Shown: positions 1-64,000 of the stretch, piece after piece
Numbering within the stretch: position 1 is the stretch's first letter
Layout of the letters: each line of letters starts with the position of its first letter
Source of the DNA: Stenotrophomonas lactitubi
Lineage (GTDB): Bacteria; Pseudomonadota; Gammaproteobacteria; Xanthomonadales; Xanthomonadaceae
Assembly (NCBI RefSeq): GCF_002803515.1
Contig: NZ_PHQX01000001.1
Span: 806,001-870,000, forward strand
DNA: 64,000 bases
Direction of reading: 5' to 3'
Made by a program: the position numbers and the translations under genes
Notes under the pieces: generated by a model
What the model was told of the DNA's origin: nothing
Databases searched by the model: none
Seen by the model: only the letters and a program-made list of their open reading frames with translations

Positions 1-1297
1 GCTCGTAATCGGGATGCCCATCGTGTCCGGCCACGCCGATGCTGGCGGTCAGGCCCAACGTCTGTCCATTCGGGAGAGAGATCGGCAATTGTGCGATCTG
101 CCGACGCAGGCTTTCCGCGATCACCTCCGCCTGCGACTCGCTCGCCGCCACCAGCACCACCACGAACTCCTCGCCGCCATAGCGGAACAGGTAGTCGCTG
201 CCTCGGGTCTGCTGGCCGAGCAGGGCGGCAACGTGCTGCAGGGCGCGGTCGCCAGCGTCGTGGCCGTGGCCATCGTTGATCGCCTTGAAATGATCCAGGT
301 CCAGCAACAGCAGCGAGAATGGCGTGTGGTTGCGCGTGGACAATTCGATCTCACGGCGCAGCACGGTCGGCAGGAAGCGCCGGTTGAGCAGGTTGGTCAA
401 CGCATCGCTGCCCGCATCCAGTTCGCCGATGCGTTCGAACAGCAGGGTCATCAGGTTGCGGATGGTGGCGAGGTCTTCGCGGATCGCCGGCAGGGCCGCC
501 AGTCGCCGTGCCGGATCTTCATCCGTGGCGCGCTGCAGGTTGCTGTCGATGCGTGCCATCAGCTGGGCGACCTGCTGTGTCTCGCTGCTTTCGCCGAAGC
601 TGGGAATACCCTTGTGGGTGAACCACAGGCCGAATTCCGAGGTCGCCAGACTGGCGTTGTCGGCGCCTGTCGCATGGCCAGCGAGCGTGTACAGCAGGCT
701 GTTTTCCCAATCCAGCAGCAGGGCGCGCTGGCGCTCGCGCTCGGTGCTGACGTTCTGCACCAGCGAGAACAGCCGGTACGCTGCATCGGTGCGCGACGAG
801 CGCTCACGTGCATGCGTATAGGCCAGGGTCATGCCCTCCATGGCGATGTCCATGATCGCGCTGAGGCAATCGATGGCGGCGAAAGCGGTGTCGCTGTCAT
901 CGGCGTCGGCGCGCAGGCGCACGAACAGTTCGTGCTTGAGTACGCGTGCACCGCGTGCCACCAGGTCAACCGGAATACCGACCCGTGCATGCACATCGCC
1001 GATCACCCGCTGTGCGGCGACCGTAGCGGCAATTCCATCCGCATCGGTGGTCAGCAGCTGGGCCAGCCAACGCTGCATCGCCGGTTGCAGGCGTTGCTTG
1101 ACCTGTTCATGGGACAGGAAGCGGCGCGCACGCGTGTCCTGCAGCAGCACCTCGTAGAAGCGCTGCGCCAGCATTGGCGGTGCGTCGGCGGCCACGGCAT
1201 GCAGCAGTGCGGCGGCGGCGGGGCCGGCCTGCAGCAGGCACTGCTGCCAGGCCTGAGCCAGCGGTTGGCTGGCTTCGTCCAGTTGGGGTGTATCCAC
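1..1297 (-). CDS. dosC: Globin-coupled diguanylate cyclase, DosC type (C-terminus cut by window edge)
   Basis: Haem-based oxygen sensor that makes c-di-GMP from two GTP. The reverse strand reads without a stop from a GTG at 1297 to the window start. The N-terminal ~155 residues form a sensor globin, with the proximal-His motif GDVHARVGIPVDLV (His about 103) almost as in E. coli DosC (VAEVHARIGIPVEIV). A middle helical region carries FGLWFTHKG, also found in DosC. The C-terminal GGDEF domain has DLDHFKAIND and the active motif GGEEF at about residues 374-378. The last visible residues, GHPDYE, match DosC close to its end, so only a short tail is missing. GTG was chosen because a GAG lies a few bases upstream and the protein then has normal family length. 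No DosP-like phosphodiesterase partner is in the window. The family is clear; the exact start is less so. Confidence 0.9.
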   Translation of the reverse strand, partial: MDTPQLDEASQPLAQAWQQCLLQAGPAAAALLHAVAADAPPMLAQRFYEVLLQDTRARRFLSHEQVKQRLQPAMQRWLAQLLTTDADGIAATVAAQRVIGDVHARVGIPVDLVARGARVLKHELFVRLRADADDSDTAFAAIDCLSAIMDIAMEGMTLAYTHARERSSRTDAAYRLFSLVQNVSTERERQRALLLDWENSLLYTLAGHATGADNASLATSEFGLWFTHKGIPSFGESSETQQVAQLMARIDSNLQRATDEDPARRLAALPAIREDLATIRNLMTLLFERIGELDAGSDALTNLLNRRFLPTVLRREIELSTRNHTPFSLLLLDLDHFKAINDGHGHDAGDRALQHVAALLGQQTRGSDYLFRYGGEEFVVVLVAASESQAEVIAESLRRQIAQLPISLPNGQTLGLTASIGVAGHDGHPDYE

Positions 1298-1446
1298 GTC
1301 GATCTCTAGCGGCGCACAACAGACCACGGTATCGGCCGCAGCTGTCGACGGTTGATGGCAGGTAAGCCGTCCAGTTTAAGCGCCATGCAGGCCGAAAAAC
1401 CCGGGCAGAGCACATGCCGGCCGATGCCGCAATGCGTTGACGCATT

Positions 1447-1461
1447 TGAGAATCACTCGCA
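1447..1461 (+). promoter_or_regulatory. Candidate Fur box upstream of fepA-like gene
   Basis: TGAGAATCACTCGCA fits the 7-1-7 Fur pattern, with a strong left half (6 of 7 against TGATAAT) and a weaker right half. A perfect inverted repeat, AATGCG-TTGA-CGCATT, lies directly before it at 1431-1446. The site is about 125 bases before the TonB receptor start. Iron-Fur control is typical of siderophore receptors, but the site is inferred from the pattern only. Confidence 0.5.
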
Positions 1462-1584
1462 TTTATGAAAAAATGACGTCAGGAACCGACCTGCGGGCAT
1501 CCCGCAGCGATCGTTCCGCCTCCCCCGTCGCCGCCTCGTGCCCTATGCCAGAGGCTTCCGCTGCCCTGCCAGAAGGTCCAGAAC

Positions 1585-3831
1585 ATGCCTGCAAACACTC
1601 TTTCACCGCGCCCGCTGGCGCTCGCCGTCGCCGCGCTGCTGGCCGGCGCTGCGGTTACCGCGCATGCGGAAACCGATGCCACCGATATCGATACCGTGCA
1701 TGTCACCGCCTCGCAGATCGCGCGGCAGGCGCTGGGCACTTCCACCATCACCGCTGAAGACATCGCCAAGCGACCGCCGGTCAACGACATCGCCGAACTG
1801 CTGCGTACGATGCCCGGCGTCAATCTGACCGGCAACAGTGCGTCGGGCCAGTACGGCAACAACCGGCAGATCGATCTGCGCGGCATGGGCCCGGAAAATA
1901 CCCTGATCCTGATCGACGGCAAGCGCGTGGGTGCACGCGACGCGGTGCGCATGGGTCGCAGTGGCGAGCGCAACACGCGCGGCGATACCAACTGGGTGCC
2001 GGCGGAAATGATCGAACGCATCGAAGTGCTGCGCGGCCCGGCGGCGGCGCGCTATGGCTCGGGTGCATCCGGTGGCGTGGTCAACATCATCACCAAGCGC
2101 CCCACTGGCGACCTGACCGGTGCGGTTGATCTGTACGGCCTGGTGCCCGAACACAGTGCCGAAGGTGGCAGCGAGCGCGTCGGCCTGCAGCTGAGCGGGC
2201 CGATGACCGACACGCTGTCGTTCCGGCTGTACGGCAACCTCAACAAGACCGATGCCGATTCGCTGGATCTCAACCGCAACTTCGCCACCGGCGCCAATGC
2301 GGTACCGCCGGCGGGCCGCGAAGGCGTCAAGAACCGCGATGTCAACGCACTGCTGCGTTGGGACGTGACCGCCAACCAGGTGGTCGAATTCGAGGCCGGC
2401 ACCAGCCGCCAAGGCAACATCTATGCCGGCGACCGTGCGGTCAGCAACACAGGCACCTCCACCGGCGTTGATCTCGGTGCGCTGGCCGAGCAGCAGGCCG
2501 AGACCAACCGCATGTACCGCAGCACCGGCGCGATCACCCATCGCGGACGCTGGGGCGATGTCAGCTCGCGGCTGACCGCAGCGGTGGAAGGGGTCAACAA
2601 TTCGCGCATCAACGAGGGCCTGGCCGGTGGCCCGGAAGGCAGCTTCAATGGTGCTGACTGGTCGACCTCGCGCCTGCGCAACTACCAGTTGGACGGCGAG
2701 GTCAGCTTCCCGACCACCCTCGGCGGCGCCGAGAACGTGTGGACGCTGGGCTTCGAATACCTCGACAGCCGGCTGACCGATCCGTATTCCATGAGCCAGT
2801 CGAGCAGCAGCGGTGGCGGCATTCCGGGCCTTTCGGCCGACCGCGCACGCGGCAAGTCCGATGCACAGACCACCGCCGTCTACGTGGAAGACAACATCTA
2901 CCTGGGTGAGCGCTGGATCGTGACCCCGGGCCTGCGCTTCGACCATCACAGCCAGTTCGGCAACAACACCAGCCCGAGCCTCAACGCGCAGTTCCGGCTC
3001 AACAGTGATTGGGTGGTGAAGGGCGGCATCGCACGCGCGTTCAAGGCGCCGAACCTGTACCAGTCCAACCCGGACTATCTGTATTACACCCGTGGCAATG
3101 GCTGCCCGAACGCATTGCCGAGCCCGGGTGCCGGTTGCTACATGCAGGGCAATGCGGATCTGAAGGCAGAGACCAGTTTGAACAAGGAACTGGGCGTGGA
3201 GTGGGCACCGCAGAGCGGCTGGCAGGCCTCGTTGACCTACTTCCACAACGACTACAAGGACAAGATCCAGGCCGGTTACACCCAGATCGGCCTGACGGCC
3301 GACAGCAAGGGCCGCATCTTCCGCTGGGAGAACGCACCCAAGGCCATCGTGCAGGGGCTCGAGGGCAACCTGGTGATTCCGCTGCTGGGCGAGCAGGGCG
3401 ACCGCCTGAAGTGGAGCAACAACTTCACCTACATGGTGGAGAACGAAAACAAGAGCACCGGCCAGCCGCTGTCGGTGATTCCCAAGTACACCGTCAACAC
3501 CATGCTGGACTGGCAGGCCACCGAGCAGTTGTCGCTGCTGCTGACCGGCACCTTCTACGGCAAGCAGGAGCCGGCCACGGCCAACATCAACAACGATCCG
3601 CGCTGCACGGCCAACTGCGATGCGTCCACGGTGCTGCAGACCCGCGGCGCGTACAACGTCTGGGGCGTGAGCGCGCGCTACAAGGTGACCGATACGGTCA
3701 GCGTGGGCTTCGGCGTCAACAACCTGGCCGACAAGCGCCTGTTCCGCGAGGCCAACAGTAGCGATGCCGGTGCGGCGACGTACAACGAACCAGGCCGCGC
3801 GTACTGGGCCAGTCTGCGTTTCGGGTTCTGA
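1585..3831 (+). CDS. fepA: TonB-dependent ferric-siderophore receptor, FepA/PfeA type
   Basis: Outer-membrane gated beta-barrel that imports ferric catecholate siderophores using TonB energy. The 748-residue protein has a signal peptide ending near AHA (residue 28), a TonB-box-like segment (DTVHVTAS, about residues 36-43), a plug domain with LLRTMPGV, DLRGMGPENTLILIDG and IEVLRGPAAARYGSGA, then the barrel. It ends in a C-terminal aromatic signature, SLRFGF. The plug segment VGARDAVRMGRSGERNTRGD is characteristic of the enterobactin receptors FepA and PfeA. A Fur-like site precedes it. It stands alone, with no siderophore biosynthesis genes nearby, so it could serve for xenosiderophores or an enterobactin-like product encoded elsewhere. 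The substrate is inferred. Confidence 0.88.
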   Translation: MPANTLSPRPLALAVAALLAGAAVTAHAETDATDIDTVHVTASQIARQALGTSTITAEDIAKRPPVNDIAELLRTMPGVNLTGNSASGQYGNNRQIDLRGMGPENTLILIDGKRVGARDAVRMGRSGERNTRGDTNWVPAEMIERIEVLRGPAAARYGSGASGGVVNIITKRPTGDLTGAVDLYGLVPEHSAEGGSERVGLQLSGPMTDTLSFRLYGNLNKTDADSLDLNRNFATGANAVPPAGREGVKNRDVNALLRWDVTANQVVEFEAGTSRQGNIYAGDRAVSNTGTSTGVDLGALAEQQAETNRMYRSTGAITHRGRWGDVSSRLTAAVEGVNNSRINEGLAGGPEGSFNGADWSTSRLRNYQLDGEVSFPTTLGGAENVWTLGFEYLDSRLTDPYSMSQSSSSGGGIPGLSADRARGKSDAQTTAVYVEDNIYLGERWIVTPGLRFDHHSQFGNNTSPSLNAQFRLNSDWVVKGGIARAFKAPNLYQSNPDYLYYTRGNGCPNALPSPGAGCYMQGNADLKAETSLNKELGVEWAPQSGWQASLTYFHNDYKDKIQAGYTQIGLTADSKGRIFRWENAPKAIVQGLEGNLVIPLLGEQGDRLKWSNNFTYMVENENKSTGQPLSVIPKYTVNTMLDWQATEQLSLLLTGTFYGKQEPATANINNDPRCTANCDASTVLQTRGAYNVWGVSARYKVTDTVSVGFGVNNLADKRLFREANSSDAGAATYNEPGRAYWASLRFGF

Positions 3832-3841
3832 TCGTCAGGCG

Positions 3842-3865
3842 GTAGTGCCGGCCGTTGGTCGGCAC
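3842..3865. repeat. GTAG-type REP palindrome (SMAG-like)
   Basis: Reads GTAGTGCCGGCC, GTT, GGTCGGCAC. It is a short GTAG-headed stem-loop just after the fepA stop and may protect or end that transcript. Confidence 0.8.
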
Positions 3866-3980
3866 CCTCCTCGTTTGCGCCGGCCGGGCAGGCCGTGCAG
3901 GCCTGAAATGTTATAAACACCGTGATAGTTTCCCAACGCCCGCCGGCGTAGCCTGCCTCCATCGCAAAGGAGCTGTTGCC

Positions 3981-4956
3981 ATGGGTCACGACCACGATCA
4001 CCTGCCATCCGAGATCCGCCACGAGAAACCCTTGTGGTGGGCGCTCGGCCTGACCTCCACCTTCCTCGTGGTGGAGGTGGTCGGTGCGTTCTGGACCAAC
4101 AGCCTGGCGCTGCTGTCCGATGCCGCGCACATGGCCACCGACACCCTGGCGCTGATGATCGCGCTGGTTGCCGTGCGGCTGAGCCGGCGTCCGCCGGATG
4201 CGCGCCGCACCTACGGCTATGCACGCCTTGAGGCACTGGGTGCGATGATCAACGGCGCCATGCTGTTCGTGGTCGCCGGCTACATCCTGTGGGAAGCCAT
4301 CGGTCGCTTCCGCCAACCTCAGGAGATCGCCTCCACCGGCATGCTGGTGATCGCCGCGGCCGGGTTGGTGATCAACATGATTTCCATGCGCCTGCTGCAG
4401 GCCGGCAGCGGCGAGAGCCTCAACGTGAAGGGGGCCTACCTGGAAGTGTGGGCCGACATGCTCGGCTCGGTGGCGGTGATTGCCGGCGCGCTGCTGATCC
4501 AATGGACCGGTTGGAAGCCGATCGACCCGATCCTGGCTGTGCTGATCGGTCTGTGGGTGCTGCCACGCACGTATGTGCTGATGCGCGAAGCGGTAAACGT
4601 GTTGCTGGAAGGCGTGCCCAAGGGCATGGACGTGGCCAAGGTACGCGACCGCCTGTTCCGACCATGACGCGGTGCTGGACGTGCATGACCTGCACGTATG
4701 GGCGCTGGCGTCCAGCACGCCGGCACTGACCGCACACATCGTGATGCGCGAAGGCGACGATGCCGATCGCCTTCGTCGCGAACTCGGTGATCGCCTGCAC
4801 GATGATTTCGGCATCGAACACGTGACCCTGCAGATCGAGGCCGACCATTGCGGCGAAGCCTGTGGCCAGCCGTCAGCGGCCAAGGACGACGATCACGCCG
4901 GGCACGATCATGCAGCGACCGATGCGCAGGGCCATCGCGGTCACGTGCATCGCTGA
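3981..4956 (+). pseudogene. czcD: CzcD/ZitB-type cation diffusion facilitator, broken by a frameshift
   Basis: A cation diffusion facilitator exports Zn, Cd or Co in exchange for protons across the inner membrane. The start ATG at 3981 follows a strong AAAGGAG at 3966-3972. The first frame gives a His-rich N-terminus (MGHDHDH), six membrane segments, the TM2 metal motif DAAHMATD and the TM5 motif EVWAD, but runs into a stop at 4665-4667 after VRDRLFRP. The next frame continues at once with DHDAVLDVHDLHVWALASS, the usual cytoplasmic domain, and a His-rich tail (HDHAATDAQGHRGHVHR) to 4956. Removing one T from CTGTTCC near 4653-4656 would restore a single ~324-residue protein. It may be a real mutation or a sequencing error. 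The rest of both halves looks conserved, so any break is recent. Confidence 0.85.
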
Positions 4957-4982
4957 GCGGGTGTGCCGGGCTGTGCCCGGCG

Positions 4983-5663
4983 TCACTGCTGCTCGTCGCG
5001 CCGCGAGGCCAGCCGATCCGCCAACCGGGTCGGCTCGGGCAGGCGATAGCCGCGCAGCGTGCGCTGCACCCAGGCCAGCGCGGTATCGGCGCTGACCCGA
5101 TGTCCGCCGGCGACGAACAGCGGCTTGCAGCGCAGCTTGCTGCGCAGCACCCAGCCGAGCTGTTCGCTGCCATCCAGCAACGGCGTATGCGCGCCTGCCT
5201 CGGCGCCCGGCTCGATGAAGCGGCCAACCAGCTTCGACTTGGCCACGCCGATGCTCGGCAGGTCGGTCACCACGCCCAGGTGTGCGGCAATGCCCAGGCG
5301 GCGCGGATGGCTGATGCCGTGGCCATCGACGAACACCAGATCCGGCGTTCGCGGCAGCAGTGCCAATGCCGCCAGCAGCGCCGGCAGTTCGCGGAAGCTG
5401 AGCAGGCCCGGGATATAGGGCATGACGGTCGGGATGCGGGCGATTTCCTGCGCCACCGGCTGCAGGCTCTCCGCGTCGAGGAGTACCGCCGCAGCGCGGG
5501 TGATCGCACCGTCTTCCTCGAAGCCGACATCCAGTCCCGCCAGCCAGCGCACGGTGGCGGGCAGCCGGTCCTGGCGCTGCACGCGGGTGGCCAGCTGCTT
5601 CTGCTGCTCGCGTGCGGCACTGACGCTGCCTTCCCAGCGCCCGGGGTCGATCACGGTATTCAT
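4983..5663 (-). CDS. nfi: Endonuclease V (deoxyinosine 3' endonuclease)
   Basis: Repairs deaminated DNA by nicking at the second phosphodiester bond 3' of deoxyinosine. The 226-residue protein has the family's metal-binding residues in AGLDVGF, the strand-separating wedge region [11 protein letters not shown], and the catalytic [12 protein letters not shown] block, all in the order seen in E. coli Nfi. The start was placed at [10 protein letters not shown] because residues before it have no family similarity and overlap gpmA. It is divergent from gpmA across 94 bases and converges on the czcD remnant, so it is probably transcribed alone. Confidence 0.93.
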
Positions 5664-5757
5664 CGGCCACAGGATGACATCCGCACCGCCACGGCGCGGT
5701 GAGCGGGCGCCGGGGCTACAATGGCCGCCTGCCTTTCCTCGCGTTGGAGACCCTGCA

Positions 5758-6507
5758 GTGACCCGTAAACTCGTACTGTTGCGCCATGGCCAGAGCCAGT
5801 GGAACCTGGACAACCGCTTCACCGGCTGGGTCGATGTCGACCTGACCGAGCAGGGGCGCCGGGAAGCGGCTGCCGCCGGCCGCCTGATGCGCGAGGAAGG
5901 CCTGCAGTTCGACGTCGCCCACACCTCCGTGCTCAAGCGCGCCATCCACACCCTGCAGGGTGCGCTGGCCGAGCTTGATCAGGATTGGCTGCCGGTGAAC
6001 AAGTCCTGGCGCCTCAACGAGCGCCACTACGGCGGCCTGCAGGGCCTGGACAAGGCCGAGACCGCCGCCAAGCACGGCGAAGACCAGGTCAAGGTGTGGC
6101 GTCGTTCGTACGACATCCCGCCGCCGGCGATGGACCTGGAAGATCCGGGCCATCCGATCCATGACCGTCGCTACGCCGGCCTGGACCGCAACGCGCTGCC
6201 GGGTACCGAATCGCTGGCCACCACCCTGGACCGCGTGCTGCCGTACTGGCACGACGCCATCGCGCCGCAGCTGAAGGACGGCAAGACGGTGCTGGTCACC
6301 GCCCACGGCAATTCGCTGCGCGCGCTGTACAAGTACCTCAACAACGTGTCGCGCGAGGAAATCCTCGAGCTGAACATCCCGACCGGCATCCCGCTGCTGT
6401 TCGAGTTGAATGACGACCTCACCGTGAAGTCGTTCCGCTACCTGGGTGACCCGGAGGCGGCGCGCAAGGCCGCTGAAGCCGTGGCCAACCAGGGCAAGGC
6501 GAAGTAA
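5758..6507 (+). CDS. gpmA: 2,3-bisphosphoglycerate-dependent phosphoglycerate mutase
   Basis: Interconverts 3- and 2-phosphoglycerate in glycolysis and gluconeogenesis through a phosphohistidine. The 249-residue length is typical. It carries [10 protein letters not shown] (phosphoacceptor His10), [25 protein letters not shown] and the second catalytic His in [12 protein letters not shown]. The start is a GTG at 5758 preceded by TTGGAGA; longer readings into upstream DNA have no similarity. It is followed by a good intrinsic terminator and an inverted REP pair. Confidence 0.96.
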
Positions 6508-6510
6508 GAA

Positions 6511-6542
6511 CGAAGGGCCGGCGCACGCCGGCCTTCGCTTTT
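6511..6542 (+). terminator. Intrinsic terminator after gpmA
   Basis: A GC-rich hairpin (GGCCGGCG-CA-CGCCGGCC, extended by CGAAG/CTTCG) is followed by GCTTTT directly after the gpmA stop. Confidence 0.8.
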
Positions 6543-6617
6543 GTAGAGCCGAGCCCACGCTCGGCTGATGCATTGCCGACGTTTTCAGAAAGCAGCCGAG
6601 CATGGGCTCGGCTCTAC
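6543..6617. repeat. Inverted pair of GTAGAGCCGAGC REPs
   Basis: Two GTAG-headed palindromes with stem GCCGAGC/GCTCGGC stand head to head, 27 bases apart, between gpmA and the M13 peptidase. Dimers of this sort are the usual SMAG arrangement. Sister pairs occur at 31721 and 47391. Confidence 0.88.
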
Positions 6618-6698
6618 AGGCGCACTCCTGTGACCTTTGGCCGGTCCCCACCATCGCTGCAGCGGCTACGCTGGACGATTCGCCGTTGGAGACACGCC

Positions 6699-8789
6699 AT
6701 GAACGTCCGCAATCTGGTCCCGCTGGGCCTGACCATCGCCATCGCCGCCTCGCTCGCCGCCTGTGGCAAGAACGAGACCGCGCCCGCTGCCGACGCTGCC
6801 AAGCCGGCGTTCGACCAGTCGCAGATCAAGACCGCGCTGATTAGCCTCAACAGTGCCGATCTGGATCCGTCCATTGCTGCATGCACCGACCTCAACGGCT
6901 TCGTCAACAGCAAGTGGCTGAAGGCCAACCCGGTGCCGGGCGACCAGACCACCTGGGGCAGCTTCGAGATCCTGCGTGAGCGCTCGCTGGAAGTGCAGCA
7001 CGCGCTGGTGCAGCAGGCCGCCGCCAGCCAGGCCAAGGCCGGCTCGGTGGAAGCCAAGATCGGCGACATCTGGAAGACCGGCAACGACGAAGCGAAGATC
7101 GAGGCCGCCGGCCTGGCGCCGCTGCAGCCGACGCTGGACAAGATCACCGCGCTGAACGACACCGCCGCCATCACCCAGTACCTGCGCGACAGCCAGGCGC
7201 AGGGCCAGGGCGTGCTGTTCTCGCTGTTCGCCAATGCCGACTACAAGGATTCGGCGAACGTCATCGCCTACGTCGGCCAGGGCGGCCTCGGCCTGCCGGA
7301 GAAGGGCTATTACTTCGACGAGTCGCAGGCCAAGATCCGCGACGCCTACGTTGCCTATATCGCGCAGGTGCTGACGCTGTCCGGCGTGGACGCCGCGCAG
7401 GCTGCCGAACAGGCCAAGGCGGTGATGGCGTTCGAGACCCGCCTGGCCAAGGCCTCGATGTCGCGCATCGAGATGCGTGACCCGGCCAAGCGCTACAACC
7501 CGCTCAGCGCCGCCGACGCGGACAAGCTGACCCCGAACTTCAGCTGGACCGCGCTGTTCGACTCCCTGAAGGTGCCGGCCGCACAGAAGTTCTCGCTGGC
7601 CCAGCCGGGCTTCTTCAGCGAGATGGACAAGATGCTGGCCGACGTGCCGGCCGCCACCTGGCAGTCCTACCTGCGCTTCCACACCATTGATGATGCCTCG
7701 CCGTACCTGAGCAGCCAGTTCGAGAAGGCCAACTTCGAGTTCTATGGCAAGACCCTGCGCGGCCAGCAGGAAATGCAGCCGCGCTGGAAGCGCGTGCTGG
7801 AGTCGGTCAACGGTGGCATGGGCGAAGCGCTCGGCCAGCTGTATGTCGATGCGGTGTTCCCGGCCGAATCCAAGGAGGCCATGCAGCACCTGGTGCAGAA
7901 CCTGTCGGTGGCGCTGAAGGCTCGCCTCGAGCAGCTGCCGTGGATGGGCGAGGAAACCAAGAAGAAGGCGCTGGAGAAGTGGGCCAGCTTCACCCCGAAG
8001 ATCGGTTACCCGGACAAGTGGCGCGAGTGGACGGGCCTGCAGACCAACGGTGACAGCTACCTGGGCAACATGCAGGCCGCGCGCGCGTTCAACTACCGCT
8101 ACATGCTGGACAAGGTCGGCAAGCCGGTGGACAAGACCGAGTGGGGCATGACCCCGCAGACGGTCAATGCCTACTACAACGCCACCAAGAACGAGATCGT
8201 GTTCCCGGCGGCGATCCTGCAGGCGCCGTTCTTCGACGCCAAGGCCGATCCGGCGCTGAACTACGGTGGCATCGGTGCGGTCATCGGCCACGAGATGATG
8301 CACGGCTACGATGACTCGGGCAGCCAGTTCGCCGCCAACGGCAACTTCGACAACTGGTGGACCGACAGCGACCGCAAGGCCTTCACCGAGCGCACCGATC
8401 AGCTGGTCGCACAGTTCGACGGCTACGAGTCGGTGCCGGGCGTGTTCGTGAAGGGCAAGCTGACGCTGGGCGAGAACATCGGTGATCTGGGTGGCCTGAC
8501 CGTTGCCTACGATGCACTGCAGATGGCGCTGAAGGAGAATCCGAAGGCGAACGTCGAAGTCGACGGCCACAGCCAGGACCAGCGCTTCTTCATGAACTGG
8601 GCCACCGTGTGGCGTCGCAATTTCACCGACGGTGAGCTGCGCGTGCGCCTGAACACCGATCCGCACGCACCGGCGAACTTCCGTGCCAACGGTGCGCCGT
8701 CGAACATGCCGTCCTATGCCGCTGCGTTCCAGTGCAAGGCCGGTGATGCGATGGTGCGCGCAGACGACAAGCGCGTGGTGATCTGGTAA
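6699..8789 (+). CDS. M13 family metallopeptidase (neprilysin/PepO-like) lipoprotein
   Basis: Zinc endopeptidase of the M13 family, probably anchored on the periplasmic side by lipid (signal ending LAAC, then Gly). The 696-residue protein has the zinc site HEMMH at residues 531-535, the third ligand in GENIGDLGG (Glu592), and the substrate-binding NAYYNATKNEIVFPAA block. M13 enzymes usually end in a CxxW-like motif; here the end reads RVVIW, so the usual Cys is absent. The start ATG follows GGAGACACGCC; longer readings run back into the REP pair. It has its own terminator. The peptide substrate is unknown. Confidence 0.92.
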   Translation: MNVRNLVPLGLTIAIAASLAACGKNETAPAADAAKPAFDQSQIKTALISLNSADLDPSIAACTDLNGFVNSKWLKANPVPGDQTTWGSFEILRERSLEVQHALVQQAAASQAKAGSVEAKIGDIWKTGNDEAKIEAAGLAPLQPTLDKITALNDTAAITQYLRDSQAQGQGVLFSLFANADYKDSANVIAYVGQGGLGLPEKGYYFDESQAKIRDAYVAYIAQVLTLSGVDAAQAAEQAKAVMAFETRLAKASMSRIEMRDPAKRYNPLSAADADKLTPNFSWTALFDSLKVPAAQKFSLAQPGFFSEMDKMLADVPAATWQSYLRFHTIDDASPYLSSQFEKANFEFYGKTLRGQQEMQPRWKRVLESVNGGMGEALGQLYVDAVFPAESKEAMQHLVQNLSVALKARLEQLPWMGEETKKKALEKWASFTPKIGYPDKWREWTGLQTNGDSYLGNMQAARAFNYRYMLDKVGKPVDKTEWGMTPQTVNAYYNATKNEIVFPAAILQAPFFDAKADPALNYGGIGAVIGHEMMHGYDDSGSQFAANGNFDNWWTDSDRKAFTERTDQLVAQFDGYESVPGVFVKGKLTLGENIGDLGGLTVAYDALQMALKENPKANVEVDGHSQDQRFFMNWATVWRRNFTDGELRVRLNTDPHAPANFRANGAPSNMPSYAAAFQCKAGDAMVRADDKRVVIW

Positions 8790-8817
8790 CCGATTGCCCG
8801 CAACGTGCAAAGCAGAA

Positions 8818-8841
8818 GGCCCGGCGCAAGCCGGGCCTTTT
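8818..8841 (+). terminator. Intrinsic terminator after the M13 peptidase
   Basis: GGCCCGGC-GCAA-GCCGGGCC followed by TTTT, 28 bases after the stop codon. Confidence 0.88.
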
Positions 8842-8870
8842 CATTGGCAACCACTACAACCGGCTGAGGC

Positions 8871-9431
8871 TCAGCCCGGGCATTTCAGGTACTGCGACAA
8901 CGTCGCCTGCCACGCGCTGGCCGGGTCGAAGCCTGGCACCAGACCGCCACCCGTGCCGGTGAAGTTGGACATGCCATGGGCCAGCATGTAGGTGGGGGTA
9001 TACGAGGGCGGCCCCACGCGCTTGCTGAAGGTGCAGATGCCAGCGACATAGGCGGGTGCCTTGTCGGGGGTCAGCTGCGCCTTCAATGCGCTGTCGAAGC
9101 GGCCGAGATTGTCCTCGCCCATGGCCGAACCCGCCATCGACTTCAGCGCGTTGTAGGCACTGTGTCCGGTCTCGTCAGCGACCCGCTGGCGATCGAAATG
9201 GGCGAATACGCCGGCGATGTTGTAGAGATCGATGGCGTCCTGCATGCGCCCATCCTGCACGCAGCGGGGCAGGGCGTTCATCAGGGCGGCGGGCGAGGTG
9301 CCGGCGGTGATCTGGCTGCGCGACAGGCAGGCGGCAGCGGGCGCGTTGCTCTCCTGCTGGGCCTGCGCGAACGGCGCCAGGGCCAACAGCAACAGTCCCA
9401 GCGGTGCGGCGATGCGGGTGTTTCCTTTCAT
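8871..9431 (-). CDS. Secreted protein of unknown function
   Basis: A 186-residue protein with a clear Sec signal peptide (MKGNTRIAAPLGLLLLALAP, cleavage near AQA). The mature part is rich in Ala and Gln and has Cys at LSRS, PRCVQDG, GICTF and near the end (YLKCPG), which suggests disulphides in the periplasm. The start was placed at MKGNTR because it begins the signal peptide and has GAGGAG nine bases upstream. It converges on the M13 peptidase. I do not recognise the family. Confidence 0.7.
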   Translation of the reverse strand: MKGNTRIAAPLGLLLLALAPFAQAQQESNAPAAACLSRSQITAGTSPAALMNALPRCVQDGRMQDAIDLYNIAGVFAHFDRQRVADETGHSAYNALKSMAGSAMGEDNLGRFDSALKAQLTPDKAPAYVAGICTFSKRVGPPSYTPTYMLAHGMSNFTGTGGGLVPGFDPASAWQATLSQYLKCPG

Positions 9432-9532
9432 GGGTGGTACTCCTCGTAAGCAGGCGACCGTCTTTGGCCGACCATCAGCTTGCGAGGATTGCCGTGGCTG
9501 CGCAAGCAAGGCGCAGCCCAGCATGTGAATGC

Positions 9533-10138
9533 TCAGGCCAGCGCCGGCTCGTGCTTGAGCATGCCGTGGAAACGCTGCAGCACGTATGGATCGATCAGGC
9601 CACCGGCCTGCTCATCGAGTATCCGCAGCACCGTCTCATGCTCCATCGCCGCGCGATAGGGGCGTGCACTGGTCATCGCATCATAGGCATCGACGATGGT
9701 GACGATGCGTGCGCCCAGCGGGATGTTCTCGCCCTGCAGGCCATCGGGATAGCCGCTGCCGTCGAACGCTTCATGGTGGGCGCGGATCAGGCGCGCGACC
9801 GGCGCCGCATCGCTGCGACCAGTGGCCAGGAAGATATGTTCGCCACGTACCGGATGCTCGCGCATGATCGCGCGCTCCTCATCGCTGTGCCGGCGTGGGC
9901 TCAGCAGTACGTCGTCGGGAATGCCGATCTTGCCGATATCGTGGAAGCGTGCGGCCAGGGCGACCTGCGCGCAGGCTTCCTCATCCAGGTCGCAATGCAG
10001 GGCAAGGTGCTGCGCAAGAAGGCCCACGCGGTCGCAGTGGTGGCGGGTATAGGCATCACGCATCTGCAGCGACATCGACAGGGCGTCGATCAGGCAGGCC
10101 TGCGCGTGCAGGAGGTCGGGAGGTCTGGGCAGGGGCAT
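9533..10138 (-). CDS. Stand-alone HD-GYP domain phosphodiesterase
   Basis: Likely c-di-GMP phosphodiesterase made of the HD-GYP domain alone (201 residues), with no receiver or other sensor domain attached. Key motifs are HCDRVGLLAQ, the HD pair in RFHDIGKIGIPD, EHPVRGEHI, the HHEAFDGSGYPDGL block holding GYP, and IVDAYDAMTS. All metal-binding residues seem present, so activity is expected. Having no regulatory domain, it may depend on a partner or on expression control. It lies upstream of no obvious operon partner; the next minus-strand gene, 102 bases on, is the secreted protein ending at 8871. Confidence 0.88.
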   Translation of the reverse strand: MPLPRPPDLLHAQACLIDALSMSLQMRDAYTRHHCDRVGLLAQHLALHCDLDEEACAQVALAARFHDIGKIGIPDDVLLSPRRHSDEERAIMREHPVRGEHIFLATGRSDAAPVARLIRAHHEAFDGSGYPDGLQGENIPLGARIVTIVDAYDAMTSARPYRAAMEHETVLRILDEQAGGLIDPYVLQRFHGMLKHEPALA

Positions 10139-10174
10139 CGGAACTGGCGGCGCGGCGAAGCCGCGCAGGAAACG

Positions 10175-10196
10175 GAAAGGCCCGCAAGAGCGGGCC
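10175..10196 (-). terminator. Intrinsic terminator on the minus strand
   Basis: On the minus strand, GGCCCGC-TCTT-GCGGGCC is followed by TTTCC. It lies downstream of the lipoprotein gene and just before the HD-GYP gene. Confidence 0.6.
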
Positions 10197-10324
10197 GGGG
10201 CGGCGCATAGGGTACCCGCATCGGTGTTGCGCGGGGCGCATCGACGGTATCGCGTGGGGCCGTGCGTTCAGTCGTGTACAGCGTGTCATCGCCCCGGCCG
10301 CATCGGCAACCGGGGCGGCGTGGC

Positions 10325-10840
10325 TCAGCCGGTGGTCTGCAGGTGGATGCGATGGGCTTTGGCGAAGGCATCCTGCGCGTCGCTCAGGGTCTGCATGTCT
10401 TCGTCCATTTTGGTCACGGCTTCATCCAGCGTCTGCAGCAGCGGGGTGACCTGTTCTTCGCTGTAGCCATCGGGCAGGGCAGCCAGCTGTTCCATCACCG
10501 CGAACATCTGTTCGGTGCTCTTCAGGGAGTCGAGCAGGTTCTGGTGCAGTGCATCGGCGTCCTTGCCATGGGTGAACTGCTGGACGAAGACCAGCCGGTC
10601 GGCGATCTCCTTGTGCGCGTTCTTCAGGCCGAAGCGATGCTGCTGCATGCTCTTGCCATCCTGCAGCGACGCATGGAAGGACTCGCCGTTCGGGCCGTTG
10701 GTCCATTGCTCGACCATGCTGACCGTGCCGTTCCAGCTGGCGACATTCTCAAGCAGGTAATCACGGTTGCTCATGCCGTTGTGGCAGGCGGCCAGCAGGC
10801 CCAGGCTGGTGGCGAGCAGAAGGGGGGCGAAACGATTCAC
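10325..10840 (-). CDS. Lipoprotein of unknown function
   Basis: A 171-residue protein with a lipobox signal peptide (LLATSLGLLAAC). The rest is predicted helical and polar, with many Gln, Asp and Met residues, and probably sits in the periplasm attached to a membrane. The start is a GTG at 10840 preceded by AAGGAG with ideal spacing; an ATG 42 bases upstream lacks that support. It lies downstream of mfd on the same strand, with a terminator between. The family is not recognised. Confidence 0.72.
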   Translation of the reverse strand: MNRFAPLLLATSLGLLAACHNGMSNRDYLLENVASWNGTVSMVEQWTNGPNGESFHASLQDGKSMQQHRFGLKNAHKEIADRLVFVQQFTHGKDADALHQNLLDSLKSTEQMFAVMEQLAALPDGYSEEQVTPLLQTLDEAVTKMDEDMQTLSDAQDAFAKAHRIHLQTTG

Positions 10841-10871
10841 GGCAACACTCCTTGTCGCGGGCGCAGTAAAC

Positions 10872-10911
10872 GGAAAGGGCACCGGTCTGCCGCCCGCGGC
10901 GGACCGGCGCC
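10872..10911 (-). terminator. Intrinsic terminator after mfd
   Basis: On the minus strand, the stem GGCGCCGGTC / GACCGGTGCC (one wobble pair) is followed by CTTTCC, immediately after the mfd stop. Confidence 0.65.
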
Positions 10912-10922
10912 TTGGAGATCGA

Positions 10923-13900
10923 TCAGCGCAGGGCCAGGGTCAGCAGCAGCGCGCGTGCGGCATTGAAGCGGTCTTCGGGCAGCGGCAGCGGATGCTTGAC
11001 GCGCAGCTTGTCCGGACCGTCCATGGCATAGAGGTTCGGTTGTTTCTGGATCAGCTGGATCACCGCCATCGGGTCGATGTTCGGCTTGGATTCGAACACG
11101 ATGCGGCCACCATTCTCGCCCAGGTCCAGCTTGCGGATGCCCAGCGTGCTGGCCTGCAGCTTCAGCTCGGCGATGGCGAACAGGTTCTTGGCCGCATCCG
11201 GCAGCAGGCCGAAGCGGTCGATCATCTCCACCTGCAGCTCGCGGAGCGCATCGCTGTCGCGCGCGCTGGAAATGCGCTTGTACAACGTCAGGCGGGTGTG
11301 CACGTCCGGCAGGTAGTCGTCCGGAATCAGCGCCGGCACATGCAGTTCGACCTCGGCGCCACGCGCTTCTTCGCCGGCATCGATGTCGGGCAGATGGCCC
11401 TGCTTGATGCTGCGCACGGCACGTTCCAGCAGCTCGGTATACAGGCTGAAGCCCACTTCGGCCATCTGCCCGCTCTGGTCTTCGCCGAGCAGTTCACCGG
11501 CACCGCGGATTTCCAGATCGTGCGTGGCCAAGGTGAAGCCGGCACCCAGTTCGTCCATCGAGGCGATTGCTTCCAGGCGCTTTTCCGCGTCGGGCGTGAT
11601 CGAGCGACGGTCCGGTACAACCAGGTAGGCATAGGCGCGGTGGTGCGAACGACCGACGCGGCCACGCAGCTGATGCAGCTGGGCCAGGCCGAAGCGGTCG
11701 GCACGGTTGATGATGATGGTGTTGGCGTTGGGGATGTCGATGCCCGATTCGATGATCGTGGTCGACAGCAGCACGTTGAAGCGCTGCTTCTGGAAGTCCA
11801 GCATCACCTTTTCCAGCTCGCGCTCTGGCATCTGCCCATGGGCGATGCCGATGCGCGCTTCGGGCACCAGCTCGGACAGCTCGCGTTGCATGCGGCCGAT
11901 GCTTTCCACGTCGTTGTGCAGGAAATACAGCTGGCCACCGCGTGCCAGCTCGCGTTGGAAGGCTTCGCGCAGCAGCGCGTTGTCCCACTGGGTGATGAAG
12001 GTCTGCACCGCCAGCCGGTTCGGCGGCGGGGTGGCGATGATCGACAGGTCGCGCAGGCCGGCCATGGCCATGTTCAACGTACGCGGGATCGGCGTGGCGG
12101 TCAGGGTCAGCAGGTGCACGTTGGCGCGCAGTGCCTTCAGCGCCTCCTTCTGGCGCACGCCGAAGCGCTGCTCCTCGTCGACGACGACCATGCCCAGATC
12201 CTTGAACTTCACGTCCGGCTGCAGCAGGCGATGGGTGCCGACGATGACGTCGATGGTGCCAGCGGCGACCTTCTCCAGCTCGGCCTTGATCTCCTTGGTG
12301 CTCTTGAAGCGCGACAGCACTTCGACCTTCATCGGATAGTCGGCGAAGCGGTCGCGGAAGTTGCGGTAATGCTGTTCGGCCAGCAGCGTGGTCGGCACCA
12401 GCACCGCCACCTGCTTGCCGGCGCTGGCGGCGGCGAATGCGGCACGCACCGCGACTTCGGTCTTGCCGAAGCCCACATCGCCACAGACCACGCGGTCCAT
12501 CGGCTGGCTGCTGGCCAGGTCACGCAGGGTGGCGTCGATGGCGGCCAGCTGGTCCGGGGTTTCCTCGAACGGGAAACCGGCGGCGAACGGCTCGTACATC
12601 GCGCGGTCCACCTGCAGTGCCAGTCCGGCACGCGCCTGGCGGCGGGCCTGGATCTCCAGCAGTTCAGCGGCCACATCGCGGACCTTCTCGGCAGCCTTGC
12701 GCTTGGCCTTGCTCCACTGCTCGCCACCCAGCGAATGCAGGGGTGCGGTCTCGGCCGAGGCGCCGGAATAGCGGCTGATCAGATGCAGCTGCGCGACCGG
12801 CACGTACAGCCGGTCGCCCTTGGCGTATTCGATTTCCAGGAATTCGCCGGGCATGCCACCGACGTCCATCGCGATCAGTCCGCGATAGCGGCCGACACCA
12901 TGGTCCTCGTGCACGATCGGCGCGCCTTCGGTCAGCTCGCCGAGATCGCGGATGATCGCTTCCGGCTCACGTCCGGCGCGGCGCGTGCGGCGTGTGCTGC
13001 CGGCGCGCTCGGGGAACAGCTGGCGTTCGGTCAGCACCGCGATGTGCGGCGCATCCAATGCGAAGCCGTCTTCCAGCGGCGCCACGGCAATGGCGAAGCG
13101 TTCGTCGCTGGCCAGGAAGGACAGCAGGTCGGCCACCACCGGCGGCTTCAGCTCGGCCGCCTGCAGCACTTCCAGCAGGGCCTCACGGCGGCCGGGTGAA
13201 TCGGCGGCAATCAGCACACGGCCAGGGTAATGGCCGAGGAAGGATTTCAGTGCGTCACCGGCCGGTGCCTCGCGTGCGGCCACCGGCAGCGGCGGCAACG
13301 GCTGGTCGCCCAGCGCATGCGCCTCGGCAATGCGCGCGTGATCGGCAGCCCATACCTCGATGCGCGGTGCGTCGTTCAGCCGCTCGCGCAGCAGGTCCGG
13401 CGACAGGTACAGCGCCGACGGTGGCAGCAGCGGCCGTTCAACATCATGGCGGCGTTGCTCGTAGCGCTCGCCGGTCTGCGTCCAGAAGGTCTCTGCCGCT
13501 TCAGCGGCACCGACGCAGACCACCGGCAGGCTGCCGGCAGGCAGGTAGTCGAACAGGGTGGCGGTGCGCTCGAAGAACAGCGGCAGGTAGTACTCGATGC
13601 CAGCCGGCGCCAGGCCCGATTTCAGATCCTGGTACAGCGAACTGCGACGGGTATCGACGTCGAAGCGCTCGCGCAGGGTGGCCAGCACCCGCGCGATGCT
13701 GGCGTCGTCCATCGGCACTTCGCGACCGGGCAGCATGTGCACCGCCTCGACCTTGTCCAGCGAGCGCTGGCTTTCCGGATCGAATGCACGGATCGAATCG
13801 ATGTCTTCGTCCAGCAGCTCCACCCGCAGCGGCTCGTCGGCGCCCATCGGGTAGACGTCAAGCAGGCCACCGCGCACGGCGAAGTCACCCGGGTCCATCA

Positions 13901-14387
13901 CCTGCGGCACGTTGCGGTAACCGGCGCTTTCGAGGCGACGCTTCTCCGCTTCCAGGTCCAGGCGCTGGCCGACTTCAAGGTTGAAGCTGCCGCCGATGAC
14001 GTAGCTGCGGGGTGCCAGCTGCTGCAGAAGGGTCTGCACCGGTACCACCACCAGGCCACGCTTCAGCGTGGGCAGGCGGTGCAGGGCCGACAGGCGCTGC
14101 GAAATGATGTCCGGGTGCGGGCTGAAGCGGTCGTAGGGCAGCGTTTCCCAGTCCGGGAACGCCACCACCGGCAGGCTCGGGTCGCCTCCCAGCAGGGTAT
14201 GCAGATCCGCTTCGATCTGGTTGGCACCGTGGTTGTCACGGGCCACCACCAGTACCGGGGCATCATGCGTGCGCGCTGCCTGGGCCAGATACCAAGCCAG
14301 GGCAGTGGGCGAGGCGGGGGCGCGCCACCAGGCGCGGAGCTGGCCGGCACGTGGCAACGGCGGGGCGGGGAATGGAGTACGCGACAT
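10923..14387 (-). CDS. mfd: Transcription-repair coupling factor Mfd
   Basis: DNA translocase that removes RNA polymerase stalled at lesions and recruits UvrA for nucleotide excision repair. The 1154-residue protein shows the UvrB-like N-terminal domains (ARDNHGANQIEADL, ALPYDRFSPH-like block), the RNA-polymerase-interacting domain (HEDHGVGRYRGL), Walker A GDVGFGKTE, the DEEQ helicase box (VVVDEEQRFGVRQKE), TATPIPRTL, the TRG motif region and the C-terminal regulatory domain. Length is normal. It is probably monocistronic, with its own terminator. Confidence 0.97.
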   Translation of the reverse strand: MSRTPFPAPPLPRAGQLRAWWRAPASPTALAWYLAQAARTHDAPVLVVARDNHGANQIEADLHTLLGGDPSLPVVAFPDWETLPYDRFSPHPDIISQRLSALHRLPTLKRGLVVVPVQTLLQQLAPRSYVIGGSFNLEVGQRLDLEAEKRRLESAGYRNVPQVMDPGDFAVRGGLLDVYPMGADEPLRVELLDEDIDSIRAFDPESQRSLDKVEAVHMLPGREVPMDDASIARVLATLRERFDVDTRRSSLYQDLKSGLAPAGIEYYLPLFFERTATLFDYLPAGSLPVVCVGAAEAAETFWTQTGERYEQRRHDVERPLLPPSALYLSPDLLRERLNDAPRIEVWAADHARIAEAHALGDQPLPPLPVAAREAPAGDALKSFLGHYPGRVLIAADSPGRREALLEVLQAAELKPPVVADLLSFLASDERFAIAVAPLEDGFALDAPHIAVLTERQLFPERAGSTRRTRRAGREPEAIIRDLGELTEGAPIVHEDHGVGRYRGLIAMDVGGMPGEFLEIEYAKGDRLYVPVAQLHLISRYSGASAETAPLHSLGGEQWSKAKRKAAEKVRDVAAELLEIQARRQARAGLALQVDRAMYEPFAAGFPFEETPDQLAAIDATLRDLASSQPMDRVVCGDVGFGKTEVAVRAAFAAASAGKQVAVLVPTTLLAEQHYRNFRDRFADYPMKVEVLSRFKSTKEIKAELEKVAAGTIDVIVGTHRLLQPDVKFKDLGMVVVDEEQRFGVRQKEALKALRANVHLLTLTATPIPRTLNMAMAGLRDLSIIATPPPNRLAVQTFITQWDNALLREAFQRELARGGQLYFLHNDVESIGRMQRELSELVPEARIGIAHGQMPERELEKVMLDFQKQRFNVLLSTTIIESGIDIPNANTIIINRADRFGLAQLHQLRGRVGRSHHRAYAYLVVPDRRSITPDAEKRLEAIASMDELGAGFTLATHDLEIRGAGELLGEDQSGQMAEVGFSLYTELLERAVRSIKQGHLPDIDAGEEARGAEVELHVPALIPDDYLPDVHTRLTLYKRISSARDSDALRELQVEMIDRFGLLPDAAKNLFAIAELKLQASTLGIRKLDLGENGGRIVFESKPNIDPMAVIQLIQKQPNLYAMDGPDKLRVKHPLPLPEDRFNAARALLLTLALR

Positions 14388-14443
14388 GAACCGCGGATTT
14401 TAGCAGAAGCCCCCGCCGGGCCCATGATCGTTACGTGACCGGG

Positions 14444-14511
14444 GTAGCGCCGGGCCATGCCCGGCGAGCGCAGCGGTCGGATCAACATCGCCGGGCAGGG
14501 CCCGGCGCTAC
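14444..14511. repeat. Inverted pair of GTAGCGCCGGGC REPs
   Basis: Two GTAG-headed palindromes of the GCCGGGC/GCCCGGC subtype face each other between the GNAT gene and mfd. Confidence 0.85.
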
Positions 14512-14513
14512 CG

Positions 14514-15059
14514 TCAGTTGTCCAGTTCCAGCACCATCCGCACCAGGCCTTCGGCCCCGTTCGGGTGTGGTACCGGCTTGAAGCCCAGCGAGGCGGCCAG
14601 CTGCTTCATCGGCTCGTTCTCGGCGGCAACATCGCCGTACAGGCGGTCCAGATACTTGCCGCGGCCCCATTTCACCAGCTTGCGCATCAGCTGGCGGCCC
14701 AGGCCCTGACCGATCAGGAACCGGCTGATCAGGATCGCGTACTCGGCTTCACGGGTACCGGGGATGATCGAGGCACGGGCCACCGCGCCGACCACGGCCT
14801 CACCGGCCGGCAGCGACTCGGCGGCGACCAGGGTGATCTCGGTCTTCGGATTGGGGTGGGTCAGGCGCTGGGTGGTTTCCGGCGACAGCTCGGTCACCGA
14901 CTGCAGGAAGCGGTCGCGGATTTCTTCCGGCCCGAACAGGCTGAAGGCGGCCTGCAGCGGCGCGCCATCTTCCGGGCGGATGGGGCGGATCAGCAGCTCG
15001 TGGCCGCTGGGAGCCTTGAAGATCTCATGCCAGGGCGGCATGCGGTTGCGAGTGGCCAT
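14514..15059 (-). CDS. GNAT family N-acetyltransferase
   Basis: A 181-residue single-domain acyl-CoA transferase. The acetyl-CoA pocket motif shows as LIGQGLGRQLMRKLVKWGR, after IRPIRPEDGAPLQAAFS at the N-terminus and EAEYAILI in the central strand. The N-terminal arrangement resembles the acetyltransferase module attached to acyl-CoA synthetases in protein lysine acetyltransferases (Pat type), but here it stands alone. It lies 95 bases after rlmJ on the same strand. The substrate is unknown. Confidence 0.85.
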   Translation of the reverse strand: MATRNRMPPWHEIFKAPSGHELLIRPIRPEDGAPLQAAFSLFGPEEIRDRFLQSVTELSPETTQRLTHPNPKTEITLVAAESLPAGEAVVGAVARASIIPGTREAEYAILISRFLIGQGLGRQLMRKLVKWGRGKYLDRLYGDVAAENEPMKQLAASLGFKPVPHPNGAEGLVRMVLELDN

Positions 15060-15154
15060 ACCGGGTGATTCCTTGGTGGTCCATCGATTGTGTCATCACC
15101 GGGGCTGCATTCCGTGAACGAAAGGCTCACGGTCGTACAGCCTCGTGAAGGCCC

Positions 15155-16012
15155 TTATTCGGCCGTCTTCAGCCAGTCCAGGCGGGTGCTGGCACCGGGT
15201 TCGCCCAGATGCTGGCGCAGCGCCGGCAGGGCCGGGCCGACCACGCGGTCGAACTGCCAGGGTGCATTGAGCACCAGCATGCCACTGCCGTTGAGGCGCA
15301 GCGGCGAGTCGTCCGGGCGCACCAGGAACTCGATGGTCACGGCCGACTTCACCGGCAGTGCGGCGGCCTTGCGCAGGAAATGCAGGATGGTGCGGCGCTG
15401 CTTGATCGGGAACCAGACCGCACAGGTGGCCTGCGGCCAGCGCGCCAGGGTCTCGGCCAGCGCAGCGAGGACCGCCTGGTACTCGGCGTCCTGGGCCTCG
15501 TAGGGCGGGTCGATCAGGACCAGGCCGCGGCCGATCTTGGCGCCGTTGGCCTTGGGCGGCAGCAGCGAACGCAGCAGCGCGTAGCCGTCACCGGGGTGTA
15601 CGCCGACGCGGCTGTCATGGGCGAACAGGGTCTTCAGCGAGGCGGCTTCGTCCTCCTGCAGCTCGCACACCGCCATGCGGTCCTGCGGGCGCATGGCCTG
15701 CGCGCTCAGCAGCGGCGAGCCTGGGTAGGAGATCATCGCGCCGACCGGATTGTCGGCCTGTACCGCCTTCAGGTAGCGCTCGACCACCTCCGGCAGTTTG
15801 GGCTGGGCCATCAGCCGCATGACCCCGGATTCGGCCTCAAGGGTCTTGCGGCTTTCTTCGCTGGCCAGCAGGTAGCGGCCGGCACCGCCGTGGGTGTCGA
15901 GCACGAAGAACGGGCTGTCCTTGCGCTTGAAGCTGTCGATCAGGGCCAGCTGCACGATGTGCTTGAGGACATCGGCGTGGTTGCCGGCGTGGAAGGCGTG
16001 GCGATAGTTCAT
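15155..16012 (-). CDS. rlmJ: 23S rRNA (adenine2030-N6)-methyltransferase RlmJ
   Basis: Methylates N6 of A2030 in 23S rRNA with S-adenosylmethionine. The 285-residue protein opens with the family signature MNYRHAFHAGNHADVLKH, then FFVLDTHGGAGRYLL for cofactor binding, YPGSPLLSAQAMR, and the catalytic LIDPPYE motif. Length and order match E. coli RlmJ. It is divergent from creB with only 47 bases between starts. Confidence 0.95.
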   Translation of the reverse strand: MNYRHAFHAGNHADVLKHIVQLALIDSFKRKDSPFFVLDTHGGAGRYLLASEESRKTLEAESGVMRLMAQPKLPEVVERYLKAVQADNPVGAMISYPGSPLLSAQAMRPQDRMAVCELQEDEAASLKTLFAHDSRVGVHPGDGYALLRSLLPPKANGAKIGRGLVLIDPPYEAQDAEYQAVLAALAETLARWPQATCAVWFPIKQRRTILHFLRKAAALPVKSAVTIEFLVRPDDSPLRLNGSGMLVLNAPWQFDRVVGPALPALRQHLGEPGASTRLDWLKTAE

Positions 16013-16059
16013 GGGCGGCAGTGTACGGGGCGAGGGCCGCAGCGGCTATGCTGCGCGCC

Positions 16060-16773
16060 ATGACAGCGCCTGTTACCCATGTCCTGGTGGTTGAAGACGA
16101 AGCGGCCATCGCCGAAACCGTGCTCTATGCGCTGCGCAGCGAAGGCTATGCGGCCAGCCACAGCCTGCTGGGCGGGCAAGCCCTGCAGCAGCTGCAGGCC
16201 GGCGATATCGACCTGGTGGTGCTGGATGTCGGCCTGCCAGACCTCAGTGGTTTCGAGGTCTGTCGCCGGCTGCGCGCCCTGCCGGGGCCGGTGGCGCAGG
16301 TGCCGGTGATCTTCCTGACCGCACGCAACGACGAACTCGACCGCGTGCTGGGCCTGGAGCTGGGGGCCGACGACTACATGGCCAAGCCGTTCTCGCCGCG
16401 CGAGCTGGTAGCGCGGGTGCGTGCCCGGCTGCGGCGTGCCACGCCCGCTCCGGCCGCCTCGGGTGCCGAGACCGGCTGGCAGGAACATGGTGCCTTCGCC
16501 ATCGATCGTGAAGGCCGCCGCATCCGCTTCCAGGGCCACGCGCTGGACCTGACCCGCTATGAATATGCCCTGCTGGAAGCGCTGCTGCAGCGCCCCGGCG
16601 CGATCCTCAGCCGCGCCCAGTTGATGGACCGTGGCTGGGACAGCGCCGCCGACAGCGCTGACCGCACCGTCGACACCCACGTCAAGACGTTGCGCGCCAA
16701 GCTGCGGGCGGCCGGCGCCAGCGGTGAGCCGATCCGCACCCATCGCGGCCTCGGCTACGCCCTGGAGGTCTGA
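16060..16773 (+). CDS. creB: Response regulator CreB (OmpR family)
   Basis: DNA-binding response regulator of the CreBC system, which in Stenotrophomonas and Aeromonas affects beta-lactamase expression and envelope homeostasis. The receiver domain holds VVEDEAAI, the phosphoacceptor Asp in LVVLDVGLPDLSG, and LTARNDELDRVLGLELGADD. The C-terminal winged helix ends RTVDTHVKTLRAKLRAAG and RTHRGLGYALEV, very close to E. coli CreB. ATG at 16060 (MTAPVTHVLVVEDE) fits the family; ATG 16048 and GTG 16021 are alternatives. creC follows after three bases. Confidence 0.93.
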   Translation: MTAPVTHVLVVEDEAAIAETVLYALRSEGYAASHSLLGGQALQQLQAGDIDLVVLDVGLPDLSGFEVCRRLRALPGPVAQVPVIFLTARNDELDRVLGLELGADDYMAKPFSPRELVARVRARLRRATPAPAASGAETGWQEHGAFAIDREGRRIRFQGHALDLTRYEYALLEALLQRPGAILSRAQLMDRGWDSAADSADRTVDTHVKTLRAKLRAAGASGEPIRTHRGLGYALEV

Positions 16774-16776
16774 CGG

Positions 16777-18237
16777 GTGCGTCTGGTCCTGAAACTGTTC
16801 CTGGGCTTCTTCCTGATCGTGGGCATCGCCGCGTTCTTCGTGATGCGCGTGTTCGTCAATGAAGTGAAGCCGGGCGTGCGCCAGGCGATGGAATCGACCC
16901 TGGTGGATGCGGCCAACGTGCTGGCGGAGATGGCCGCCGCCGACGTCAAGGCCGGCACCATCCGCAACGGCAGCTTCACCCGCAACCTGGCCAAGGCCCG
17001 GCAGCGCGACCTGAAGGCGATGGTCTGGCGCTTCCCCAAGCGTGCGCTGGACTACCGGGTGACGATCACCGACGCCAAGGGCATCGTGATCTACGACTCG
17101 TTGGGCCGCGACGTGGGGCGCGACAATTCGCGCTGGAACGATGTCTATCGCACCCTGCGCGGCGAGTACGGCGCGCGCTCCAGCCCAGAAACGCCGGGCG
17201 ATGACAGCAACACGGTGATGCACGTGGCCGCGCCGGTGTACGACCCGGTCGATGGCAATACCCTGATCGGCGTGCTCAGCCTGGCCCAGCCCAACCGCAG
17301 CATCGATCCGTTCATTGCCGCCAGCCAGCGCGCCATCATCGAACGCGGCGCGTGGCTGATCGGCCTGTCGGCGCTGGTGGGTGTGCTGGTGACGATGTGG
17401 CTGACCAACGGCCTGGGCCAGCTCAGTCGCTACGCGCGGGCAGTCAGCGCCGGCGAACCGGTGCCGCCGCCGAAGCGCCGCAACGATGAGATCGGCGAGC
17501 TTGGCCAGGCGCTGGAGACGATGCGGCGCAAGCTGGAAGGCAAGGCGTACGTCGAACAGTACGTGCAATCGCTGACCCACGAGATGAAGAGTCCGTTGGC
17601 GGCGATCCGCGGTGCGGCCGAACTGCTGCAGGAGCCGATGGCCGACGCCGACCGCGCGCATTTCGCACGCAGCATCGTCGACCAGCAGGAGCGGCTGACC
17701 GAAACCATCGACAAGCTGTTGGCGCTGGCCGAGGTCGAGCAGCACGGCTGGTTGCAGACCCGTGATCCGATTGCCTTGCCCGCGCTGCTGCAGGAAGCCG
17801 CAACGGCAGCGCAGGTACGCGCGCAGGCCGCCGGTGTCGAGCTGCATATCGAGCAGGTGCCCGACCTGCGCGTGCAGGGCGATGGCTATCTGCTGCGGCA
17901 AGCCCTGCACAACCTGATCGACAACGCCATTGCGTTCTCGCCGCCCGGGACACAGGTGCAGTTGGATGCACAGCTGGACGGGCAGGGCGTACGCCTGCAG
18001 GTTGCCGACCGTGGCGCGGGCATTCCCGATTACGCGCGCGAGCGCGTGTTTGAACGCTTCTATTCGCTGGCCCGACCCGGCACCGGCCGCCGCAGTTCCG
18101 GCCTCGGCCTGCCCTTCGTGCAGGAAGTCGCGCGCCTGCATGACGGCCGCGCCAGCCTGCAGCCGCGCGAAGCAGGCGGCACCGTGGCCAGCCTGTGGCT
18201 GCCGCTGGCGATACCAGGGCAGCGTCCGCGGCGCTGA
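16777..18237 (+). CDS. creC: Sensor histidine kinase CreC
   Basis: Inner-membrane sensor kinase partner of CreB, 486 residues, GTG start. It has TM1 at about residues 5-25, a periplasmic domain (Cache-like, with DYRVTITDAKGIVIYDS), TM2 near WLIGLSALVGVLVTMWL, a HAMP region, the dimerisation/phosphoacceptor helix LTHEMKSPLAAIRG, and a complete HATPase with NLIDNAIAF, DRGAGIP and GLGLPFV. The RYARAVSAGE linker also resembles CreC. It is co-transcribed with creB, and creD follows 81 bases on behind its own probable cre tag. Confidence 0.93.
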   Translation: MRLVLKLFLGFFLIVGIAAFFVMRVFVNEVKPGVRQAMESTLVDAANVLAEMAAADVKAGTIRNGSFTRNLAKARQRDLKAMVWRFPKRALDYRVTITDAKGIVIYDSLGRDVGRDNSRWNDVYRTLRGEYGARSSPETPGDDSNTVMHVAAPVYDPVDGNTLIGVLSLAQPNRSIDPFIAASQRAIIERGAWLIGLSALVGVLVTMWLTNGLGQLSRYARAVSAGEPVPPPKRRNDEIGELGQALETMRRKLEGKAYVEQYVQSLTHEMKSPLAAIRGAAELLQEPMADADRAHFARSIVDQQERLTETIDKLLALAEVEQHGWLQTRDPIALPALLQEAATAAQVRAQAAGVELHIEQVPDLRVQGDGYLLRQALHNLIDNAIAFSPPGTQVQLDAQLDGQGVRLQVADRGAGIPDYARERVFERFYSLARPGTGRRSSGLGLPFVQEVARLHDGRASLQPREAGGTVASLWLPLAIPGQRPRR

Positions 18238-18238
18238 C

Positions 18239-18254
18239 TTCACACTCGCTTCAA
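18239..18254 (+). promoter_or_regulatory. CreB-binding cre-tag-like site before creD
   Basis: TTCAC-ACTCGC-TTCAA matches the cre tag pattern TTCAC-N6-TTCAC in 9 of 10 fixed positions. It lies 64 bases before the creD ATG, overlapping the creC stop region. This is where CreB would activate creD, as known in E. coli and Aeromonas. Confidence 0.7.
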
Positions 18255-18318
18255 ATTCGCCACAAACCCTGCTCACCGCAGCGATCCATCCTGCAGTCCT
18301 CTCCAACGAGGACGGACG

Positions 18319-19632
18319 ATGAAATCCCTGAAGATGCTGCTGCGGTTCGCCATTGTCGGCGGCCTGATCCTGCTGCTGCTGATCCCGCTGTTCCTGATCC
18401 GCAGCGTCATCACCGAGCGCAGCGCCTATCGCGAAGAGGCCTATTCGCGGGTGGCCGAAAGCCGTGCCGGTACCCAGCGCGTGGTCGGGCCGGTGCGCGT
18501 GGTGCCGTGGTCCAAGCGCGAGCTTGTGGAAGTGGTCGATGCGCAGGGCAACAAGAAGACCGAGCTGCAGACCACCCAGGGCTACTGGTTGCAGCCGCCG
18601 GCCACCCTGCAGATCAGCGGCGAGCTGCTGCCAAGCCAGCGTTCGGTCGGCCTGTTCAAGGTGCCGGTGTACAGCTGGAATGGCCAGCTCAAGGCGACCT
18701 TCAGCGAGGATGACTACCCGGAGCACGATGGCACGACCTATGGCGAGGCGTACATCGCGCTGGGTGTGTCCGACGCGCGCGGCCTGGTCGGTACGCCGAA
18801 TCTTCGGGTTGATGGGCAGCAGGTCAAGCTGCTGCCGGGCGTGGCCGGCGCTTCCGCACTGGGCCGTGGGCTGCATGCACCGATCGCCGGCGTCGCCCGC
18901 AGCGGAGGCACCCTGGCGGCCAGCAGCGTGGAACTGGAGCTGCAGCTCGATGGCAGCCGCTCGCTGTCGGTGGTGCCGGTGGGCGATGACAACCAGATCG
19001 CGCTGCGTTCCAGCTGGCCGCACCCGTCGTTTGCCGGTGCGTTCCTGCCGAACGAGCGGCGTGTGGATGCGCAGGGCTTCGATGCACGCTGGGCCGTGTC
19101 CTCGCTGGCATCGGACGCACAGCAGCGACTGCGCGAGGGCGATGACCTGGACGCGCAGGCGGTGCAGGTTTCGCTGGTCGACCCGGTCGATACCTATACC
19201 CAGGCCGATCGCGCTTCCAAGTACGGCGTGCTGTTCGTGGTGCTGACGTTCGTTGGTTTCATCCTGTTCGAGCTGATCAAGTCGCTGCGCATCCATCCGC
19301 TGCAGTACCTGATGGTCGGCCTGGCGCTGGCGATCTTCTTCCTGCTGCTGATCAGCCTGTCCGAGCACATCGCCTTCTGGCAGGCCTACCTGGTCTCCGC
19401 GCTGGCCTGTATCGGCCTGCAGGCGGTGTACCTGGCCAATGTGCTGGGGCACTGGAAGCGGGGCCTGGGCTTCGCCGCGATGCTGACGGTGCTGTACGGC
19501 GCGCTGTATGGGCTGCTGGTGTCGGAGAACAATGCGCTGCTGATGGGCTCGCTGCTGCTGTTCGTCATCCTCGCGCTGGCGATGTGGGTGACCCGTCGGG
19601 TCGACTGGTACGCCCTGGCCGAGCAGAAGTAA
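18319..19632 (+). CDS. creD: Cell envelope integrity protein CreD
   Basis: Inner-membrane protein strongly induced by CreBC; loss affects the envelope and beta-lactam responses. The 437-residue protein has an N-terminal membrane segment (LLRFAIVGGLILLLLIPLFL), a large periplasmic domain with FKVPVYSWNGQLKATF, and a cluster of five to six C-terminal membrane segments starting near YGVLFVVLTFVGFILFEL. The EL(IK)SLRIHPLQYLMVGLALA segment is the CreD/Cet hallmark. Start after AACGAGGACGGACG. It lies downstream of a cre-tag-like site. Confidence 0.94.
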   Translation: MKSLKMLLRFAIVGGLILLLLIPLFLIRSVITERSAYREEAYSRVAESRAGTQRVVGPVRVVPWSKRELVEVVDAQGNKKTELQTTQGYWLQPPATLQISGELLPSQRSVGLFKVPVYSWNGQLKATFSEDDYPEHDGTTYGEAYIALGVSDARGLVGTPNLRVDGQQVKLLPGVAGASALGRGLHAPIAGVARSGGTLAASSVELELQLDGSRSLSVVPVGDDNQIALRSSWPHPSFAGAFLPNERRVDAQGFDARWAVSSLASDAQQRLREGDDLDAQAVQVSLVDPVDTYTQADRASKYGVLFVVLTFVGFILFELIKSLRIHPLQYLMVGLALAIFFLLLISLSEHIAFWQAYLVSALACIGLQAVYLANVLGHWKRGLGFAAMLTVLYGALYGLLVSENNALLMGSLLLFVILALAMWVTRRVDWYALAEQK

Positions 19633-19642
19633 GGAGCACGCC

Positions 19643-20053
19643 ATGGGTTGGCGCCAAGGATTGCAGCAACGGGCACGACAGGGCATTCCCGCTCTGCTGG
19701 AAGTGGATGCGCTGCTGCAGGCGCATGGCGTTTTGGCGGCGTTGCCGGGGGCACGGATCGCGCCCGGCCTGGTCCGCTTCCAGCTGGCCGCCATCACCTG
19801 CGAGGGACTGCAGCGGCGTGGGCTGGACTGGCTGCGGGAGGCGCGGCACGGACGCGGCGCGCTCGCGGGCAAGGTGCCCCGTTACCGGCCATGGAAGGCC
19901 GGGGCGGCGGCATTGTCGGAGATCGGCATCGACGGGCTGCCCGCGGACTGGCCGGAACATGCTGCCGTGTTCGGCTGCAGCAGCATCGACCAGCGGCATT
20001 GGCTGCTGCTGTTGCCGGAGCGCGCGCAGCTGTGGCTGGGGTGGAAGGGGTGA
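19643..20053 (+). CDS. Small protein of unknown function downstream of creD
   Basis: A 136-residue protein with no signal peptide or membrane segment. It has AAITCEGLQRRGLDWLREA in the middle and a C-terminal stretch HWLLLLPERAQLWLGWKG. The start ATG lies ten bases after creD behind AAGGAG, so it is almost surely co-transcribed with creD and may belong to the CreBC response. It overlaps no other credible gene. The family is not recognised. Confidence 0.68.
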   Translation: MGWRQGLQQRARQGIPALLEVDALLQAHGVLAALPGARIAPGLVRFQLAAITCEGLQRRGLDWLREARHGRGALAGKVPRYRPWKAGAAALSEIGIDGLPADWPEHAAVFGCSSIDQRHWLLLLPERAQLWLGWKG

Positions 20054-20070
20054 CAGCCGCGCGAGACCCC

Positions 20071-20093
20071 ATCCACGCATGGCGTGGATCTAC
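20071..20093. repeat. GTAGATCCACGC REP (inverted orientation)
   Basis: ATCCACGC-ATG-GCGTGGAT followed by CTAC. First of about eleven copies of this stem type in the window. Confidence 0.88.
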
Positions 20094-20184
20094 CAGATGC
20101 CCATGACCGATGGGACGGGGGCCAGGCGCACTGGCTGGCTAGACTCGACCGGTTGATGATCGAGCCGAAGGGCAGGAGTGCGAT

Positions 20185-21777
20185 GTGCTGAAGTGGGGCG
20201 TGCTGGCAGTAGCGCTGGCGATGGGTGGCAATGCGGTGGCGCAGCAGCGCGAGCCGGTGGACCTGGACATGGTCGGCAAGATCCGCCAGCAGGCGTTCCA
20301 CAAATCGCAGGTGATGGACACCTTCAGCTACCTCACCGAACGCATCGGGCCGCGCCTGACCAATTCGCCGGCGATGGGCCGCGCCAACGCCTGGACCCGC
20401 GGCAAGTTCAGCGAATGGAAGCTGGACAATGTCCACGACGAAGCCTTCGACGAATTCGGCCGTGGCTGGGAGTTCACTTCGGCCAGTGTGGAGATGCTGG
20501 GCGATCGCGTGCAGCCACTGCATGCCCTGCCCAAGGCGTGGACGCCGGGCACCAGGGGCCCGGTCGAGGGCGAGCTGCTGCAGGTGGACATCAAGAAGCC
20601 TGAGGACATCGAGAAATATCGCGGCAAGCTGCGGGGTAAGATCCTGCTGCTTGGCGAAGCACGCGAATACAAGCGTGGAACCGATGCCGATTCGCACCGG
20701 CACGACGCCACCTCGCTGGAAGGCCTGCAGGAGTTCACCCTGCCCAAGGACAAGGACGTGGCCGCCGACCGCGCCAAACGGGTCAAGGAATACCAGGAGA
20801 AGCAGGCGCTGGCGGCGAAGGTCAACGCGTTCTTCGTCGAAGAAGGCGCGCTGGCCTCGATCAGCATCAGCAGCTGGGACAACGGCATCATCCGCGTGGC
20901 CGGTGGTGGCTCGCGCAAAGCTGGCGAGTCGGTCGGCATTCCCGAACTGGCGATGATCGCCGAGCACTTCAATCCGCTGGTGCGCGCGTTGGAAGCCAAG
21001 CAGAGCGTGCGCCTGCGCGTGGATGTGGCCGCTCGCTTCACCGATGAAGCGGACCAGCCCGGCTACAACACGCTGGCCGAGATCCGTGGCAGCAGCAGGC
21101 CCGATGAAGTGGTGATGATCGGTGCGCACCTGGATTCCTGGCACAGCGGCACCGGTGCAGCCGACAACGCTGCCGGCGTGGCGGTGATGATGGAGGCCAT
21201 GCGCATCCTCAAGGCCAGCGGCGCCAAGCCCAAGCGCACCATCCGGGTTGCGCTGTGGAGTGGCGAGGAGCAGGGGCTGATCGGTTCGCAGGCATACGTG
21301 GCCAAGCACTTCGGTCGATTCCCCGAGCCGACCGACCCGGCGCAGAAGGCGCTGCCAGCCTCGCTGCGCGAACCGACCGGTGCCCTGCAGAAGACCCGTG
21401 ACTACGGCAAGTTCCAGGTCTACTTCAACATGGACAACGGCTCGGGCCGTTTCCGTGGCATCTACGCACAGGAAAACCTGGCGGCCATGCCGATCTTCGA
21501 AGCCTGGCTGGCCCCGTTCCATGACGTGGGCGCGACCACCGTGGCCACCCGCAACACCGGCAGCACCGACCACATCAGCTTCGACCGCATCGGCCTGCCG
21601 GGCTTCCAGTTCATCCAGGACAAGCTGGACTATTTCAGCAACGTCCACCACAGCCACCTGGACACCTGGGACCACGCGGAACCGGAAGACCTGAAGCAGG
21701 CCGCCGCCATCGTCGCCTCCTTCGCCTACCACGCCGCCATGCGCGAGCAGCCCTTCCCGCGCAAGCCCGAGCCCTGA
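20185..21777 (+). CDS. M28 family zinc aminopeptidase/carboxypeptidase, secreted
   Basis: Exported metallopeptidase with two catalytic zinc ions, 530 residues. The signal peptide runs [23 protein letters not shown]-type insert lies at about residues 110-260. The catalytic core shows [19 protein letters not shown] (His and Asp ligands), [14 protein letters not shown] (catalytic Glu and next ligand), [10 protein letters not shown] and the C-terminal ligand SDFH-like region, here [12 protein letters not shown]. The start is a GTG with GGCAGGAG seven bases before it. The last bases overlap a long inverted repeat that probably ends the transcript. The exact peptide specificity is unknown. Confidence 0.9.
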
Positions 21778-21875
21778 AAAGGGGACGGAGGGGATTAAGT
21801 CGCATTTCCCCTCCGTTGCCCGCGCATCCCCGCAGGAGCGGGGGAATAGCGACTTAATCCCCTCCGTCCCCTTTT
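21777..21875. repeat. Long perfect inverted repeat (27-bp arms) between M28 peptidase and gltX
   Basis: Arms 21777-21803 and 21849-21875 are exact reverse complements, beginning AAAAGGGGACGGAGGGG and continuing ATTAAGTCGC. The 45-base middle continues the stem with a few mismatches (TTCCCC/GGGGAA). T-runs on both sides would make it a two-way terminator. It starts on the last base of the M28 stop codon. Confidence 0.9.
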
Positions 21876-21931
21876 TCCGCAGGGGGCGGAGGGCTGGTAA
21901 AATCGGGGGATACCCGTTCCTCGAGCCCTCC

Positions 21932-23335
21932 ATGACCTGCCGCACCCGCTTCGCCCCCAGTCCCACCGGCTACCTGCATATCGGTGGCGCCCGCACCGCG
22001 CTGTACTGCTGGCTGGAGGCCCGCCACCGTGGCGGCGAGTTCGTGCTGCGCATCGAGGACACCGACCGTGAACGCAGCACCCAGGGCGCGATCGACGCCA
22101 TCCTGGAGGCGATGGAGTGGCTGGGCCTGGGCTACGACGAAGGTCCGTTCTACCAGACCGAGCGCGTCGCCCGGTACAAGGAAGTGGCCGAGCAGCTGAT
22201 CGCCGACGGCAAGGCGTACTACGCCTATGAAACCCGCGAAGAGCTGGATGCCATGCGCGAGGCCGCGATGGCCAAGCAGGAAAAGCCGCGCTACAACGGC
22301 GCCGCGCGCGAGCAGGGGCTGCCGTACCGGGACGACCCGAACCGCGTCATCCGCTTCAAGAATCCGCTTGAAGGTACGGTGGTGTTCGATGATCTGATCA
22401 AGGGCCGCATCGAGATCGCCAACAGCGAACTGGATGACATGGTCATCTTCCGTCCGGACGGCTACCCCACCTACAACTTCGCGGTGGTGGTGGACGACTG
22501 GGACATGAAGATCTCCGAAGTCATCCGTGGCGACGACCACATCAACAACACCCCGCGCCAGATCAACCTGTACGAAGGCATCGGCGCGCCGGTGCCGAAG
22601 TTCGGCCACATGCCGATGATCCTGGACGAGCAGGGTGCCAAGCTGTCCAAGCGCACCGGCGCGGCCGACGTGATGCAGTACAAGGACGCCGGTTACCTGC
22701 CCGACGCGCTGCTGAGCTACCTGGCCCGGCTGGGCTGGTCGCATGGCGACCAGGAACTGTTCAGCCGCCAGGAGCTGATCGACCTGTTCGACGTGAAGGA
22801 CTGCAATTCCAAAGCCTCGCGCCTGGACATGGCCAAGCTGGGCTGGGTCAACCAGCACTTCCTGAAGACCGAGGAACCGGCCGCGATCGCGCCGCACCTG
22901 GTCTACCAGCTGCAGAAGCTGGGCCTGGACGTGGGCGCTGGCCCGGCGCCGGTGGACGTGGTGATCGCCCTGCGCGAGCGCGTGCAGACCCTGAAGGAAA
23001 TGGCCGAGAAGGCCGTGGTCTGGTACCAGCCGCTGAACGAGTACGATGAAGCGGCCGTGGCCAAGCACTTCAAGGCCGGTGCGGAACTGCCGCTGGGCAA
23101 GGCCCGCGAGCTGCTGGCAGCCCTGCCGGAGTGGACCGCCGAGGCTGTTGGCGTGGCCCTGCACGATGCAGCTGCGGCGCTGGAAATGGGCATGGGCAAG
23201 GTCGCCCAGCCGCTGCGCGTGGCCATCACCGGCACCCAGGTCAGCCCTGACATTTCCCATACCGTGTACCTGGCTGGCCGCGAGCAGGCCTTGAAACGCA
23301 TCGATGTGGCCATCACCAAGGTAGCAACGGCCTGA
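21932..23335 (+). CDS. gltX: Glutamyl-tRNA synthetase
   Basis: Charges tRNA-Glu with glutamate. The 467-residue class I synthetase has [18 protein letters not shown] (HIGH-type motif), [10 protein letters not shown], the SWF-like [24 protein letters not shown] and KLSKRTGA (KMSKS-type loop), then the all-helical anticodon-binding half. Start after CTCGAGCCCTCC. Length is typical. It is closely followed by zur (34 bases), which may share its transcript. Confidence 0.97.
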
Positions 23336-23369
23336 GCCCACCGGCCCACGCCCGAACTGGAGAACGCGC

Positions 23370-23855
23370 ATGTCCGCCAAAACCGCCTGTACGGCCCCGC
23401 ACCATCATGTCCACGACGCTTCGGATTTCGTGGCGGTGGTCGAGCGTGTCTCGCGTGAGCGCGGGCTGCGCCTGACCCCGATCCGCGCCAACGTGCTCAA
23501 GCTCATCGCCGAGGCCGGCAAGCCGGTCAAGGCCTACGAGTTGCTGGAGTGGGTTCGCAACGGCAAGGGTGTGGGCGCTGATGCCCCGCCTACCGTGTAC
23601 CGCGCGCTGGATTTCCTGATGGCCAATGGCTTCGTGCACAAGCTGGAATCGGTCAATGCCTTCGTGGCCTGCCACCATCCCAGCAGTGCGGCCCATTCGG
23701 TGCCGTTCCTGATCTGCAACAGCTGCCACAGCGCAGTGGAACTGGAAGACCGCGAGATCGTGACCCAGCTGGAGAAGCGGGCCAAGGAACTGGGCTTCCA
23801 GCCGCAGGCACAGACGCTGGAAGTGCACGGCCTGTGCGCACGCTGCGCCGGCTGA
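23370..23855 (+). CDS. zur: Zinc uptake regulator Zur (Fur family)
   Basis: Zinc-sensing repressor of high-affinity zinc uptake, 161 residues. The His-rich start (APHHHVHD) is followed by the winged helix RGLRLTPIRANVLKLIAEAG and PPTVYRALDFLMANGFVHKL. The metal sites show as ACHHPSSAAHSVPFLICNSC and the structural zinc CARC at the end. APPTVYRALDFL and VHKLESVNAF are more like Zur than Fur. Likely targets in this window are the His-rich TonB receptor and MerC-like pair near 30.8 kb. Confidence 0.9.
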   Translation: MSAKTACTAPHHHVHDASDFVAVVERVSRERGLRLTPIRANVLKLIAEAGKPVKAYELLEWVRNGKGVGADAPPTVYRALDFLMANGFVHKLESVNAFVACHHPSSAAHSVPFLICNSCHSAVELEDREIVTQLEKRAKELGFQPQAQTLEVHGLCARCAG

Positions 23856-23862
23856 CGGAACG

Positions 23863-23885
23863 GTAGTGCCGGCCGCTGGCCGGCA
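23863..23885. repeat. GTAGTGCCGGCC REP
   Basis: GTAGTGCCGGCC-GCT-GGCCGGCA, a GTAG-headed palindrome directly after zur. Confidence 0.8.
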
Positions 23886-23895
23886 TCCTCGCGAT

Positions 23896-23938
23896 TGGGG
23901 TCAGATCCCTTTGCCAGTGGCAAAGGGATCTGACCCCA
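23896..23938. repeat. Perfect inverted repeat with 21-bp arms (GGGGTCAGATCC type)
   Basis: Arms 23896-23916 and 23918-23938 are exact reverse complements around one central G: TGGGGTCAGATCC... and ...GGATCTGACCCCA. It lies between the converging zur and 23941 genes and would form a strong two-way hairpin. Confidence 0.9.
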
Positions 23939-23940
23939 TT

Positions 23941-24606
23941 TCACGGCTGCTTGCGCAGATGCTTCAGCACTGCCTTGCGTGCGGCGATCAACTCCGCATC
24001 CTCAAGCACCAGCGACTGCACCCAGTCCAACGCTTCGGCCACGCGTGCGCCGCGCACGGCATATAGGGCCAAGCACTGGCGTTGCGGCGTCGGCGCTTGG
24101 CTCCACGCGCGCTGCACCCGCTGCAGCAATGTCTGTTGGATATCCGTAGACACCGCCACACCCTTGTCGAACGACAGCAGCACGTTCAGCGCAGCCAACG
24201 CCCGCCACGGCGCTGACCTTGGATCATCCTGGCTGAAATCGGCCTGTCCGCAGAACGCCAGCAGGGCCGCAACCGAAGCCTCGCTGCGCACCTCTTCCAG
24301 CACCCCGATCACATAGGTCGCCATGCGCGGCTGATCCAGCAGCGGCGGCATCGCCGCCACGCCGCCATGGCCGAAAGCCGCACAGGCCCTTGCCCACGGC
24401 GCCATCGGCGCGAAATGCGTGCCATCGCCGTTGTACTGGAACTCCTCGCGCCAGCCATGCAGCGCGCACAGACGTTCAATCTCGGCCGCACCTTCGACAC
24501 CATGCTCAAGCACGAAGCCGATCAGGTCTTCCACCTCGACCGCACCGCCATGCTCCAGCGGCGCAGGACCTTTGGCCGCCTTACGGGCCAGTGCGTTGAA
24601 CTTCAT
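23941..24606 (-). CDS. Protein of unknown function (helical)
   Basis: A 221-residue cytoplasmic protein without signal peptide or membrane segments. It reads like helical repeats: YVIGVLEEVRSEASVAALLAF, PWRALAALNVLLSF, LALYAVRGARVAEALDWVQ, which suggests a HEAT-like or ARM-like fold. Start placed at MKFNALARKAAKG; an ATG 24 bases upstream is possible. It converges on zur. The family is not recognised with confidence. Confidence 0.68.
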   Translation of the reverse strand: MKFNALARKAAKGPAPLEHGGAVEVEDLIGFVLEHGVEGAAEIERLCALHGWREEFQYNGDGTHFAPMAPWARACAAFGHGGVAAMPPLLDQPRMATYVIGVLEEVRSEASVAALLAFCGQADFSQDDPRSAPWRALAALNVLLSFDKGVAVSTDIQQTLLQRVQRAWSQAPTPQRQCLALYAVRGARVAEALDWVQSLVLEDAELIAARKAVLKHLRKQP

Positions 24607-24734
24607 CGTTGTCGTCTGTTCCTGCAGCAAAGCAGTCGAGCATGGCTCAACACTACAAAAAAGCGGAGCCGCGCGCTTTTGCTTTTGATTTTCATCCTTT
24701 GATTCACGTGGCTGACGCGCACGGAACCTGTCCG

Positions 24735-24840
24735 TGGCCGGGTGGGTGGGGTAGGCGGGACCGCAGGCGCCATGGATGGCGCCTACGAGTCCCCAGGGAT
24801 GGGTTCACGGCGTGTCCCGCCTGCCTCACCCACCCGGCCA
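24735..24840 (+). repeat. Structured repeat element, copy 1 (B orientation)
   Basis: Outer arms 24735-24761 and 24814-24840 pair over 27 positions, with two G-T wobbles. Inside are hairpin 1 (GGCGCC-ATGGAT-GGCGCC, 24766-24783) and the conserved core variant ending GGGTTCACGGCGTGTCC. AACCTGTC lies just upstream at 24725-24732. It sits in the ~320-base gap between the 221-residue protein and the emrA-like gene; the rest of the gap shows nothing clear. Confidence 0.85.
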
Positions 24841-24929
24841 ATCCCGCCAATCCAACCGCAACGATCAGCCACGAGGGGCTCCGCCGTTCGCTGTCTTCGA
24901 CGAAGCCGCGCAGTCAAGCAGGCCCGCGC

Positions 24930-26093
24930 CTAGTCCATCGGCTTCGTCGCAGTATCCACCCGCACGATCACCGACATGCCCGGCCGCAACCGCGCCGCCA
25001 GCTGCTGCTCCCCGTTGATCGAGATCCGCACCGGCAACCGCTGCACCACCTTGGTGAAATTACCGCTGGCATTGTCCGGTCGCAGCACGCTGAACTCCGA
25101 TCCGGTGGCCGGCGCGATCTGCTCCACCCGTCCGCGCAGCACCTGGCCCTGGAACGCATCCACCGAGAACGATGCCGGCTGCCCGATCGCCATCTGCCAG
25201 GTCTGGCCTTCCTTGTAATTGGCCACCACCCACAATGCATCGGGCACCAGGAACAGCAGCTGCGAACCGGCCGCCACGTACTGGCCCACGCGCACGCTGG
25301 CTTCGCTGATCTGGCCATCGCGCGGCGCATGGATCACCGTGTTGGCCAGGTCGATGCGTGCCAGTTCCAGCTGCGCCTGCGCACTTTCCACCTGCGCCTC
25401 CAGGCTCTTGCGCGAGACCTGGGTGGAGACCAGGGTCTCCTCGGAGATGCGGATCTGCGCCTGCGACTGCTGCACGCTGGCCTGTGCAGAGGCTTGGCTG
25501 GTGCGGAACTTGTCGCGGTCGTTGATCGACACCAGCTGCTGCGCCGCCAGCTCCTCGTAGCGCTTGGCCTCATTGCGGGAGCGCTGCAGCTCAGCCTGTC
25601 CCGCCGACAGCGTGGCCTGCGCCGAAGCGATCTGCGCGCGGTTCTGCGCCTGTGACTGGTCCGAATTGGCCAGCGCCGCGCGCGCGCTGTCCAGCGTCGC
25701 CTGGGCCTGCGCCACCCGCTGCGCATAGATACGGTCGTCGATGCGCAGCAGCGGCTCGCCCTGCTTCACGTGCTGGAAATCCTTCACCAGCACATCGGTC
25801 ACGTAACCGTTGACCTGCGGCGCCATCACCGTGATCTGCCCGCGCACATAGGCGTTGTCGGTCACCATCACGCTGCTGGTGAAGGGCCACAGATGCCAGG
25901 CGCGCAGGATCAGCGCGATGCCCAGCAACGCCACCACGACCATCACCACCACGCTGCGCGAACTCGGTTTCAGGTACTTCGGTGCGGCGGCCGGCGCGGC
26001 TGGCGTCGCCGCAGGCGCCGCATCGGTGGGCGGTGGCGGGGTGACGTTCTCGGCGGCGTCGGTGTCGTCTGGACGGGGCGGGACGGGAGGCAT
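24930..26093 (-). CDS. HlyD/EmrA-type membrane fusion protein
   Basis: Periplasmic adaptor of a tripartite efflux pump, 387 residues. After a Pro/Ala-rich cytoplasmic start comes one membrane segment (VVVMVVVALLGIALIL), then the biotinyl-lipoyl half TDNAYVRGQITVMAPQVNGY, a long Gln/Ala-rich coiled coil with alternating AQA and SAQ repeats (about residues 120-240), the second lipoyl half HAPRDGQISEASVRVGQYV, and the beta-barrel end. TDNAYV is typical of EmrA-like proteins that work with MFS pumps. It is last in the tetR-MFS-MFP operon, ten bases after the MFS gene. No outer-membrane channel gene is nearby. Confidence 0.9.
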   Translation of the reverse strand: MPPVPPRPDDTDAAENVTPPPPTDAAPAATPAAPAAAPKYLKPSSRSVVVMVVVALLGIALILRAWHLWPFTSSVMVTDNAYVRGQITVMAPQVNGYVTDVLVKDFQHVKQGEPLLRIDDRIYAQRVAQAQATLDSARAALANSDQSQAQNRAQIASAQATLSAGQAELQRSRNEAKRYEELAAQQLVSINDRDKFRTSQASAQASVQQSQAQIRISEETLVSTQVSRKSLEAQVESAQAQLELARIDLANTVIHAPRDGQISEASVRVGQYVAAGSQLLFLVPDALWVVANYKEGQTWQMAIGQPASFSVDAFQGQVLRGRVEQIAPATGSEFSVLRPDNASGNFTKVVQRLPVRISINGEQQLAARLRPGMSVIVRVDTATKPMD

Positions 26094-26103
26094 GGCGATG
26101 GAC

Positions 26104-27777
26104 TCAGCGCGGTGCCGCGGTCGCAGCCGCAGCGGGGGAGGAAGGATGGCGCTTGCGCCATTGTTTGCGCACGGCGGTACGCAGCGACAGCAGCAGCAAC
26201 CAGCACAGGAAACCGATCGCCAGCCAGCCGCTCAGGGTGAACACATCATTGAAGCCACGCACGTTGGCTTCGCGTCGGGTGGTCTGCGCCAGCTGCGCGC
26301 TGCCCTGTGCGCTGCGCAGCACCGGGTCGGTGATCTGCGCTGCGTACAGCTGCTGCTGGATGCGCAGGCGCTGCGCCACCACCGGGTCGGCGGGATCGAG
26401 CTGGCTGGTCAAGGCGCTGGAATACAGCTGTTCGCGATGCAGCTGGAACGTTCCCAGCACGGCCGAGCCGGCCAGTCCGCCCAGCGTCTGGGTGATCGAC
26501 AAGGTCACCAGGAAGGTGATCATGTGGTCCACACCCTGTTTCAGCGCGGCGGAAATGCCGAGCATGATCAGCGGGCCCATGAACATGCCGGCGCCCACCG
26601 AGGCCAGGAACTGGCTGACGTAGAAGTCGTGTGGTCGATCCATGCTGGTGCGGTGCTGGTCGAAGAACGCGGCTGCACCCAGCAGCAGGATCGCCATCAG
26701 CAGCTGCGCGATCAGCCGCTTCGGGCCGAAGGTGATCGCCGCGCCGGCGATGCCGGTCACCACGCCGGCCAGGATCACCACGAACAACGGCCGCATCTGG
26801 TCCGGCCCCATGCCCAGGGTGCGCATCAGGTTGACCACGCCGTAGGACTGTTCGGTGGTCAGGAAGCGGATCAGGAAGGCGCCAACGATGAAGTGCATCA
26901 CCGGCAGGGTCGACAGCCAGCGGATCTGCAGCAGCGGATTGCGCCGGTAGTGTTCGATGATCAGCGCGGTGGTGGTCAGCGCGATGGAGGCGATCAGCGC
27001 CCAGCCCAGCCACGGCGTGTTCAACCACCAGCGCGTGTAGCCCTGCGCGAGCACGATCACCAGCAGGGCGACGGCAGGCGCGAGCAGGGCGAAGGTGAGG
27101 AAGTCCAGAGGTTCGAAGGCCTTGACCTGGATGCCGGGCGGCAGCTTCAGCACCACCACGGCAGCAAACGCGCACAGCGCCAGCCCTGCTTCGAACGAAT
27201 ACAGCTGGTGCCATTGACCGGTATCGACCAGGCCCGGCGAGACGATCCAGGCAATCGGCACCGCCAGCTGCGACAGGCCAACGCCGACCACCAGCAGGTT
27301 GCCGGTGAAACGCCGCGGCAGTGCCTGCAGCATGTACAGCGTACCCAGCGTCGAACATGCCGCGCCGGCGAAACCGCTGGCGGCGCGGGTCAGCATGGTG
27401 GTCTCGAAGCTGCCGACGAACAGGTGCAGCACCGCCAGCGCCGCATACAGCCCCAGGCCGATCTCGGCGAACAGGCGGATGCCGTACTGCTGGCGGAACT
27501 TGAAGGCCAGCAGGTTGGCGGTCACGTTCACCATGGCGTAGGCGGCGACCAGCCAGCTGCCCTGGGTGGGAGTGAGTGCCAGTTGTCCCTGCAGGAAGGG
27601 CAGGTTGGCCGTTACCAGCGCGTTGCCAAGGCCGCCGGTGATGGCCACCAGCAGCGACACCAGCGCATAGGCTGCACGCCGATAGGGTGGGTGCCACGGC
27701 ATCGACGCCGAACCGGGCATGGTCGGCTTCTCGTGCTCCTCCCAATCCGGCACCGGCTTGAGGTACGGCTGCACCAT
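26104..27777 (-). CDS. MFS multidrug exporter, DHA2 (EmrB-like) family
   Basis: Proton-driven drug exporter with 14 predicted membrane segments, 557 residues. It shows GGLGNALVTANLPFLQ in TM1, QGSWLVAAYAMVNV in TM2, RAASGFAGAACSTLGTLY in TM5 and a long cytoplasmic start and tail. Its ATG overlaps the tetR stop (TGATG), which signals translational coupling. The partner membrane fusion protein follows. Together they should form an EmrAB-like tripartite pump; substrates cannot be read from sequence. The gene order, pump before adaptor, is the reverse of E. coli emrAB. Confidence 0.9.
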   Translation of the reverse strand: MVQPYLKPVPDWEEHEKPTMPGSASMPWHPPYRRAAYALVSLLVAITGGLGNALVTANLPFLQGQLALTPTQGSWLVAAYAMVNVTANLLAFKFRQQYGIRLFAEIGLGLYAALAVLHLFVGSFETTMLTRAASGFAGAACSTLGTLYMLQALPRRFTGNLLVVGVGLSQLAVPIAWIVSPGLVDTGQWHQLYSFEAGLALCAFAAVVVLKLPPGIQVKAFEPLDFLTFALLAPAVALLVIVLAQGYTRWWLNTPWLGWALIASIALTTTALIIEHYRRNPLLQIRWLSTLPVMHFIVGAFLIRFLTTEQSYGVVNLMRTLGMGPDQMRPLFVVILAGVVTGIAGAAITFGPKRLIAQLLMAILLLGAAAFFDQHRTSMDRPHDFYVSQFLASVGAGMFMGPLIMLGISAALKQGVDHMITFLVTLSITQTLGGLAGSAVLGTFQLHREQLYSSALTSQLDPADPVVAQRLRIQQQLYAAQITDPVLRSAQGSAQLAQTTRREANVRGFNDVFTLSGWLAIGFLCWLLLLSLRTAVRKQWRKRHPSSPAAAATAAPR

Positions 27778-28343
27778 CAGCGTTCCCCGCTGGCTGCTCC
27801 CTGGAGTCCCCCGCGCAGCAGCTGCAGGGCACGCCCGGCCAGCTGGGCACGCTCATCGCGGGTCTTGCCGCGCAGGGCCGCACCCAGCATGCCCGAGATC
27901 AGTGAAATATCCGTCTTCTCCAGATCGGGCCGGCACAGGCCAGCGGCTTTGGCACGGGCGATAGGCGCTTCCAGCAGGTCGCGCACGGTCTCGCGTGCGG
28001 TGCGCATGGCCGGAACATCCGAATCGACCGCGCGCCAATAATCGGCCAGCGCAGGCGAATCGACGATGCGCTGGGCCATGCCTTCGAACACCTCGAACAG
28101 GGCGTCGTCGCGGTCGCCAAGCTGCTCGACCTGGCGGCGGATGCGGTCGACCGTGCGCTGCAGCAGCGCCTGGATCAGCGCGGTACGGTCGGGGAAATTG
28201 CGGTACAGGGTGGCGCGACCGACTTCGGCACGCTCCACCACCAGGTCCAGCGGCGCGGTAACGCCATGTTGGCCGAACACATGGTCGGCGGCATCGAGGA
28301 TGAGGGCTCGGCGGGCAGCAGCATCGGCACGTTGGGTGGTCAT
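27777..28343 (-). CDS. TetR family repressor of the efflux operon
   Basis: A 188-residue regulator. The N-terminal HTH reads ILDAADHVFGQHGVTAPLDLVVERAEVGRATLYRNFPDR, a canonical TetR fold; the C-terminal ligand domain is diverged. The start is ATG at 28343 (MTTQRADAAARR). A palindrome centred 20 bases upstream of this start is a good autorepression site. It is the first gene of the operon and overlaps the pump gene, so the repressor would control its own and the pump's expression, with drug binding as likely inducer. Confidence 0.9.
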   Translation of the reverse strand: MTTQRADAAARRALILDAADHVFGQHGVTAPLDLVVERAEVGRATLYRNFPDRTALIQALLQRTVDRIRRQVEQLGDRDDALFEVFEGMAQRIVDSPALADYWRAVDSDVPAMRTARETVRDLLEAPIARAKAAGLCRPDLEKTDISLISGMLGAALRGKTRDERAQLAGRALQLLRGGLQGAASGER

Positions 28344-28354
28344 GGCTTCATTTT

Positions 28355-28370
28355 CGGACAAACATGTCCG
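28355..28370 (-). promoter_or_regulatory. Candidate TetR operator
   Basis: CGGACA-AACA-TGTCCG is a perfect 6-4-6 inverted repeat 12 bases upstream of the tetR start. A second TGTCCG half-site lies near 28398. The position fits autoregulation. Confidence 0.65.
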
Positions 28371-28459
28371 GATGGCGAGAGACGAATGGCGACGGGATTG
28401 TCCGCTTGTTGTCGTACGCACATCTTTGTGACGCCTGTGTGAGGGGCGGCTGGGAGCGT

Positions 28460-28489
28460 AAAAAAAACGGGGGGCCACCTGGCCCCCCG
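28460..28489 (-). terminator. Intrinsic terminator on the minus strand
   Basis: On the minus strand, GGGGGGCC-AGGT-GGCCCCCC is followed by a run of eight T. It ends the transcript of the TonB receptor at 28617-30815, beyond three REPs. Confidence 0.88.
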
Positions 28490-28522
28490 GGAGAGAACGA
28501 CAGCACGTAGCCATCAAAGTCG

Positions 28523-28610
28523 GTAGCTCCACGCCATGCGTGGATGCACTTACCCTTAGATCCACGCCATGCGTGGATCCATTTCCAGTAGATCCACGCC
28601 ATGCGTGGAT
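28523..28610. repeat. Three tandem GTAGATCCACGC REPs
   Basis: Three direct copies of the ATCCACGC-CAT-GCGTGGAT palindrome at 28523-28545, 28557-28578 and 28588-28610. All have the same orientation, between the TonB receptor stop and its terminator. The first has GTAGCTCC and the second TTAGATCC at the head. Confidence 0.9.
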
Positions 28611-28616
28611 GCCCCA

Positions 28617-30815
28617 TCAGAAGAACGCGCGGATCCCGAAAGCGACACCACGGCCCGGCAGCGGCGAGTAATCCTTCAACAGCGAGGTGTGCGGACGCAC
28701 TTCGCGGTTGGTCAGGTTGCTGCCGTCCAGGAACAGCTCGTAGCTGTTGCTGTCGCTGCGGTCCCAGCGGTAGGCCAGGTGCGCATCGACCAGGGTGTAG
28801 CCGTTGCTCGGCGCCTCGTTCTGCGCCACGTCCTTCTGCCGGCTGTAACGCACCGCGCCCACCGAGGCACGCCAGCCATCCTTCGCCCAGCGCAGGTCGG
28901 CGCCGACACGGGCCGGTGCGATGCGCGGCAGGTAACCGGTGTTGGCCAGTTCCACGCTGTAGTTGTGGTTGTGGTCACCGTGCGGCACGGCGATGTCGAG
29001 GGTGCGGCTGCCGTTGCCGTCCAGCTTGGCCTGCACGTAGTCGCCGAATACGCGCAGGTCCCAATCGCCGGCACCGCCTTCGAACAGGTGCACCAGCGCT
29101 TCGGCCTCGGCGCCCTTGAACACCGCGTCCTGCTGGGTCCAGGCACGCACCGGCAGGCTCTCGGTCACGCCGGTGTCAGCCAGGTAGATGAAGTCCTTGA
29201 ACTTGGTCTGATAGATCGCGGCGGAGAAATCGAGGCGTTCGCTGTGGGTGTGGATGCCCAGTTCGATGCGCTGGCCGCGCTCGGTCTTCAGGTTGGCATC
29301 ACCGATTTCCAGCGAGCGGGTGGCGATGTGTGCGCCAGCGGCGTACAGCTCTTCATTGGTCGGCGCGCGCTCGGAACTGTCCACGCCGATGCGCAGGTCG
29401 ACGGCATCGTTGAGCTTCCAGATGCCGGCGGCCGACAGGTTGGTCGCATCGAACTTGCGGCGCTGGTAGTCGCCGGTCGGGTCCAGCTTGACCTGGTCGT
29501 GGCGGCCGCCCAGTTCCAGCTTGAACGGACCGAACTGCTTTTCCTGCAGCACGAACACGCCGATGTTCTTGGTGCCGGTATCCGGCACGAAGGCTTCTTC
29601 GCCCTTCGCGCCGAAATCGCTGTTGCCGACCTGCAGGCCGAAGGCGCCGTCCCAGCCGCCGATCTGCTGCTGCACCGCTTCCAGGCGGCCTTCGATGCCG
29701 CGGTTGGTGAAGCGGGTGGACGGCGTGCCGGCTTCCAGTTCCACGTGCTCGTAGTCGGTGTAGGCCACACGCGCGTTGATGTTCTTCAGGAACGACACCG
29801 GGTTGTAGATGCCGGCCTTGGTCTCGAAGCGGTTCTGCACCATGTCGATGCGCACGTCATGCTCTTCACCTTCCTCCTCCTCGCCATGGTCGTGGTCGTG
29901 ACCATGGTCGTGGTCATCGCCGTCGGCATGCACATGGGCGCCGTTGGGAATGCCGTAGTTGGTCCGGTAGGTGCTGGCAGAGACGCCGAAGTAGCCGCCT
30001 TCACCCAGCCAGGTGGCGCCGACACCGCCGGCGCGGGTGCGGATGGAGCTGTTGTCCAGGCGGCCGCGACGCGGCTCTTCGCCTTCCTCGCCTGCGTGGT
30101 CGTGGTCATCGTGGTGGTCTTCCAGGCCGTCGATCACCGCGTAGCCGGGAATGCGGAAGTCGTCGCCATTGCGCACCAGGCCATCCACGTGCAGCACGAC
30201 ATTGCCGCTCACGCCGTCAAGGCGGAACATGCCGCTGCGCTCGTCGTTGACCGAGTTGCCGCGCAGTTCGGCGCGGCCGCTGAGCGGACGGTCCGGCAGT
30301 TCGCGCGCGATGCGGCCATCGACCACGTTCACCGCGCCGCCGATCGCGCCGCTGCCGAACAGCAGGGTCGCGGGGCCTTTCAGCACTTCGATCTGGTCGG
30401 CCAGGAACGGCTCGATGCTGGTGGCGTGGTCGGCGCTGACGGTGGAGGCGTCCATGTTGCCCATGCCGTTGGACAGCACGGCCACGCGCGGGCCTTCCTG
30501 GCCGCGGATGATCGGGCGGCCGACACCGGGGCCGAAGAAGGTGCTCTGCACGCCGGGCAGCTTGGCCACGGTGTCGCCGAGGGTGCCGGCCTTCTGCTCG
30601 TCCAGGCGCTCACCGGCCAGCACTTCAACCGGGCGTGCCAGCGATTCGGCATCACCCTGCAGCGGCGACGCGGTGACCTGTACCGAGGACAGTTCGGTCA
30701 GGTGGCGGTCACGATGCGAATCATCGTCGGAGGCCGCAAAGGCGACGGACGGCAGCAGCGCAGCGAGCGCCAGGGCCAGGGAATGCGGCTTGAAACGAGG
30801 GTGGTGGGAGGGCAT
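28617..30815 (-). CDS. znuD: TonB-dependent receptor, His-rich, probably for zinc (ZnuD-like)
   Basis: Outer-membrane receptor of 732 residues. The signal peptide is followed by a TonB box region (LSSVQVTASPL), plug (DTVAKLPGVQS, IIRGQEGPRVAVLSNG, IEVLKGPATLLFGSGAIGG), and barrel ending GVAFGIRAFF. Two external loops are packed with His and Asp/Glu (DHHDDHDHAGEEGEE and HADGDDHDHGHDHDHGEEEE), the hallmark of zinc receptors such as ZnuD. The start at 30815 follows AAAGGA; a longer reading begins inside a palindrome that is probably its operator. It is divergent from a MerC-like gene, and zur lies about 7 kb away. Zinc as substrate is inferred from the loops. Confidence 0.88.
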   Translation of the reverse strand: MPSHHPRFKPHSLALALAALLPSVAFAASDDDSHRDRHLTELSSVQVTASPLQGDAESLARPVEVLAGERLDEQKAGTLGDTVAKLPGVQSTFFGPGVGRPIIRGQEGPRVAVLSNGMGNMDASTVSADHATSIEPFLADQIEVLKGPATLLFGSGAIGGAVNVVDGRIARELPDRPLSGRAELRGNSVNDERSGMFRLDGVSGNVVLHVDGLVRNGDDFRIPGYAVIDGLEDHHDDHDHAGEEGEEPRRGRLDNSSIRTRAGGVGATWLGEGGYFGVSASTYRTNYGIPNGAHVHADGDDHDHGHDHDHGEEEEGEEHDVRIDMVQNRFETKAGIYNPVSFLKNINARVAYTDYEHVELEAGTPSTRFTNRGIEGRLEAVQQQIGGWDGAFGLQVGNSDFGAKGEEAFVPDTGTKNIGVFVLQEKQFGPFKLELGGRHDQVKLDPTGDYQRRKFDATNLSAAGIWKLNDAVDLRIGVDSSERAPTNEELYAAGAHIATRSLEIGDANLKTERGQRIELGIHTHSERLDFSAAIYQTKFKDFIYLADTGVTESLPVRAWTQQDAVFKGAEAEALVHLFEGGAGDWDLRVFGDYVQAKLDGNGSRTLDIAVPHGDHNHNYSVELANTGYLPRIAPARVGADLRWAKDGWRASVGAVRYSRQKDVAQNEAPSNGYTLVDAHLAYRWDRSDSNSYELFLDGSNLTNREVRPHTSLLKDYSPLPGRGVAFGIRAFF

Positions 30816-30825
30816 GGGCGGTCCT

Positions 30826-30842
30826 TTGTTACAATGTATCAA
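30826..30842. promoter_or_regulatory. 17-bp palindrome before the zinc receptor
   Basis: TTGTTACAATGTATCAA is palindromic at 14 of 16 paired positions around a central A, 11 bases upstream of the receptor start. Candidate Zur (or other metalloregulator) operator. Confidence 0.5.
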
Positions 30843-30904
30843 TCGGGTGGCGCACGAATCCCGTCGGCGGGACAGGGGCAGGGAAACCGTGCGGGTCGGG
30901 GATC

Positions 30905-30929
30905 GATGTTATATTATTCCATAACGATT
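30905..30929. promoter_or_regulatory. AT-rich inverted repeat, candidate Zur site
   Basis: GATGTTATATTATTCCATAA then CGAT contains GTTAT and ATAAC in inverted orientation. The left part resembles the gammaproteobacterial Zur half ATGTTATA. It lies between the divergent zinc receptor and MerC-like genes, 20 bases before the latter. Confidence 0.5.
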
Positions 30930-30948
30930 CGCCGCCCTGCTGGAAGTC

Positions 30949-31362
30949 ATGCCTTTGCCCTCACGCCTGCGCCACCTGCTCGATCGCTTCGGCGCCACCG
31001 GTTCGATGCTGTGCGCGGTGCATTGCGCGGTGATTCCGCTGCTGCTGGCAGCGGCGCCCTCGCTGGGCCTGTCTTTCTGGCTCAGTGATGGCGTGGAAAA
31101 AGCGCTGGTGGTGTTCGTGACCCTGCTGGGCTTGTTCAGCCTGGTCTGGGGCTATCGGCGCCACGGCGCGCTGCGTGCGCTGGCGTTCCTGATTCCCGGC
31201 CTGGTCGCTTTGTGGGCCGGTGTGCTGTACGACCCGCTGCACCACAACGCGGTGCCGCACGCAGTGGTGATGACGCTGGGCGGGCTGCTGGTCGGCATCG
31301 CGCATCTGGTCAATCTGCGCCTGAATCACGGGCACGTGCACGACGCAAGCTGCGCGCACTAG
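30949..31362 (+). CDS. MerC domain membrane protein
   Basis: A 137-residue inner-membrane protein with four predicted membrane segments. The first holds GSMLCAVHCAVIPLLL, the Cys/His metal site of MerC-type proteins; the tail is His-rich (NHGHVHDASCAH). MerC proteins carry mercury, but chromosomal relatives beside zinc receptors are more likely to handle zinc. It is divergent from the His-rich TonB receptor over 133 bases with two palindromes, which suggests shared metal control. The metal is inferred. Confidence 0.82.
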   Translation: MPLPSRLRHLLDRFGATGSMLCAVHCAVIPLLLAAAPSLGLSFWLSDGVEKALVVFVTLLGLFSLVWGYRRHGALRALAFLIPGLVALWAGVLYDPLHHNAVPHAVVMTLGGLLVGIAHLVNLRLNHGHVHDASCAH

Positions 31363-31472
31363 GCCCGGCGTGCTAGGATTTCCGATCGTGCGCGGGGGCG
31401 TCCAGCAAGACGGTCCCGCCAAACCCGTGTCAGAACGGGGTAACCAGATTTCATACTTGAGGAGTTGATGAC

Positions 31473-31655
31473 ATGGGTAAGGGTGACCGCAAGACCGCCA
31501 AGGGCAAGCGCTACAACGCCAGCTACGGCAACGCCCGTTCGCACACCGCGAGCAAGGTCGCTGTAGGCACCGCCGCCCCGGTTGCCAAGAAGACCGTGGC
31601 CAAGGCTCCGGCGAAGAAGGCTGTGGCCAAGAAGGCAGTGGCCAAGGCCGGCTGA
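31473..31655 (+). CDS. 30S ribosomal protein THX-like
   Basis: A 60-residue, very basic protein. The first half, MGKGDRKTAKGKRYNASYGN, is the THX family sequence; the second half is an Ala/Lys repeat tail (VAKK, APAKK, AVAKKAVAKAG). THX binds at the top of the 30S head in Thermus. The start follows TTGAGGAGTTGATGAC, a strong ribosome site, and a classic terminator follows, so it is a well-expressed single-gene unit. Confidence 0.9.
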   Translation: MGKGDRKTAKGKRYNASYGNARSHTASKVAVGTAAPVAKKTVAKAPAKKAVAKKAVAKAG

Positions 31656-31682
31656 TCCGCCGACCGACCGGTCCAAAGAAAA

Positions 31683-31711
31683 CGCGGCGCTCGGCGCCGC
31701 GTTTTTTTTTG
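31683..31711 (+). terminator. Intrinsic terminator after the THX gene
   Basis: CGCGGCGC-TC-GGCGCCGCG followed by nine T. Confidence 0.92.
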
Positions 31712-31720
31712 CTCATTTTT

Positions 31721-31778
31721 GTAGAGCCGAGCCCAGGCTCGGCTGGCGCAATGCAGCCGAGCATGGGCTCGGCTCTAC
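31721..31778. repeat. Inverted pair of GTAGAGCCGAGC REPs
   Basis: GTAGAGCCGAGC...GCTCGGCT and its mirror ending GGCTCTAC, same type and layout as at 6543 and 47391. It lies between converging genes. Confidence 0.88.
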
Positions 31779-31785
31779 AACGTAT

Positions 31786-33045
31786 TCAACGCAGGGTCTG
31801 CTTCAGCGTTTCCGGATTGCCATCGTTCGCCGCTTCCGGCACCTGCAGCAGGTGCGCCAGCAGCGGATAGAGATCGACGTTGTCGAAACCGTCGATCACC
31901 AGGCCTTGCCGGAATGAAGGGCCACGAGCCACGAACACGGCGCGCATCGACGGCAACGCGTTGTCGTAGCCATGCGAGCCGCGATCGGCGTGCTCGCGCT
32001 TGGCGATCTTTTCGCGCGTCAGTGCGTCCCAGCCCTCATCCATCTGGCAGACGATCGCCGGCACGCGCGGATGGCTGCCGTAGTGCCAGCGCGCCGGCAG
32101 GTTTTCCTTCTTCCAGCATTCGTAGTGGGCATGACGGCCGAGCAGGGCGCGCTCGGCCTCTGCCTCATGTCCCGCCACCGGCGCGAAGCCGACCGACTGG
32201 CCCGGGCTGACGTTGCGCGCGATGCTGGGATCAACCATCGATTCGAGGGCGATCACCTGGCCCTCCGGCACCGACGCCATGCCATGGTCGGAGACCACGA
32301 TCACGTTGGTGGTATCGGTCAGGCCGTGCTGCTGCAGGCCATCGAGCACCTGGCCGACGATCCGGTCGGCCTGCACGATGGCATCGGTGTATTGCCTGGA
32401 TTCCGGCCCAAAGTTGTGGCCGGCCTTGTCCACATGTTCCATGTACAGCGTCGTCAGGCGCGGGGCATCGGCATCGGTCTGCGACAGCCAGTCGAGCACG
32501 GTCTGCGCACGCTGTTGCAGGGGCTCCTTGGCGTTGTAGATGCGCCACTGGCTGGGGCGCGTGCCCTGGATCTCGGCTTCGCTGCCTGGCCATGAAGTGG
32601 TGGCGGTGCGCACACCGACTTTCTCGGCACCCACCCAGATCGGTTCGCCGCCCCACCATCCGCTGTTGGTCACCGCGGTGCGGTCGTGCAGCGCGAAGCG
32701 CCCCAACGCAGCGTCGTCCATGCTGTTGTTGATGATGCCGTGGTGGTCCGGGCGCAGGCCGGTGACCAGCGTGTAGTGATTGGGGAAGGTGAGTGACGGA
32801 TAGGAAGGCGTCATCCAGCGCGCACGCACACCACCGTCGATGATCCGCTGCAGGTTCGGGGTGAGACCGCGATCCAGCGCATCGGCGCGCAGGCCGTCGA
32901 TGGAGATCAGCAGCAGCTTCGGCGGCGTGGCCGGGGTCGCATTCGTGCCGCTTGCCGCAGCGATTGTCGAAGGCGAAGGCGTGGTGGTGCAGGCGGCCAA
33001 GGGCAGCAGCAGCGCCAGCGTGCAGGTCAGGCGTACGGATGTCAT
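31786..33045 (-). CDS. Nucleotide pyrophosphatase/phosphodiesterase (NPP type) lipoprotein
   Basis: Alkaline-phosphatase-superfamily enzyme that hydrolyses nucleotide phosphodiesters, as in the Xanthomonas NPP. The 419-residue protein has a lipobox (LLPLAACT), LLISIDGLRADAL for the first metal Asp, nucleophile Thr in YPSLTFPNHYTLVTGL, NNSM, YMEHVDKAGHNFGP for metal ligands, VVSDHGMAS, and GSHGYDNALPSMRAVFVARGP near the end. Start placed at MTSVRLTCTLALLLP, which begins the signal peptide; the ribosome site is weak. It probably acts in the periplasm in nucleotide scavenging. Confidence 0.9.
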   Translation of the reverse strand: MTSVRLTCTLALLLPLAACTTTPSPSTIAAASGTNATPATPPKLLLISIDGLRADALDRGLTPNLQRIIDGGVRARWMTPSYPSLTFPNHYTLVTGLRPDHHGIINNSMDDAALGRFALHDRTAVTNSGWWGGEPIWVGAEKVGVRTATTSWPGSEAEIQGTRPSQWRIYNAKEPLQQRAQTVLDWLSQTDADAPRLTTLYMEHVDKAGHNFGPESRQYTDAIVQADRIVGQVLDGLQQHGLTDTTNVIVVSDHGMASVPEGQVIALESMVDPSIARNVSPGQSVGFAPVAGHEAEAERALLGRHAHYECWKKENLPARWHYGSHPRVPAIVCQMDEGWDALTREKIAKREHADRGSHGYDNALPSMRAVFVARGPSFRQGLVIDGFDNVDLYPLLAHLLQVPEAANDGNPETLKQTLR

Positions 33046-33164
33046 CCGCCCATGATAATCCGCGGCAATGACGTACCAAAGACACGTGGCGCTCTTGGGC
33101 GGCGCGTGTCCACGCATTTTTCCTGTTCCCCGTGCCTGTCGGCAGACAGATTGCGGATGCTTCC

Positions 33165-33187
33165 ATCCACGCATGGCGTGGATCTAC
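33165..33187. repeat. GTAGATCCACGC REP (inverted), part of composite with copy 2
   Basis: ATCCACGC-ATG-GCGTGGAT then CTAC, 21 bases before the outer stem of structured element copy 2. Confidence 0.88.
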
Positions 33188-33208
33188 CGTCACCGGGAAC
33201 CTGTCAGG

Positions 33209-33312
33209 GGTGGGATGGATCGGGTATGCAGGACCGTTGGCGCCATGGATGGCGCCATCGAGCCCCCACGGACGGGTTTACGGCGTGTCCTGCATACCCG
33301 ATCCATCCCACC
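33209..33312 (+). repeat. Structured repeat element, copy 2 (B orientation)
   Basis: Outer arms 33209-33234 and 33287-33312 are perfect 26-bp complements. Hairpin 1 is at 33238-33257 (TGGCGCC-ATGGAT-GGCGCCA); the core has CCCCC-ACGGAC-GGGTTTA and CGGCGTGTCC. AACCTGTC lies just upstream (33198-33205). Downstream come GCTGTTGC/GTTGCTGTTGC stretches and the REP at 33376. It fills most of the 358-base gap between the NPP gene and ogt. Confidence 0.88.
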
Positions 33313-33375
33313 AACTCTCAGGCAATCCAGAGCCGGCTGTTGCTTCGGCGGTTGCTGTTGCTCCGGCCTCGGCGG

Positions 33376-33395
33376 GTGCCGGGCGCAGCCCGGCC
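33376..33395. repeat. GCCGGGC REP closing the composite of copy 2
   Basis: GTGCCGGGC-GCA-GCCCGGCC palindrome just before the ogt stop; the same palindrome closes the composites of copies 3, 4 and 5. Confidence 0.75.
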
Positions 33396-33403
33396 AGCAA
33401 ACC

Positions 33404-33895
33404 TCATGCAAACAACGGCGCCTGTCGCTGCTCCAGCCGCAGCAACGCCGCCTTGGTTTCAAGCCCGCCACCGAAGCCCGTCAACGTGCCGTTGCTGCCG
33501 ATCACGCGATGGCAGGGCAGCACGATCGGCAACGGATTGCGGCCATTGGCCGCGCCAACCGCACGGGTCGCGGTGGGCTGGCCCAGCTGCTGCGCCAGCT
33601 GCAGGTAGCTCCAGGTCTGGCCGAAGGGAATCAACGCCAGCGCATGCCAGACGCGCAGCTGGAACGGCGTGCCATGCGGTGCCAGCACCAGGTCGAAATC
33701 ACTGCGCTCACCATGCAGGTACTGCAGCAACTGTTCGCGCGCCTCCGGCAATGCACCCGGCGCGTAATGCCAGTGCTCGCGGCCGCGCGCAGGATGGCGG
33801 TTTTCCGGGAACAGAACGTGGGCCAGGCCATTGTCATCCCCGGCGATGGTCAGTTCACCGATCGGCGTGTCGAAGCGATCGAACAACAGGTTCAT
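33404..33895 (-). CDS. ogt: Methylated-DNA-protein cysteine methyltransferase
   Basis: Suicide repair protein that takes the methyl group from O6-methylguanine or O4-methylthymine. The 163-residue protein has the DNA-binding helix region FQLRVWHALALIPFGQTWSY, the Asn hinge (RAVGAANGRNP), and the active-site LPCHRVIGSNG. Start at MNLLFDRFDTPIG, whose ATG overlaps the stop of the ada-alkA gene upstream (ATGA), so the two are translationally coupled. It would be induced with the upstream gene by methylation damage. Confidence 0.95.
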   Translation of the reverse strand: MNLLFDRFDTPIGELTIAGDDNGLAHVLFPENRHPARGREHWHYAPGALPEAREQLLQYLHGERSDFDLVLAPHGTPFQLRVWHALALIPFGQTWSYLQLAQQLGQPTATRAVGAANGRNPLPIVLPCHRVIGSNGTLTGFGGGLETKAALLRLEQRQAPLFA

Positions 33896-35370
33896 GAGGG
33901 TTCTCCAACGAAAGTGCCGGACAGGTGCCACAGATGCAGCACGGCATAGGCGCGCCATGGGCGCCACGATTGCGAACGCGCTTCGGTGGCGCGTTCGCTG
34001 AGGCGCTGGCCCTGTGCGTGGCCCAGCACCTGCTGCAGCACCAGATCACCGGCCGGGAAGGCATCAGGCTGGCCGAGCCCGCGCAGGGCAATGTACTGCG
34101 CTGTCCACGGGCCGATGCCGGGCAGTGCCACGCAGCGGGCGACGAAATCTTCCAGTGCCTGGCCCGGCCCGAAATCGAGCTCGCCGGTGGCGCAGGCCGC
34201 GGCGAGGGCGCGCACGGTGGCCGTGCGGCTGCGTGGCAGACCGATCGATTCCAATGGTGCTTCGGCAAGCACGTCCGGCGCCGGAAATTGACGGTCGAAT
34301 TCAGACGGCATGCCGGGCAGGTGCGCACCGTAGGCATCGACCAGCCGCCGCGCGAACGTGGTTGCCGCCGCCACGCTTACCTGCTGGCCCAGCACCGCGC
34401 GTACGCCCACCTCGAAGCCGTCCCAGCCGCCCGGTACGCGCAGGCCGGGGCGCTCGTCGATGCCTCGTGCCAGCAACGGCTCGTCGCCCAGTGCTGCGTG
34501 CACCTGCTGCAGGTCGGCGTCCAGGTCGAACACGCGACGCACGCGGCGCACGATGTCCGGAATCAGGCGCGGGTCGACCGCGCCCAGCTGCAGGCGCAGC
34601 TCGGGCCGCTTCGGATCGGCGGTGACGCGCAGCAGGGTGGGGCGCTCGGCCGTGCCGAGTACGCGCTGGTAACTGTCTTCACCGATCAGCTCGATGCCGG
34701 GCAGGCTGCGCTTGCGCAGGAACGACAGCATCCGCGGGAAATCCAGCGGCGGTCGATAGCCCAGGCGCAGTACCAGCCCGCCATCGTCGGCGGCCAGTGG
34801 ATGGTGTTGGCGGCGCAGTGCGGTGGGCGCCATGCCGCAGCCCTGCAGGAATGCCGTATTGAAGCGGCGCAGGCTGTTGTAACCGGCTGCCAGCGCCACG
34901 TCGGTCACCGGCAGCGTGGTTTCGGTCAGCAGCTGCTTGGCCAGCAGCAGGCGATGGGTCGCGTGGATCTGCCCTGGCGTTGCGCCCAGCCGTTCGACGA
35001 ACAGGCGTTGCAGCTGGCGCGCGCTGAGGCCGATCTTCCCGGCCAGGTCGGCCACCGGCTGGTCCTGCAGGAAGCCCGCATGGATCAGCGCAAGGGCGCG
35101 TTGCACGGCCTGTCCGGCCAGCGCCTGTTGTGCCAGCGGGGCCAGTTCGGGGCGGCAGCGCAGGCAGGGACGATAGCCGGCCGAGGCGGCGGCAGCAGCC
35201 GTGGGGTAATAGGTGATGTTGCGCGGCTTCGGCGGCGGCGCCGGGCACACCGGGCGGCAGTAGATGCCGGTGCTGCGGACGGCGGTGAAGAACACGCCGT
35301 CGAAGCGCGCATCACGGGCCAGGCGGGCGCGGTCGCAGGCGGCGGTGTCGAGGGCGAGTGCGGTATCCAT
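33892..35370 (-). CDS. Ada regulator fused to AlkA 3-methyladenine DNA glycosylase
   Basis: A 492-residue adaptive-response protein joining three modules. Residues ~5-80 are the Ada N-terminal zinc domain, with four Cys in STGIYCRPVCP and CLRCRP; the first takes methyl groups from phosphotriesters. Residues ~95-190 are an AraC-type HTH (KIGLSARQLQRLFVERLG, LPVTDVALAAGYNSLRRFNTAF). Residues ~200-490 are the AlkA glycosylase, with VRAVLGQQVSVAAA, the HhH motif LPGIGPWTAQYIALRG, and the catalytic Asp in FPAGDLVL. It is therefore sensor, activator and base-excision enzyme at once. It is first in a two-gene unit with ogt and divergent from the ClpP-like lipoprotein. Confidence 0.93.
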   Translation of the reverse strand: MDTALALDTAACDRARLARDARFDGVFFTAVRSTGIYCRPVCPAPPPKPRNITYYPTAAAAASAGYRPCLRCRPELAPLAQQALAGQAVQRALALIHAGFLQDQPVADLAGKIGLSARQLQRLFVERLGATPGQIHATHRLLLAKQLLTETTLPVTDVALAAGYNSLRRFNTAFLQGCGMAPTALRRQHHPLAADDGGLVLRLGYRPPLDFPRMLSFLRKRSLPGIELIGEDSYQRVLGTAERPTLLRVTADPKRPELRLQLGAVDPRLIPDIVRRVRRVFDLDADLQQVHAALGDEPLLARGIDERPGLRVPGGWDGFEVGVRAVLGQQVSVAAATTFARRLVDAYGAHLPGMPSEFDRQFPAPDVLAEAPLESIGLPRSRTATVRALAAACATGELDFGPGQALEDFVARCVALPGIGPWTAQYIALRGLGQPDAFPAGDLVLQQVLGHAQGQRLSERATEARSQSWRPWRAYAVLHLWHLSGTFVGEPS

Positions 35371-35438
35371 GGCGCCAGTCTAGGCGTGTCCGGGGGACAG
35401 TACTCGCCATATTCGGACATGGATGCTGGGGGAGGTCG

Positions 35439-35623
35439 GCCGGGCTGCGCCCGGCACCCGCGGGGGGGCAACGGCGACGTCAACAGCAACAGCAACGTCA
35501 AAAACCTGCATTCCTTGGGATGGCGGGGTGGGTCCGGTTGCGGGGGACGCCGTAAACCCGTCCATGGGGGCTTGGCCGCGGCATCCATGCCGCGGACACC
35601 CCCGTAACCGGACCCACCCCGCC
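35439..35623 (-). repeat. Structured repeat element, copy 3 (A orientation) with flanking REP
   Basis: A GCCGGGC-TGC-GCCCGGC palindrome (35439-35455) and a CAACAGCAACAGCAAC-like tract lead to the element at 35522-35623. Outer arms 35522-35546 and 35599-35623 pair over 25 positions with one G-T wobble. Hairpin 1 is CCGCGGC-ATCCAT-GCCGCGG (35576-35595). Read on the minus strand the core matches copies 1, 2 and 5. It fills much of the 476-base divergent gap between ada-alkA and the ClpP-like gene; promoters of both must lie around it. Confidence 0.87.
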
Positions 35624-35693
35624 TTCGACAGTTGGCCGCGATCTGTTGGAACGGCGTTCTGTGCTGCTGGTAGGTGTCGACCTTGGTCGATGC

Positions 35694-35716
35694 GTAGATC
35701 CACGCCATGCGTGGAT
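35694..35716. repeat. GTAGATCCACGC REP closing the composite of copy 3
   Basis: GTAGATCCACGC-CAT-GCGTGGAT, preceded by the small hairpin GTCGACC-TT-GGTCGA. Confidence 0.88.
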
Positions 35717-35846
35717 GGGAAGGTGGAAGACACTGGAACGGGAAATGACAGGGCCTGAGGGTCAGAGGAGGTTCAGTGGCGCGCGCTGAATGCGCGCCAT
35801 GGGCAGGTAGACTGTGGTTCTTATCTGTCCGAATTCCGGTTGCCCG

Positions 35847-37010
35847 ATGTCCGCCAAACTCCGCTGGTTGCCCTTGTTGTGCCTGGCCCTGGCGGGCTGC
35901 AGTCAGTTGGAGAATCCCGGCAACGTCACTGCCGCCGACAAGGCCACGCGTGCCCCGGCCAGCGATGGCGAGAACATGGTGTCGATCAATGCCGCCGATG
36001 CGCCGGCGCCACCGCCGCAGGCGCGCAGCAGGGCCGACCGGCCCTGGCCGCAGACCCAGCTGGACAATGGCAAGGCGTGGATCAGCTGCAGCACCGACTA
36101 CGCCGGCGAGGGCGGCGATGGCCTTGAGCTGGAAGGCCTGCAGCGCGAACAGCTGAAGCAGGCGCTGGCGCCGTGTGCCGAGCGTGGGCTGCTGCGCGTG
36201 CGCTACAACGGCAAGATCAATCCCGGGTTTGCCGAGATGATGTGGCGGCTGGCGGTGGTTGCCGACGAACTGCAGATCCACAAGCGCATCCTCGACCTGG
36301 ATTCCAGTGGCGGCCAGGTGGAATCGGCGATCGTTGCCGGTGACAGCATCGGTGAATCCGGCTGGACCATCTGGGTGCGCGAGGGCTCGATCTGCCACAG
36401 CGCCTGCGTGTTCGTACTGGCTGCCGGCGACAACCGCCTGCTGACCGGCAAGGTCGGCATCCACCGCATGATGCGCATCAGTTCCAAGGCCACGTCGCGC
36501 GCGGAACTCAACCGCGAGCTGCACGAGGTCTATGACAACGTGAAGGACTACCTGCAGCGCAATGGCGTGGCGGTGGGCGTGGCCGACCTGATGATGACCG
36601 TGCCCAACCGCAGCCTGCGCCTGCTGACGGCCGAAGAGCTTCGCCAGTACGGCCTGGACGGAACCAACGCGGTGCAGGATGACCTTGAGCGTATCAAGCA
36701 GATGCGCGCCTGCGGCGACGATTTCGTGCAACGCAAGGATGCGTTCCTGGTGGCCTTCGACCAGCAGTGCAAGCGCGATGGCGCCGACATGGAATCGATC
36801 AACAGCTGTGGCCAGTCGCTGAAGCAACGCTTCGGCTTCCCCGATCCGGTGTGCCCGGAGGAAAGCCCGCTGTCGGAGATCGACGTGGCCACGCTGCCAC
36901 CGGCACCGCCGGAGCAGCCGCCGGTGGCCGAGCAGGTGCCGGCGACATCGGCTGCACCGGCGGCGCAGGCCGACGCAGGCGCGGTGGAAGGCAGCGTCCA
37001 GGCGCGCTGA
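35847..37010 (+). CDS. ClpP/crotonase-like lipoprotein, periplasmic
   Basis: A 387-residue exported protein with lipobox LALAGC (Cys18). After a Pro/Ala-rich linker comes a ClpP-like fold at about residues 100-270: LLRVRYNGKIN, RILDLDSSGGQVESAIVAGD, then GSICHSACVFVLAAGDNR, where the Ser before Ala-Cys is placed like the ClpP nucleophile, and GKVGIHRM with a His nearby. A Cys-rich segment and a Pro/Ala-rich tail follow. It has no ATPase partner. It may be a periplasmic protease or a scaffold without activity. Start at MSAKLRWLP, which begins the signal peptide. Confidence 0.78.
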   Translation: MSAKLRWLPLLCLALAGCSQLENPGNVTAADKATRAPASDGENMVSINAADAPAPPPQARSRADRPWPQTQLDNGKAWISCSTDYAGEGGDGLELEGLQREQLKQALAPCAERGLLRVRYNGKINPGFAEMMWRLAVVADELQIHKRILDLDSSGGQVESAIVAGDSIGESGWTIWVREGSICHSACVFVLAAGDNRLLTGKVGIHRMMRISSKATSRAELNRELHEVYDNVKDYLQRNGVAVGVADLMMTVPNRSLRLLTAEELRQYGLDGTNAVQDDLERIKQMRACGDDFVQRKDAFLVAFDQQCKRDGADMESINSCGQSLKQRFGFPDPVCPEESPLSEIDVATLPPAPPEQPPVAEQVPATSAAPAAQADAGAVEGSVQAR

Positions 37011-37068
37011 CGGGCCACTCACTGCGCTGGCGTAGACTGCGGTTCTTTCCATCGAACCGGCGGTGTCC

Positions 37069-37614
37069 ATGAAGCGCGTGCTCCTGCTGCTGTCCCTGTT
37101 GCCCCTGGCTGCACTGGCGCAAACGCCTGCACCGGCCACGCCCGCGCCGGCCCCGGCGCGCCCCGCGGCGAGCGCCCCGGCCGCCGCGAAACCGGCGACT
37201 GCTGCCACGCCGGTGCTGAGCCCGGCGCAGCAGGCGCAGGTGCAGAAACAGGACGCGGAAATGGGCAGCGCCGCATTGAAGGCCGCGCAACTGGTCGACG
37301 CCAATCGGGCGGGTGAGTTGTGGGACGGCGCCTCGGCTGTCGCTCGCCGCGCGGTGCCCAAGGCCGCCTTCGTCAGCCAGCTTGCAGCAGACCGCACGCG
37401 CCTGGGCGCGATGGCCGGCCGTGGCCAGCCGACCATCACCCGGGTCAAGTACGCTGCCGGCGCCGCCGTGCCCGAAGGGCTGTACATCAACGTCAGCTTC
37501 CCGACCCGCTTCGCCAACAGCGCGCAGCCGGTGCGCGAGCTGGTGTCGTTCCGCTTCGATGAAGACCAGACCTGGCGCCTGGCCGGTTACAGCCTGCGCG
37601 CATCCAGCCCCTGA
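37069..37614 (+). CDS. DUF4019-like secreted protein
   Basis: A 181-residue exported protein with signal peptide MKRVLLLLSLLPLAALAQ and a Pro/Ala-rich linker (~residues 19-50). The folded part has AAQLVDANRAGELWDGAS, VPKAAFVSQLAADRTRLG and the end FRFDEDQTWRLAGYSLR, the pattern of DUF4019 proteins. It is 58 bases after the ClpP-like lipoprotein and 12 bases before the MAPEG gene, so the three probably share a transcript. Function unknown. Confidence 0.78.
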   Translation: MKRVLLLLSLLPLAALAQTPAPATPAPAPARPAASAPAAAKPATAATPVLSPAQQAQVQKQDAEMGSAALKAAQLVDANRAGELWDGASAVARRAVPKAAFVSQLAADRTRLGAMAGRGQPTITRVKYAAGAAVPEGLYINVSFPTRFANSAQPVRELVSFRFDEDQTWRLAGYSLRASSP

Positions 37615-37626
37615 CGGAGATCGACG

Positions 37627-38016
37627 ATGGCCACCGAACTGACGATGCTGGCGTGGGCGATGCTGCTGGGTTTCGTCTACATCTTCGCCGCCTCCACCGT
37701 GGTCACCCGCGAGCGCGGGATGAAATGGAACGCCTCTGCACGCGACGACTCGTCCAAGCCGCTGAGCCCGCTGGCAGGCAGGCTGCAGCGGGCGCAAGCC
37801 AACTTCTTCGAGACCTTCCCGTTCTTCGCTGCCGCTGCGATCGCGGTGGTGGTGGCCGGGCGTGGCAGCGATACCACTGCCTTGGTCGCGCAGGTCTACT
37901 TCTGGGCGCGTGTGGTGTACCTGCCGCTGTACGCGGCCGGCATTCCCTATGTGCGCAGCCTGGTCTGGCTGGTATCGATCGTGGCAATCCTGGCACTGGT
38001 CTGCGCGCTGCTGTGA
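37627..38016 (+). CDS. MAPEG family membrane protein
   Basis: A 129-residue inner-membrane protein with four predicted helices. The pattern RAQANFFETFPFFAAAAIA and YFWARVVYLPLYAAGIPYVR matches the MAPEG family (membrane-associated eicosanoid and glutathione metabolism), including the RAxxNxxE motif. Bacterial members are often glutathione transferases of unknown substrate. It follows the DUF4019 gene closely, with GGAGATCGACG before the ATG. Confidence 0.88.
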   Translation: MATELTMLAWAMLLGFVYIFAASTVVTRERGMKWNASARDDSSKPLSPLAGRLQRAQANFFETFPFFAAAAIAVVVAGRGSDTTALVAQVYFWARVVYLPLYAAGIPYVRSLVWLVSIVAILALVCALL

Positions 38017-38096
38017 AGTGCAGCTGATCCAGATCAAGGCCGGTCAGGCACGCGGCGCTATGCTGGCCGCGACTGGATCAACGGCAGGAGGCGCGC

Positions 38097-39275
38097 ATGC
38101 GCAGGATGGACGTGGTGGTGGTCGGCGCCGGACCGGCCGGGTTGTGCTTTGCGCGCGCCCTGGCTGGTACTGGCTTGCAGGTGGGACTGGTCGAAGCGCA
38201 GCCGCGCCAGGCCTTGGCCGATGCCGCCTTCGATGGCCGTGAAATCGCCCTGACCCATGCGTCGCGGCAGAGCCTGGAACAACTGGGCCTGTGGCAACGC
38301 CTGCCCGAGACCGAGATTGCCGAGCTGCGCGACGCGCGGGTGATGAACGGCGGGTCGCCATTCGCGCTGACCTTCGCCAGCAGCCAGATCGATGGCCAGC
38401 CGCTGGGCTGGCTGGTGCCCAACCATCTGATCCGCCGCGCGGCCTGGCAGGCGGTGCAGGGCCAGGACGGGCTGGAGCTGTTCGATGGCCGCAAAGTGCA
38501 GGCGGTGCGCGCCGACAGCCAGGGCCACGTGGTGCGCCTGGATGATGGCAGCGAACTGCACGCGCGCCTGCTGGTGTGCGCCGACAGCCGCTTCTCCGGC
38601 ACCCGCCGCATGCTCGGCATCGGTGCGCAGATGCGTGACTTCGGCAAATCGATGCTGGTCTGCAGGATGCAGGTCGAGCGCGATCATCACCACACGGCGT
38701 GGGAGTGGTTCGGCTATGGCCGCACGATGGCACTGCTGCCGCTCAACGAAGGCCAGGCATCGGCGGTGATCACCCTGCCACCGCGGCAGATCGAAGAACT
38801 GCTGGCGATGGATGAGATCGCGTTCGGGGACGCCATCAGCGGCTTCTTCGAGCACCGCCTGGGACGCATGCAGCCGGTAGCGACGCCGCAGGCCTATCCT
38901 CTGGTCGGGGTGTATGCGCAGCGCTTCGTCGGCGAACGTTCGGCGTTGATCGGTGATGCCGCGGTGGGCATGCACCCGGTCACCGCACATGGTTTCAACC
39001 TGGGCCTGGCCAGTGCGCAGCGGTTGGCGCAGGGCATCGCCGAGCAGCAGCGGCGCGGGGCGGACATCGCCGCCGCCGGCATGCTGGGCAGCTACCAGCG
39101 CGGGCATCGGCTGGCGGCGCGGCCGCTGTATGAGGCGACCAATGCGATTGCCAGCCTGTATACCGATGACCGCCGGCCGGCGCGCCTGTTACGCGCAGCG
39201 GGGTTGCGGGTAGCGCAGGGGGTGGCGCCGTTCCGGCAGCTGATTGCCGCCCACCTGACCCAGCGCGTGGCCTGA
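38097..39275 (+). CDS. FAD-dependent ubiquinone hydroxylase, UbiH/UbiM type
   Basis: A 392-residue flavoprotein monooxygenase. It has the FAD GxGxxG motif VVVGAGPAGLCFARAL, the middle LLVCADSRFSGTR motif (normally DG), and the second FAD motif SALIGDAAVGMHPVTAHGFN, typical of the UbiH/UbiF/COQ6 family that hydroxylates the ubiquinone ring. The MHPVTAHGFNLGLASA end and single-gene context make UbiM plausible, but which ring position it acts on cannot be decided here. Start ATG at 38097 behind GGCAGGAGG. Confidence 0.82.
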   Translation: MRRMDVVVVGAGPAGLCFARALAGTGLQVGLVEAQPRQALADAAFDGREIALTHASRQSLEQLGLWQRLPETEIAELRDARVMNGGSPFALTFASSQIDGQPLGWLVPNHLIRRAAWQAVQGQDGLELFDGRKVQAVRADSQGHVVRLDDGSELHARLLVCADSRFSGTRRMLGIGAQMRDFGKSMLVCRMQVERDHHHTAWEWFGYGRTMALLPLNEGQASAVITLPPRQIEELLAMDEIAFGDAISGFFEHRLGRMQPVATPQAYPLVGVYAQRFVGERSALIGDAAVGMHPVTAHGFNLGLASAQRLAQGIAEQQRRGADIAAAGMLGSYQRGHRLAARPLYEATNAIASLYTDDRRPARLLRAAGLRVAQGVAPFRQLIAAHLTQRVA

Positions 39276-39290
39276 CGGCCGCGCGGTGAC

Positions 39291-39512
39291 TCAAGCGGCG
39301 GCCAGCACCCGGATCTGGCTGTCGTTGAACTCGACCACCTGGCCTGCGCGGATCTTGCAGGCCTTGCGCAGCTCGACCTCGCCATCGACCAGCACCAGGC
39401 CTTCGCTGATGACCATCTTGGCTTCGCCACCGCTGGTGACCAGGTCGGCCAGCTTGAGCAACTGCTTGAGTTCGACGTAGTCGCCGTCGAGGTCGAATTC
39501 GAGGATCTGCAT
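39291..39512 (-). CDS. S4-domain RNA-binding protein (YbcJ-like)
   Basis: A 73-residue protein that is essentially one S4 domain: YVELKQLLKLADLVTSGGEAKMVISEGLVLVDGEVE, then RKACKIRAGQVVEF. YbcJ in E. coli has this size and architecture and is thought to bind RNA. It converges on the UbiH-like gene with a 15-base gap. Confidence 0.9.
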   Translation of the reverse strand: MQILEFDLDGDYVELKQLLKLADLVTSGGEAKMVISEGLVLVDGEVELRKACKIRAGQVVEFNDSQIRVLAAA

Positions 39513-39781
39513 GGAACGGGGTTTCCTGGGGCAGGCGCTGCAGGACAGGGCCCGCAGCGGTAAAATGGGCGCCTATTGTGCGCCACGGCGGGCCGTAACG
39601 GCATGCCGGTGGTTTCCTGTACACCTTGTTCAGGAACAGTGCGGTATCATTCCGCTCTGAGCGAGTGAAACCTCAGCTTCAACCGAGCAGCGCCAGGGCA
39701 CGCGATAAGAAGGGCGCCCAAAGCGCGGAATCCCCCTTTTTTTCGCCTGCCATGCTCGTGGCAGTGCCTTCGGAGTTCCCC

Positions 39782-41710
39782 ATGTCCCAAGAAACCCAAG
39801 CGCAGCTGCAGTTCGCGCAGCTCGGCCTGTCCGATTCTGTCATGCAGGCTGTCACTGCCATCGGCTACGAAACGCCGTCGCCGATCCAGGCCGCCACCAT
39901 CCCGGCGATGCTGGAAGGCCGCGACGTGCTGGGCCAGGCCCAGACCGGTACCGGCAAGACCGCAGCCTTCGCGCTGCCGGTGCTGTCCAACATCGACCTG
40001 CAGCAGATCAAGCCGCAGGCCCTGGTGCTGGCCCCGACCCGCGAGCTGGCCATCCAGGTTGCCGAGGCGTTCCAGTCCTATTCCTCGAAGATTCCCGGCT
40101 TCCGCGTGCTGCCGGTGTACGGCGGCCAGCCTTACGGCCAGCAGCTGACGGCCCTGCGCCGCGGCGTGCACATCGTGGTCGGTACCCCCGGCCGCGTCAT
40201 CGACCATCTGAACCGCAGCACGCTGGACCTGTCCGAGCTGAAGACGCTGGTGTTGGACGAAGCCGATGAAATGCTGCGCATGGGCTTCATCGACGACGTC
40301 GAAGCGGTGCTGAAGAAGCTGCCGGAGAAGCGCCAGGTGGCGCTGTTCTCGGCCACCATGCCGCCGGCCATCCGTCGTATCGCGCAGACCTACCTGAAGG
40401 ACCCGGTCGAAGTCACCATCGCGACCAAGACCACCACCTCGGCCAACATCCGCCAGCGCTACTGGTGGGTGAGCGGCATGCACAAGCTGGACGCGCTGAC
40501 CCGCATCCTGGAAGTCGAGCCGTTCGACGCGATGATCGTCTTCGCGCGCACCAAGGCCGGCACCGAGGAACTGGCCAGCAAGCTGCAGGCCCGTGGCCTG
40601 GCCGCTGCCGCCATCAACGGTGACATGCAGCAGGCCCAGCGTGAACGCACCATCGCCATGCTGAAGGAAGGCAAGCTGGACATCCTGGTCGCCACCGACG
40701 TGGCCGCCCGTGGCCTGGACGTGGAACGCATCAGCCACGTGCTGAACTACGACATCCCGTACGACACCGAAAGCTACGTGCACCGTATCGGCCGTACCGG
40801 CCGTGCCGGCCGCAGCGGTGAAGCGATCCTGTTCGCTACCCCGCGCGAGAAGGGCATGCTGCGCCAGATCGAGCGTGCGACCCGTCAGCCGATCGAAGAA
40901 ATGCAGCTGCCGAGCGTGGAAGCGGTCAACGACAACCGCATCAACAAGTTCACCTCGCGCATCACCGAAACGCTGGGCCAGGGCGGCCTGGACTTCTACC
41001 GCCAGCTGCTGGAGCGTTTCGAATCCGAGCAGAACGTGCCGGCCATCGAAGTGGCCGCCGCACTGGCGAAGATGATGCAGGGTGATACCCCGTTCCTGCT
41101 GCAGCCGCCGGTGCGCGCCCCGCGCGAAGAACGTGCCCCGCGTGAGCGTTTCGAGCGCACTGAGCGCCCGGAACGTGGCGACCGCAACGAGCGCGGCCCG
41201 CGCTTCGAGCGTGGTCCGCGTCGTGACGATGCCGAGGGTGGCTTCGAGCAGCGTCCGCGCCGTGACGTGCCGCCGCGCGGCGCACCGGAGCAGGGCATGG
41301 AGACCTACCGCATCTCGGTCGGCCACCAGCACGGCGTGAAGCCGGCCAACATCGTCGGTGCCATCGCCAATGAAGCCGGCCTGGAAAGCCGCTTCATCGG
41401 TCGTATCGACATCCACGACGACTTCTCGCTGCTGGATCTGCCGGCACAGATGCCGTCGGACGTGCTGACCCACCTGCAGAAGGTGTGGGTGTCCGGCCAG
41501 CAGCTGCAGATGCGCCCGTTGGCGGCCGGTGAAGAAGTCAATCCGGCGCCGCGTCCGTTCAAGCCGCGCTTCGACAAGCGTGGTCCGGGCGGTCCGGGTG
41601 GCCCGGGTGCTCCGCGTCGCAGTGGTCCGGGTGGTCCCGGCGGCGACCGCGACAGCCGTCCGCCGCGTCGTGATGGCTTCAACAAGCCGCGCGGCCCGCG
41701 CAGCTTCTAA
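39782..41710 (+). CDS. deaD: ATP-dependent DEAD-box RNA helicase DeaD/CsdA
   Basis: RNA helicase that helps ribosome assembly and RNA turnover, especially in the cold. The 642-residue protein has the Q motif, AQTGTGKTAAF (Walker A), PTRELAIQ, the VLDEADEML box, SAT, ARGLDVERIS and HRIGRTGRAGR, then a DbpA-like RNA-binding domain (RISVGHQHGVKPANIVGAIA) and a Gly/Pro/Arg-rich tail (GGPGGPGAPRRSGPGGPGG) expected to be disordered. Start at MSQETQAQLQF behind GGAG; more than 150 bases of untranslated leader lie upstream, as in cold-shock transcripts. A strong terminator follows. Confidence 0.95.
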   Translation: MSQETQAQLQFAQLGLSDSVMQAVTAIGYETPSPIQAATIPAMLEGRDVLGQAQTGTGKTAAFALPVLSNIDLQQIKPQALVLAPTRELAIQVAEAFQSYSSKIPGFRVLPVYGGQPYGQQLTALRRGVHIVVGTPGRVIDHLNRSTLDLSELKTLVLDEADEMLRMGFIDDVEAVLKKLPEKRQVALFSATMPPAIRRIAQTYLKDPVEVTIATKTTTSANIRQRYWWVSGMHKLDALTRILEVEPFDAMIVFARTKAGTEELASKLQARGLAAAAINGDMQQAQRERTIAMLKEGKLDILVATDVAARGLDVERISHVLNYDIPYDTESYVHRIGRTGRAGRSGEAILFATPREKGMLRQIERATRQPIEEMQLPSVEAVNDNRINKFTSRITETLGQGGLDFYRQLLERFESEQNVPAIEVAAALAKMMQGDTPFLLQPPVRAPREERAPRERFERTERPERGDRNERGPRFERGPRRDDAEGGFEQRPRRDVPPRGAPEQGMETYRISVGHQHGVKPANIVGAIANEAGLESRFIGRIDIHDDFSLLDLPAQMPSDVLTHLQKVWVSGQQLQMRPLAAGEEVNPAPRPFKPRFDKRGPGGPGGPGAPRRSGPGGPGGDRDSRPPRRDGFNKPRGPRSF

Positions 41711-41728
41711 GCCGCACTGAAGTAGATC

Positions 41729-41763
41729 AACAACGCCAGCCTCCGGGCTGGCGTTGTTGTTTG
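41729..41763 (+). terminator. Intrinsic terminator after deaD
   Basis: AACAACGCCAGCC-TCCG-GGCTGGCGTTGTT followed by GTTTGT. Confidence 0.85.
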
Positions 41764-41898
41764 TATGGGGGCAGGCCGGCTCGGCCGCCGCTGCCGATCA
41801 CCGGCCGGGTCCGGTTTCGCATGGCCCACACATCCCCGGTTCTAGGCTGGCCCGGTTCCGTAGGAGATTGTCACCGCAGCACATTCGGGGGATCCAGG

Positions 41899-44322
41899 AT
41901 GGGTAGAAGTGGCATGGACCAACAGCGCCGACGGGTACCGATGACCCGCGGGCTGGGGCTGCGATTTGCGCTGTTGACGGGCATGGCGATCGGACTGGTC
42001 GCGCTGTCGGCCGTGATCCAGGAGCTGCAGGCGGCATCGACCGCGTGGATCGCAGGGCAGGGCTACTGGTCGCGGGGGCAGCAGGACGCCACCGCAGCGC
42101 TCAGCCGTTACCTGGCTCGTGGGCACCTGCTGGATCTGCAGGATGCCCAACGGGCATTGCAGGTTCCGCTGGGTGACCTGCAGGCTCGCAAGGCGCTGGA
42201 GCAATCCGAACCGGACGAGGCGACAGCCCGGGCCGGTTTCCTGCGTGGGGGCAACGCCCGCGCCGACATTCCGCGGCTGATCTTCTCGTTCCGCCACGCG
42301 CGCAATGTCGGTGCCTTCCGCGAGGCCACCTGGTTGTGGCGGCAGACCGACGCGGACCTGCTGGCCCTGCAGGCATTGTCGGAGGAGCTGCAACGCCGCC
42401 ATGGCGCGGGACCATTGGACGAGGCGACCGTGGATGAGTACCTGCACCGGCTGCGGGGCATCGACCACCAGCTGCGCGCACAGGCGCAGGCGTTCTCGCA
42501 GGCGCTGCTGCGCATGGCCCGCGCGGTGCGCATCGCAACCCTGGCCGTCGGCGGCCTGTCGGTCCTGTTGATCAGCCTGATGGCAGTGGCCCTGGCCCGC
42601 CGGGTCGGCAAGGACCTGACCGAGCACGAGAGCCGCTTCCGGGCGGCCTTCTACCAGGCCAACGTCGGCATGCTCAAGCTGGATGCCAGCGGCCGGGTGG
42701 TGGAGGCCAACCAGGCGATGGCCGACATCCTCGACCATCGCCGCGACGTGCTGCTGCAGATGTCGCTGGCTGATCTGCTGATGGAGGGCGAGCTGGTCAT
42801 CGATGGGGGTGGCCGCATCGACTGGGATCGCCAGCTGCGACCGGGCGAACTGCGCTTCCGGCGTCGTGATGGCAGCCTGGTATGGGGACGCTGGAGTGGT
42901 ACCGGCGTGCGCACCGCCAGCGGTGGCCTGTCGGTGTTCGCCATCGTTGAGGATGTCAGCCAGAACCATGCCCTGGCACGCGAGATCGAGCACCATGCCA
43001 GCCACGATCCACTGACCGGCCTGATCAATCGCCGCGAGATCGAGCGCCTGCTGGAGAAGTCGCTGCTGCAGGTCCGCTCCGACGGTGGAACCCACGCACT
43101 GGGCTACATCAACCTGGATCACTTCAAGCTGGTCAACGACAGCTTCGGCCACGCGGCCGGCGACCAGATGCTGCGCAGCTTCGCCGAGTACCTGGTCGGC
43201 GCGGTGCGTGATGGCGACTGGGTGGGCCGCCTGGGCGCGGATGAGTTCGCGGTGTTCCTCGCCCGCGCCAACCAGGATGAAGCCAAGCGCGTATTGCAGC
43301 GGTTGATCCGCAACCTGGGCCAGGCCACGTTCCCGATCAGCGAAGGCAGTCCGCAGCTGAGCTGCAGCGTGGGCGTGGTCGAAGTGACGGCCGAGGCACC
43401 GGACGCGAACTGGTTGATGAGCGCCGCCGACAGTGCCTGCTATGCAGCCAAGCAGGCCGGCCGCAACCGCGTGCATTGCTTCAACGAAAACCGGCTGGCC
43501 CTGGAAGAACGACGGCTGGAAGCCGAACGCCTGCAGCGGGTCAGCCGTGCCATGGCCGAGAACCGCATGCTGTTGTATGCGCAGCGCATCGCCAAGGTAG
43601 GTGATCCGTCCTACCTGCACTACGAAGTGCTGGTGCGCATGCGTGACAGCGACGGCGTGCTGCACCTGCCGGGCCAGTTCATGCCGGCGGTGGAGCGCTA
43701 CGGCATGGCGGTGGTGCTGGACCGGCACGTGCTCGGCCTGCTGTTCCGCCACCTGCAGGTGTGTCCGGCGCACGTACGCCAGCTCGGCCTGTGCAACGTC
43801 AATGTGTCGGCCCAGTCGATCGCCGAGCCGGGATTCCTGGCGTTCGTCTGCGACCTGCTGGAGCGCAACCGCGCACTGGCGTCCAAGCTCTGCTTCGAGA
43901 TCACCGAAACCGCGGCGATCGGCAACCTGAGCCAGGCACGAGCCTTCATCGACGCGTTCAAGGCGCGCGGATGCCGGGTGGCGCTGGATGATTTCGGCTC
44001 GGGCCTGTCCTCGTTCGGCTATCTGCGGCAGCTGCCGGCGGACATGCTGAAGATCGATGGTGCCTTCGTGCGTGACATGGATACCGATCCGGTCAGCCGT
44101 GCCAGCGTGCGTGCGATCAGCGAGCTGGGCCGCGAACTGCAGATGGAGGTGGTGGCCGAGTGGGTGGAGACCATTGAAGTGGCCGAGGCGCTGGCCGGGA
44201 TGGGGGTGCAGGGCCTGCAGGGCTATGCCATTGAACGGCCGCAGCCACTGGAGCGGCTGACCCTGGCTGACCTGCGGCCAATGCGTTTGGCCGGCACGCA
44301 GGGGCCATCGGCTGCCGGCTGA
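41899..44322 (+). CDS. Membrane PAS-GGDEF-EAL protein with degenerate GGDEF
   Basis: An 807-residue c-di-GMP protein. TM1 (RFALLTGMAIGLVALSAV), a ~180-residue helical periplasmic sensor, and TM2 (LAVGGLSVLLISLMAVALA) lead to a PAS domain (RFRAAFYQANVGMLKLDASG), a GGDEF domain and an EAL domain. The GGDEF signature is GADEF (residues 446-450), so cyclase activity is doubtful, though GTP could still bind. The EAL signature is EVL (from residue 576), with CFEITETAAI, ALDDFGSGLSSFGYL and QGYAIERPQ keeping the metal residues, so phosphodiesterase activity is likely. Start at 41899 behind GGATCCAGG; ATG 41914 is an alternative. Confidence 0.88.
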   Translation: MGRSGMDQQRRRVPMTRGLGLRFALLTGMAIGLVALSAVIQELQAASTAWIAGQGYWSRGQQDATAALSRYLARGHLLDLQDAQRALQVPLGDLQARKALEQSEPDEATARAGFLRGGNARADIPRLIFSFRHARNVGAFREATWLWRQTDADLLALQALSEELQRRHGAGPLDEATVDEYLHRLRGIDHQLRAQAQAFSQALLRMARAVRIATLAVGGLSVLLISLMAVALARRVGKDLTEHESRFRAAFYQANVGMLKLDASGRVVEANQAMADILDHRRDVLLQMSLADLLMEGELVIDGGGRIDWDRQLRPGELRFRRRDGSLVWGRWSGTGVRTASGGLSVFAIVEDVSQNHALAREIEHHASHDPLTGLINRREIERLLEKSLLQVRSDGGTHALGYINLDHFKLVNDSFGHAAGDQMLRSFAEYLVGAVRDGDWVGRLGADEFAVFLARANQDEAKRVLQRLIRNLGQATFPISEGSPQLSCSVGVVEVTAEAPDANWLMSAADSACYAAKQAGRNRVHCFNENRLALEERRLEAERLQRVSRAMAENRMLLYAQRIAKVGDPSYLHYEVLVRMRDSDGVLHLPGQFMPAVERYGMAVVLDRHVLGLLFRHLQVCPAHVRQLGLCNVNVSAQSIAEPGFLAFVCDLLERNRALASKLCFEITETAAIGNLSQARAFIDAFKARGCRVALDDFGSGLSSFGYLRQLPADMLKIDGAFVRDMDTDPVSRASVRAISELGRELQMEVVAEWVETIEVAEALAGMGVQGLQGYAIERPQPLERLTLADLRPMRLAGTQGPSAAG

Positions 44323-44332
44323 AGGTGCTGCG

Positions 44333-44380
44333 GCCGGGCTGCGCCCGGAACCCGCGGTAGTGCCGGCCGCTGGCCGGCAA
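44333..44380. repeat. Two REPs opening the composite of copy 4
   Basis: GCCGGGC-TGC-GCCCGG (44333-44348) and GTAGTGCCGGCC-GCT-GGCCGGCA (44357-44379), followed by CAACAGCAACAGCAACAG. Confidence 0.8.
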
Positions 44381-44417
44381 CCTCAACAGCAACAGCAACA
44401 GCGGGGTTCTGGGGGAT

Positions 44418-44519
44418 GGCGGGGTGGGTCCGGTTGCGGGGGACGCCGTAAACCCATCCATGGGGGCTTGGCCGCGGCATCCATGCCGCGGACACCCCCG
44501 CAACCGGACCCACCCCGCC
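44418..44519 (-). repeat. Structured repeat element, copy 4 (A orientation)
   Basis: Perfect 25-bp outer arms at 44418-44442 and 44495-44519, with hairpin 1 CCGCGGC-ATCCAT-GCCGCGG inside and the conserved core CGCCGTAAACCCATCCATGG. It is almost identical to copy 3, including flanking sequence. On the minus strand AACCTGTC precedes it. Confidence 0.9.
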
Positions 44520-44567
44520 TTCGACAGGTTCACGCGGCTGTTGGTGGGTGTCGACCTTGGTCGACGC

Positions 44568-44657
44568 GTAGATCCACGCCATGCGTGGATGACATCCAAT
44601 CCATTCAATGATTTCGAAATCGGTATGAACATCCATCCACGCACGGCGTGGATCTAC
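44568..44657. repeat. Two facing GTAGATCCACGC REPs between copies 4 and 5
   Basis: GTAGATCCACGC-CAT-GCGTGGAT (44568-44590) and the mirror ATCCACGC-ACG-GCGTGGATCTAC (44635-44657). They form the centre of a mirror-like arrangement of two composites. Confidence 0.88.
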
Positions 44658-44678
44658 CAGATGGCGGGACACTGTCAG

Positions 44679-44784
44679 GGGTGGGGCGGTATGGGCGGGC
44701 AGGACCGTTGGCGCCATGGATGGCGCCATCGAGCCCCCATGGATGGGTTTACGGCGTGTCCTGCCTGCCCATACCGCCCCGCCC
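44679..44784 (+). repeat. Structured repeat element, copy 5 (B orientation)
   Basis: Outer arms 44679-44705 and 44758-44784 pair over 27 positions with two G-T wobbles. Hairpin 1 (TGGCGCC-ATGGAT-GGCGCCA) is at 44709-44728; the core reads CCCCCATGGATGGGTTTACG. ACTGTC lies upstream and a GCTGTTGCTTC stretch downstream, followed by a GTGCCGGGC REP near 44829-44852. The 637-base gap 44323-44959 consists almost wholly of these repeats. Confidence 0.9.
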
Positions 44785-44959
44785 ACCTCGGTAGCCCGCT
44801 TTCGCTGTTGCTTCGGCTCCGGCCTCTGTGGGTGCCGGGCGGCAGCCCGGCCAGCACCCCCACCACTTTGGTCTACACATCGGCGTTGCCTTCGACTGCG
44901 ATAATGCCGCCAGGGGCGACGCGCAGTGGGCGCGGACGTAAGCAGTAACAGGACGTGGC

Positions 44960-46624
44960 GTGGGCGGCAGGCAGGTGCGTTTCGAAACAGGGGCGGTGCT
45001 TGTCCTGCTGCTGGTGTGGTTGGCGTTGCCGTGGCTGGGCCATGCGCGCAGCGTCGACGCCGGCCGCGATTACCTTCTGGTCGGCACCGCGACGGCCGAA
45101 CCTACGCCCCATCGCGCGTGCACGCCGGAGATGCTGGCCGGGCCGCGCCAGCAGACACGGGTGAATGCACCGCCAGAAGGCTGGTCCGGCGAGCCGCAGG
45201 CGCTGGATGTCTTCAATGTCTTTGCCGGCGAAGTGCGGCTGCAGCACGGTGACCGCGAGATCTGCGGCAACATGCAGGACGCGCGCACCCGCGATTCACG
45301 CTTCCGTGCGGGCATCGGCATGGTGGCGGTACCCGCTGCCGGCAGCCACGAACCCTTCCTGGTCTCCTGGCAGACGCCGCTGAAGGCACGCTGGGTGCCG
45401 ACACTGCAACTGGGCGCGCCCAGCCCGGTACAGCAGAACGACACTGCCCGGCTGCTGGTGCGCGCCGCCTGCATCGCCGTGGCAATCGCGCTGGCGCTGT
45501 CGGCGCTGATGGCCTATCTGACCACCCGCGACCGTAGTTTCCTGATGTACATCGGTGCCACCCTGGTGCTGGTGCTGTGGCAGTCGATCCTCGGTGGTCT
45601 CAGCGGCTATCCCGAACCCTGGCTGCGCGTCGGCGGGCGCGGTGACTGGTGGCTGCTGGCGCTGACGGCAGCGACCCAGGCACTGGTGTTGCCGGCGATG
45701 TGGCGCCTGAACGGCGGTGACCGCGTGCTGCCACGTTCGCGCGTGGGCCAGCAGTCGGTGCTGTGGTCCCTGCTCACGCTGGCGGCACTGGTGCCGTGGT
45801 TGCAGCGCGATGGACTGGGCGTGGTCGCGCAGGTCCTGCAGGGGACCTTCATCGTCGGCTGCGCACTGTCGTTGGCGATGGGCATCTGGGCCCGCCTGCG
45901 CGGCGATGTCTGGTCGCTGGCGGGGCTGGCCGCACTGGCTCCGATGCTGGTGCTGATCGTGGCCGACGCCGCCAGTGCGCACTGGCTGATGGAGTACCGG
46001 GTGGAGGCCCTGCAGCTGGCAGTCACCTGGCTGCTGATGATGGCGGCCTACGCGCTCAACCTGCGCCTTGGCCGGCTGCGCCAGCAGCGTGATGAAATGC
46101 GACAGCTCGCCGAGACCGACATGCTGACCGGCCTGCCCAACCGCCGTGCCGGCCTGCACCAGCTGGCCCAGCATCTGCAGGGCGGCGAGCGTGAGAGGGG
46201 CCCGCTGGTGATCGGCTTCCTCGATATCGATCTGTTCAAGGACATCAACGATCGCCATGGCCATGAGATCGGTGACCAGGTGCTGGTGGCCGTGGCGCGC
46301 GCGCTTCGCGCCGCTGTCCGCAGCGAGGACCAGGTGGTGCGGATGGGGGGCGAGGAGTTCCTGCTGCTGTTGCCGGGCATGCCGCGGGAGATCGCGGCCG
46401 CCCGCCTGGAACGCCTGCGCCAGCGCATCACCGAGGCCTGCCGGGACCTGCAGGTGCCCGGTCTGGAGGTGACCGCGAGCATCGGCCTGGCACAGTGGCG
46501 GCCGGCCGAAGATGACCTGGCCGCGCTGCTGCGGCGCGCCGACCACGCCATGTACGTGGCCAAGCGCAGTGGCCGCAACCGGGTGTTCGATGGCGAGACC
46601 GAAGATCCATTGACCACGGCATGA
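44960..46624 (+). CDS. Membrane diguanylate cyclase (7TM-type sensor plus GGDEF)
   Basis: A 554-residue cyclase. A signal-like first helix (AVLVLLLVWLALPWLG) is followed by a ~150-residue periplasmic domain with four Cys, about seven membrane segments (LVRAACIAVAIALALSALMA onward to ~residue 370), and a C-terminal GGDEF domain: TDMLTGLPNRRAG, FLDIDLFKDIND and the active motif MGGEEF, with SIGLAQW and KRSGRNRV. The I-site RxxD is not obvious. The start is GTG at 44960 with AGGACGTGGC before it. It probably shares a transcript with rluF, 16 bases on. Confidence 0.88.
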   Translation: MGGRQVRFETGAVLVLLLVWLALPWLGHARSVDAGRDYLLVGTATAEPTPHRACTPEMLAGPRQQTRVNAPPEGWSGEPQALDVFNVFAGEVRLQHGDREICGNMQDARTRDSRFRAGIGMVAVPAAGSHEPFLVSWQTPLKARWVPTLQLGAPSPVQQNDTARLLVRAACIAVAIALALSALMAYLTTRDRSFLMYIGATLVLVLWQSILGGLSGYPEPWLRVGGRGDWWLLALTAATQALVLPAMWRLNGGDRVLPRSRVGQQSVLWSLLTLAALVPWLQRDGLGVVAQVLQGTFIVGCALSLAMGIWARLRGDVWSLAGLAALAPMLVLIVADAASAHWLMEYRVEALQLAVTWLLMMAAYALNLRLGRLRQQRDEMRQLAETDMLTGLPNRRAGLHQLAQHLQGGERERGPLVIGFLDIDLFKDINDRHGHEIGDQVLVAVARALRAAVRSEDQVVRMGGEEFLLLLPGMPREIAAARLERLRQRITEACRDLQVPGLEVTASIGLAQWRPAEDDLAALLRRADHAMYVAKRSGRNRVFDGETEDPLTTA

Positions 46625-46640
46625 GGCGGGAAGGGCGGCG

Positions 46641-47381
46641 ATGCCGGATAATGGGGCGATGACCAGCCGACTCAACAAATACATCGCCGACACCGGCTTC
46701 TGCTCCCGTCGCGAGGCCGATCGCCTGATCGCCGCCCGCCGCGTCACCGTCAATGGCCATGCCGCCGGCACCGGCGCAGTGGTCGGCGAGGAGGACAAGG
46801 TGCTGGTCGACGGCCAGCCGTTGCGCGTTCGCACTGCCCGCAAGCCAGGCGCCCGCCGCCACGTGTACATCGTGCTGAACAAGCCGGTGGGCGTGACCTG
46901 CACCACCGAAAGCACGGTGAAGGGCAACATCGTCGACTTCGTCGGCCATGAACAGCGCATCTTCCCGATCGGCCGCCTGGACAAGGAATCGGAAGGCCTG
47001 ATCCTGATGACCAGCAACGGCGACATCGTCAACCAGATCCTGCGCGCTGAAAACGGCCACCAGAAGGAATACCTGGTGGCGGTGAACAAGCCGGTCACCG
47101 ACGAATTCCTGCGCGCGATGGCCCGCGGCGTGCGCATTCATGACCAGATGACGCTGCCGTGCAAGACCTCGCGGATCGCCAAGTTCGGTTTCCGCATCAC
47201 CCTGCAGCAGGGCCTGAACCGGCAGATCCGGTTGATGTCGGCCGAGTTCGGCTATCGCGTGACGCAGCTGCGCCGCGTGCGCATCGACAACATCAAGATC
47301 GGTGCGCTGAAGCCCGGCCAGTGGCGCAACCTGACCGAGCAGGAGCTGCACGGCCTGTTGCCGCAGCAGCAGGACTGGTAA
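46641..47381 (+). CDS. rluF: 23S rRNA pseudouridine synthase RluF
   Basis: Makes pseudouridine at position 2604 of 23S rRNA. The 246-residue protein has an N-terminal S4 domain (RLNKYIADTGFCSRREADRL), catalytic Asp in PIGRLDKESEGLIL, and the LQQGLNRQIRLMSAEFGYRV block as in E. coli RluF. It starts at ATG 46641 behind AAGGG; ATG 46659 (MTSRLNKY) is equally close to the family start. It lies between two GGDEF genes; no functional link is apparent. Confidence 0.93.
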   Translation: MPDNGAMTSRLNKYIADTGFCSRREADRLIAARRVTVNGHAAGTGAVVGEEDKVLVDGQPLRVRTARKPGARRHVYIVLNKPVGVTCTTESTVKGNIVDFVGHEQRIFPIGRLDKESEGLILMTSNGDIVNQILRAENGHQKEYLVAVNKPVTDEFLRAMARGVRIHDQMTLPCKTSRIAKFGFRITLQQGLNRQIRLMSAEFGYRVTQLRRVRIDNIKIGALKPGQWRNLTEQELHGLLPQQQDW

Positions 47382-47390
47382 ACGACGTGT

Positions 47391-47454
47391 GTAGAGCCGA
47401 GCCTATGCTCGGCTGCCGTTGCCCGGGTGCAGTCGAGCATGGGTGCGGCTCTAC
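47391..47454. repeat. Inverted pair of GTAGAGCCGAGC REPs
   Basis: Same type as at 6543 and 31721, here with several substitutions in the second arm (GTCGAGC, GGTGCGGCTC). Confidence 0.85.
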
Positions 47455-47496
47455 ATCAGCTAGACTTTGCGGCGACCTGCCGGAACGTGACGCTGC

Positions 47497-48567
47497 ATGA
47501 TCAAGCCCGACAAGCCCGCCAACGAAGCGCTGCGCCTGGAGGCGCTGTACCGCTACCGGATCCTCGATTCCGAACGGGAACGCTCGTTCGATGATCTGGT
47601 CGCCATTGCCAAGGCGGTATGCGGCACGACGATGGCGGCCGTGACCCTGATCGACGTCGAGCGGCAGTGGTTCAAGTCGATACAGGGCATCGATGCGGCC
47701 GAGACCCTGCGCAGTGATTCGATGTGTGGCCATGCCATCCTGCAACCGCAGGAGATCATGGTGGTCGAGGACGCGCTGCAGGATGTGCGCTTCCACGACA
47801 ACCCTGTAGTAACTGGCGACCCGCACGTGCGTTTCTATGCCGGTGCACCGCTGATCAGCAGTGACGGCCTGCCGTTGGGCACGCTGTGCGTGTTCGACGC
47901 GCGCCCGCAGCACCTGGCAAGCGACAAGGCCGAAGCGCTGGCCGCGCTGTCGCGGCAGGTGATGCTGGTGATGGAGCTGCGCCGCTTCGCGCTGGACATC
48001 CAGAAGCACATGCTCGAGCGCGACGACTACGAGCGGCTGCTGTCGGACTACCACGACCTGCTGCTGGCACAGAATGCCGACCTGGCCGAACAGAGCCGGA
48101 CCGATGCGCTGACCGGCCTGCCCAACCGCCGCGCACTGGCAGCAGCGCTGGGTGAAGCCGTGGTCGCCGTTGATGGGCAGGCGCGGCAGGCCTGTGTGGC
48201 GCTGGTGGACATCGACCATTTCAAGCACATCAATGATTTCCAGGGCCATGCGACCGGCGACCGGGTGCTGGCCGAACTGGGGGCGCTGCTGCGCTCGCAC
48301 TTCGCCGGGCGCGGCATGGCCGCACGCTACGGCGGTGAGGAGTTCGTCGCACTGATGCCGGACGTGGATCTGCGTACCGCCGAGCTGCAATGCGAGTTCC
48401 TGCGCGTGGCGGTGTCCAACCTGCCGCTGGGCTTCCCGGTGACGATCAGCATCGGCGTGGCGCAGCACCGGCCTGGTGAAACCTCCGAGCAGACCCTGGC
48501 CCGTGCCGATGCCGCGCTGTACCGGGCCAAGGGCGCCGGCCGCAACCGGGTGGAAGTAGCGCCTTGA
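47497..48567 (+). CDS. GAF-GGDEF diguanylate cyclase
   Basis: A 356-residue cytoplasmic cyclase. The N-terminal GAF domain (~residues 10-165; MAAVTLIDVERQWFKS, SMCGHAILQP, YAGAPLISSDGLPLGTLCVFD) is of the cytosolic sensor type common before GGDEF domains. A short coiled linker leads to the GGDEF domain with DALTGLPNRRALA, LVDIDHFKHIND, the intact RYGGEEF motif and GAGRNRV. It is expected to be an active c-di-GMP synthase that senses a small ligand. It stands in its own transcription unit after the REP pair. Confidence 0.93.
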   Translation: MIKPDKPANEALRLEALYRYRILDSERERSFDDLVAIAKAVCGTTMAAVTLIDVERQWFKSIQGIDAAETLRSDSMCGHAILQPQEIMVVEDALQDVRFHDNPVVTGDPHVRFYAGAPLISSDGLPLGTLCVFDARPQHLASDKAEALAALSRQVMLVMELRRFALDIQKHMLERDDYERLLSDYHDLLLAQNADLAEQSRTDALTGLPNRRALAAALGEAVVAVDGQARQACVALVDIDHFKHINDFQGHATGDRVLAELGALLRSHFAGRGMAARYGGEEFVALMPDVDLRTAELQCEFLRVAVSNLPLGFPVTISIGVAQHRPGETSEQTLARADAALYRAKGAGRNRVEVAP

Positions 48568-48590
48568 CCGCCGGGGTGGCTGCGGTGGCT

Positions 48591-48636
48591 TCACGCGATG
48601 CGTGGATGCACCAGTAGATCCACGCCACGCGTGGAT
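48591..48636. repeat. GTAGATCCACGC REP and a degenerate copy
   Basis: TTCACGCGATGCGTGGA (degenerate, from 48590) and GTAGATCCACGC-CAC-GCGTGGAT (48614-48636), in direct orientation. Confidence 0.8.
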
Positions 48637-48716
48637 GACCGGAGCGTTTCCGGACAGTCGCAACCACTGCGATCCCCGTAGGGCACCCTCAACGTCTCAC
48701 TGCAAGGACGTCGACC

Positions 48717-49877
48717 ATGCTGCAGACCCTGGCCATCGCCAACTACCGATCACTGCATGCGCTGGTGCTGCCGATGCAGCAGCTCAACGTCGTCACCGGC
48801 GACAACGGCAGTGGCAAATCCAGCCTGTACCGCGCGCTGCGCCTGCTGGCGGAAACCGCGCAGGGGGGAGTTGCAGCGGTACTCGCCCGGGAGGGTGGAT
48901 TGGGTTCGGCGCTGTGGGCCGGTCCGGAAAAGATCGACCGCCGCGTGCTGACCGGCGAGATCCCGCTACAGGGCGGGGCGCGGCAGGAATCGGTGGGGCT
49001 CAAGCTGGGCTTCGCCACCGATGAATTCGGCTACGCCATCGACCTCGGCTATCCGCCGCCGAGTCGATCGGCCTTCGCGCTGGATCCGCAGATCAAGGCC
49101 GAATCAATCTGGGCGGGACCGTTCCTGCGCAGCGCCAACCTGCTGGTCGACCGCCGCGGTGCGCTGGTGCGGCAGCGGCACCCGCGCGGCTGGGACCTGG
49201 TGGACGACCGACTGTCCCTGTTCGACAGCCTGTTCACCCAGGTGGGCGATCCGCAGCGCATGCCGGAAGCCATCACCTTGCGCGAGTACATCCGCCGTTG
49301 GCGCTTCTACGACCACTTCCGCAGCGATGCCGATGCACCGGCGCGACAACCGGCGATGGCGACCCGTACCCCGGTGCTGCACCATGACGGCCGCGACCTC
49401 GCCGCCGCCTGGGTGACGATTCTGGAAATCGGCGATCCGCAGGCGCTGGCGCGCAGTGTCGAGGATGCATTCCCGGGGGCGACGGTCAGCTTCGGGGAAC
49501 TGGATGGCCGGCTCGCGCTGCGCTTCCACCAGCCCGGGCTGCTGCGGCCACTGTCGATGGCCGAACTGTCCGACGGCACGCTGCGTTTCCTGTTGCTGGC
49601 AGCGGCGCTGCACACGCCTCGGCCGCCGCCGCTGCTGGTGCTCAACGAGCCCGAGACCAGCCTGCATCCGGATCTGCTGCCGGCGCTGGCACGCTTGATC
49701 ATCGCCGCAAGTGCGCGCAGCCAGGTCTGGGTGGTATCGCATGCCACGCGCTTGATCGCCGCGCTGGAGCAGGCACCGCACTGCCATTCGATGCACCTGT
49801 ACAAGGAGCATGGGCGGACGCTGCTGGGCGGGCAGGGCCTGCTGGATGCACCGGCCTGGCATTGGCCGCAGCGCTGA
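48717..49877 (+). CDS. AAA family ATPase (RecF/OLD-like, AAA_21 type)
   Basis: A 386-residue ABC-like ATPase. Walker A is VVTGDNGSGKSSLYRAL at the N-terminus; the signature-like LSMAELSDGTLRFLLL and Walker B LLVLNEPETSLHP are near residues 280-315, followed by the H-loop VVSHATRLI. In place of the long coiled coil of SMC proteins it has a ~200-residue insert. It is a single gene with no nuclease or reverse-transcriptase partner, so a defence role is not shown. LNEPE replaces the usual DEPE. Function unknown beyond ATP binding. Confidence 0.82.
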   Translation: MLQTLAIANYRSLHALVLPMQQLNVVTGDNGSGKSSLYRALRLLAETAQGGVAAVLAREGGLGSALWAGPEKIDRRVLTGEIPLQGGARQESVGLKLGFATDEFGYAIDLGYPPPSRSAFALDPQIKAESIWAGPFLRSANLLVDRRGALVRQRHPRGWDLVDDRLSLFDSLFTQVGDPQRMPEAITLREYIRRWRFYDHFRSDADAPARQPAMATRTPVLHHDGRDLAAAWVTILEIGDPQALARSVEDAFPGATVSFGELDGRLALRFHQPGLLRPLSMAELSDGTLRFLLLAAALHTPRPPPLLVLNEPETSLHPDLLPALARLIIAASARSQVWVVSHATRLIAALEQAPHCHSMHLYKEHGRTLLGGQGLLDAPAWHWPQR

Positions 49878-49916
49878 GACGGGTACCGGGAAGATCCGCG
49901 CAATGCGCGGACACAC

Positions 49917-50864
49917 TCAATCGGCGATGTTGCGCGCTTCGGATGTGCCGAGGATCTCCGGATGCTGCACGCGCTTGCGGCGGTTCAGCAGCGGATGCAG
50001 GAACACGGCACCGACGATGATCGCCACGCCCAGATAGAACCACGGGGTGACTTCATGCTGCTCGCGCAGCAGCACCACGGCCAGCAACACGGCGTAGACC
50101 GGCTCCAGGTTGGTGACCAGCTGCACGGTGTAGGCGCTGAGGTGGCGCAGCGCGACCAGGGCCAGGGCGAACGGCAGCAGCGTGCAGACCCCGGCCAGCA
50201 CCAGCAGCAGGATGCCGTCGTGCAGGTCGGGAACGATCCACAACGGGCTGGCCAGCGCCGGCAGCAGGTACGGCATCAGCGGTGCCAGCAGGGTCAGGGT
50301 GATGGTGCCGGCGCCCAGCTCCAGCGCAGTTACCGTCAGCGGATCGGCATGGCTGACCATGCGCTTGTTGAGCGAGCCGAACACTGCCACCAGCAGGGCC
50401 GAGAGCGCGCCGATCAACACGCCCATGCGCATGCCGTCGGGCACGCCGCCCACCACCAGCGCCACACCGGGCAGCACGGCCAGGCCGAAGGCCAGCTCGC
50501 GCATCTGGAACGGGCGTTTGGCCACCCACGGTTCGATGATCGAAGTGAACACCGGTGCCAGGGCGATGCAGGTCGCAGCAACCGAGGCATTGGCCAGCTT
50601 CACCGCGCCATAGAACGTCAGCCAATGCAGCGCAACCAGCGCGCCGATGCCGGCATAGCCGGCGACCAGCCGCAGCGGCAACGTACGCAGCCCGCGCCAG
50701 ACCCGCGGCAGCAGTGCCAGCATCGCCACCACCAGCAGCATCCGCCACCACACCAGCGGCAGCGCGGGCAGGGTGATCAACTTGCCGAGGATGGCGGTGA
50801 CGCCCCACAGCAGGACACAGAAGTGGATCTGCCAAAGCGCTTTGCGGGTGTCGGGTGTGCTCAT
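49917..50864 (-). CDS. EamA/DMT family transporter
   Basis: A 315-residue inner-membrane protein with ten predicted helices in two EamA repeats: IHFCVLLWGVTAILGKLI, IGALVALHWLTFYGAVKLANASVA, then a second half with GALSALLVAVFGSLNKRMV and LVTNLEPVYAVLLAVVLLREQ. Members export or import small metabolites, often amino acids; the substrate is unknown. Start at MSTPDTRKALWQ. It is divergent from the Pr6Pr gene. Confidence 0.9.
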   Translation of the reverse strand: MSTPDTRKALWQIHFCVLLWGVTAILGKLITLPALPLVWWRMLLVVAMLALLPRVWRGLRTLPLRLVAGYAGIGALVALHWLTFYGAVKLANASVAATCIALAPVFTSIIEPWVAKRPFQMRELAFGLAVLPGVALVVGGVPDGMRMGVLIGALSALLVAVFGSLNKRMVSHADPLTVTALELGAGTITLTLLAPLMPYLLPALASPLWIVPDLHDGILLLVLAGVCTLLPFALALVALRHLSAYTVQLVTNLEPVYAVLLAVVLLREQHEVTPWFYLGVAIIVGAVFLHPLLNRRKRVQHPEILGTSEARNIAD

Positions 50865-50941
50865 CGCCCTATTGTGAGGCAAGGCGCATCGGCGGGCGAT
50901 GCCTGTGGCATGCTCGCGGCGTTGCCACGAGGGAGCCGTGC

Positions 50942-51559
50942 ATGCCCGCTGCCAGTTTTCTTCTGCTGCGCGGCTGGGCGCTGTTGACCGCGCTGGTCGC
51001 GGCAGCATCGCTGCTGCTGCAGTTCGCCCTGCTGATGCGCGGCATCGGCGCCAGCCTGGGCCCCGGCGTGGCGAGTCTGCGCTTCTTCAGCTACTTCACC
51101 ATCCTCAGCAATCTGGCCGTGTGCCTGGGCTGCGTCCGGCTCTGCCGCGGCCGCGCCCTGCGACCGACGGTGGCCGCCACCCTGGCACTGTGCATCGGCG
51201 TCACCGGCCTGATCTATCTGCTGGCGCTGCAGGGGCTGTGGCAGCCAACTGGCCTGCAGTGGTGGGCCGATGTCGGTCTGCACTACGTGGTGCCGCTGCT
51301 GTATCTGGCCGGTTGGGCGGGGCTGCTGCCTCATGGTGACCTGCGCTGGCGCGCGTTGGGCGCGGTCCTGCTGGTGCCGCTGGCCTACCTGGGCTGGGCG
51401 ATGCTCACGGCCTCGTGGCTGGGCAGCGCACCGTATCCGTTCCTGGAAGTGCAGCGGATCGGTTCGCGTGCATTCGGCCTCAGCCTACTGCGCGTCGGCG
51501 GGGTGTTCGTGCTGGGCTGGACACTGCTATGGGCCGTGGATCGCTGGCGCCGTCGATGA
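50942..51559 (+). CDS. Pr6Pr family membrane protein
   Basis: A 205-residue protein with six predicted membrane helices. The pattern FFSYFTILSNLAVCLG, followed by LHYVVPLLYLAGWAGLLPHG and SWLGSAPYPFLEV, is that of the Pr6Pr family, named for six TM helices with conserved Pro residues (FAR-17a/AIG1-like). Biochemical role unknown. Its last 80 bases overlap the 3' end of the converging DUF72 gene. Confidence 0.85.
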   Translation: MPAASFLLLRGWALLTALVAAASLLLQFALLMRGIGASLGPGVASLRFFSYFTILSNLAVCLGCVRLCRGRALRPTVAATLALCIGVTGLIYLLALQGLWQPTGLQWWADVGLHYVVPLLYLAGWAGLLPHGDLRWRALGAVLLVPLAYLGWAMLTASWLGSAPYPFLEVQRIGSRAFGLSLLRVGGVFVLGWTLLWAVDRWRRR

Positions 51560-52358
51560 GCCGCTGCAACGCCATCGCCGCCGCCGGATTGCGTGCCTTG
51601 CCGGCGCCGATGCACAGCAGGTAGACCTCGCGCGGCGCGGCCGCGGCCGGTGGGGCCAGGCAGGGCAGGTCGTCCACTATCTCGCCTCCGGCCCAGCACC
51701 GCGCGCGCCCGGCCCAGCGCTGCTGCATCGGCAGGGGCAGACCTTCGCTCAGCCTGGCCTGGCTGCGTTTGATCCGTGCATAGACGAAGCCGGCGGTGAT
51801 GTCACCGTGCAACGGTGACTCGTCGCTGTCTTCGATCACCAGGGCCACGCCATGCCGGCGCGCCGCTTCGACCAGTTCGCTTCCATGGACGCTGGCGTTG
51901 CGCACCTCCAGTGCATGCTGCAACACCGTTCCATCCAGCCGCTTTGGCAACTGTGCCATGAAGGTGTCCAGCGCCTCGGCATCGGCCGGGTGCTGCGGGT
52001 CGAACTGCCAGAGCAACGGGCCAAGCCGGTCGCCGAGAGCGATGGCTGCCTGCAGGAACGAGCCAGCTGCCTCGACCGTGGACGATAGATCTCGCCGCTG
52101 CACAAGATGGCGCGGCGCTTTCATCGAGAAGCGGAAGCCGTCCGGCGTCTGCGCGGCCCATTGCGCACACTGGGTCGCTGTCGGGGTGCGGTAGAAGGTG
52201 CCGTTGATTTCGATGCAGCGCAACGCGCGGCTGGCGTAGGCCAGCTCTTCGCGCTGGATCAACCCTTGTGGATAGAAGGCGCCGCCACGCCACTGCGGGT
52301 ACACCCAGCCGCCGATACCGCAGCGGACCGGCGCCGCAGACGCTGATCGTGCCGTCAT
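51480..52358 (-). CDS. DUF72 domain protein (YecE-like)
   Basis: A 292-residue TIM-barrel-like protein. Signature parts are RCGIGGWVYPQWRGGAFYP, CIEINGTFYRTPTA, FRFSMKAPRHLVQ, LEVRNASVHGS and VYARIKRSQ. It normally ends near residue 265, so the C-terminal tail that overlaps the Pr6Pr gene may be an extension. The start ATG overlaps the stop of the VOC gene (ATGA), so the two are coupled. Function of DUF72 is not established. Confidence 0.85.
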   Translation of the reverse strand: MTARSASAAPVRCGIGGWVYPQWRGGAFYPQGLIQREELAYASRALRCIEINGTFYRTPTATQCAQWAAQTPDGFRFSMKAPRHLVQRRDLSSTVEAAGSFLQAAIALGDRLGPLLWQFDPQHPADAEALDTFMAQLPKRLDGTVLQHALEVRNASVHGSELVEAARRHGVALVIEDSDESPLHGDITAGFVYARIKRSQARLSEGLPLPMQQRWAGRARCWAGGEIVDDLPCLAPPAAAAPREVYLLCIGAGKARNPAAAMALQRLIDGASDPRPIAVSSPARTPRRRAVG

Positions 52359-52798
52359 TGCGTGTGTTCCGCCCGCCACGGATCGTAACTGCCGAACCAC
52401 CACAGGTAGCCTTCCGGGTCTGCGCAGGCATAGCCACGCCCACCGTAGGCCTGGTCGGCGATGTCGATGACGATGCGCGCACCGGCGGCCTTGGCCCGTG
52501 CATAGTGGGCGTCGGCGTCGGTAACGATCACGCAGGCGCTCTGGGTCTGCCGGCCGTCGACTTCATCGGGCATCACCGCCAGCTTGGCCCATTCGCCGCT
52601 GTTGCTGGCAGATCCGAGCATGATCATGCCCTGGCCGAACACCAGCTGTGCGTGGTGCACGGTATCGCCGTCGGCATACACGGCCTGCGCGTGAAAACCG
52701 AACGCGCGCTGCAGCCAGTCGATGGCCGCCAGCGCATCGCGGTAGCGCAGGCACGGAATGATGGTGGAGCCGTTGCTGCTCTGGCCGTTCGCACCCAT
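52355..52798 (-). CDS. VOC (glyoxalase-fold) family protein
   Basis: A 147-residue vicinal-oxygen-chelate protein with two beta-alpha-beta-beta-beta halves: LRYRDALAAIDWLQRAFGFHA and VTDADAHYARAKAAGARIV, ending in GGRGYACADPEGYLWWFGSY. It resembles the glyoxalase/bleomycin-resistance group; metal ligands cannot be assigned with certainty. Start behind AGGAGGGGTGTC at 52798. It is the first gene of a two-gene unit with DUF72. Confidence 0.88.
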   Translation of the reverse strand: MGANGQSSNGSTIIPCLRYRDALAAIDWLQRAFGFHAQAVYADGDTVHHAQLVFGQGMIMLGSASNSGEWAKLAVMPDEVDGRQTQSACVIVTDADAHYARAKAAGARIVIDIADQAYGGRGYACADPEGYLWWFGSYDPWRAEHTQ

Positions 52799-52908
52799 GA
52801 CACCCCTCCTATGGCACAGGGCAGGCTGCACCCGGGACCGTTACCATCGCGCGAAACCCCGGTGACGGCGTGCACATGGCCGCTACCCCTGTTCGGAGAT
52901 GGTGCTGG

Positions 52909-54468
52909 ATGAATACCTGGATCGGAGGAGCCGTGCTGCTTGCGTGCACGACCATGGCCAATGCGGCGACGCCGCAGCAGCTGCAGGACCTGGATGCGAC
53001 CGTCGAGCGCGTGCGCGCGCAGTTCGACGTACCCGGTATCGCCGTGGCCGTGGTCAAGGACGGGCAGGTGGTGCTGGAGCGCGGCTGGGGCGTGCGTGAA
53101 CTGGGCAAGCCGGCGCCGGTCGAGGCCGACACCCTGTTCGCCATCGCCTCCAACACCAAGGCCTTCACTGCCACCTCGCTGAATCTGCTGGCCGAGGACG
53201 GCAAGCTGAAGATGGACGACAAGGTGATCGACCACCTGCCATCGTTCCGCATGTCCGATCCGTTCGTGACCGGGCAGATGACGATCCGCGACCTGCTTTC
53301 GCACCGCAGTGGCCTGAGCCTGGGCGCGGGCGACCTGCTGTTCTGGCCGACCACGTCCTACAGCAATGCCGAAGTCGTGCAGCGCCTTGGCCAGGTGCCG
53401 CTGAAAGGTGGTTTCCGCGAGCGCTATGCCTACGACAACATCCTGTATGCGGTCGCCCAGCAGGTGGTCGAGCACGTCTCGGGCATGAGCTACCAGCAGT
53501 TCCTGCAGACGCGCATCTTCGACAAGGTCGGCATGGCCGGCACGCGTTACAACGCCGATCACCTCAGGGCTGGCGACAACGCTGCGGTCGGTCACGCCAA
53601 GTACGATTTCAAGGATCTGCGTACCGTTGCGCCGTTGACCTGGTCGAACAACGCCGGGGCCGGTGGCATCTATTCCAGTGCCCACGACATGGCACGCTGG
53701 ATGCAGGTGCAGCTGGCCGAAGGCAAGCTGGCCGATGGCACGCCGCTGTTCACTGCCAAGAGCCAGCAGCAGATGTGGCAGATGATCACGCCGCAGACGA
53801 TTCCGGCGCCGAGCGTGCCGGAGCTGGCGCCGGCGCGGGCCAACTTCGCCGGCTATGGCGAGGGCTGGAGCCTGAGCGACTATCGCGGCCAGAAGCTGGT
53901 CTGGCACACCGGTGGCTGGCCGGGCATGGTTTCGCGGCTGACGCTGGTGCCGGGCGAGAAGCTGGGCGTGGTGGTGCTGACCAACCAGGAAGTGGGTGCG
54001 GCATTCAATGCGATCACGCTGAGCGTGCTTGATGCCTACCTGGGCGGTGAAAAGCACGACTGGGTGGATGCCTATGCGAAGGGCGTGGCCAAGGGCCAGG
54101 ACAAGGCCGACGAAGCGTGGGCCAAGCACCAGGCGGAGCGTGACAAGGGCAGCAGGCCGTCATTGCCGCTGGCCGGGTATGCGGCCACCTACCGCGACCG
54201 CTGGTATGGCGACATGGTCATCCGCGCGGAAGGCAAGGACCTTCGGCTGCGCTTCGCAAAGACGGCACAGTTGAGCGGCCGCCTGGAACACTGGCAGCAC
54301 GACACCTTCATCGTGCGCTGGGACGATCGCTCGCTCAATGCCGATGCGTTCGTGAATTTCAGCCTGGACCCGGATGGAAACGTGCGCGAGGTGCGCATGC
54401 AGCCGATCTCCGACCTGACCGATTTCAGCTTCGATTTCCAGGATCTGCTGTTCACCCCGGTGAAATAA
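52909..54468 (+). CDS. Serine hydrolase of the class C beta-lactamase/PBP4-like family
   Basis: A 519-residue exported enzyme (signal MNTWIGGAVLLACTTMANAA). The fold shows FAIASNTKAFTATSL, where SNTK is the SxxK nucleophile motif, YAYDN as the YxN motif, and LVWHTGGWPGMVSR, where HTG replaces KTG as in esterases and DD-peptidases of this clan. An extra ~120-residue C-terminal domain (PLAGYAATYRDRWYGDMVI to the end) is like DUF3471. Such proteins are usually peptidases or esterases, not resistance enzymes. It is not linked to creBCD. Confidence 0.9.
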   Translation: MNTWIGGAVLLACTTMANAATPQQLQDLDATVERVRAQFDVPGIAVAVVKDGQVVLERGWGVRELGKPAPVEADTLFAIASNTKAFTATSLNLLAEDGKLKMDDKVIDHLPSFRMSDPFVTGQMTIRDLLSHRSGLSLGAGDLLFWPTTSYSNAEVVQRLGQVPLKGGFRERYAYDNILYAVAQQVVEHVSGMSYQQFLQTRIFDKVGMAGTRYNADHLRAGDNAAVGHAKYDFKDLRTVAPLTWSNNAGAGGIYSSAHDMARWMQVQLAEGKLADGTPLFTAKSQQQMWQMITPQTIPAPSVPELAPARANFAGYGEGWSLSDYRGQKLVWHTGGWPGMVSRLTLVPGEKLGVVVLTNQEVGAAFNAITLSVLDAYLGGEKHDWVDAYAKGVAKGQDKADEAWAKHQAERDKGSRPSLPLAGYAATYRDRWYGDMVIRAEGKDLRLRFAKTAQLSGRLEHWQHDTFIVRWDDRSLNADAFVNFSLDPDGNVREVRMQPISDLTDFSFDFQDLLFTPVK

Positions 54469-54508
54469 CGCCGCCGGGCGTGGCGCTACTGTTTGGCCGA
54501 GCGGATTG

Positions 54509-54578
54509 GTAGCGCCGGACCACGTCCGGCGAGCGCGTAGCGCGGTTGCAGGGGCCGCCGGGCATGGCCCGGCGCTAC
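54509..54578. repeat. Inverted pair of GTAGCGCCGG REPs
   Basis: GTAGCGCCGGAC...GTCCGGCG and GCCGGGC-ATG-GCCCGGCGCTAC face each other between the hydrolase and ABC transporter genes. Confidence 0.85.
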
Positions 54579-54658
54579 CCGGAACCGGGGGCGGTCGTCG
54601 GCCGGCGTACACACGCGGCGTGGGATACTCCGTCGGCTATCGATGGCGAGGGAATGCG

Positions 54659-56491
54659 ATGTTCCGTTGGTTTGAATCCCTGATTCCGGTGTTTCCGCCC
54701 ATTGACGGGCGCATGCCGCCGCGCACCGTGGTGCCGTTCTACCTGCACTACCTGCGACCGGTGTGGCCGGTGCTGCTGGCCACCCTGATCGCCGGCCTGC
54801 TGCTGGCGCTGGTGGAAGTGGCGATGTTCGATTTCCTCGGCCGCATCGTCGACATGGTTGCCGAGCAGCCGGGCGCGGGTTTCTTCCAGCGCCACGCCGA
54901 TACCCTCGGCTGGATGCTGTTCATCACCGTCATCGCGCGCCCGATCCTGGTCGGTCTGCACAATCTGCTGGTCAACCAGGCCATCGTGCCGGGCCTGAGC
55001 AATCGCTCGCGCTGGTTGATGCACAACTACGTGGTGCGGCAGAGCCTGAGCTTCTTCCAGAACGACTTCGCCGGCAGCATGGCCAACCGGGTGATGCAGA
55101 CCGGTACCTCGCTGCGCGAGTCGGCGGTGCAGATGGTCGATTCGCTGTGGTACATCGTGGTCTACACCGGTACCGCGCTGTACCTGTTCGCGCAGGCCGA
55201 CTGGCGGTTGATGGTGCCGCTGATCCTGTGGCTGCTGGCCTACGTGGTGATCATGATCTACTTCGTGCCGCGCGCGAAGGAACGGGCCTGGATCGCGTCG
55301 GAGGCGCGCTCCAAGGCGATGGGACGCATTGTCGACGGCTACACCAACATTCCCACGCTGAAGCTGTTCGCCCATGGCGGCCGCGAGCAGGCCTATGTCG
55401 CCGATTCGATCCAGGAACTGGCGGTCAAGCACCGCGCGCAGACCCGGATCACCACCGGCATGGACCTGACCATCGCCATCGTCAACGGGTTCCTCATCGC
55501 CGGAACCTGTGGTCTTGCGCTGTGGCTGTGGAACGGCGGACACATCACTGTCGGCGCGATCACCCTGGCGACCGGCCTGGTGATCCGCATCCACAACATG
55601 TCCGGCTGGATCATGTGGACCATCAACGGCATCTTCGAGGACATTGGCACCGTGCAGGATGGCATTACCACCATCGCCCAGCCGCTGACCGTGCAGGACC
55701 GTGAGGATGCTGTACCGCTGCGTGTGACCCGTGGCGGCGTGCACTTCCAGGATGTCCATTTCCACTACGGCAAGAAGGGTGGCGTGATCGCTGGCCTTGA
55801 GCTGGTGGTGAAGCCGGGCGAGAAGATCGGCCTGGTCGGCCCGTCCGGTGCCGGCAAGTCGACGCTGGTGAACGTACTGCTGCGGCTGTACGACCTGGAA
55901 AGCGGTCGCATCCTGATCGACGACCAGGACATCGCCTACGTCACCCAGGAAAGCCTGCGCCAGCAGATCGGTGTGGTGACCCAGGACACCTCGCTGCTGC
56001 ACCGTTCGATCCGCGACAACCTGCTGTACGGCCGCCCGGATGCCAGCGACGAGCAGCTGCGCGCGGCCGTGGCCAAGGCGCGCGCAGAGGCCTTCATCGA
56101 TACGCTGGTCGACGGCGAAGGGCGTCGTGGCTACGACGCGCATGTCGGCGAGCGTGGCGTGAAGCTGTCCGGTGGCCAGCGCCAGCGCATCGCCATTGCC
56201 CGCGTGCTGCTGAAGGATGCGCCGATCCTGGTGCTGGACGAGGCCACCTCGGCGCTGGACTCGGAAGTGGAAGCGGCGATCCAGGACAACCTGGACGAAC
56301 TGATGGGTGGCAAGACGGTGATCGCGATCGCCCACCGCCTGTCGACCATCGCGCGGATGGACCGGCTGGTGGTGATGGACCAGGGCCGCATCGTCGAGAC
56401 CGGTACCCATGCCGAGCTGATCGAGGCCGGTGGCCTGTATGCGCGCTTGTGGGCGCGGCAGACCGGTGGGTTTGTTGCTGCCGAGGAGTAG
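54659..56491 (+). CDS. ABC transporter, fused permease and ATPase (ABCB type)
   Basis: A 610-residue exporter half-transporter. Six membrane segments span about residues 20-330 (VWPVLLATLIAGLLLALVEV onward), followed by the ATPase: Walker A VGPSGAGKSTLV, Q-loop VVTQDTSLL, signature LSGGQRQRIAIARV, Walker B ILVLDEATSALDS and the H-loop IAIAHRLST. It should act as a homodimer exporting lipid, peptide or drug substrates. Its TAG stop codon is supplied by the GTAG head of a REP. The start ATG at 54659 lies behind GAGGGAATGCG. Confidence 0.92.
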   Translation: MFRWFESLIPVFPPIDGRMPPRTVVPFYLHYLRPVWPVLLATLIAGLLLALVEVAMFDFLGRIVDMVAEQPGAGFFQRHADTLGWMLFITVIARPILVGLHNLLVNQAIVPGLSNRSRWLMHNYVVRQSLSFFQNDFAGSMANRVMQTGTSLRESAVQMVDSLWYIVVYTGTALYLFAQADWRLMVPLILWLLAYVVIMIYFVPRAKERAWIASEARSKAMGRIVDGYTNIPTLKLFAHGGREQAYVADSIQELAVKHRAQTRITTGMDLTIAIVNGFLIAGTCGLALWLWNGGHITVGAITLATGLVIRIHNMSGWIMWTINGIFEDIGTVQDGITTIAQPLTVQDREDAVPLRVTRGGVHFQDVHFHYGKKGGVIAGLELVVKPGEKIGLVGPSGAGKSTLVNVLLRLYDLESGRILIDDQDIAYVTQESLRQQIGVVTQDTSLLHRSIRDNLLYGRPDASDEQLRAAVAKARAEAFIDTLVDGEGRRGYDAHVGERGVKLSGGQRQRIAIARVLLKDAPILVLDEATSALDSEVEAAIQDNLDELMGGKTVIAIAHRLSTIARMDRLVVMDQGRIVETGTHAELIEAGGLYARLWARQTGGFVAAEE

Positions 56492-56510
56492 ATCCACGCC
56501 ATGCGTGGAT
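56488..56510. repeat. GTAGATCCACGC REP overlapping a stop codon
   Basis: GTAGATCCACGC-CAT-GCGTGGAT begins inside the last codons of the ABC transporter, whose stop TAG (56489-56491) is part of GTAG. Confidence 0.9.
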
Positions 56511-56597
56511 GCACCGCTCGGAAGGCAATGCTCCACAGGGTTGGTTGAAAGGAAACTGGGCTGATTTCTTGCTGCCAAGACCAGGAAAAGGTGCGCC

Positions 56598-56834
56598 TTG
56601 AACATTACCGACTTTCTGCTGATGGACTATGAGGGTGATGAAATCGAAGCGGATGCGCATGGCAGCAACATCGCATTCCTCTGCTTCGACTGCGGGCATC
56701 CAGTCCTGGCCAGCGCGTTGGATGAGCAGCGGGGCAGCGACGAGGAGCATCCGTCCAAATGCCGTGGCTGCGGTGCAGAGTATTTTCTCGATGTCCGGCC
56801 ACACGCGGAAAAACTCTACATCCACATGCTCTGA
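56598..56834 (+). CDS. Small zinc-ribbon-like protein of unknown function
   Basis: A 78-residue acidic protein. Two CxxC knuckles, FDCGH near residue 32 and CRGCGAEY near residue 56, should bind one zinc. The ends, MNITDFLLMDYEGDEIEAD and DVRPHAEKLYIHML, are not recognised. The start is a TTG at 56598 with AAAAGG nine bases upstream; no ATG is better placed. Its base composition is lower in GC than its neighbours, and it is flanked by REPs. It may have been acquired from elsewhere. Confidence 0.68.
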   Translation: MNITDFLLMDYEGDEIEADAHGSNIAFLCFDCGHPVLASALDEQRGSDEEHPSKCRGCGAEYFLDVRPHAEKLYIHML

Positions 56835-56844
56835 ACCGACGAGC

Positions 56845-56867
56845 ATCCACGCATGGCGTGGATCTAC
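56845..56867. repeat. GTAGATCCACGC REP (inverted)
   Basis: ATCCACGC-ATG-GCGTGGAT then CTAC directly after the zinc-ribbon gene. Confidence 0.85.
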
Positions 56868-56910
56868 TGCAGGATCCGGGTGGATGGGATGCGCCTGCAC
56901 ACATGGAAAT

Positions 56911-56940
56911 GAAAACGGCCCGGGTCTCCCCGGGCCGTTT
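56911..56940. terminator. Two-way intrinsic terminator
   Basis: AAACGGCCCGGG-TCTC-CCCGGGCCGTTT has A and T runs at both ends, between the converging zinc-ribbon and DUF885 genes. Confidence 0.85.
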
Positions 56941-56963
56941 GCGTTCAACTCACACCCGACCGA

Positions 56964-58772
56964 TCACTCGATCGGCTGGTCCAGCATCAGCTGGCGCGCG
57001 AAGCGCACCGGCGGGGCGCCGTAGGACAGCATCTGGTCGTGGTAGGCCTTCAGGTTGAACTTGTCGCCCAGCTTGTCCTGCATCGCCTTGCGGGTGTCGA
57101 AGTGTTCCTGTGCACCGACGAAGTAGGTCGGCAGCTGTGCCGAGGTCAGCTGCGCACGCACCCACTTGCCCGAGGCTTCGCTTTCCTGCTGGAAGGCGTC
57201 GTGGGTCATCAGGTGCATCGCCTTCTCGCGATCCCAGTTGTCCACGTGCACGCCCTGGTCGAGGATCGCGTTGGAGATGGTGCGCAGGTAGAACTTCAAC
57301 TGCACCAGGTGGAACAGCGGGTCGTTGTTGAGGTAACCCTGCTCCTGCATCATGCGCTCGGTGTAGACCGCCCAGCCTTCGGCGAACAGGCCCGAGCGCA
57401 GCACGGCGCGCAGGGTGGAGGGGAACTTGGCCGAGTGCCAGCCTTCCAGGTAGTGGCCCGGGGTGCCTTCGTGGATGCTCAGCAGGTGGATCATGCGCGA
57501 GTTGTACTCACGCAGGAACGAGTCAACCTGCTTGTCGTTCCAGTCGTCCGGAATCGGCGAAACGGCGTAGAACGTCTTCAGGTTCTTGTCCAGCGGGCCC
57601 GGCGAATCGCAGTACGCCACGGCCACGCCACGCTGGAATTCCGGCATCAGGATGATGTCCACCGGCGCGTCGGGCAGGGTCATCAGGTCGTGCTCGCGGA
57701 CGAACGCGGTGGACTGCTCCAGTGCGGCCTTGGCATCGTCGACAACCTTGTCGCGCGCCGGCTTGTCAGCGTAGGCCAGCTCCAGCGCGGCCTCGATCGC
57801 CTTCTGCTGCTGTTCGTCGCTCGGCTGCGCCGGCATTTCCGGTGCGCCCGGCTTGTCCTTCAGCACGGTCTGCGCGATGCCGTACATGTCCTCGCGCACG
57901 CGCTTCAGTTCGGCGCGCGCACGCTCACCGATCTCCTGCCGCGACAGCGAGGAATTCAGCGCGAACTTCAGCTTCTGGTCGTACTTTTCCGCACCGATGC
58001 GGAAGTCACCCTTGGCGTTCGGCACCAGGGTCTTGTCCAGCCAGGTCTGCTGCTCGTCCACGGCCTTCTTCAGGCCGTCGATGGCGGCCTGCAGGCGCTG
58101 CTGGTCGGCCTGCGGCAACTCGCCGATGTGCGGGGTGATGAAGGTATCGACGATGCTGAGGATGCCCTTGTTCTGCTTGGCCACGGTCTCGGCATGGATC
58201 TTCGGCACGCGTGCCGGATCCAGGTTCTCGCGGGCCTGGGCGAAGATCGCCGGCAGCTTTTCCATGCGCGCGGTGGCCGACTTCAGGCGCTCCGGCAGCG
58301 GCGCGAACTCGCGCGCCATCAGGCCGTAGATCGCGCTGCCGGCAACGCCGTTGTACAGCTGCGGGTCCCACTTGCCGGACTGCATCACCTCGGCATTCCA
58401 GATTTCCGACTGCAGCTGGTTGCGCAGGATCGCGGCATCCACCTGATTCTCGCGGCCCAGCTTGGCCACCTCGATCTTGTCCAGTTCGCCAAGCAGGCCC
58501 TTGTAGGCGTCCACGGTCTTCTGCTGGCCGGCCGCGCTCAGGTCGTCGATCTCGCTGTCATAGCGGTGGTCGCCGATCTGGGTGGCGCTGACCGGGGACA
58601 GCTGCATCCAGGTGTCCAGGGCACGCTTGGACAGGTCGGCGAAGGCGGCATCGACCGCCGCATCACCAGCCTGCTGGCTGGCGGCCGGGGTGGAACCGTT
58701 GGTCGGGGCATCGGCCGGCTGGCAACCGGCGAGGGCGGCGACGAGGGCGAGGGCAAGAAGATGCGGGCGCAT
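56964..58772 (-). CDS. DUF885 family lipoprotein, probable metallopeptidase
   Basis: A 602-residue exported protein with lipobox LAGC. DUF885 proteins resemble M32/M3-like peptidases. The active-site-like block is LLSIHEGTPGHYLEGWHSAK, with a His-Glu pair and a second His, and VYTERMMQEQGYL further on. It ends YGAPPVRFARQL. The start at ATG 58772 (MRPHLLALALVAALAGC) is preferred over ATG 58778 because AGGA then stands at normal spacing. Substrate unknown. Confidence 0.88.
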   Translation of the reverse strand: MRPHLLALALVAALAGCQPADAPTNGSTPAASQQAGDAAVDAAFADLSKRALDTWMQLSPVSATQIGDHRYDSEIDDLSAAGQQKTVDAYKGLLGELDKIEVAKLGRENQVDAAILRNQLQSEIWNAEVMQSGKWDPQLYNGVAGSAIYGLMAREFAPLPERLKSATARMEKLPAIFAQARENLDPARVPKIHAETVAKQNKGILSIVDTFITPHIGELPQADQQRLQAAIDGLKKAVDEQQTWLDKTLVPNAKGDFRIGAEKYDQKLKFALNSSLSRQEIGERARAELKRVREDMYGIAQTVLKDKPGAPEMPAQPSDEQQQKAIEAALELAYADKPARDKVVDDAKAALEQSTAFVREHDLMTLPDAPVDIILMPEFQRGVAVAYCDSPGPLDKNLKTFYAVSPIPDDWNDKQVDSFLREYNSRMIHLLSIHEGTPGHYLEGWHSAKFPSTLRAVLRSGLFAEGWAVYTERMMQEQGYLNNDPLFHLVQLKFYLRTISNAILDQGVHVDNWDREKAMHLMTHDAFQQESEASGKWVRAQLTSAQLPTYFVGAQEHFDTRKAMQDKLGDKFNLKAYHDQMLSYGAPPVRFARQLMLDQPIE

Positions 58773-58884
58773 CGGCATTCCTGTACGGGGTCAATCCCCG
58801 AGCATAGGCCCCCGGGGCTGCTTTGTCCCCGTGCCATAGGATTACCATGGGCGCACACAAGGACCCTCCAGCGGAGCGCAGGAC

Positions 58885-59241
58885 ATGGAATACCAGGGAA
58901 GCTGCCATTGCGGCAGGATCGCATTCACCGTGCAGGCTGATGCACCCATCAAGGACGTCATCGACTGCAACTGCTCGATGTGCCGCCGCCGCGGCAGCCT
59001 GCTCTGGTTCGCCCCGCGCGAGGCGTTCCAGCTGGGCACCGACATCGCCGACGTGGCGACCTACCAGTTCAACACCCACAACATCGATCACCATCACTGC
59101 CGCGCGTGCGGCACCGCGCCCTACAGCGAGGCGGTGGACCCGCGCAGTGGCCTGCCGATGGTGGCGATCAACGTGCGCTGCCTGCCGCAGGTAGAGCTGG
59201 GTGGATTGTCGATCACCTCGTTCGACGGAGCCTCGCGATGA
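58885..59241 (+). CDS. GFA (glutathione-dependent formaldehyde-activating) family protein
   Basis: A 118-residue CENP-V/GFA fold protein with zinc cysteines in GSCHCGRIAF, DCNCSMCRRRG and HCRACGTAPY. The family includes S-hydroxymethylglutathione synthase, but most members are uncharacterised. The gene overlaps the next one by four bases (ATGA), indicating coupling to a DUF4349 protein with no obvious shared chemistry. Confidence 0.9.
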   Translation: MEYQGSCHCGRIAFTVQADAPIKDVIDCNCSMCRRRGSLLWFAPREAFQLGTDIADVATYQFNTHNIDHHHCRACGTAPYSEAVDPRSGLPMVAINVRCLPQVELGGLSITSFDGASR

Positions 59242-60047
59242 CGGCGCCTCGCGTGTGGACGCGTGTGGTTATCGTGCCGGCATTGCTGCTGGCGCTGGCG
59301 GCCTGTGCCAAGAACGGTGAGCGAGCGCAGGAGTCCGGCGCAGTCGCTGCCGATGCCGATGCCGCTGTCGCTTCGCCGGAAGGCGCTTTCCTGGCCTACG
59401 AGCACGATGTGCAGGTGCAGCTGGAAGCGGCGCAGATCGCGCCGCGCATCCAGCAGGTCGCACAGGCCTGCCAGAACGCGAAGTTCGGAGAGTGCGCGGT
59501 GCTGCAGGTGGATCAGCGCAGTGGCGAACAGCCCAGTGGCGAAGTCAAGGTACGCATCGCGCCGAAGGGTGTGGAATCGCTGATCGGCCTGGCCGGCGAA
59601 GGCGGCAAGCTGCAGGCGCGCAATACGCGTGCCGAGGACCTGGCCCAGCAGGTGGCCGACACCGCGCTGACCAAGGCACGCCTGGAGAAGGAGCACGCGC
59701 GGCTGCTGTCCTACCAGGACCGCGGCGATCTGAAGATCGAGGATCTGATGGCGATCACTACGCGCCTGTCGGAGATCGAGGCGGGTGTGGAGCAGGCCAC
59801 CAAGGACGCCGCCCAGCAGCGCAGGCGCATCGATACCCAGCTGGTGACGATGCATTTCGACACCACCTCCGGCCAGCGTAGCCGCAGCGAGATCGGCGAA
59901 GCACTGAGCGAGTCGGGCAGCATTCTCAGCACCAGCGTGGCATTCCTGATCCGAGCTGCGGCGGCATTGCTGCCGGTGGGTCTGGTGGCGCTGGTGATGG
60001 CCTGGATCGTCCGTGCGCTGATCCGTCGTCGCCGCCGCAAAGCCTGA
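59238..60047 (+). CDS. DUF4349 domain membrane lipoprotein
   Basis: A 269-residue protein with lipobox-like signal LLALAACAKNG, an N-terminal periplasmic domain (~residues 50-140), a long coiled coil (RAEDLAQQVADTALTKARLEKEHA to TKDAAQQRRRID), and a C-terminal membrane helix AALLPVGLVALVMAWIV with a basic end. This is the DUF4349 layout. It starts within the stop of the GFA gene. Function unknown. Confidence 0.86.
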   Translation: MTAPRVWTRVVIVPALLLALAACAKNGERAQESGAVAADADAAVASPEGAFLAYEHDVQVQLEAAQIAPRIQQVAQACQNAKFGECAVLQVDQRSGEQPSGEVKVRIAPKGVESLIGLAGEGGKLQARNTRAEDLAQQVADTALTKARLEKEHARLLSYQDRGDLKIEDLMAITTRLSEIEAGVEQATKDAAQQRRRIDTQLVTMHFDTTSGQRSRSEIGEALSESGSILSTSVAFLIRAAAALLPVGLVALVMAWIVRALIRRRRRKA

Positions 60048-60067
60048 TCGATACCGCGCGATGCGCT

Positions 60068-60128
60068 CGCCGGGCATGGCCCGGCGCTACCGGAATGTGC
60101 AGAAGGTAGCGCCGGGCCATGCCCGGCG
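60068..60128. repeat. Pair of GTAGCGCCGGGC REPs
   Basis: CGCCGGGC-ATG-GCCCGGCGCTAC and GTAGCGCCGGGC-CAT-GCCCGGCGG, 16 bases apart, between converging genes. Confidence 0.86.
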
Positions 60129-60133
60129 GCTGT

Positions 60134-60427
60134 TCACCCTTCGTCGGTCTCGTATTCGACGAACACATCCAGTTCCAGCGCCAGTTCCTGCACCGCATCG
60201 CGCACCTTCTGCGCGGTGCTCTCGTTGCCTACTTCCACTTCCAGTTCGTGGGTACCCGGGCCGATGTCGTCGGACAGGCCGGCCGAACTGGAATCATCGT
60301 CATCCATGTGCGGCATCAGGTCGTCGGTCTCTTCGACGTGTTCGATGCCTTCCAGGCCGAGCAGCAGGTCGCTGATCGCACGGGCATCGTCTTCAGTTCC
60401 GGTAATTCGCAGTCGCAGCAGGGCCAT
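60134..60427 (-). CDS. Small, very acidic protein of unknown function
   Basis: A 97-residue cytoplasmic protein rich in Asp and Glu. It starts MALLRLRITGTEDDARAISD, holds a linker of Asp and Ser (MDDDDSSSAGLSDDIGP), and ends DAVQELALELDVFVEYETDEG. The outer parts look like one split alpha/beta domain with an acidic loop. It lies between two opposite-facing neighbours and has no operon partner. No family recognised. Confidence 0.72.
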   Translation of the reverse strand: MALLRLRITGTEDDARAISDLLLGLEGIEHVEETDDLMPHMDDDDSSSAGLSDDIGPGTHELEVEVGNESTAQKVRDAVQELALELDVFVEYETDEG

Positions 60428-60496
60428 GGCGGAAGCACGTTGTGGGGTTCGCCTGCAGCCTAGCCAGCGCCGGGCAAAGATCGGGTGAGGGCGCAG

Positions 60497-61441
60497 TCAG
60501 CCGGGTGTGCTCGGGCGCCCCAGCAGGCTGTCGGGCAACGCGGGAATAGGCGTGCGTTCGTCCTGCGCCTGGCTCAGCAACCAGTCGATGAACAGCCGCG
60601 CGGCGGGGCTGGGCGGCCGCCCTTCGGCATGCACCACGTAATAGGCATAGCGTGCCTTCATTGCAGGACCTGGCAGGCGCACCAGCTCATAGCGCTGCAG
60701 ATAAGGCTGGGCGACGTGGGTGCGTGCCAGCACCGCGCCCATGCCATACACCGCCGCGCGCATCGCGTCGGTACTGTCGGCGAAGGTGTGCATCGCCGGC
60801 AACGGCGACGGCGGGCGCACGCCGGCGTGGCGGAACCAGTCGCGCCAGCCCTGTGGTGACAGATCACTGAGCAGCGGCAACTCAGCAATGCGTGCCGGGT
60901 CTTCCAGTACTTCGACACCGGACAATGCCGGGGACGCGACGGGAAAGAGGTTGTCGTCCATCAGGTGCTGCGCGTGCAGTCCGGGCCACTGGCCCAGTCC
61001 ATAACGGATGCCCACCTCCGGGCCGTTTTCGTCGTAGCGGTCCAGGCCACTACCCGTGTGCAGCTCGATGCGGATGTGTGGATGGGCCTGGGTGAAACGG
61101 GGTAGACGTGGCAACAGCCAGCAATACGACAATGAGCGCAGCGTAGCGATCCGCAGCGGCACGCTGTCCGCGTCCGGCTGCAGATGGTGGGCGACGGCGG
61201 CCACATCGGTGAACGCGGCGCTGGCGGCGTCGGCCAGCTGCCGGCCTTCGGCCGTCAGTCGTACACCGCGAGCATGGCGCAGGAACAAGCGCGTGGCCAG
61301 CACCTCTTCCAGGCGACGCACATGGTGACTGACCGCGCTGGCGGTCAGATGCAGTTCCTGCGCCGCCTGGGCGAAGTTCTGATGGCGCGCGGCGACCGCG
61401 AAAACGGCCAGCGCAGGAAGCAGGGAAGGGCGTAGCAGCAT
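60497..61441 (-). CDS. LysR family transcriptional regulator (GcvA-like)
   Basis: A 314-residue regulator. The N-terminal winged HTH is LPALAVFAVAARHQNFAQAA then QELHLTASAVSHHVRRLEEVL; the effector domain has LSYCWLLPRLPRFTQAHPHI and VGIRYGLGQWPGLHA. The arrangement is GcvA-like. It is divergent from an EamA transporter over 116 bases, the common layout in which LysR controls its neighbour. The start at 61441 begins MLLRPSLLPALAVFA. Confidence 0.9.
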   Translation of the reverse strand: MLLRPSLLPALAVFAVAARHQNFAQAAQELHLTASAVSHHVRRLEEVLATRLFLRHARGVRLTAEGRQLADAASAAFTDVAAVAHHLQPDADSVPLRIATLRSLSYCWLLPRLPRFTQAHPHIRIELHTGSGLDRYDENGPEVGIRYGLGQWPGLHAQHLMDDNLFPVASPALSGVEVLEDPARIAELPLLSDLSPQGWRDWFRHAGVRPPSPLPAMHTFADSTDAMRAAVYGMGAVLARTHVAQPYLQRYELVRLPGPAMKARYAYYVVHAEGRPPSPAARLFIDWLLSQAQDERTPIPALPDSLLGRPSTPG

Positions 61442-61452
61442 GTCCAGCCTCA

Positions 61453-61468
61453 AGCCATATTTGTGGCT
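61453..61468. promoter_or_regulatory. Candidate LysR operator
   Basis: AGCCA-TATTTG-TGGCT is a perfect inverted repeat 11 bases upstream of the LysR start, in the gap shared with the EamA gene. It suits an autoregulatory LysR site, though it is not a plain T-N11-A. Confidence 0.5.
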
Positions 61469-61557
61469 GGCAGCGATACTACGCGCTTGTGCAGCGGGCG
61501 TCTGCGGCCGATCCTGTGTGGCCAGACCAGCGCCACGTTGACGGACGGACACAGAAG

Positions 61558-62430
61558 ATGAATGCGATACCCCAGGCGACCGAGCGTGATTGGCGCACAC
61601 CGCTGGAACTGACCCTGCTCGGCGCGATCTGGGGCTGCTCGTTCCTGTTCATGCGGGTGGCGGTGCCCTCGTTCGGTCCGTTCGCCCTGGTCGAGGTGCG
61701 GCTGGTGCTGGGCGCGCTGGTGCTGCTGCCGTTCCTGTGGCGCGCCCGCGCGCAGTTCCCACCGCGCCGGTGGCTGTGGCTGGCACCGATCGGCCTGGTC
61801 AATTCGGCGTTGCCGTTCGTGCTGTTCGCGTACGCCGCAGAGCGTGCGCCGGCCGCCATCGGTGCGATCTGCAATGCGATGACCGTGCTGTTTGCCGCGT
61901 TGATTGCGTTCCTGTTCTTCGGCGAGAAGATCGGTGTGCGCCGCGCGGGCGCGCTGCTGGTCGGTTTTGCCGGCGTGGTGGTGCTGGCCACGGCCAAGAT
62001 CTCGGGGTTGAGCATCGGTACGGCCGTGCTGGCCGGTGCGGCAGCCTCGCTGCTGTACGGACTGGGCGTGAACCTGGTGAAGCGGCACATGACCGGTCTG
62101 CCCTCGGCTGCGGCCGCCGCTGCCACGTTGTCGTGCGCCTCATTGTGGTTGTTGCCGATGGCGCTCACGCATCTGCCGCAGGGCCCGATTCCGGGCAAGG
62201 CCTGGGGCGCGGCGATCGCGCTGGGCGTGGTCTGCACCGGATTCGCCTTCCTGATGTTCTATCGCCTGATCGGCCGCATCGGCCCGTCGCGTGCGTCAAC
62301 GGTGACCTACCTGGTTCCGTTGTTCGGTGCTGCGTTTGCCTGGCTGTTCCTGGGCGAAGCGGTGACGGTGCAGATGTTGATTGCGGGTGCGTTGATTCTG
62401 GGCAGCGTGGCGGTCAGCCAGAAGGGCTGA
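61558..62430 (+). CDS. EamA/DMT family transporter
   Basis: A 290-residue protein with ten predicted membrane helices in two repeats: LTLLGAIWGCSFLFMRVAVP, ERAPAAIGAICNAMTVLFAALIAFLFFGEKIG, and later GFAFLMFYRLIGRIGPSRAS followed by PLFGAAFAWLFLGEAV. The substrate is unknown. The divergent LysR regulator probably controls it. Start at ATG 61558 behind ACAGAAG, a weak ribosome site. Confidence 0.9.
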   Translation: MNAIPQATERDWRTPLELTLLGAIWGCSFLFMRVAVPSFGPFALVEVRLVLGALVLLPFLWRARAQFPPRRWLWLAPIGLVNSALPFVLFAYAAERAPAAIGAICNAMTVLFAALIAFLFFGEKIGVRRAGALLVGFAGVVVLATAKISGLSIGTAVLAGAAASLLYGLGVNLVKRHMTGLPSAAAAAATLSCASLWLLPMALTHLPQGPIPGKAWGAAIALGVVCTGFAFLMFYRLIGRIGPSRASTVTYLVPLFGAAFAWLFLGEAVTVQMLIAGALILGSVAVSQKG

Positions 62431-62453
62431 GGCTCATTGGCGCCCACGCATCG

Positions 62454-62477
62454 GTAGCGCCGGGCCATGCCCGGCGA
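62454..62477. repeat. GTAGCGCCGGGC REP
   Basis: GTAGCGCCGGGC-CAT-GCCCGGCG, 23 bases after the EamA stop. Confidence 0.85.
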
Positions 62478-62502
62478 GCCCTTTTCCGCGGCTGCGGGGA
62501 GG

Positions 62503-62890
62503 TGTCACTTTCTTTGCTCGTGCAAAGAAAGTAACCAAAGAAACACGCCGCCAAACCGCGAGCCGCCGTGCTTCGCACGTCGGTACCCTGCGCTCCTCGG
62601 TCCGCCGAGGGACGACGCGGGAACTCGCTGCGCTCAGACACCCGCGCCTCTTTGCCCTCGCCGGACCTGCGGTGCTCGGCTCGCTCAAGGCGGACCCAGA
62701 CCAAAGGCTACAGCTGCACCCAGTAGATCCACGCCATGCGTGGATGCATTTGCTGTTGATCTTGCCCTTTCAGTCCGCCTTGAGCGAGCCGAGCATCGCA
62801 GGGGACCGACGTGCGAAGCACGGCGGCTCGCGGTTTTGCGGCGCGTTTCTTCTGGTTACTTTTCTTTTCGCGCGAAAAGAAAAGTAACGC
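62503..62890. repeat. Two inverted copies of a larger intergenic repeat
   Basis: The left copy begins with the hairpin CTTTCTTTGC-TCGT-GCAAAGAAAG, followed by TAACCAAAGAAAC, ACCGCGAGCCGCCGTGCTTC, GCACGTCGGT and, after an insert, CTCGGCTCGCTCAAGGCGGA (near 62590-62694). The right copy, read in reverse from 62890, has CTTTTCTTTTC...GAAAAGAAAAG, TAACCAGAAGAAAC, the same ACCGCGAGCCGCC block and the same CTCAAGGCGGA end, without the insert. A GTAGATCCACGC REP (62723-62745) lies between them. The 512-base gap to the PPIase gene holds only these repeats. Confidence 0.82.
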
Positions 62891-62942
62891 CCATGAACAA
62901 TGAAGCATCTTCAGCACGCGTCATGTGCAGGAAGCCAAGCCA

Positions 62943-63845
62943 CTACCGCACCGGCACCGGGATATTGCACAGGTCGATATGTCCCGCCGGGCGCTTGTAG
63001 AAATCATCCACGCGGTTGCGCCGCGCTTCGACCGTATCGGCGAAGGTCTTCGAGTCGGTGCGCAGCACCTGGATCGGCGTGCGCTCGGCCGCGGGTACGT
63101 CGCTGACGCGACGGATCGACACGATCGGCGTGCGCAGCTTCGGGTCGGCGTAGAAGCCCATCGGTGCCGGTCCGCGCGGGGTCGCGCTGAGCAGTTCCAT
63201 GCCCTTCAGCACGCGGCCGACCAGGGTGATGTTGCGGTCCAGCTGGCGCGGCGATTGGCCAGTCACCACGTAGAGTTCTGCACCGATGCTGCTGTCTTCC
63301 TCGTTGCTGCGGCCCGCACCCAGCATGCCGTAGCAGTGCGCCAGCCAGGCCTTGCCGGCCTGCGGGTCCTGACCGACCGGGAAGCCGTCGACGAAGCCGG
63401 TCTGCGCTGCCCAGCCATCGCGATCCGGCAGCACGCTCACCTTCAAACCGCTGTTGGCACGCTCGAATTCGGCCGGCAGCTTGCGCTGTGCGCTGCCGAA
63501 CGGTTTGGCCTTGGCGGCATCGTCGGCGTCGGCATCGCCGAACTGCACCACGAAGTTGTCCTGCGAGCGGTAGATGCTGGTGCCGTCCCAGAAGTGCTCG
63601 TGGGCGAAGGTCTGGATGTTGCCGACATGGCGCGGGGCGAACTGCGGCGCCAGCTCGATGATCACCCGCCCGGCCGGCAGGTCCATGTACAGCAGGTTGG
63701 CCGGGTCCGGCGTGCGCCAGTCGCTGGCCGTGGAGGCATCCAGGATCTGCTGCGGGCTGCGGTAGGGCGTGGCCGCGCTGGCGAGTGCGGGCAGCAGGCA
63801 GGCCAAGGCCAGGGTGGACAGGGCAAGACGGCGACGGTGCGGCAT
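62943..63845 (-). CDS. Secreted cyclophilin-type peptidyl-prolyl isomerase
   Basis: A 300-residue exported foldase. The signal peptide is [20 protein letters not shown] ending ALASAA. The cyclophilin fold shows as [51 protein letters not shown] and [17 protein letters not shown]. The active-site Arg of the usual HRVI motif appears as YRSQ, so activity is less certain. A C-terminal extension of ~60 residues ends with CNIPVPVR. The likely role is folding in the periplasm. The bases from 63846 to the window end show no clear gene. Confidence 0.88.
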
Positions 63846-64000
63846 GGGATCCCCGGGGCATGAACGAGGCTTCGATTCTGCGCGAGTCGCTGCTGTTGCG
63901 CCAATCCTGCAGACTGGCTGTCGCGCCGCCCCTGCGGCACGATGTGCTTCCTTTGCATGGACGCACGAAATGCCAATGCTGGATCCAGGGGCCAAACTGC

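Follow-up and report, generated by a model that had tools for sequence, protein, structure and literature searches.

YPAL/RU-2 of Yersinia is an intergenic, hairpin-forming repeat with published mobility and target duplications, and might affect the stability of upstream transcripts (PMC2229807). TwoAYGGAY (RF01731), for which Gardner and Eldai proposed CsrA binding (PMC4333381), is multi-copy and combines a long, poorly conserved outer stem with two hairpins that carry GGA loops on the same strand. Ysr224 (RF02770) is modelled as a Yersinia sRNA. The GTAG REPs and the TIRs of RAYT/TIRYT transposases in S. maltophilia are dispersed, self-complementary and often paired (PMC3733652), as is the repeat described here. 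The sponge RNAs RsmX/RsmY/RsmZ and CsrB/C bind RsmA/CsrA through ANGGA hairpin loops. A high-affinity RsmA/CsrA site is an ANGGAX hexaloop placed directly on a stem, in which N and X loop out and are unconstrained (PMC4005645), and CsrA dimers bridge sites that are 10-63 nt apart, with an optimum above 18 nt (PMC7652899).

The window, a stretch of 64,000 nucleotides from Stenotrophomonas lactitubi, contains five copies of the repeat, all at the places given in the original prediction. Copies 1, 2 and 5 lie on the plus strand; in copies 3 and 4 the element is turned round and lies on the minus strand, which the prediction had left unsaid. Copy 1 (24735..24840) has arms at 24736-24761 and 24814-24839, 27 bp in all, and a 52-nt core (24762-24813) with hairpins H1 (24762-24787) and H2 (24789-24811). 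In copy 2 (33209..33312), the arms (33209-33234 and 33287-33312) enclose a core at 33235-33286, with H1 at 33235-33260 and H2 at 33262-33284. In copy 3 (35522..35623), the 5' arm (35599-35623) is at the high-coordinate end and pairs with 35522-35546; the core occupies 35547-35598 (H1 35573-35598, H2 35549-35571). Copies 4 and 5 form a head-to-head pair. The left partner, copy 4 (44418..44519, minus strand), has arms 44495-44519 and 44418-44442 and core 44443-44494 (H1 44469-44494, H2 44445-44467); the right partner, copy 5 (44679..44784), has arms 44680-44705 and 44758-44783, 27 bp in all, and core 44706-44757 (H1 44706-44731, H2 44733-44755). Arm lengths in copies 1 to 5 are thus 27, 26, 25, 25 and 27 bp, with 2, 0, 1, 0 and 2 non-Watson-Crick pairs. 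The 159-nt spacer of the pair (44521..44679) contains GTAG-type REP hairpins, judged from the sequence by eye, which we take to be SMAG-like, and the 5' TGTC tags of both partners point inward into it (by eye). The pair is part of a composite (44324..44864) that also comprises REPs and CAACAG / CTGTTG tracts, with outer inverted hairpins at about 44324-44355 and 44830-44858.

H1 surrounds ATGGAT in all five window copies, as originally described. The tag AACCTGTC, found at 24725..24732 on the plus strand before the 5' foot of copy 1, was likewise predicted to precede the copies, itself or as a variant; variants do precede most of them, and [CT]TGTC is found near the 5' foot in 99/120 copies of the genome. 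The claim of a fixed core CCCCCATGGATGGGTTTACG was too strong, because this sequence is exact in copies 4 and 5 only. Copy 1 has TCCCCAGGGATGGGTTCACG, copy 2 CCCCCACGGACGGGTTTACG and copy 3 CCCCCATGGACGGGTTTACG. What is near-fixed is A-N-GGA-Y, AGC, TTYACGGCGT and the length of the core.

The repeat unit of about 104 nt is present in at least 150 full-length copies in the same genome. A 20-nt core gave 93 genome matches at up to 3 mismatches, and none for the reversed control. Together with the fold z-scores and the covariation presented below, this means that the window copies are not due to chance. All but one of these matches (L068, which lacks H1) make up a set of 92 copies, 91 of which have the 52-nt core; removal of the copy with a 51-nt core leaves a set of 91 (88 unique). 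The anatomy is that of two hairpins between arms of mostly 23-29 bp, the sequence of which is nearly free. A larger set holds 120 of the 122 sense places above 85 bits among the matches listed, with a search pattern that tolerates 5 mismatches and bars indels. From 44 diverse copies, 43 were placed in set A1 (L026 was omitted for its short arms), and 37 in set A2, from which six more, gapped by MAFFT, were omitted.

Among 276 genomes sampled from this class, the gammaproteobacteria, 45 contain matches to the repeat. At most 14 candidates were scored per genome, and filters were stricter, so that copy numbers from this survey are lower bounds. The distribution is patchy, with a genome of the same genus (G147) that has no match. 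Searches of plasmids and phages gave no match in either; among viral contigs, there was none with a pattern that fits only the 53-nt core variant, and one in a separate search. In the open-access literature we found no paper that names the repeat in Stenotrophomonas, none that contains either of two long core sequences used as search terms, and nothing relevant on CsrA/RsmA and repeats in this genus.

The predicted fold of one strand is a T-shaped double hairpin, or three-way junction. Folding z-scores of the five window copies range from -6.9 to -9.9, and for each copy none of 200 shuffles was as good, although copies 2 and 5, when folded to minimum energy, have H2 in a register other than the one seen by covariation. 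Two-sided changes occur at 35 of 42 pairs, with 98.1% of cells paired, and the covariation exceeds that of 500/500 shuffles and of all six slid registers. The idea of a selected fold with covarying arms is thereby strongly supported. Mismatches in the arms indicate which strand is folded. In the 120 copies, G·T exceeds A·C by 83:12 cells over a fixed 24 pairs, or by 57:11 distinct events (p 1e-8, untrimmed); this p value, like the others given here, is too small because the copies are related by descent. At fixed lengths of 20 and 22 pairs, also untrimmed, the distinct events number 47:10 and 51:11. Fixed lengths were used because scored arm lengths penalise A·C more than G·T and would favour the test. 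The ratio is 64:15 in other taxa, counted in 73 of 78 non-Stenotrophomonas copies, and 4:8 in the REP hairpins of the same loci, which thus lack a G·T excess, in few events. The large excess of G·T over A·C identifies the strand with the GGA loops as the selected fold.

Both loops of this strand resemble RsmA/CsrA sites. With a finding pattern that includes the loop letters, 5 mismatches allowed, the H2 loop has A and GGA in 120/120 copies of the genome, with T, G, A or C at N and T, C, G or A at X, and the H1 loop is ATGGAT in 119/120. In other taxa, A and GGA are present in H2 in 73/73 copies and GGA in H1 in 71/73, counts that are biased for pattern-found copies, since the pattern fixes CATGGATG and CANGGAYG; owing to its 10-nt gap it matches the 53-nt core variant only. 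Among 32 copies of other taxa found by the model alone, the numbers are 32/32 for H2 and 30/32 for H1. The two GGA are 20 nt apart in 91 of 92 copies and 19 nt apart in one, with the position of the H1 loop left free; the 92-copy set was taken here because the spacing in the 120-copy set is 20 nt by construction, without indels. The repeat thus presents two ANGGAX hexaloops directly on stems and within 10-63 nt of each other, as in published RsmA/CsrA ligands. A CsrA family protein is found in 44/45 element-positive and 198/231 element-negative genomes (p 0.024); the positive genome G175 is absent among the listed CsrA carriers. Since both loops match the docking motif, RNA of the repeat would likely bind RsmA/CsrA through them, as far as can be predicted from sequence. 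The explanation that we favour, with confidence that stands about midway, is that of a mobile intergenic repeat, with RNA of the folded strand predicted to bind RsmA/CsrA by its two ANGGAX loops.

The view that no named family has this form did not hold, because TwoAYGGAY shares the architecture and YPAL/RU-2 shares the core, while none of TwoAYGGAY, YPAL/RU-2 and Ysr224 is an exact match. TwoAYGGAY resembles the repeat in its outer stem, its same-strand GGA hairpins, its multiple copies and the head-to-head arrangement at two loci (L334 and L339). Comparison with Rfam yielded 15 TwoAYGGAY matches in the genome, but the best of them has 40.4 bits and none reaches the gathering score of 43; there is none at threshold in the window, where copies 2 and 3 score 37.9 and 35.8 bits. 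Continuity with accepted members is provided by L340 and L341, which score 49.1 and 44.6 bits for TwoAYGGAY, above threshold, and match the window-family model R1 at E 5.6e-13 and 1.7e-11. Weaker matches to R1, with E 4e-6 to 6e-5, come from L334, L335 and L337; the rest of the ten TwoAYGGAY loci match it weakly or not at all. The repeat has the outer stem and both hairpins; its H1 loop is ATGGAT in all but one copy, and its H2 loop is a strict AYGGAY in 56/120 copies, the remainder being other ANGGAX. The families differ in that H2 is longer in the Rfam model, and in their distribution: TwoAYGGAY matches occur in 16 class genomes, just 4 of which belong to the 45 R1-positive ones.

The cores of YPAL/RU-2 and the repeat are homologous: the window-family profile finds RU-2 with nhmmer at 42.3 bits (E 1.5e-11), compared to 6.1 bits for the best of 2000 shuffles, and in two copies from Sodalis (L185, L198) flanking YPAL sequence is shared as well, by eye. 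RU-2 has a total length of 168 nt, a core of 53 nt and additional outer sequence, whereas the window copies, of about 104 nt, lack the outer YPAL sequence and have other arms and, by eye, unrelated flanks. Unlike YPAL, copies 4 and 5 are paired, with REPs between them. The consensus core of Ysr224 is the reverse complement of the repeat core, so that this sRNA is modelled on the antisense strand of the repeat. The Sodalis copy L185 passes the Ysr224 gathering threshold (76 vs 70 bits), whereas copies 4 and 5, at 32.1 and 28.3 bits, stay below it. The repeat differs from GTAG REPs in lacking the GTAG foot, and from the sponge RNAs, which it would resemble if transcribed, in being dispersed, in having two sites per copy, and in showing no conserved promoter by eye. 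The possibility that it is the TIR of a RAYT/TIRYT gene, a lead taken from PMC3733652, was rejected: none of five Y1_Tnp loci, inspected for 1.5 kb on each side for the core at up to 6 mismatches, holds a copy, and these RAYT-like loci bear other inverted repeats.

An alternative explanation, which is a real possibility though we lean against it, is that the repeat is selfish mobile DNA. The fold would then be one of single-stranded DNA, read by a recombinase or transposase acting in trans, the GGA loops would serve mobility only, and their likeness to RsmA sites would be coincidental. In this genome, copies between tandem genes are sense in 24 and antisense in 27 cases; elsewhere the numbers are 19 and 22, in a set of 84 copies that includes 3 in predicted genes and 10 at locus edges. 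This random orientation fits selfish DNA, and the absence of a bias argues against a simple role in transcripts. The strand constraint is also similar in both orientations, with G·T:A·C of 18:2 in sense and 14:3 in antisense copies (4:3 in divergent and 23:5 in convergent gaps), and is therefore without visible dependence on read-through from neighbouring genes. AGC...TTYACGGCGT outside the loops is nearly invariant, although RsmA would not need these residues. The patchy distribution and the published target duplications of the YPAL kin point the same way, as does presence or absence at one orthologous site, that of the composite. At the copy-1 site, a relative (L299) has a plain 16-bp hairpin and no element. 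The closest relative (G294) is not empty there but carries a deletion, with some 9 nt left of the 5' arm.

At the composite site, 23 of 30 same-genus loci have 13-84 nt between matched flanks, four (own included) have 542-766 nt, and three have no two-flank match. By the YPAL criterion (target-site duplication of 3-26 bp, insertion at dyad symmetry), comparison with relatives that lack the composite revealed no clear target duplication by eye. Pair partners with at least 85% arm identity are rare (1/44 vs 5.2 expected, P 0.02, a weak effect), and the mean arm identity of partners is not lowered. A model of transposon ends around a common transposase was abandoned, because the ORFs in five wide pairs, named by eye, are unrelated (IS110-like, GspE-like, GltX-like and aldolase-like), and one pair has no convincing ORF. 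The lack of a consistently linked transposase also speaks against selfish DNA, as does the lack of copies within 1.5 kb of the RAYT-like genes. REP hairpins are held to be single-strand DNA substrates, yet they lack the G·T excess, if judged from few events. Moreover, the loops mirror the RsmA contact map down to its free positions.

It is rather unlikely that the repeat is a bidirectional terminator or a hairpin that stabilises mRNA ends without need for a protein partner. In favour of this reading, the folds are very stable, none of the 92 copies lies inside a predicted gene, 29 of 41 tandem-gene copies in other taxa begin 15-80 nt after the stop codon, and YPAL has the suggested influence on upstream transcripts. 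However, convergent gaps are only moderately more frequent than divergent ones (26 vs 15 in this genome, 19 vs 11 elsewhere), no T-run follows the arms of the window copies by eye, and a plain hairpin leaves the constant core length and the constant loops unexplained. Despite arms that are long and nearly perfect, it is highly improbable that double-stranded DNA extrudes the repeat as a cruciform to which an architectural protein binds, since a cruciform folds both strands and should accumulate G·T and A·C equally, not at 57:11 distinct events; from the original alternative of RNA or extruded DNA, this leaves RNA or single-stranded DNA.

If the repeat is a mobile module that docks RsmA/CsrA, it presumably spreads as a small element of the YPAL class; no transposase was found for the repeat. 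Where transcribed, the three-way junction of the folded strand would likely dock the protein, with one RsmA dimer predicted to span both loops, and the long arms may shield the core from adjoining sequence and from other copies. Sense copies in mRNA tails or leaders could together form a scattered set of RsmA sites and decoys, by which RNA stability is tuned. Due to head-to-head pairing, a read-through transcript of a whole pair would carry exactly one sense copy, from whichever side it comes.

More tentatively, YPAL, TwoAYGGAY and Ysr224 may belong to a single superfamily, in which a mobile repeat would have seeded hundreds of two-site RsmA/CsrA docking modules across the gammaproteobacteria, as a scattered regulatory network and a pool of decoys, with arms that vary, a docking geometry kept almost to the nucleotide, and pairs that work either way. 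If so, database entries now kept separate, for an insertion repeat of Yersinia, an orphan RNA motif and an "sRNA" that is widely annotated, would be one superfamily, and each genome would hold hundreds of candidate sites of the Csr/Rsm system that are as yet unlisted. The repeat would then also illustrate how genes can be connected to a global post-transcriptional regulator by a small mobile element.

All five ~105-nt copies that the original prediction placed in the window (24735-24840, 33209-33312, 35522-35623, 44418-44519 and 44679-44784) are real. The sense strand, which carries the GGA loops, is the plus strand in copies 1, 2 and 5 and the minus strand in copies 3 and 4. In the window's genome, a 20-nt piece of the core gives 93 matches with up to 3 mismatches (42 plus, 51 minus), and none when read backwards. 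A covariance model, proposed earlier as a check, was built from 37 copies and finds at least 150 full-length copies in this genome. One copy (L068, around 1593, minus strand) is chimeric, with an intact 3' half but other sequence in place of the 5' half.

The earlier reading of paired change as the sign of a selected fold is borne out by 37 diverse copies. Standard pairs make up 98.1% of cells, 35 of 42 pairs show two-sided changes, and the covariation is approached by none of 500 shuffles and none of six slid registers. In 92 of 93 copies extracted from the own genome, the arms measure 23-29 bp, save one of 15 bp, and the core 52 nt (91 copies) or 51 nt (one). Mutual information in 88 unique gapless copies singles out the arms, H1 (core 1-26) and H2 (core 31-42), with H1 position 3/24 mostly unpaired. 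The core stem GCC/GGC (28-30/48-50) lacks covariation support because it is almost invariant. Shuffled controls fold far worse than each of the five window copies. Since the minimum-energy fold displaces H2 from the covarying register in copies 2 and 5, the covariation model is preferred over the energy fold.

The original prediction left the choice between RNA and extruded DNA. In a G-C pair, C-to-T leaves a G·T on the strand considered and G-to-A an A·C, and the roles swap on the other strand; a two-strand structure predicts equal numbers, given symmetric mutation. Instead, G·T outnumbers A·C by 83 to 12 over 24 fixed pairs in 120 own copies, or by 57 to 11 when like events are counted once. 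Shared ancestry makes the p values too small, and other taxa agree in direction (64 versus 15 over 22 pairs). GTAG-type REP hairpins of the same loci, used as a control, give 4 versus 8, in small numbers. Therefore the selected molecule is the GGA-loop strand, as either RNA or single-stranded DNA, and a two-strand structure is unlikely.

A read-through role agrees poorly with the orientation of the copies. Of 92 own copies, our gene caller puts none inside a gene; tandem genes flank 51 of them (24 sense, 27 antisense), convergent genes 26 and divergent genes 15. Of the 71 copies placed in other taxa, 41 lie between tandem genes (19 sense, 22 antisense), 19 between convergent and 11 between divergent ones; a further 3 fall within predicted genes and 10 at locus edges. 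Among the 41 tandem copies, 29 begin 15-80 nt past a stop codon. The absence of orientation bias, with equally good pairing in sense and antisense copies, is the main evidence against such a role. Among 120 own copies, 32 are single and 88 form 44 pairs, all head-to-head, with spacers mostly of 147-217 nt. By eye, head-to-head pairs also prevail in other genera, except for tail-to-tail pairs at L113 and L172 and a same-direction pair at L207.

Comparison with same-genus relatives is best fitted by movement of the element. At the site of copies 4 and 5, 23 of 30 fetched loci have 13-84 nt between matched flanks, including some unaligned gene end, and 4, the own locus included, have 542-766 nt. 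At the copy 1 site, relatives have deletion derivatives and, in one case, a plain hairpin; at the copy 2 site, orthologous copies by eye differ in arm type. The plain hairpin (L299, genome G282) has 16 bp where copy 1 sits, which would fit insertion into a dyad that was already there. No transposase tied to the element was found, and the sites compared show no clear target duplication.

In the composite at 44324-44864, which holds copies 4 and 5, the outermost hairpins (44324-44355, 44830-44858) by eye vary between relatives with compensation (GCCGGGC/GCCCGGC versus GCAGGGC/GCCCTGC), and CAACAG/CTGTTG tracts adjoin them. In Stenotrophomonas rhizophila (L176:6001-7705), an IS110-family-like transposase ORF (6554-7468, recognised by eye) lies between the copies of a head-to-head pair. 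The own genome also has five Y1_Tnp/RAYT-like genes at five places (L079-L083), one flanked by GGGGTCAGA...TCTGACCCC repeats, another by GGTGGGTGCCGACC... repeats, and three by other hairpins with GTAG.

The claim that no named family has this form does not stand: the element has named kin, although nothing in the 64-kb window reaches an Rfam threshold. With relaxed thresholds, the window gives TwoAYGGAY (RF01731) on the sense and Ysr224 (RF02770) on the antisense strand, both among many chance-like miRNA matches. The whole genome has 15 TwoAYGGAY matches, the best at 40.4 of 43 bits, which overlap places found by our model. TwoAYGGAY, itself multi-copy, matches 16 of 276 class genomes (11 above its threshold); only 4 of these 16 are among the 45 element-positive genomes, so the two are sister sets and not one list. 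Of ten TwoAYGGAY loci, our model matches two strongly and three weakly. TwoAYGGAY-matching copies in L334 and L339 (by Rfam) and L340 (by our model) are also head-to-head. The core of the Yersinia palindromic repeat YPAL/RU-2 (PMC2759123) is that of the element, at 42.3 bits, where 2000 shuffles reach at most 6.1. Ysr224 is reported among the most prevalent annotated sRNAs of a 2022 survey, each copy counted (PMC9029176), as expected for a repeat. By current thresholds the element falls outside the named families, but it is plainly kin to TwoAYGGAY and YPAL. What is well supported is a superfamily of structured repeats, which in this genome is highly amplified and often paired.

At E 0.001, the element has matches in 45 of the 276 genomes sampled from its class, which represent 40 of 215 genera, and none in the same-genus genome G147. 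Carriers by pattern scan, some of them MAGs, include Stenotrophomonas, Idiomarina, Serratia, Erwinia, Sodalis, Saccharospirillum, Methylomonas, Pseudohongiella and Steroidobacter records. The sole viral-contig match (IMG/VR, L273 7400-7900) by eye adjoins a Dam-like and a pseudouridine-synthase-like ORF, so it is possibly host sequence next to the edge of a provirus.

H2 reads A-N-GGA-X, with N and X free, in 120/120 own copies, and H1 reads ATGGAT in 119/120. Among 73 copies from other taxa, A and GGA are intact in every H2 loop and GGA in 71 H1 loops (32/32 and 30/32 among those not chosen by pattern). The GGA triplets are 20 nt apart in 91 of 92 own copies and 16-26 nt apart in 71 of 73 copies of other taxa, the remaining 2 being without a GGA. 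The high-affinity RsmE site is described as a hexaloop of the form ANGGAX that sits immediately on a stem and whose N and X are looped out (PMC4005645), and one dimer is reported to bridge sites 10-63 nt apart (PMC7652899). CsrA binding by TwoAYGGAY was earlier proposed by Gardner and Eldai (PMC4333381). Of the 45 element-positive genomes, 44 have a member of the CsrA family, as do 198 of the 231 element-negative ones; its absence from the one exception, G175, is possibly a draft gap. Of the mechanisms to which the sequence points, predicted binding of the global regulator RsmA/CsrA is the most specific, and this putative binding is directly testable.
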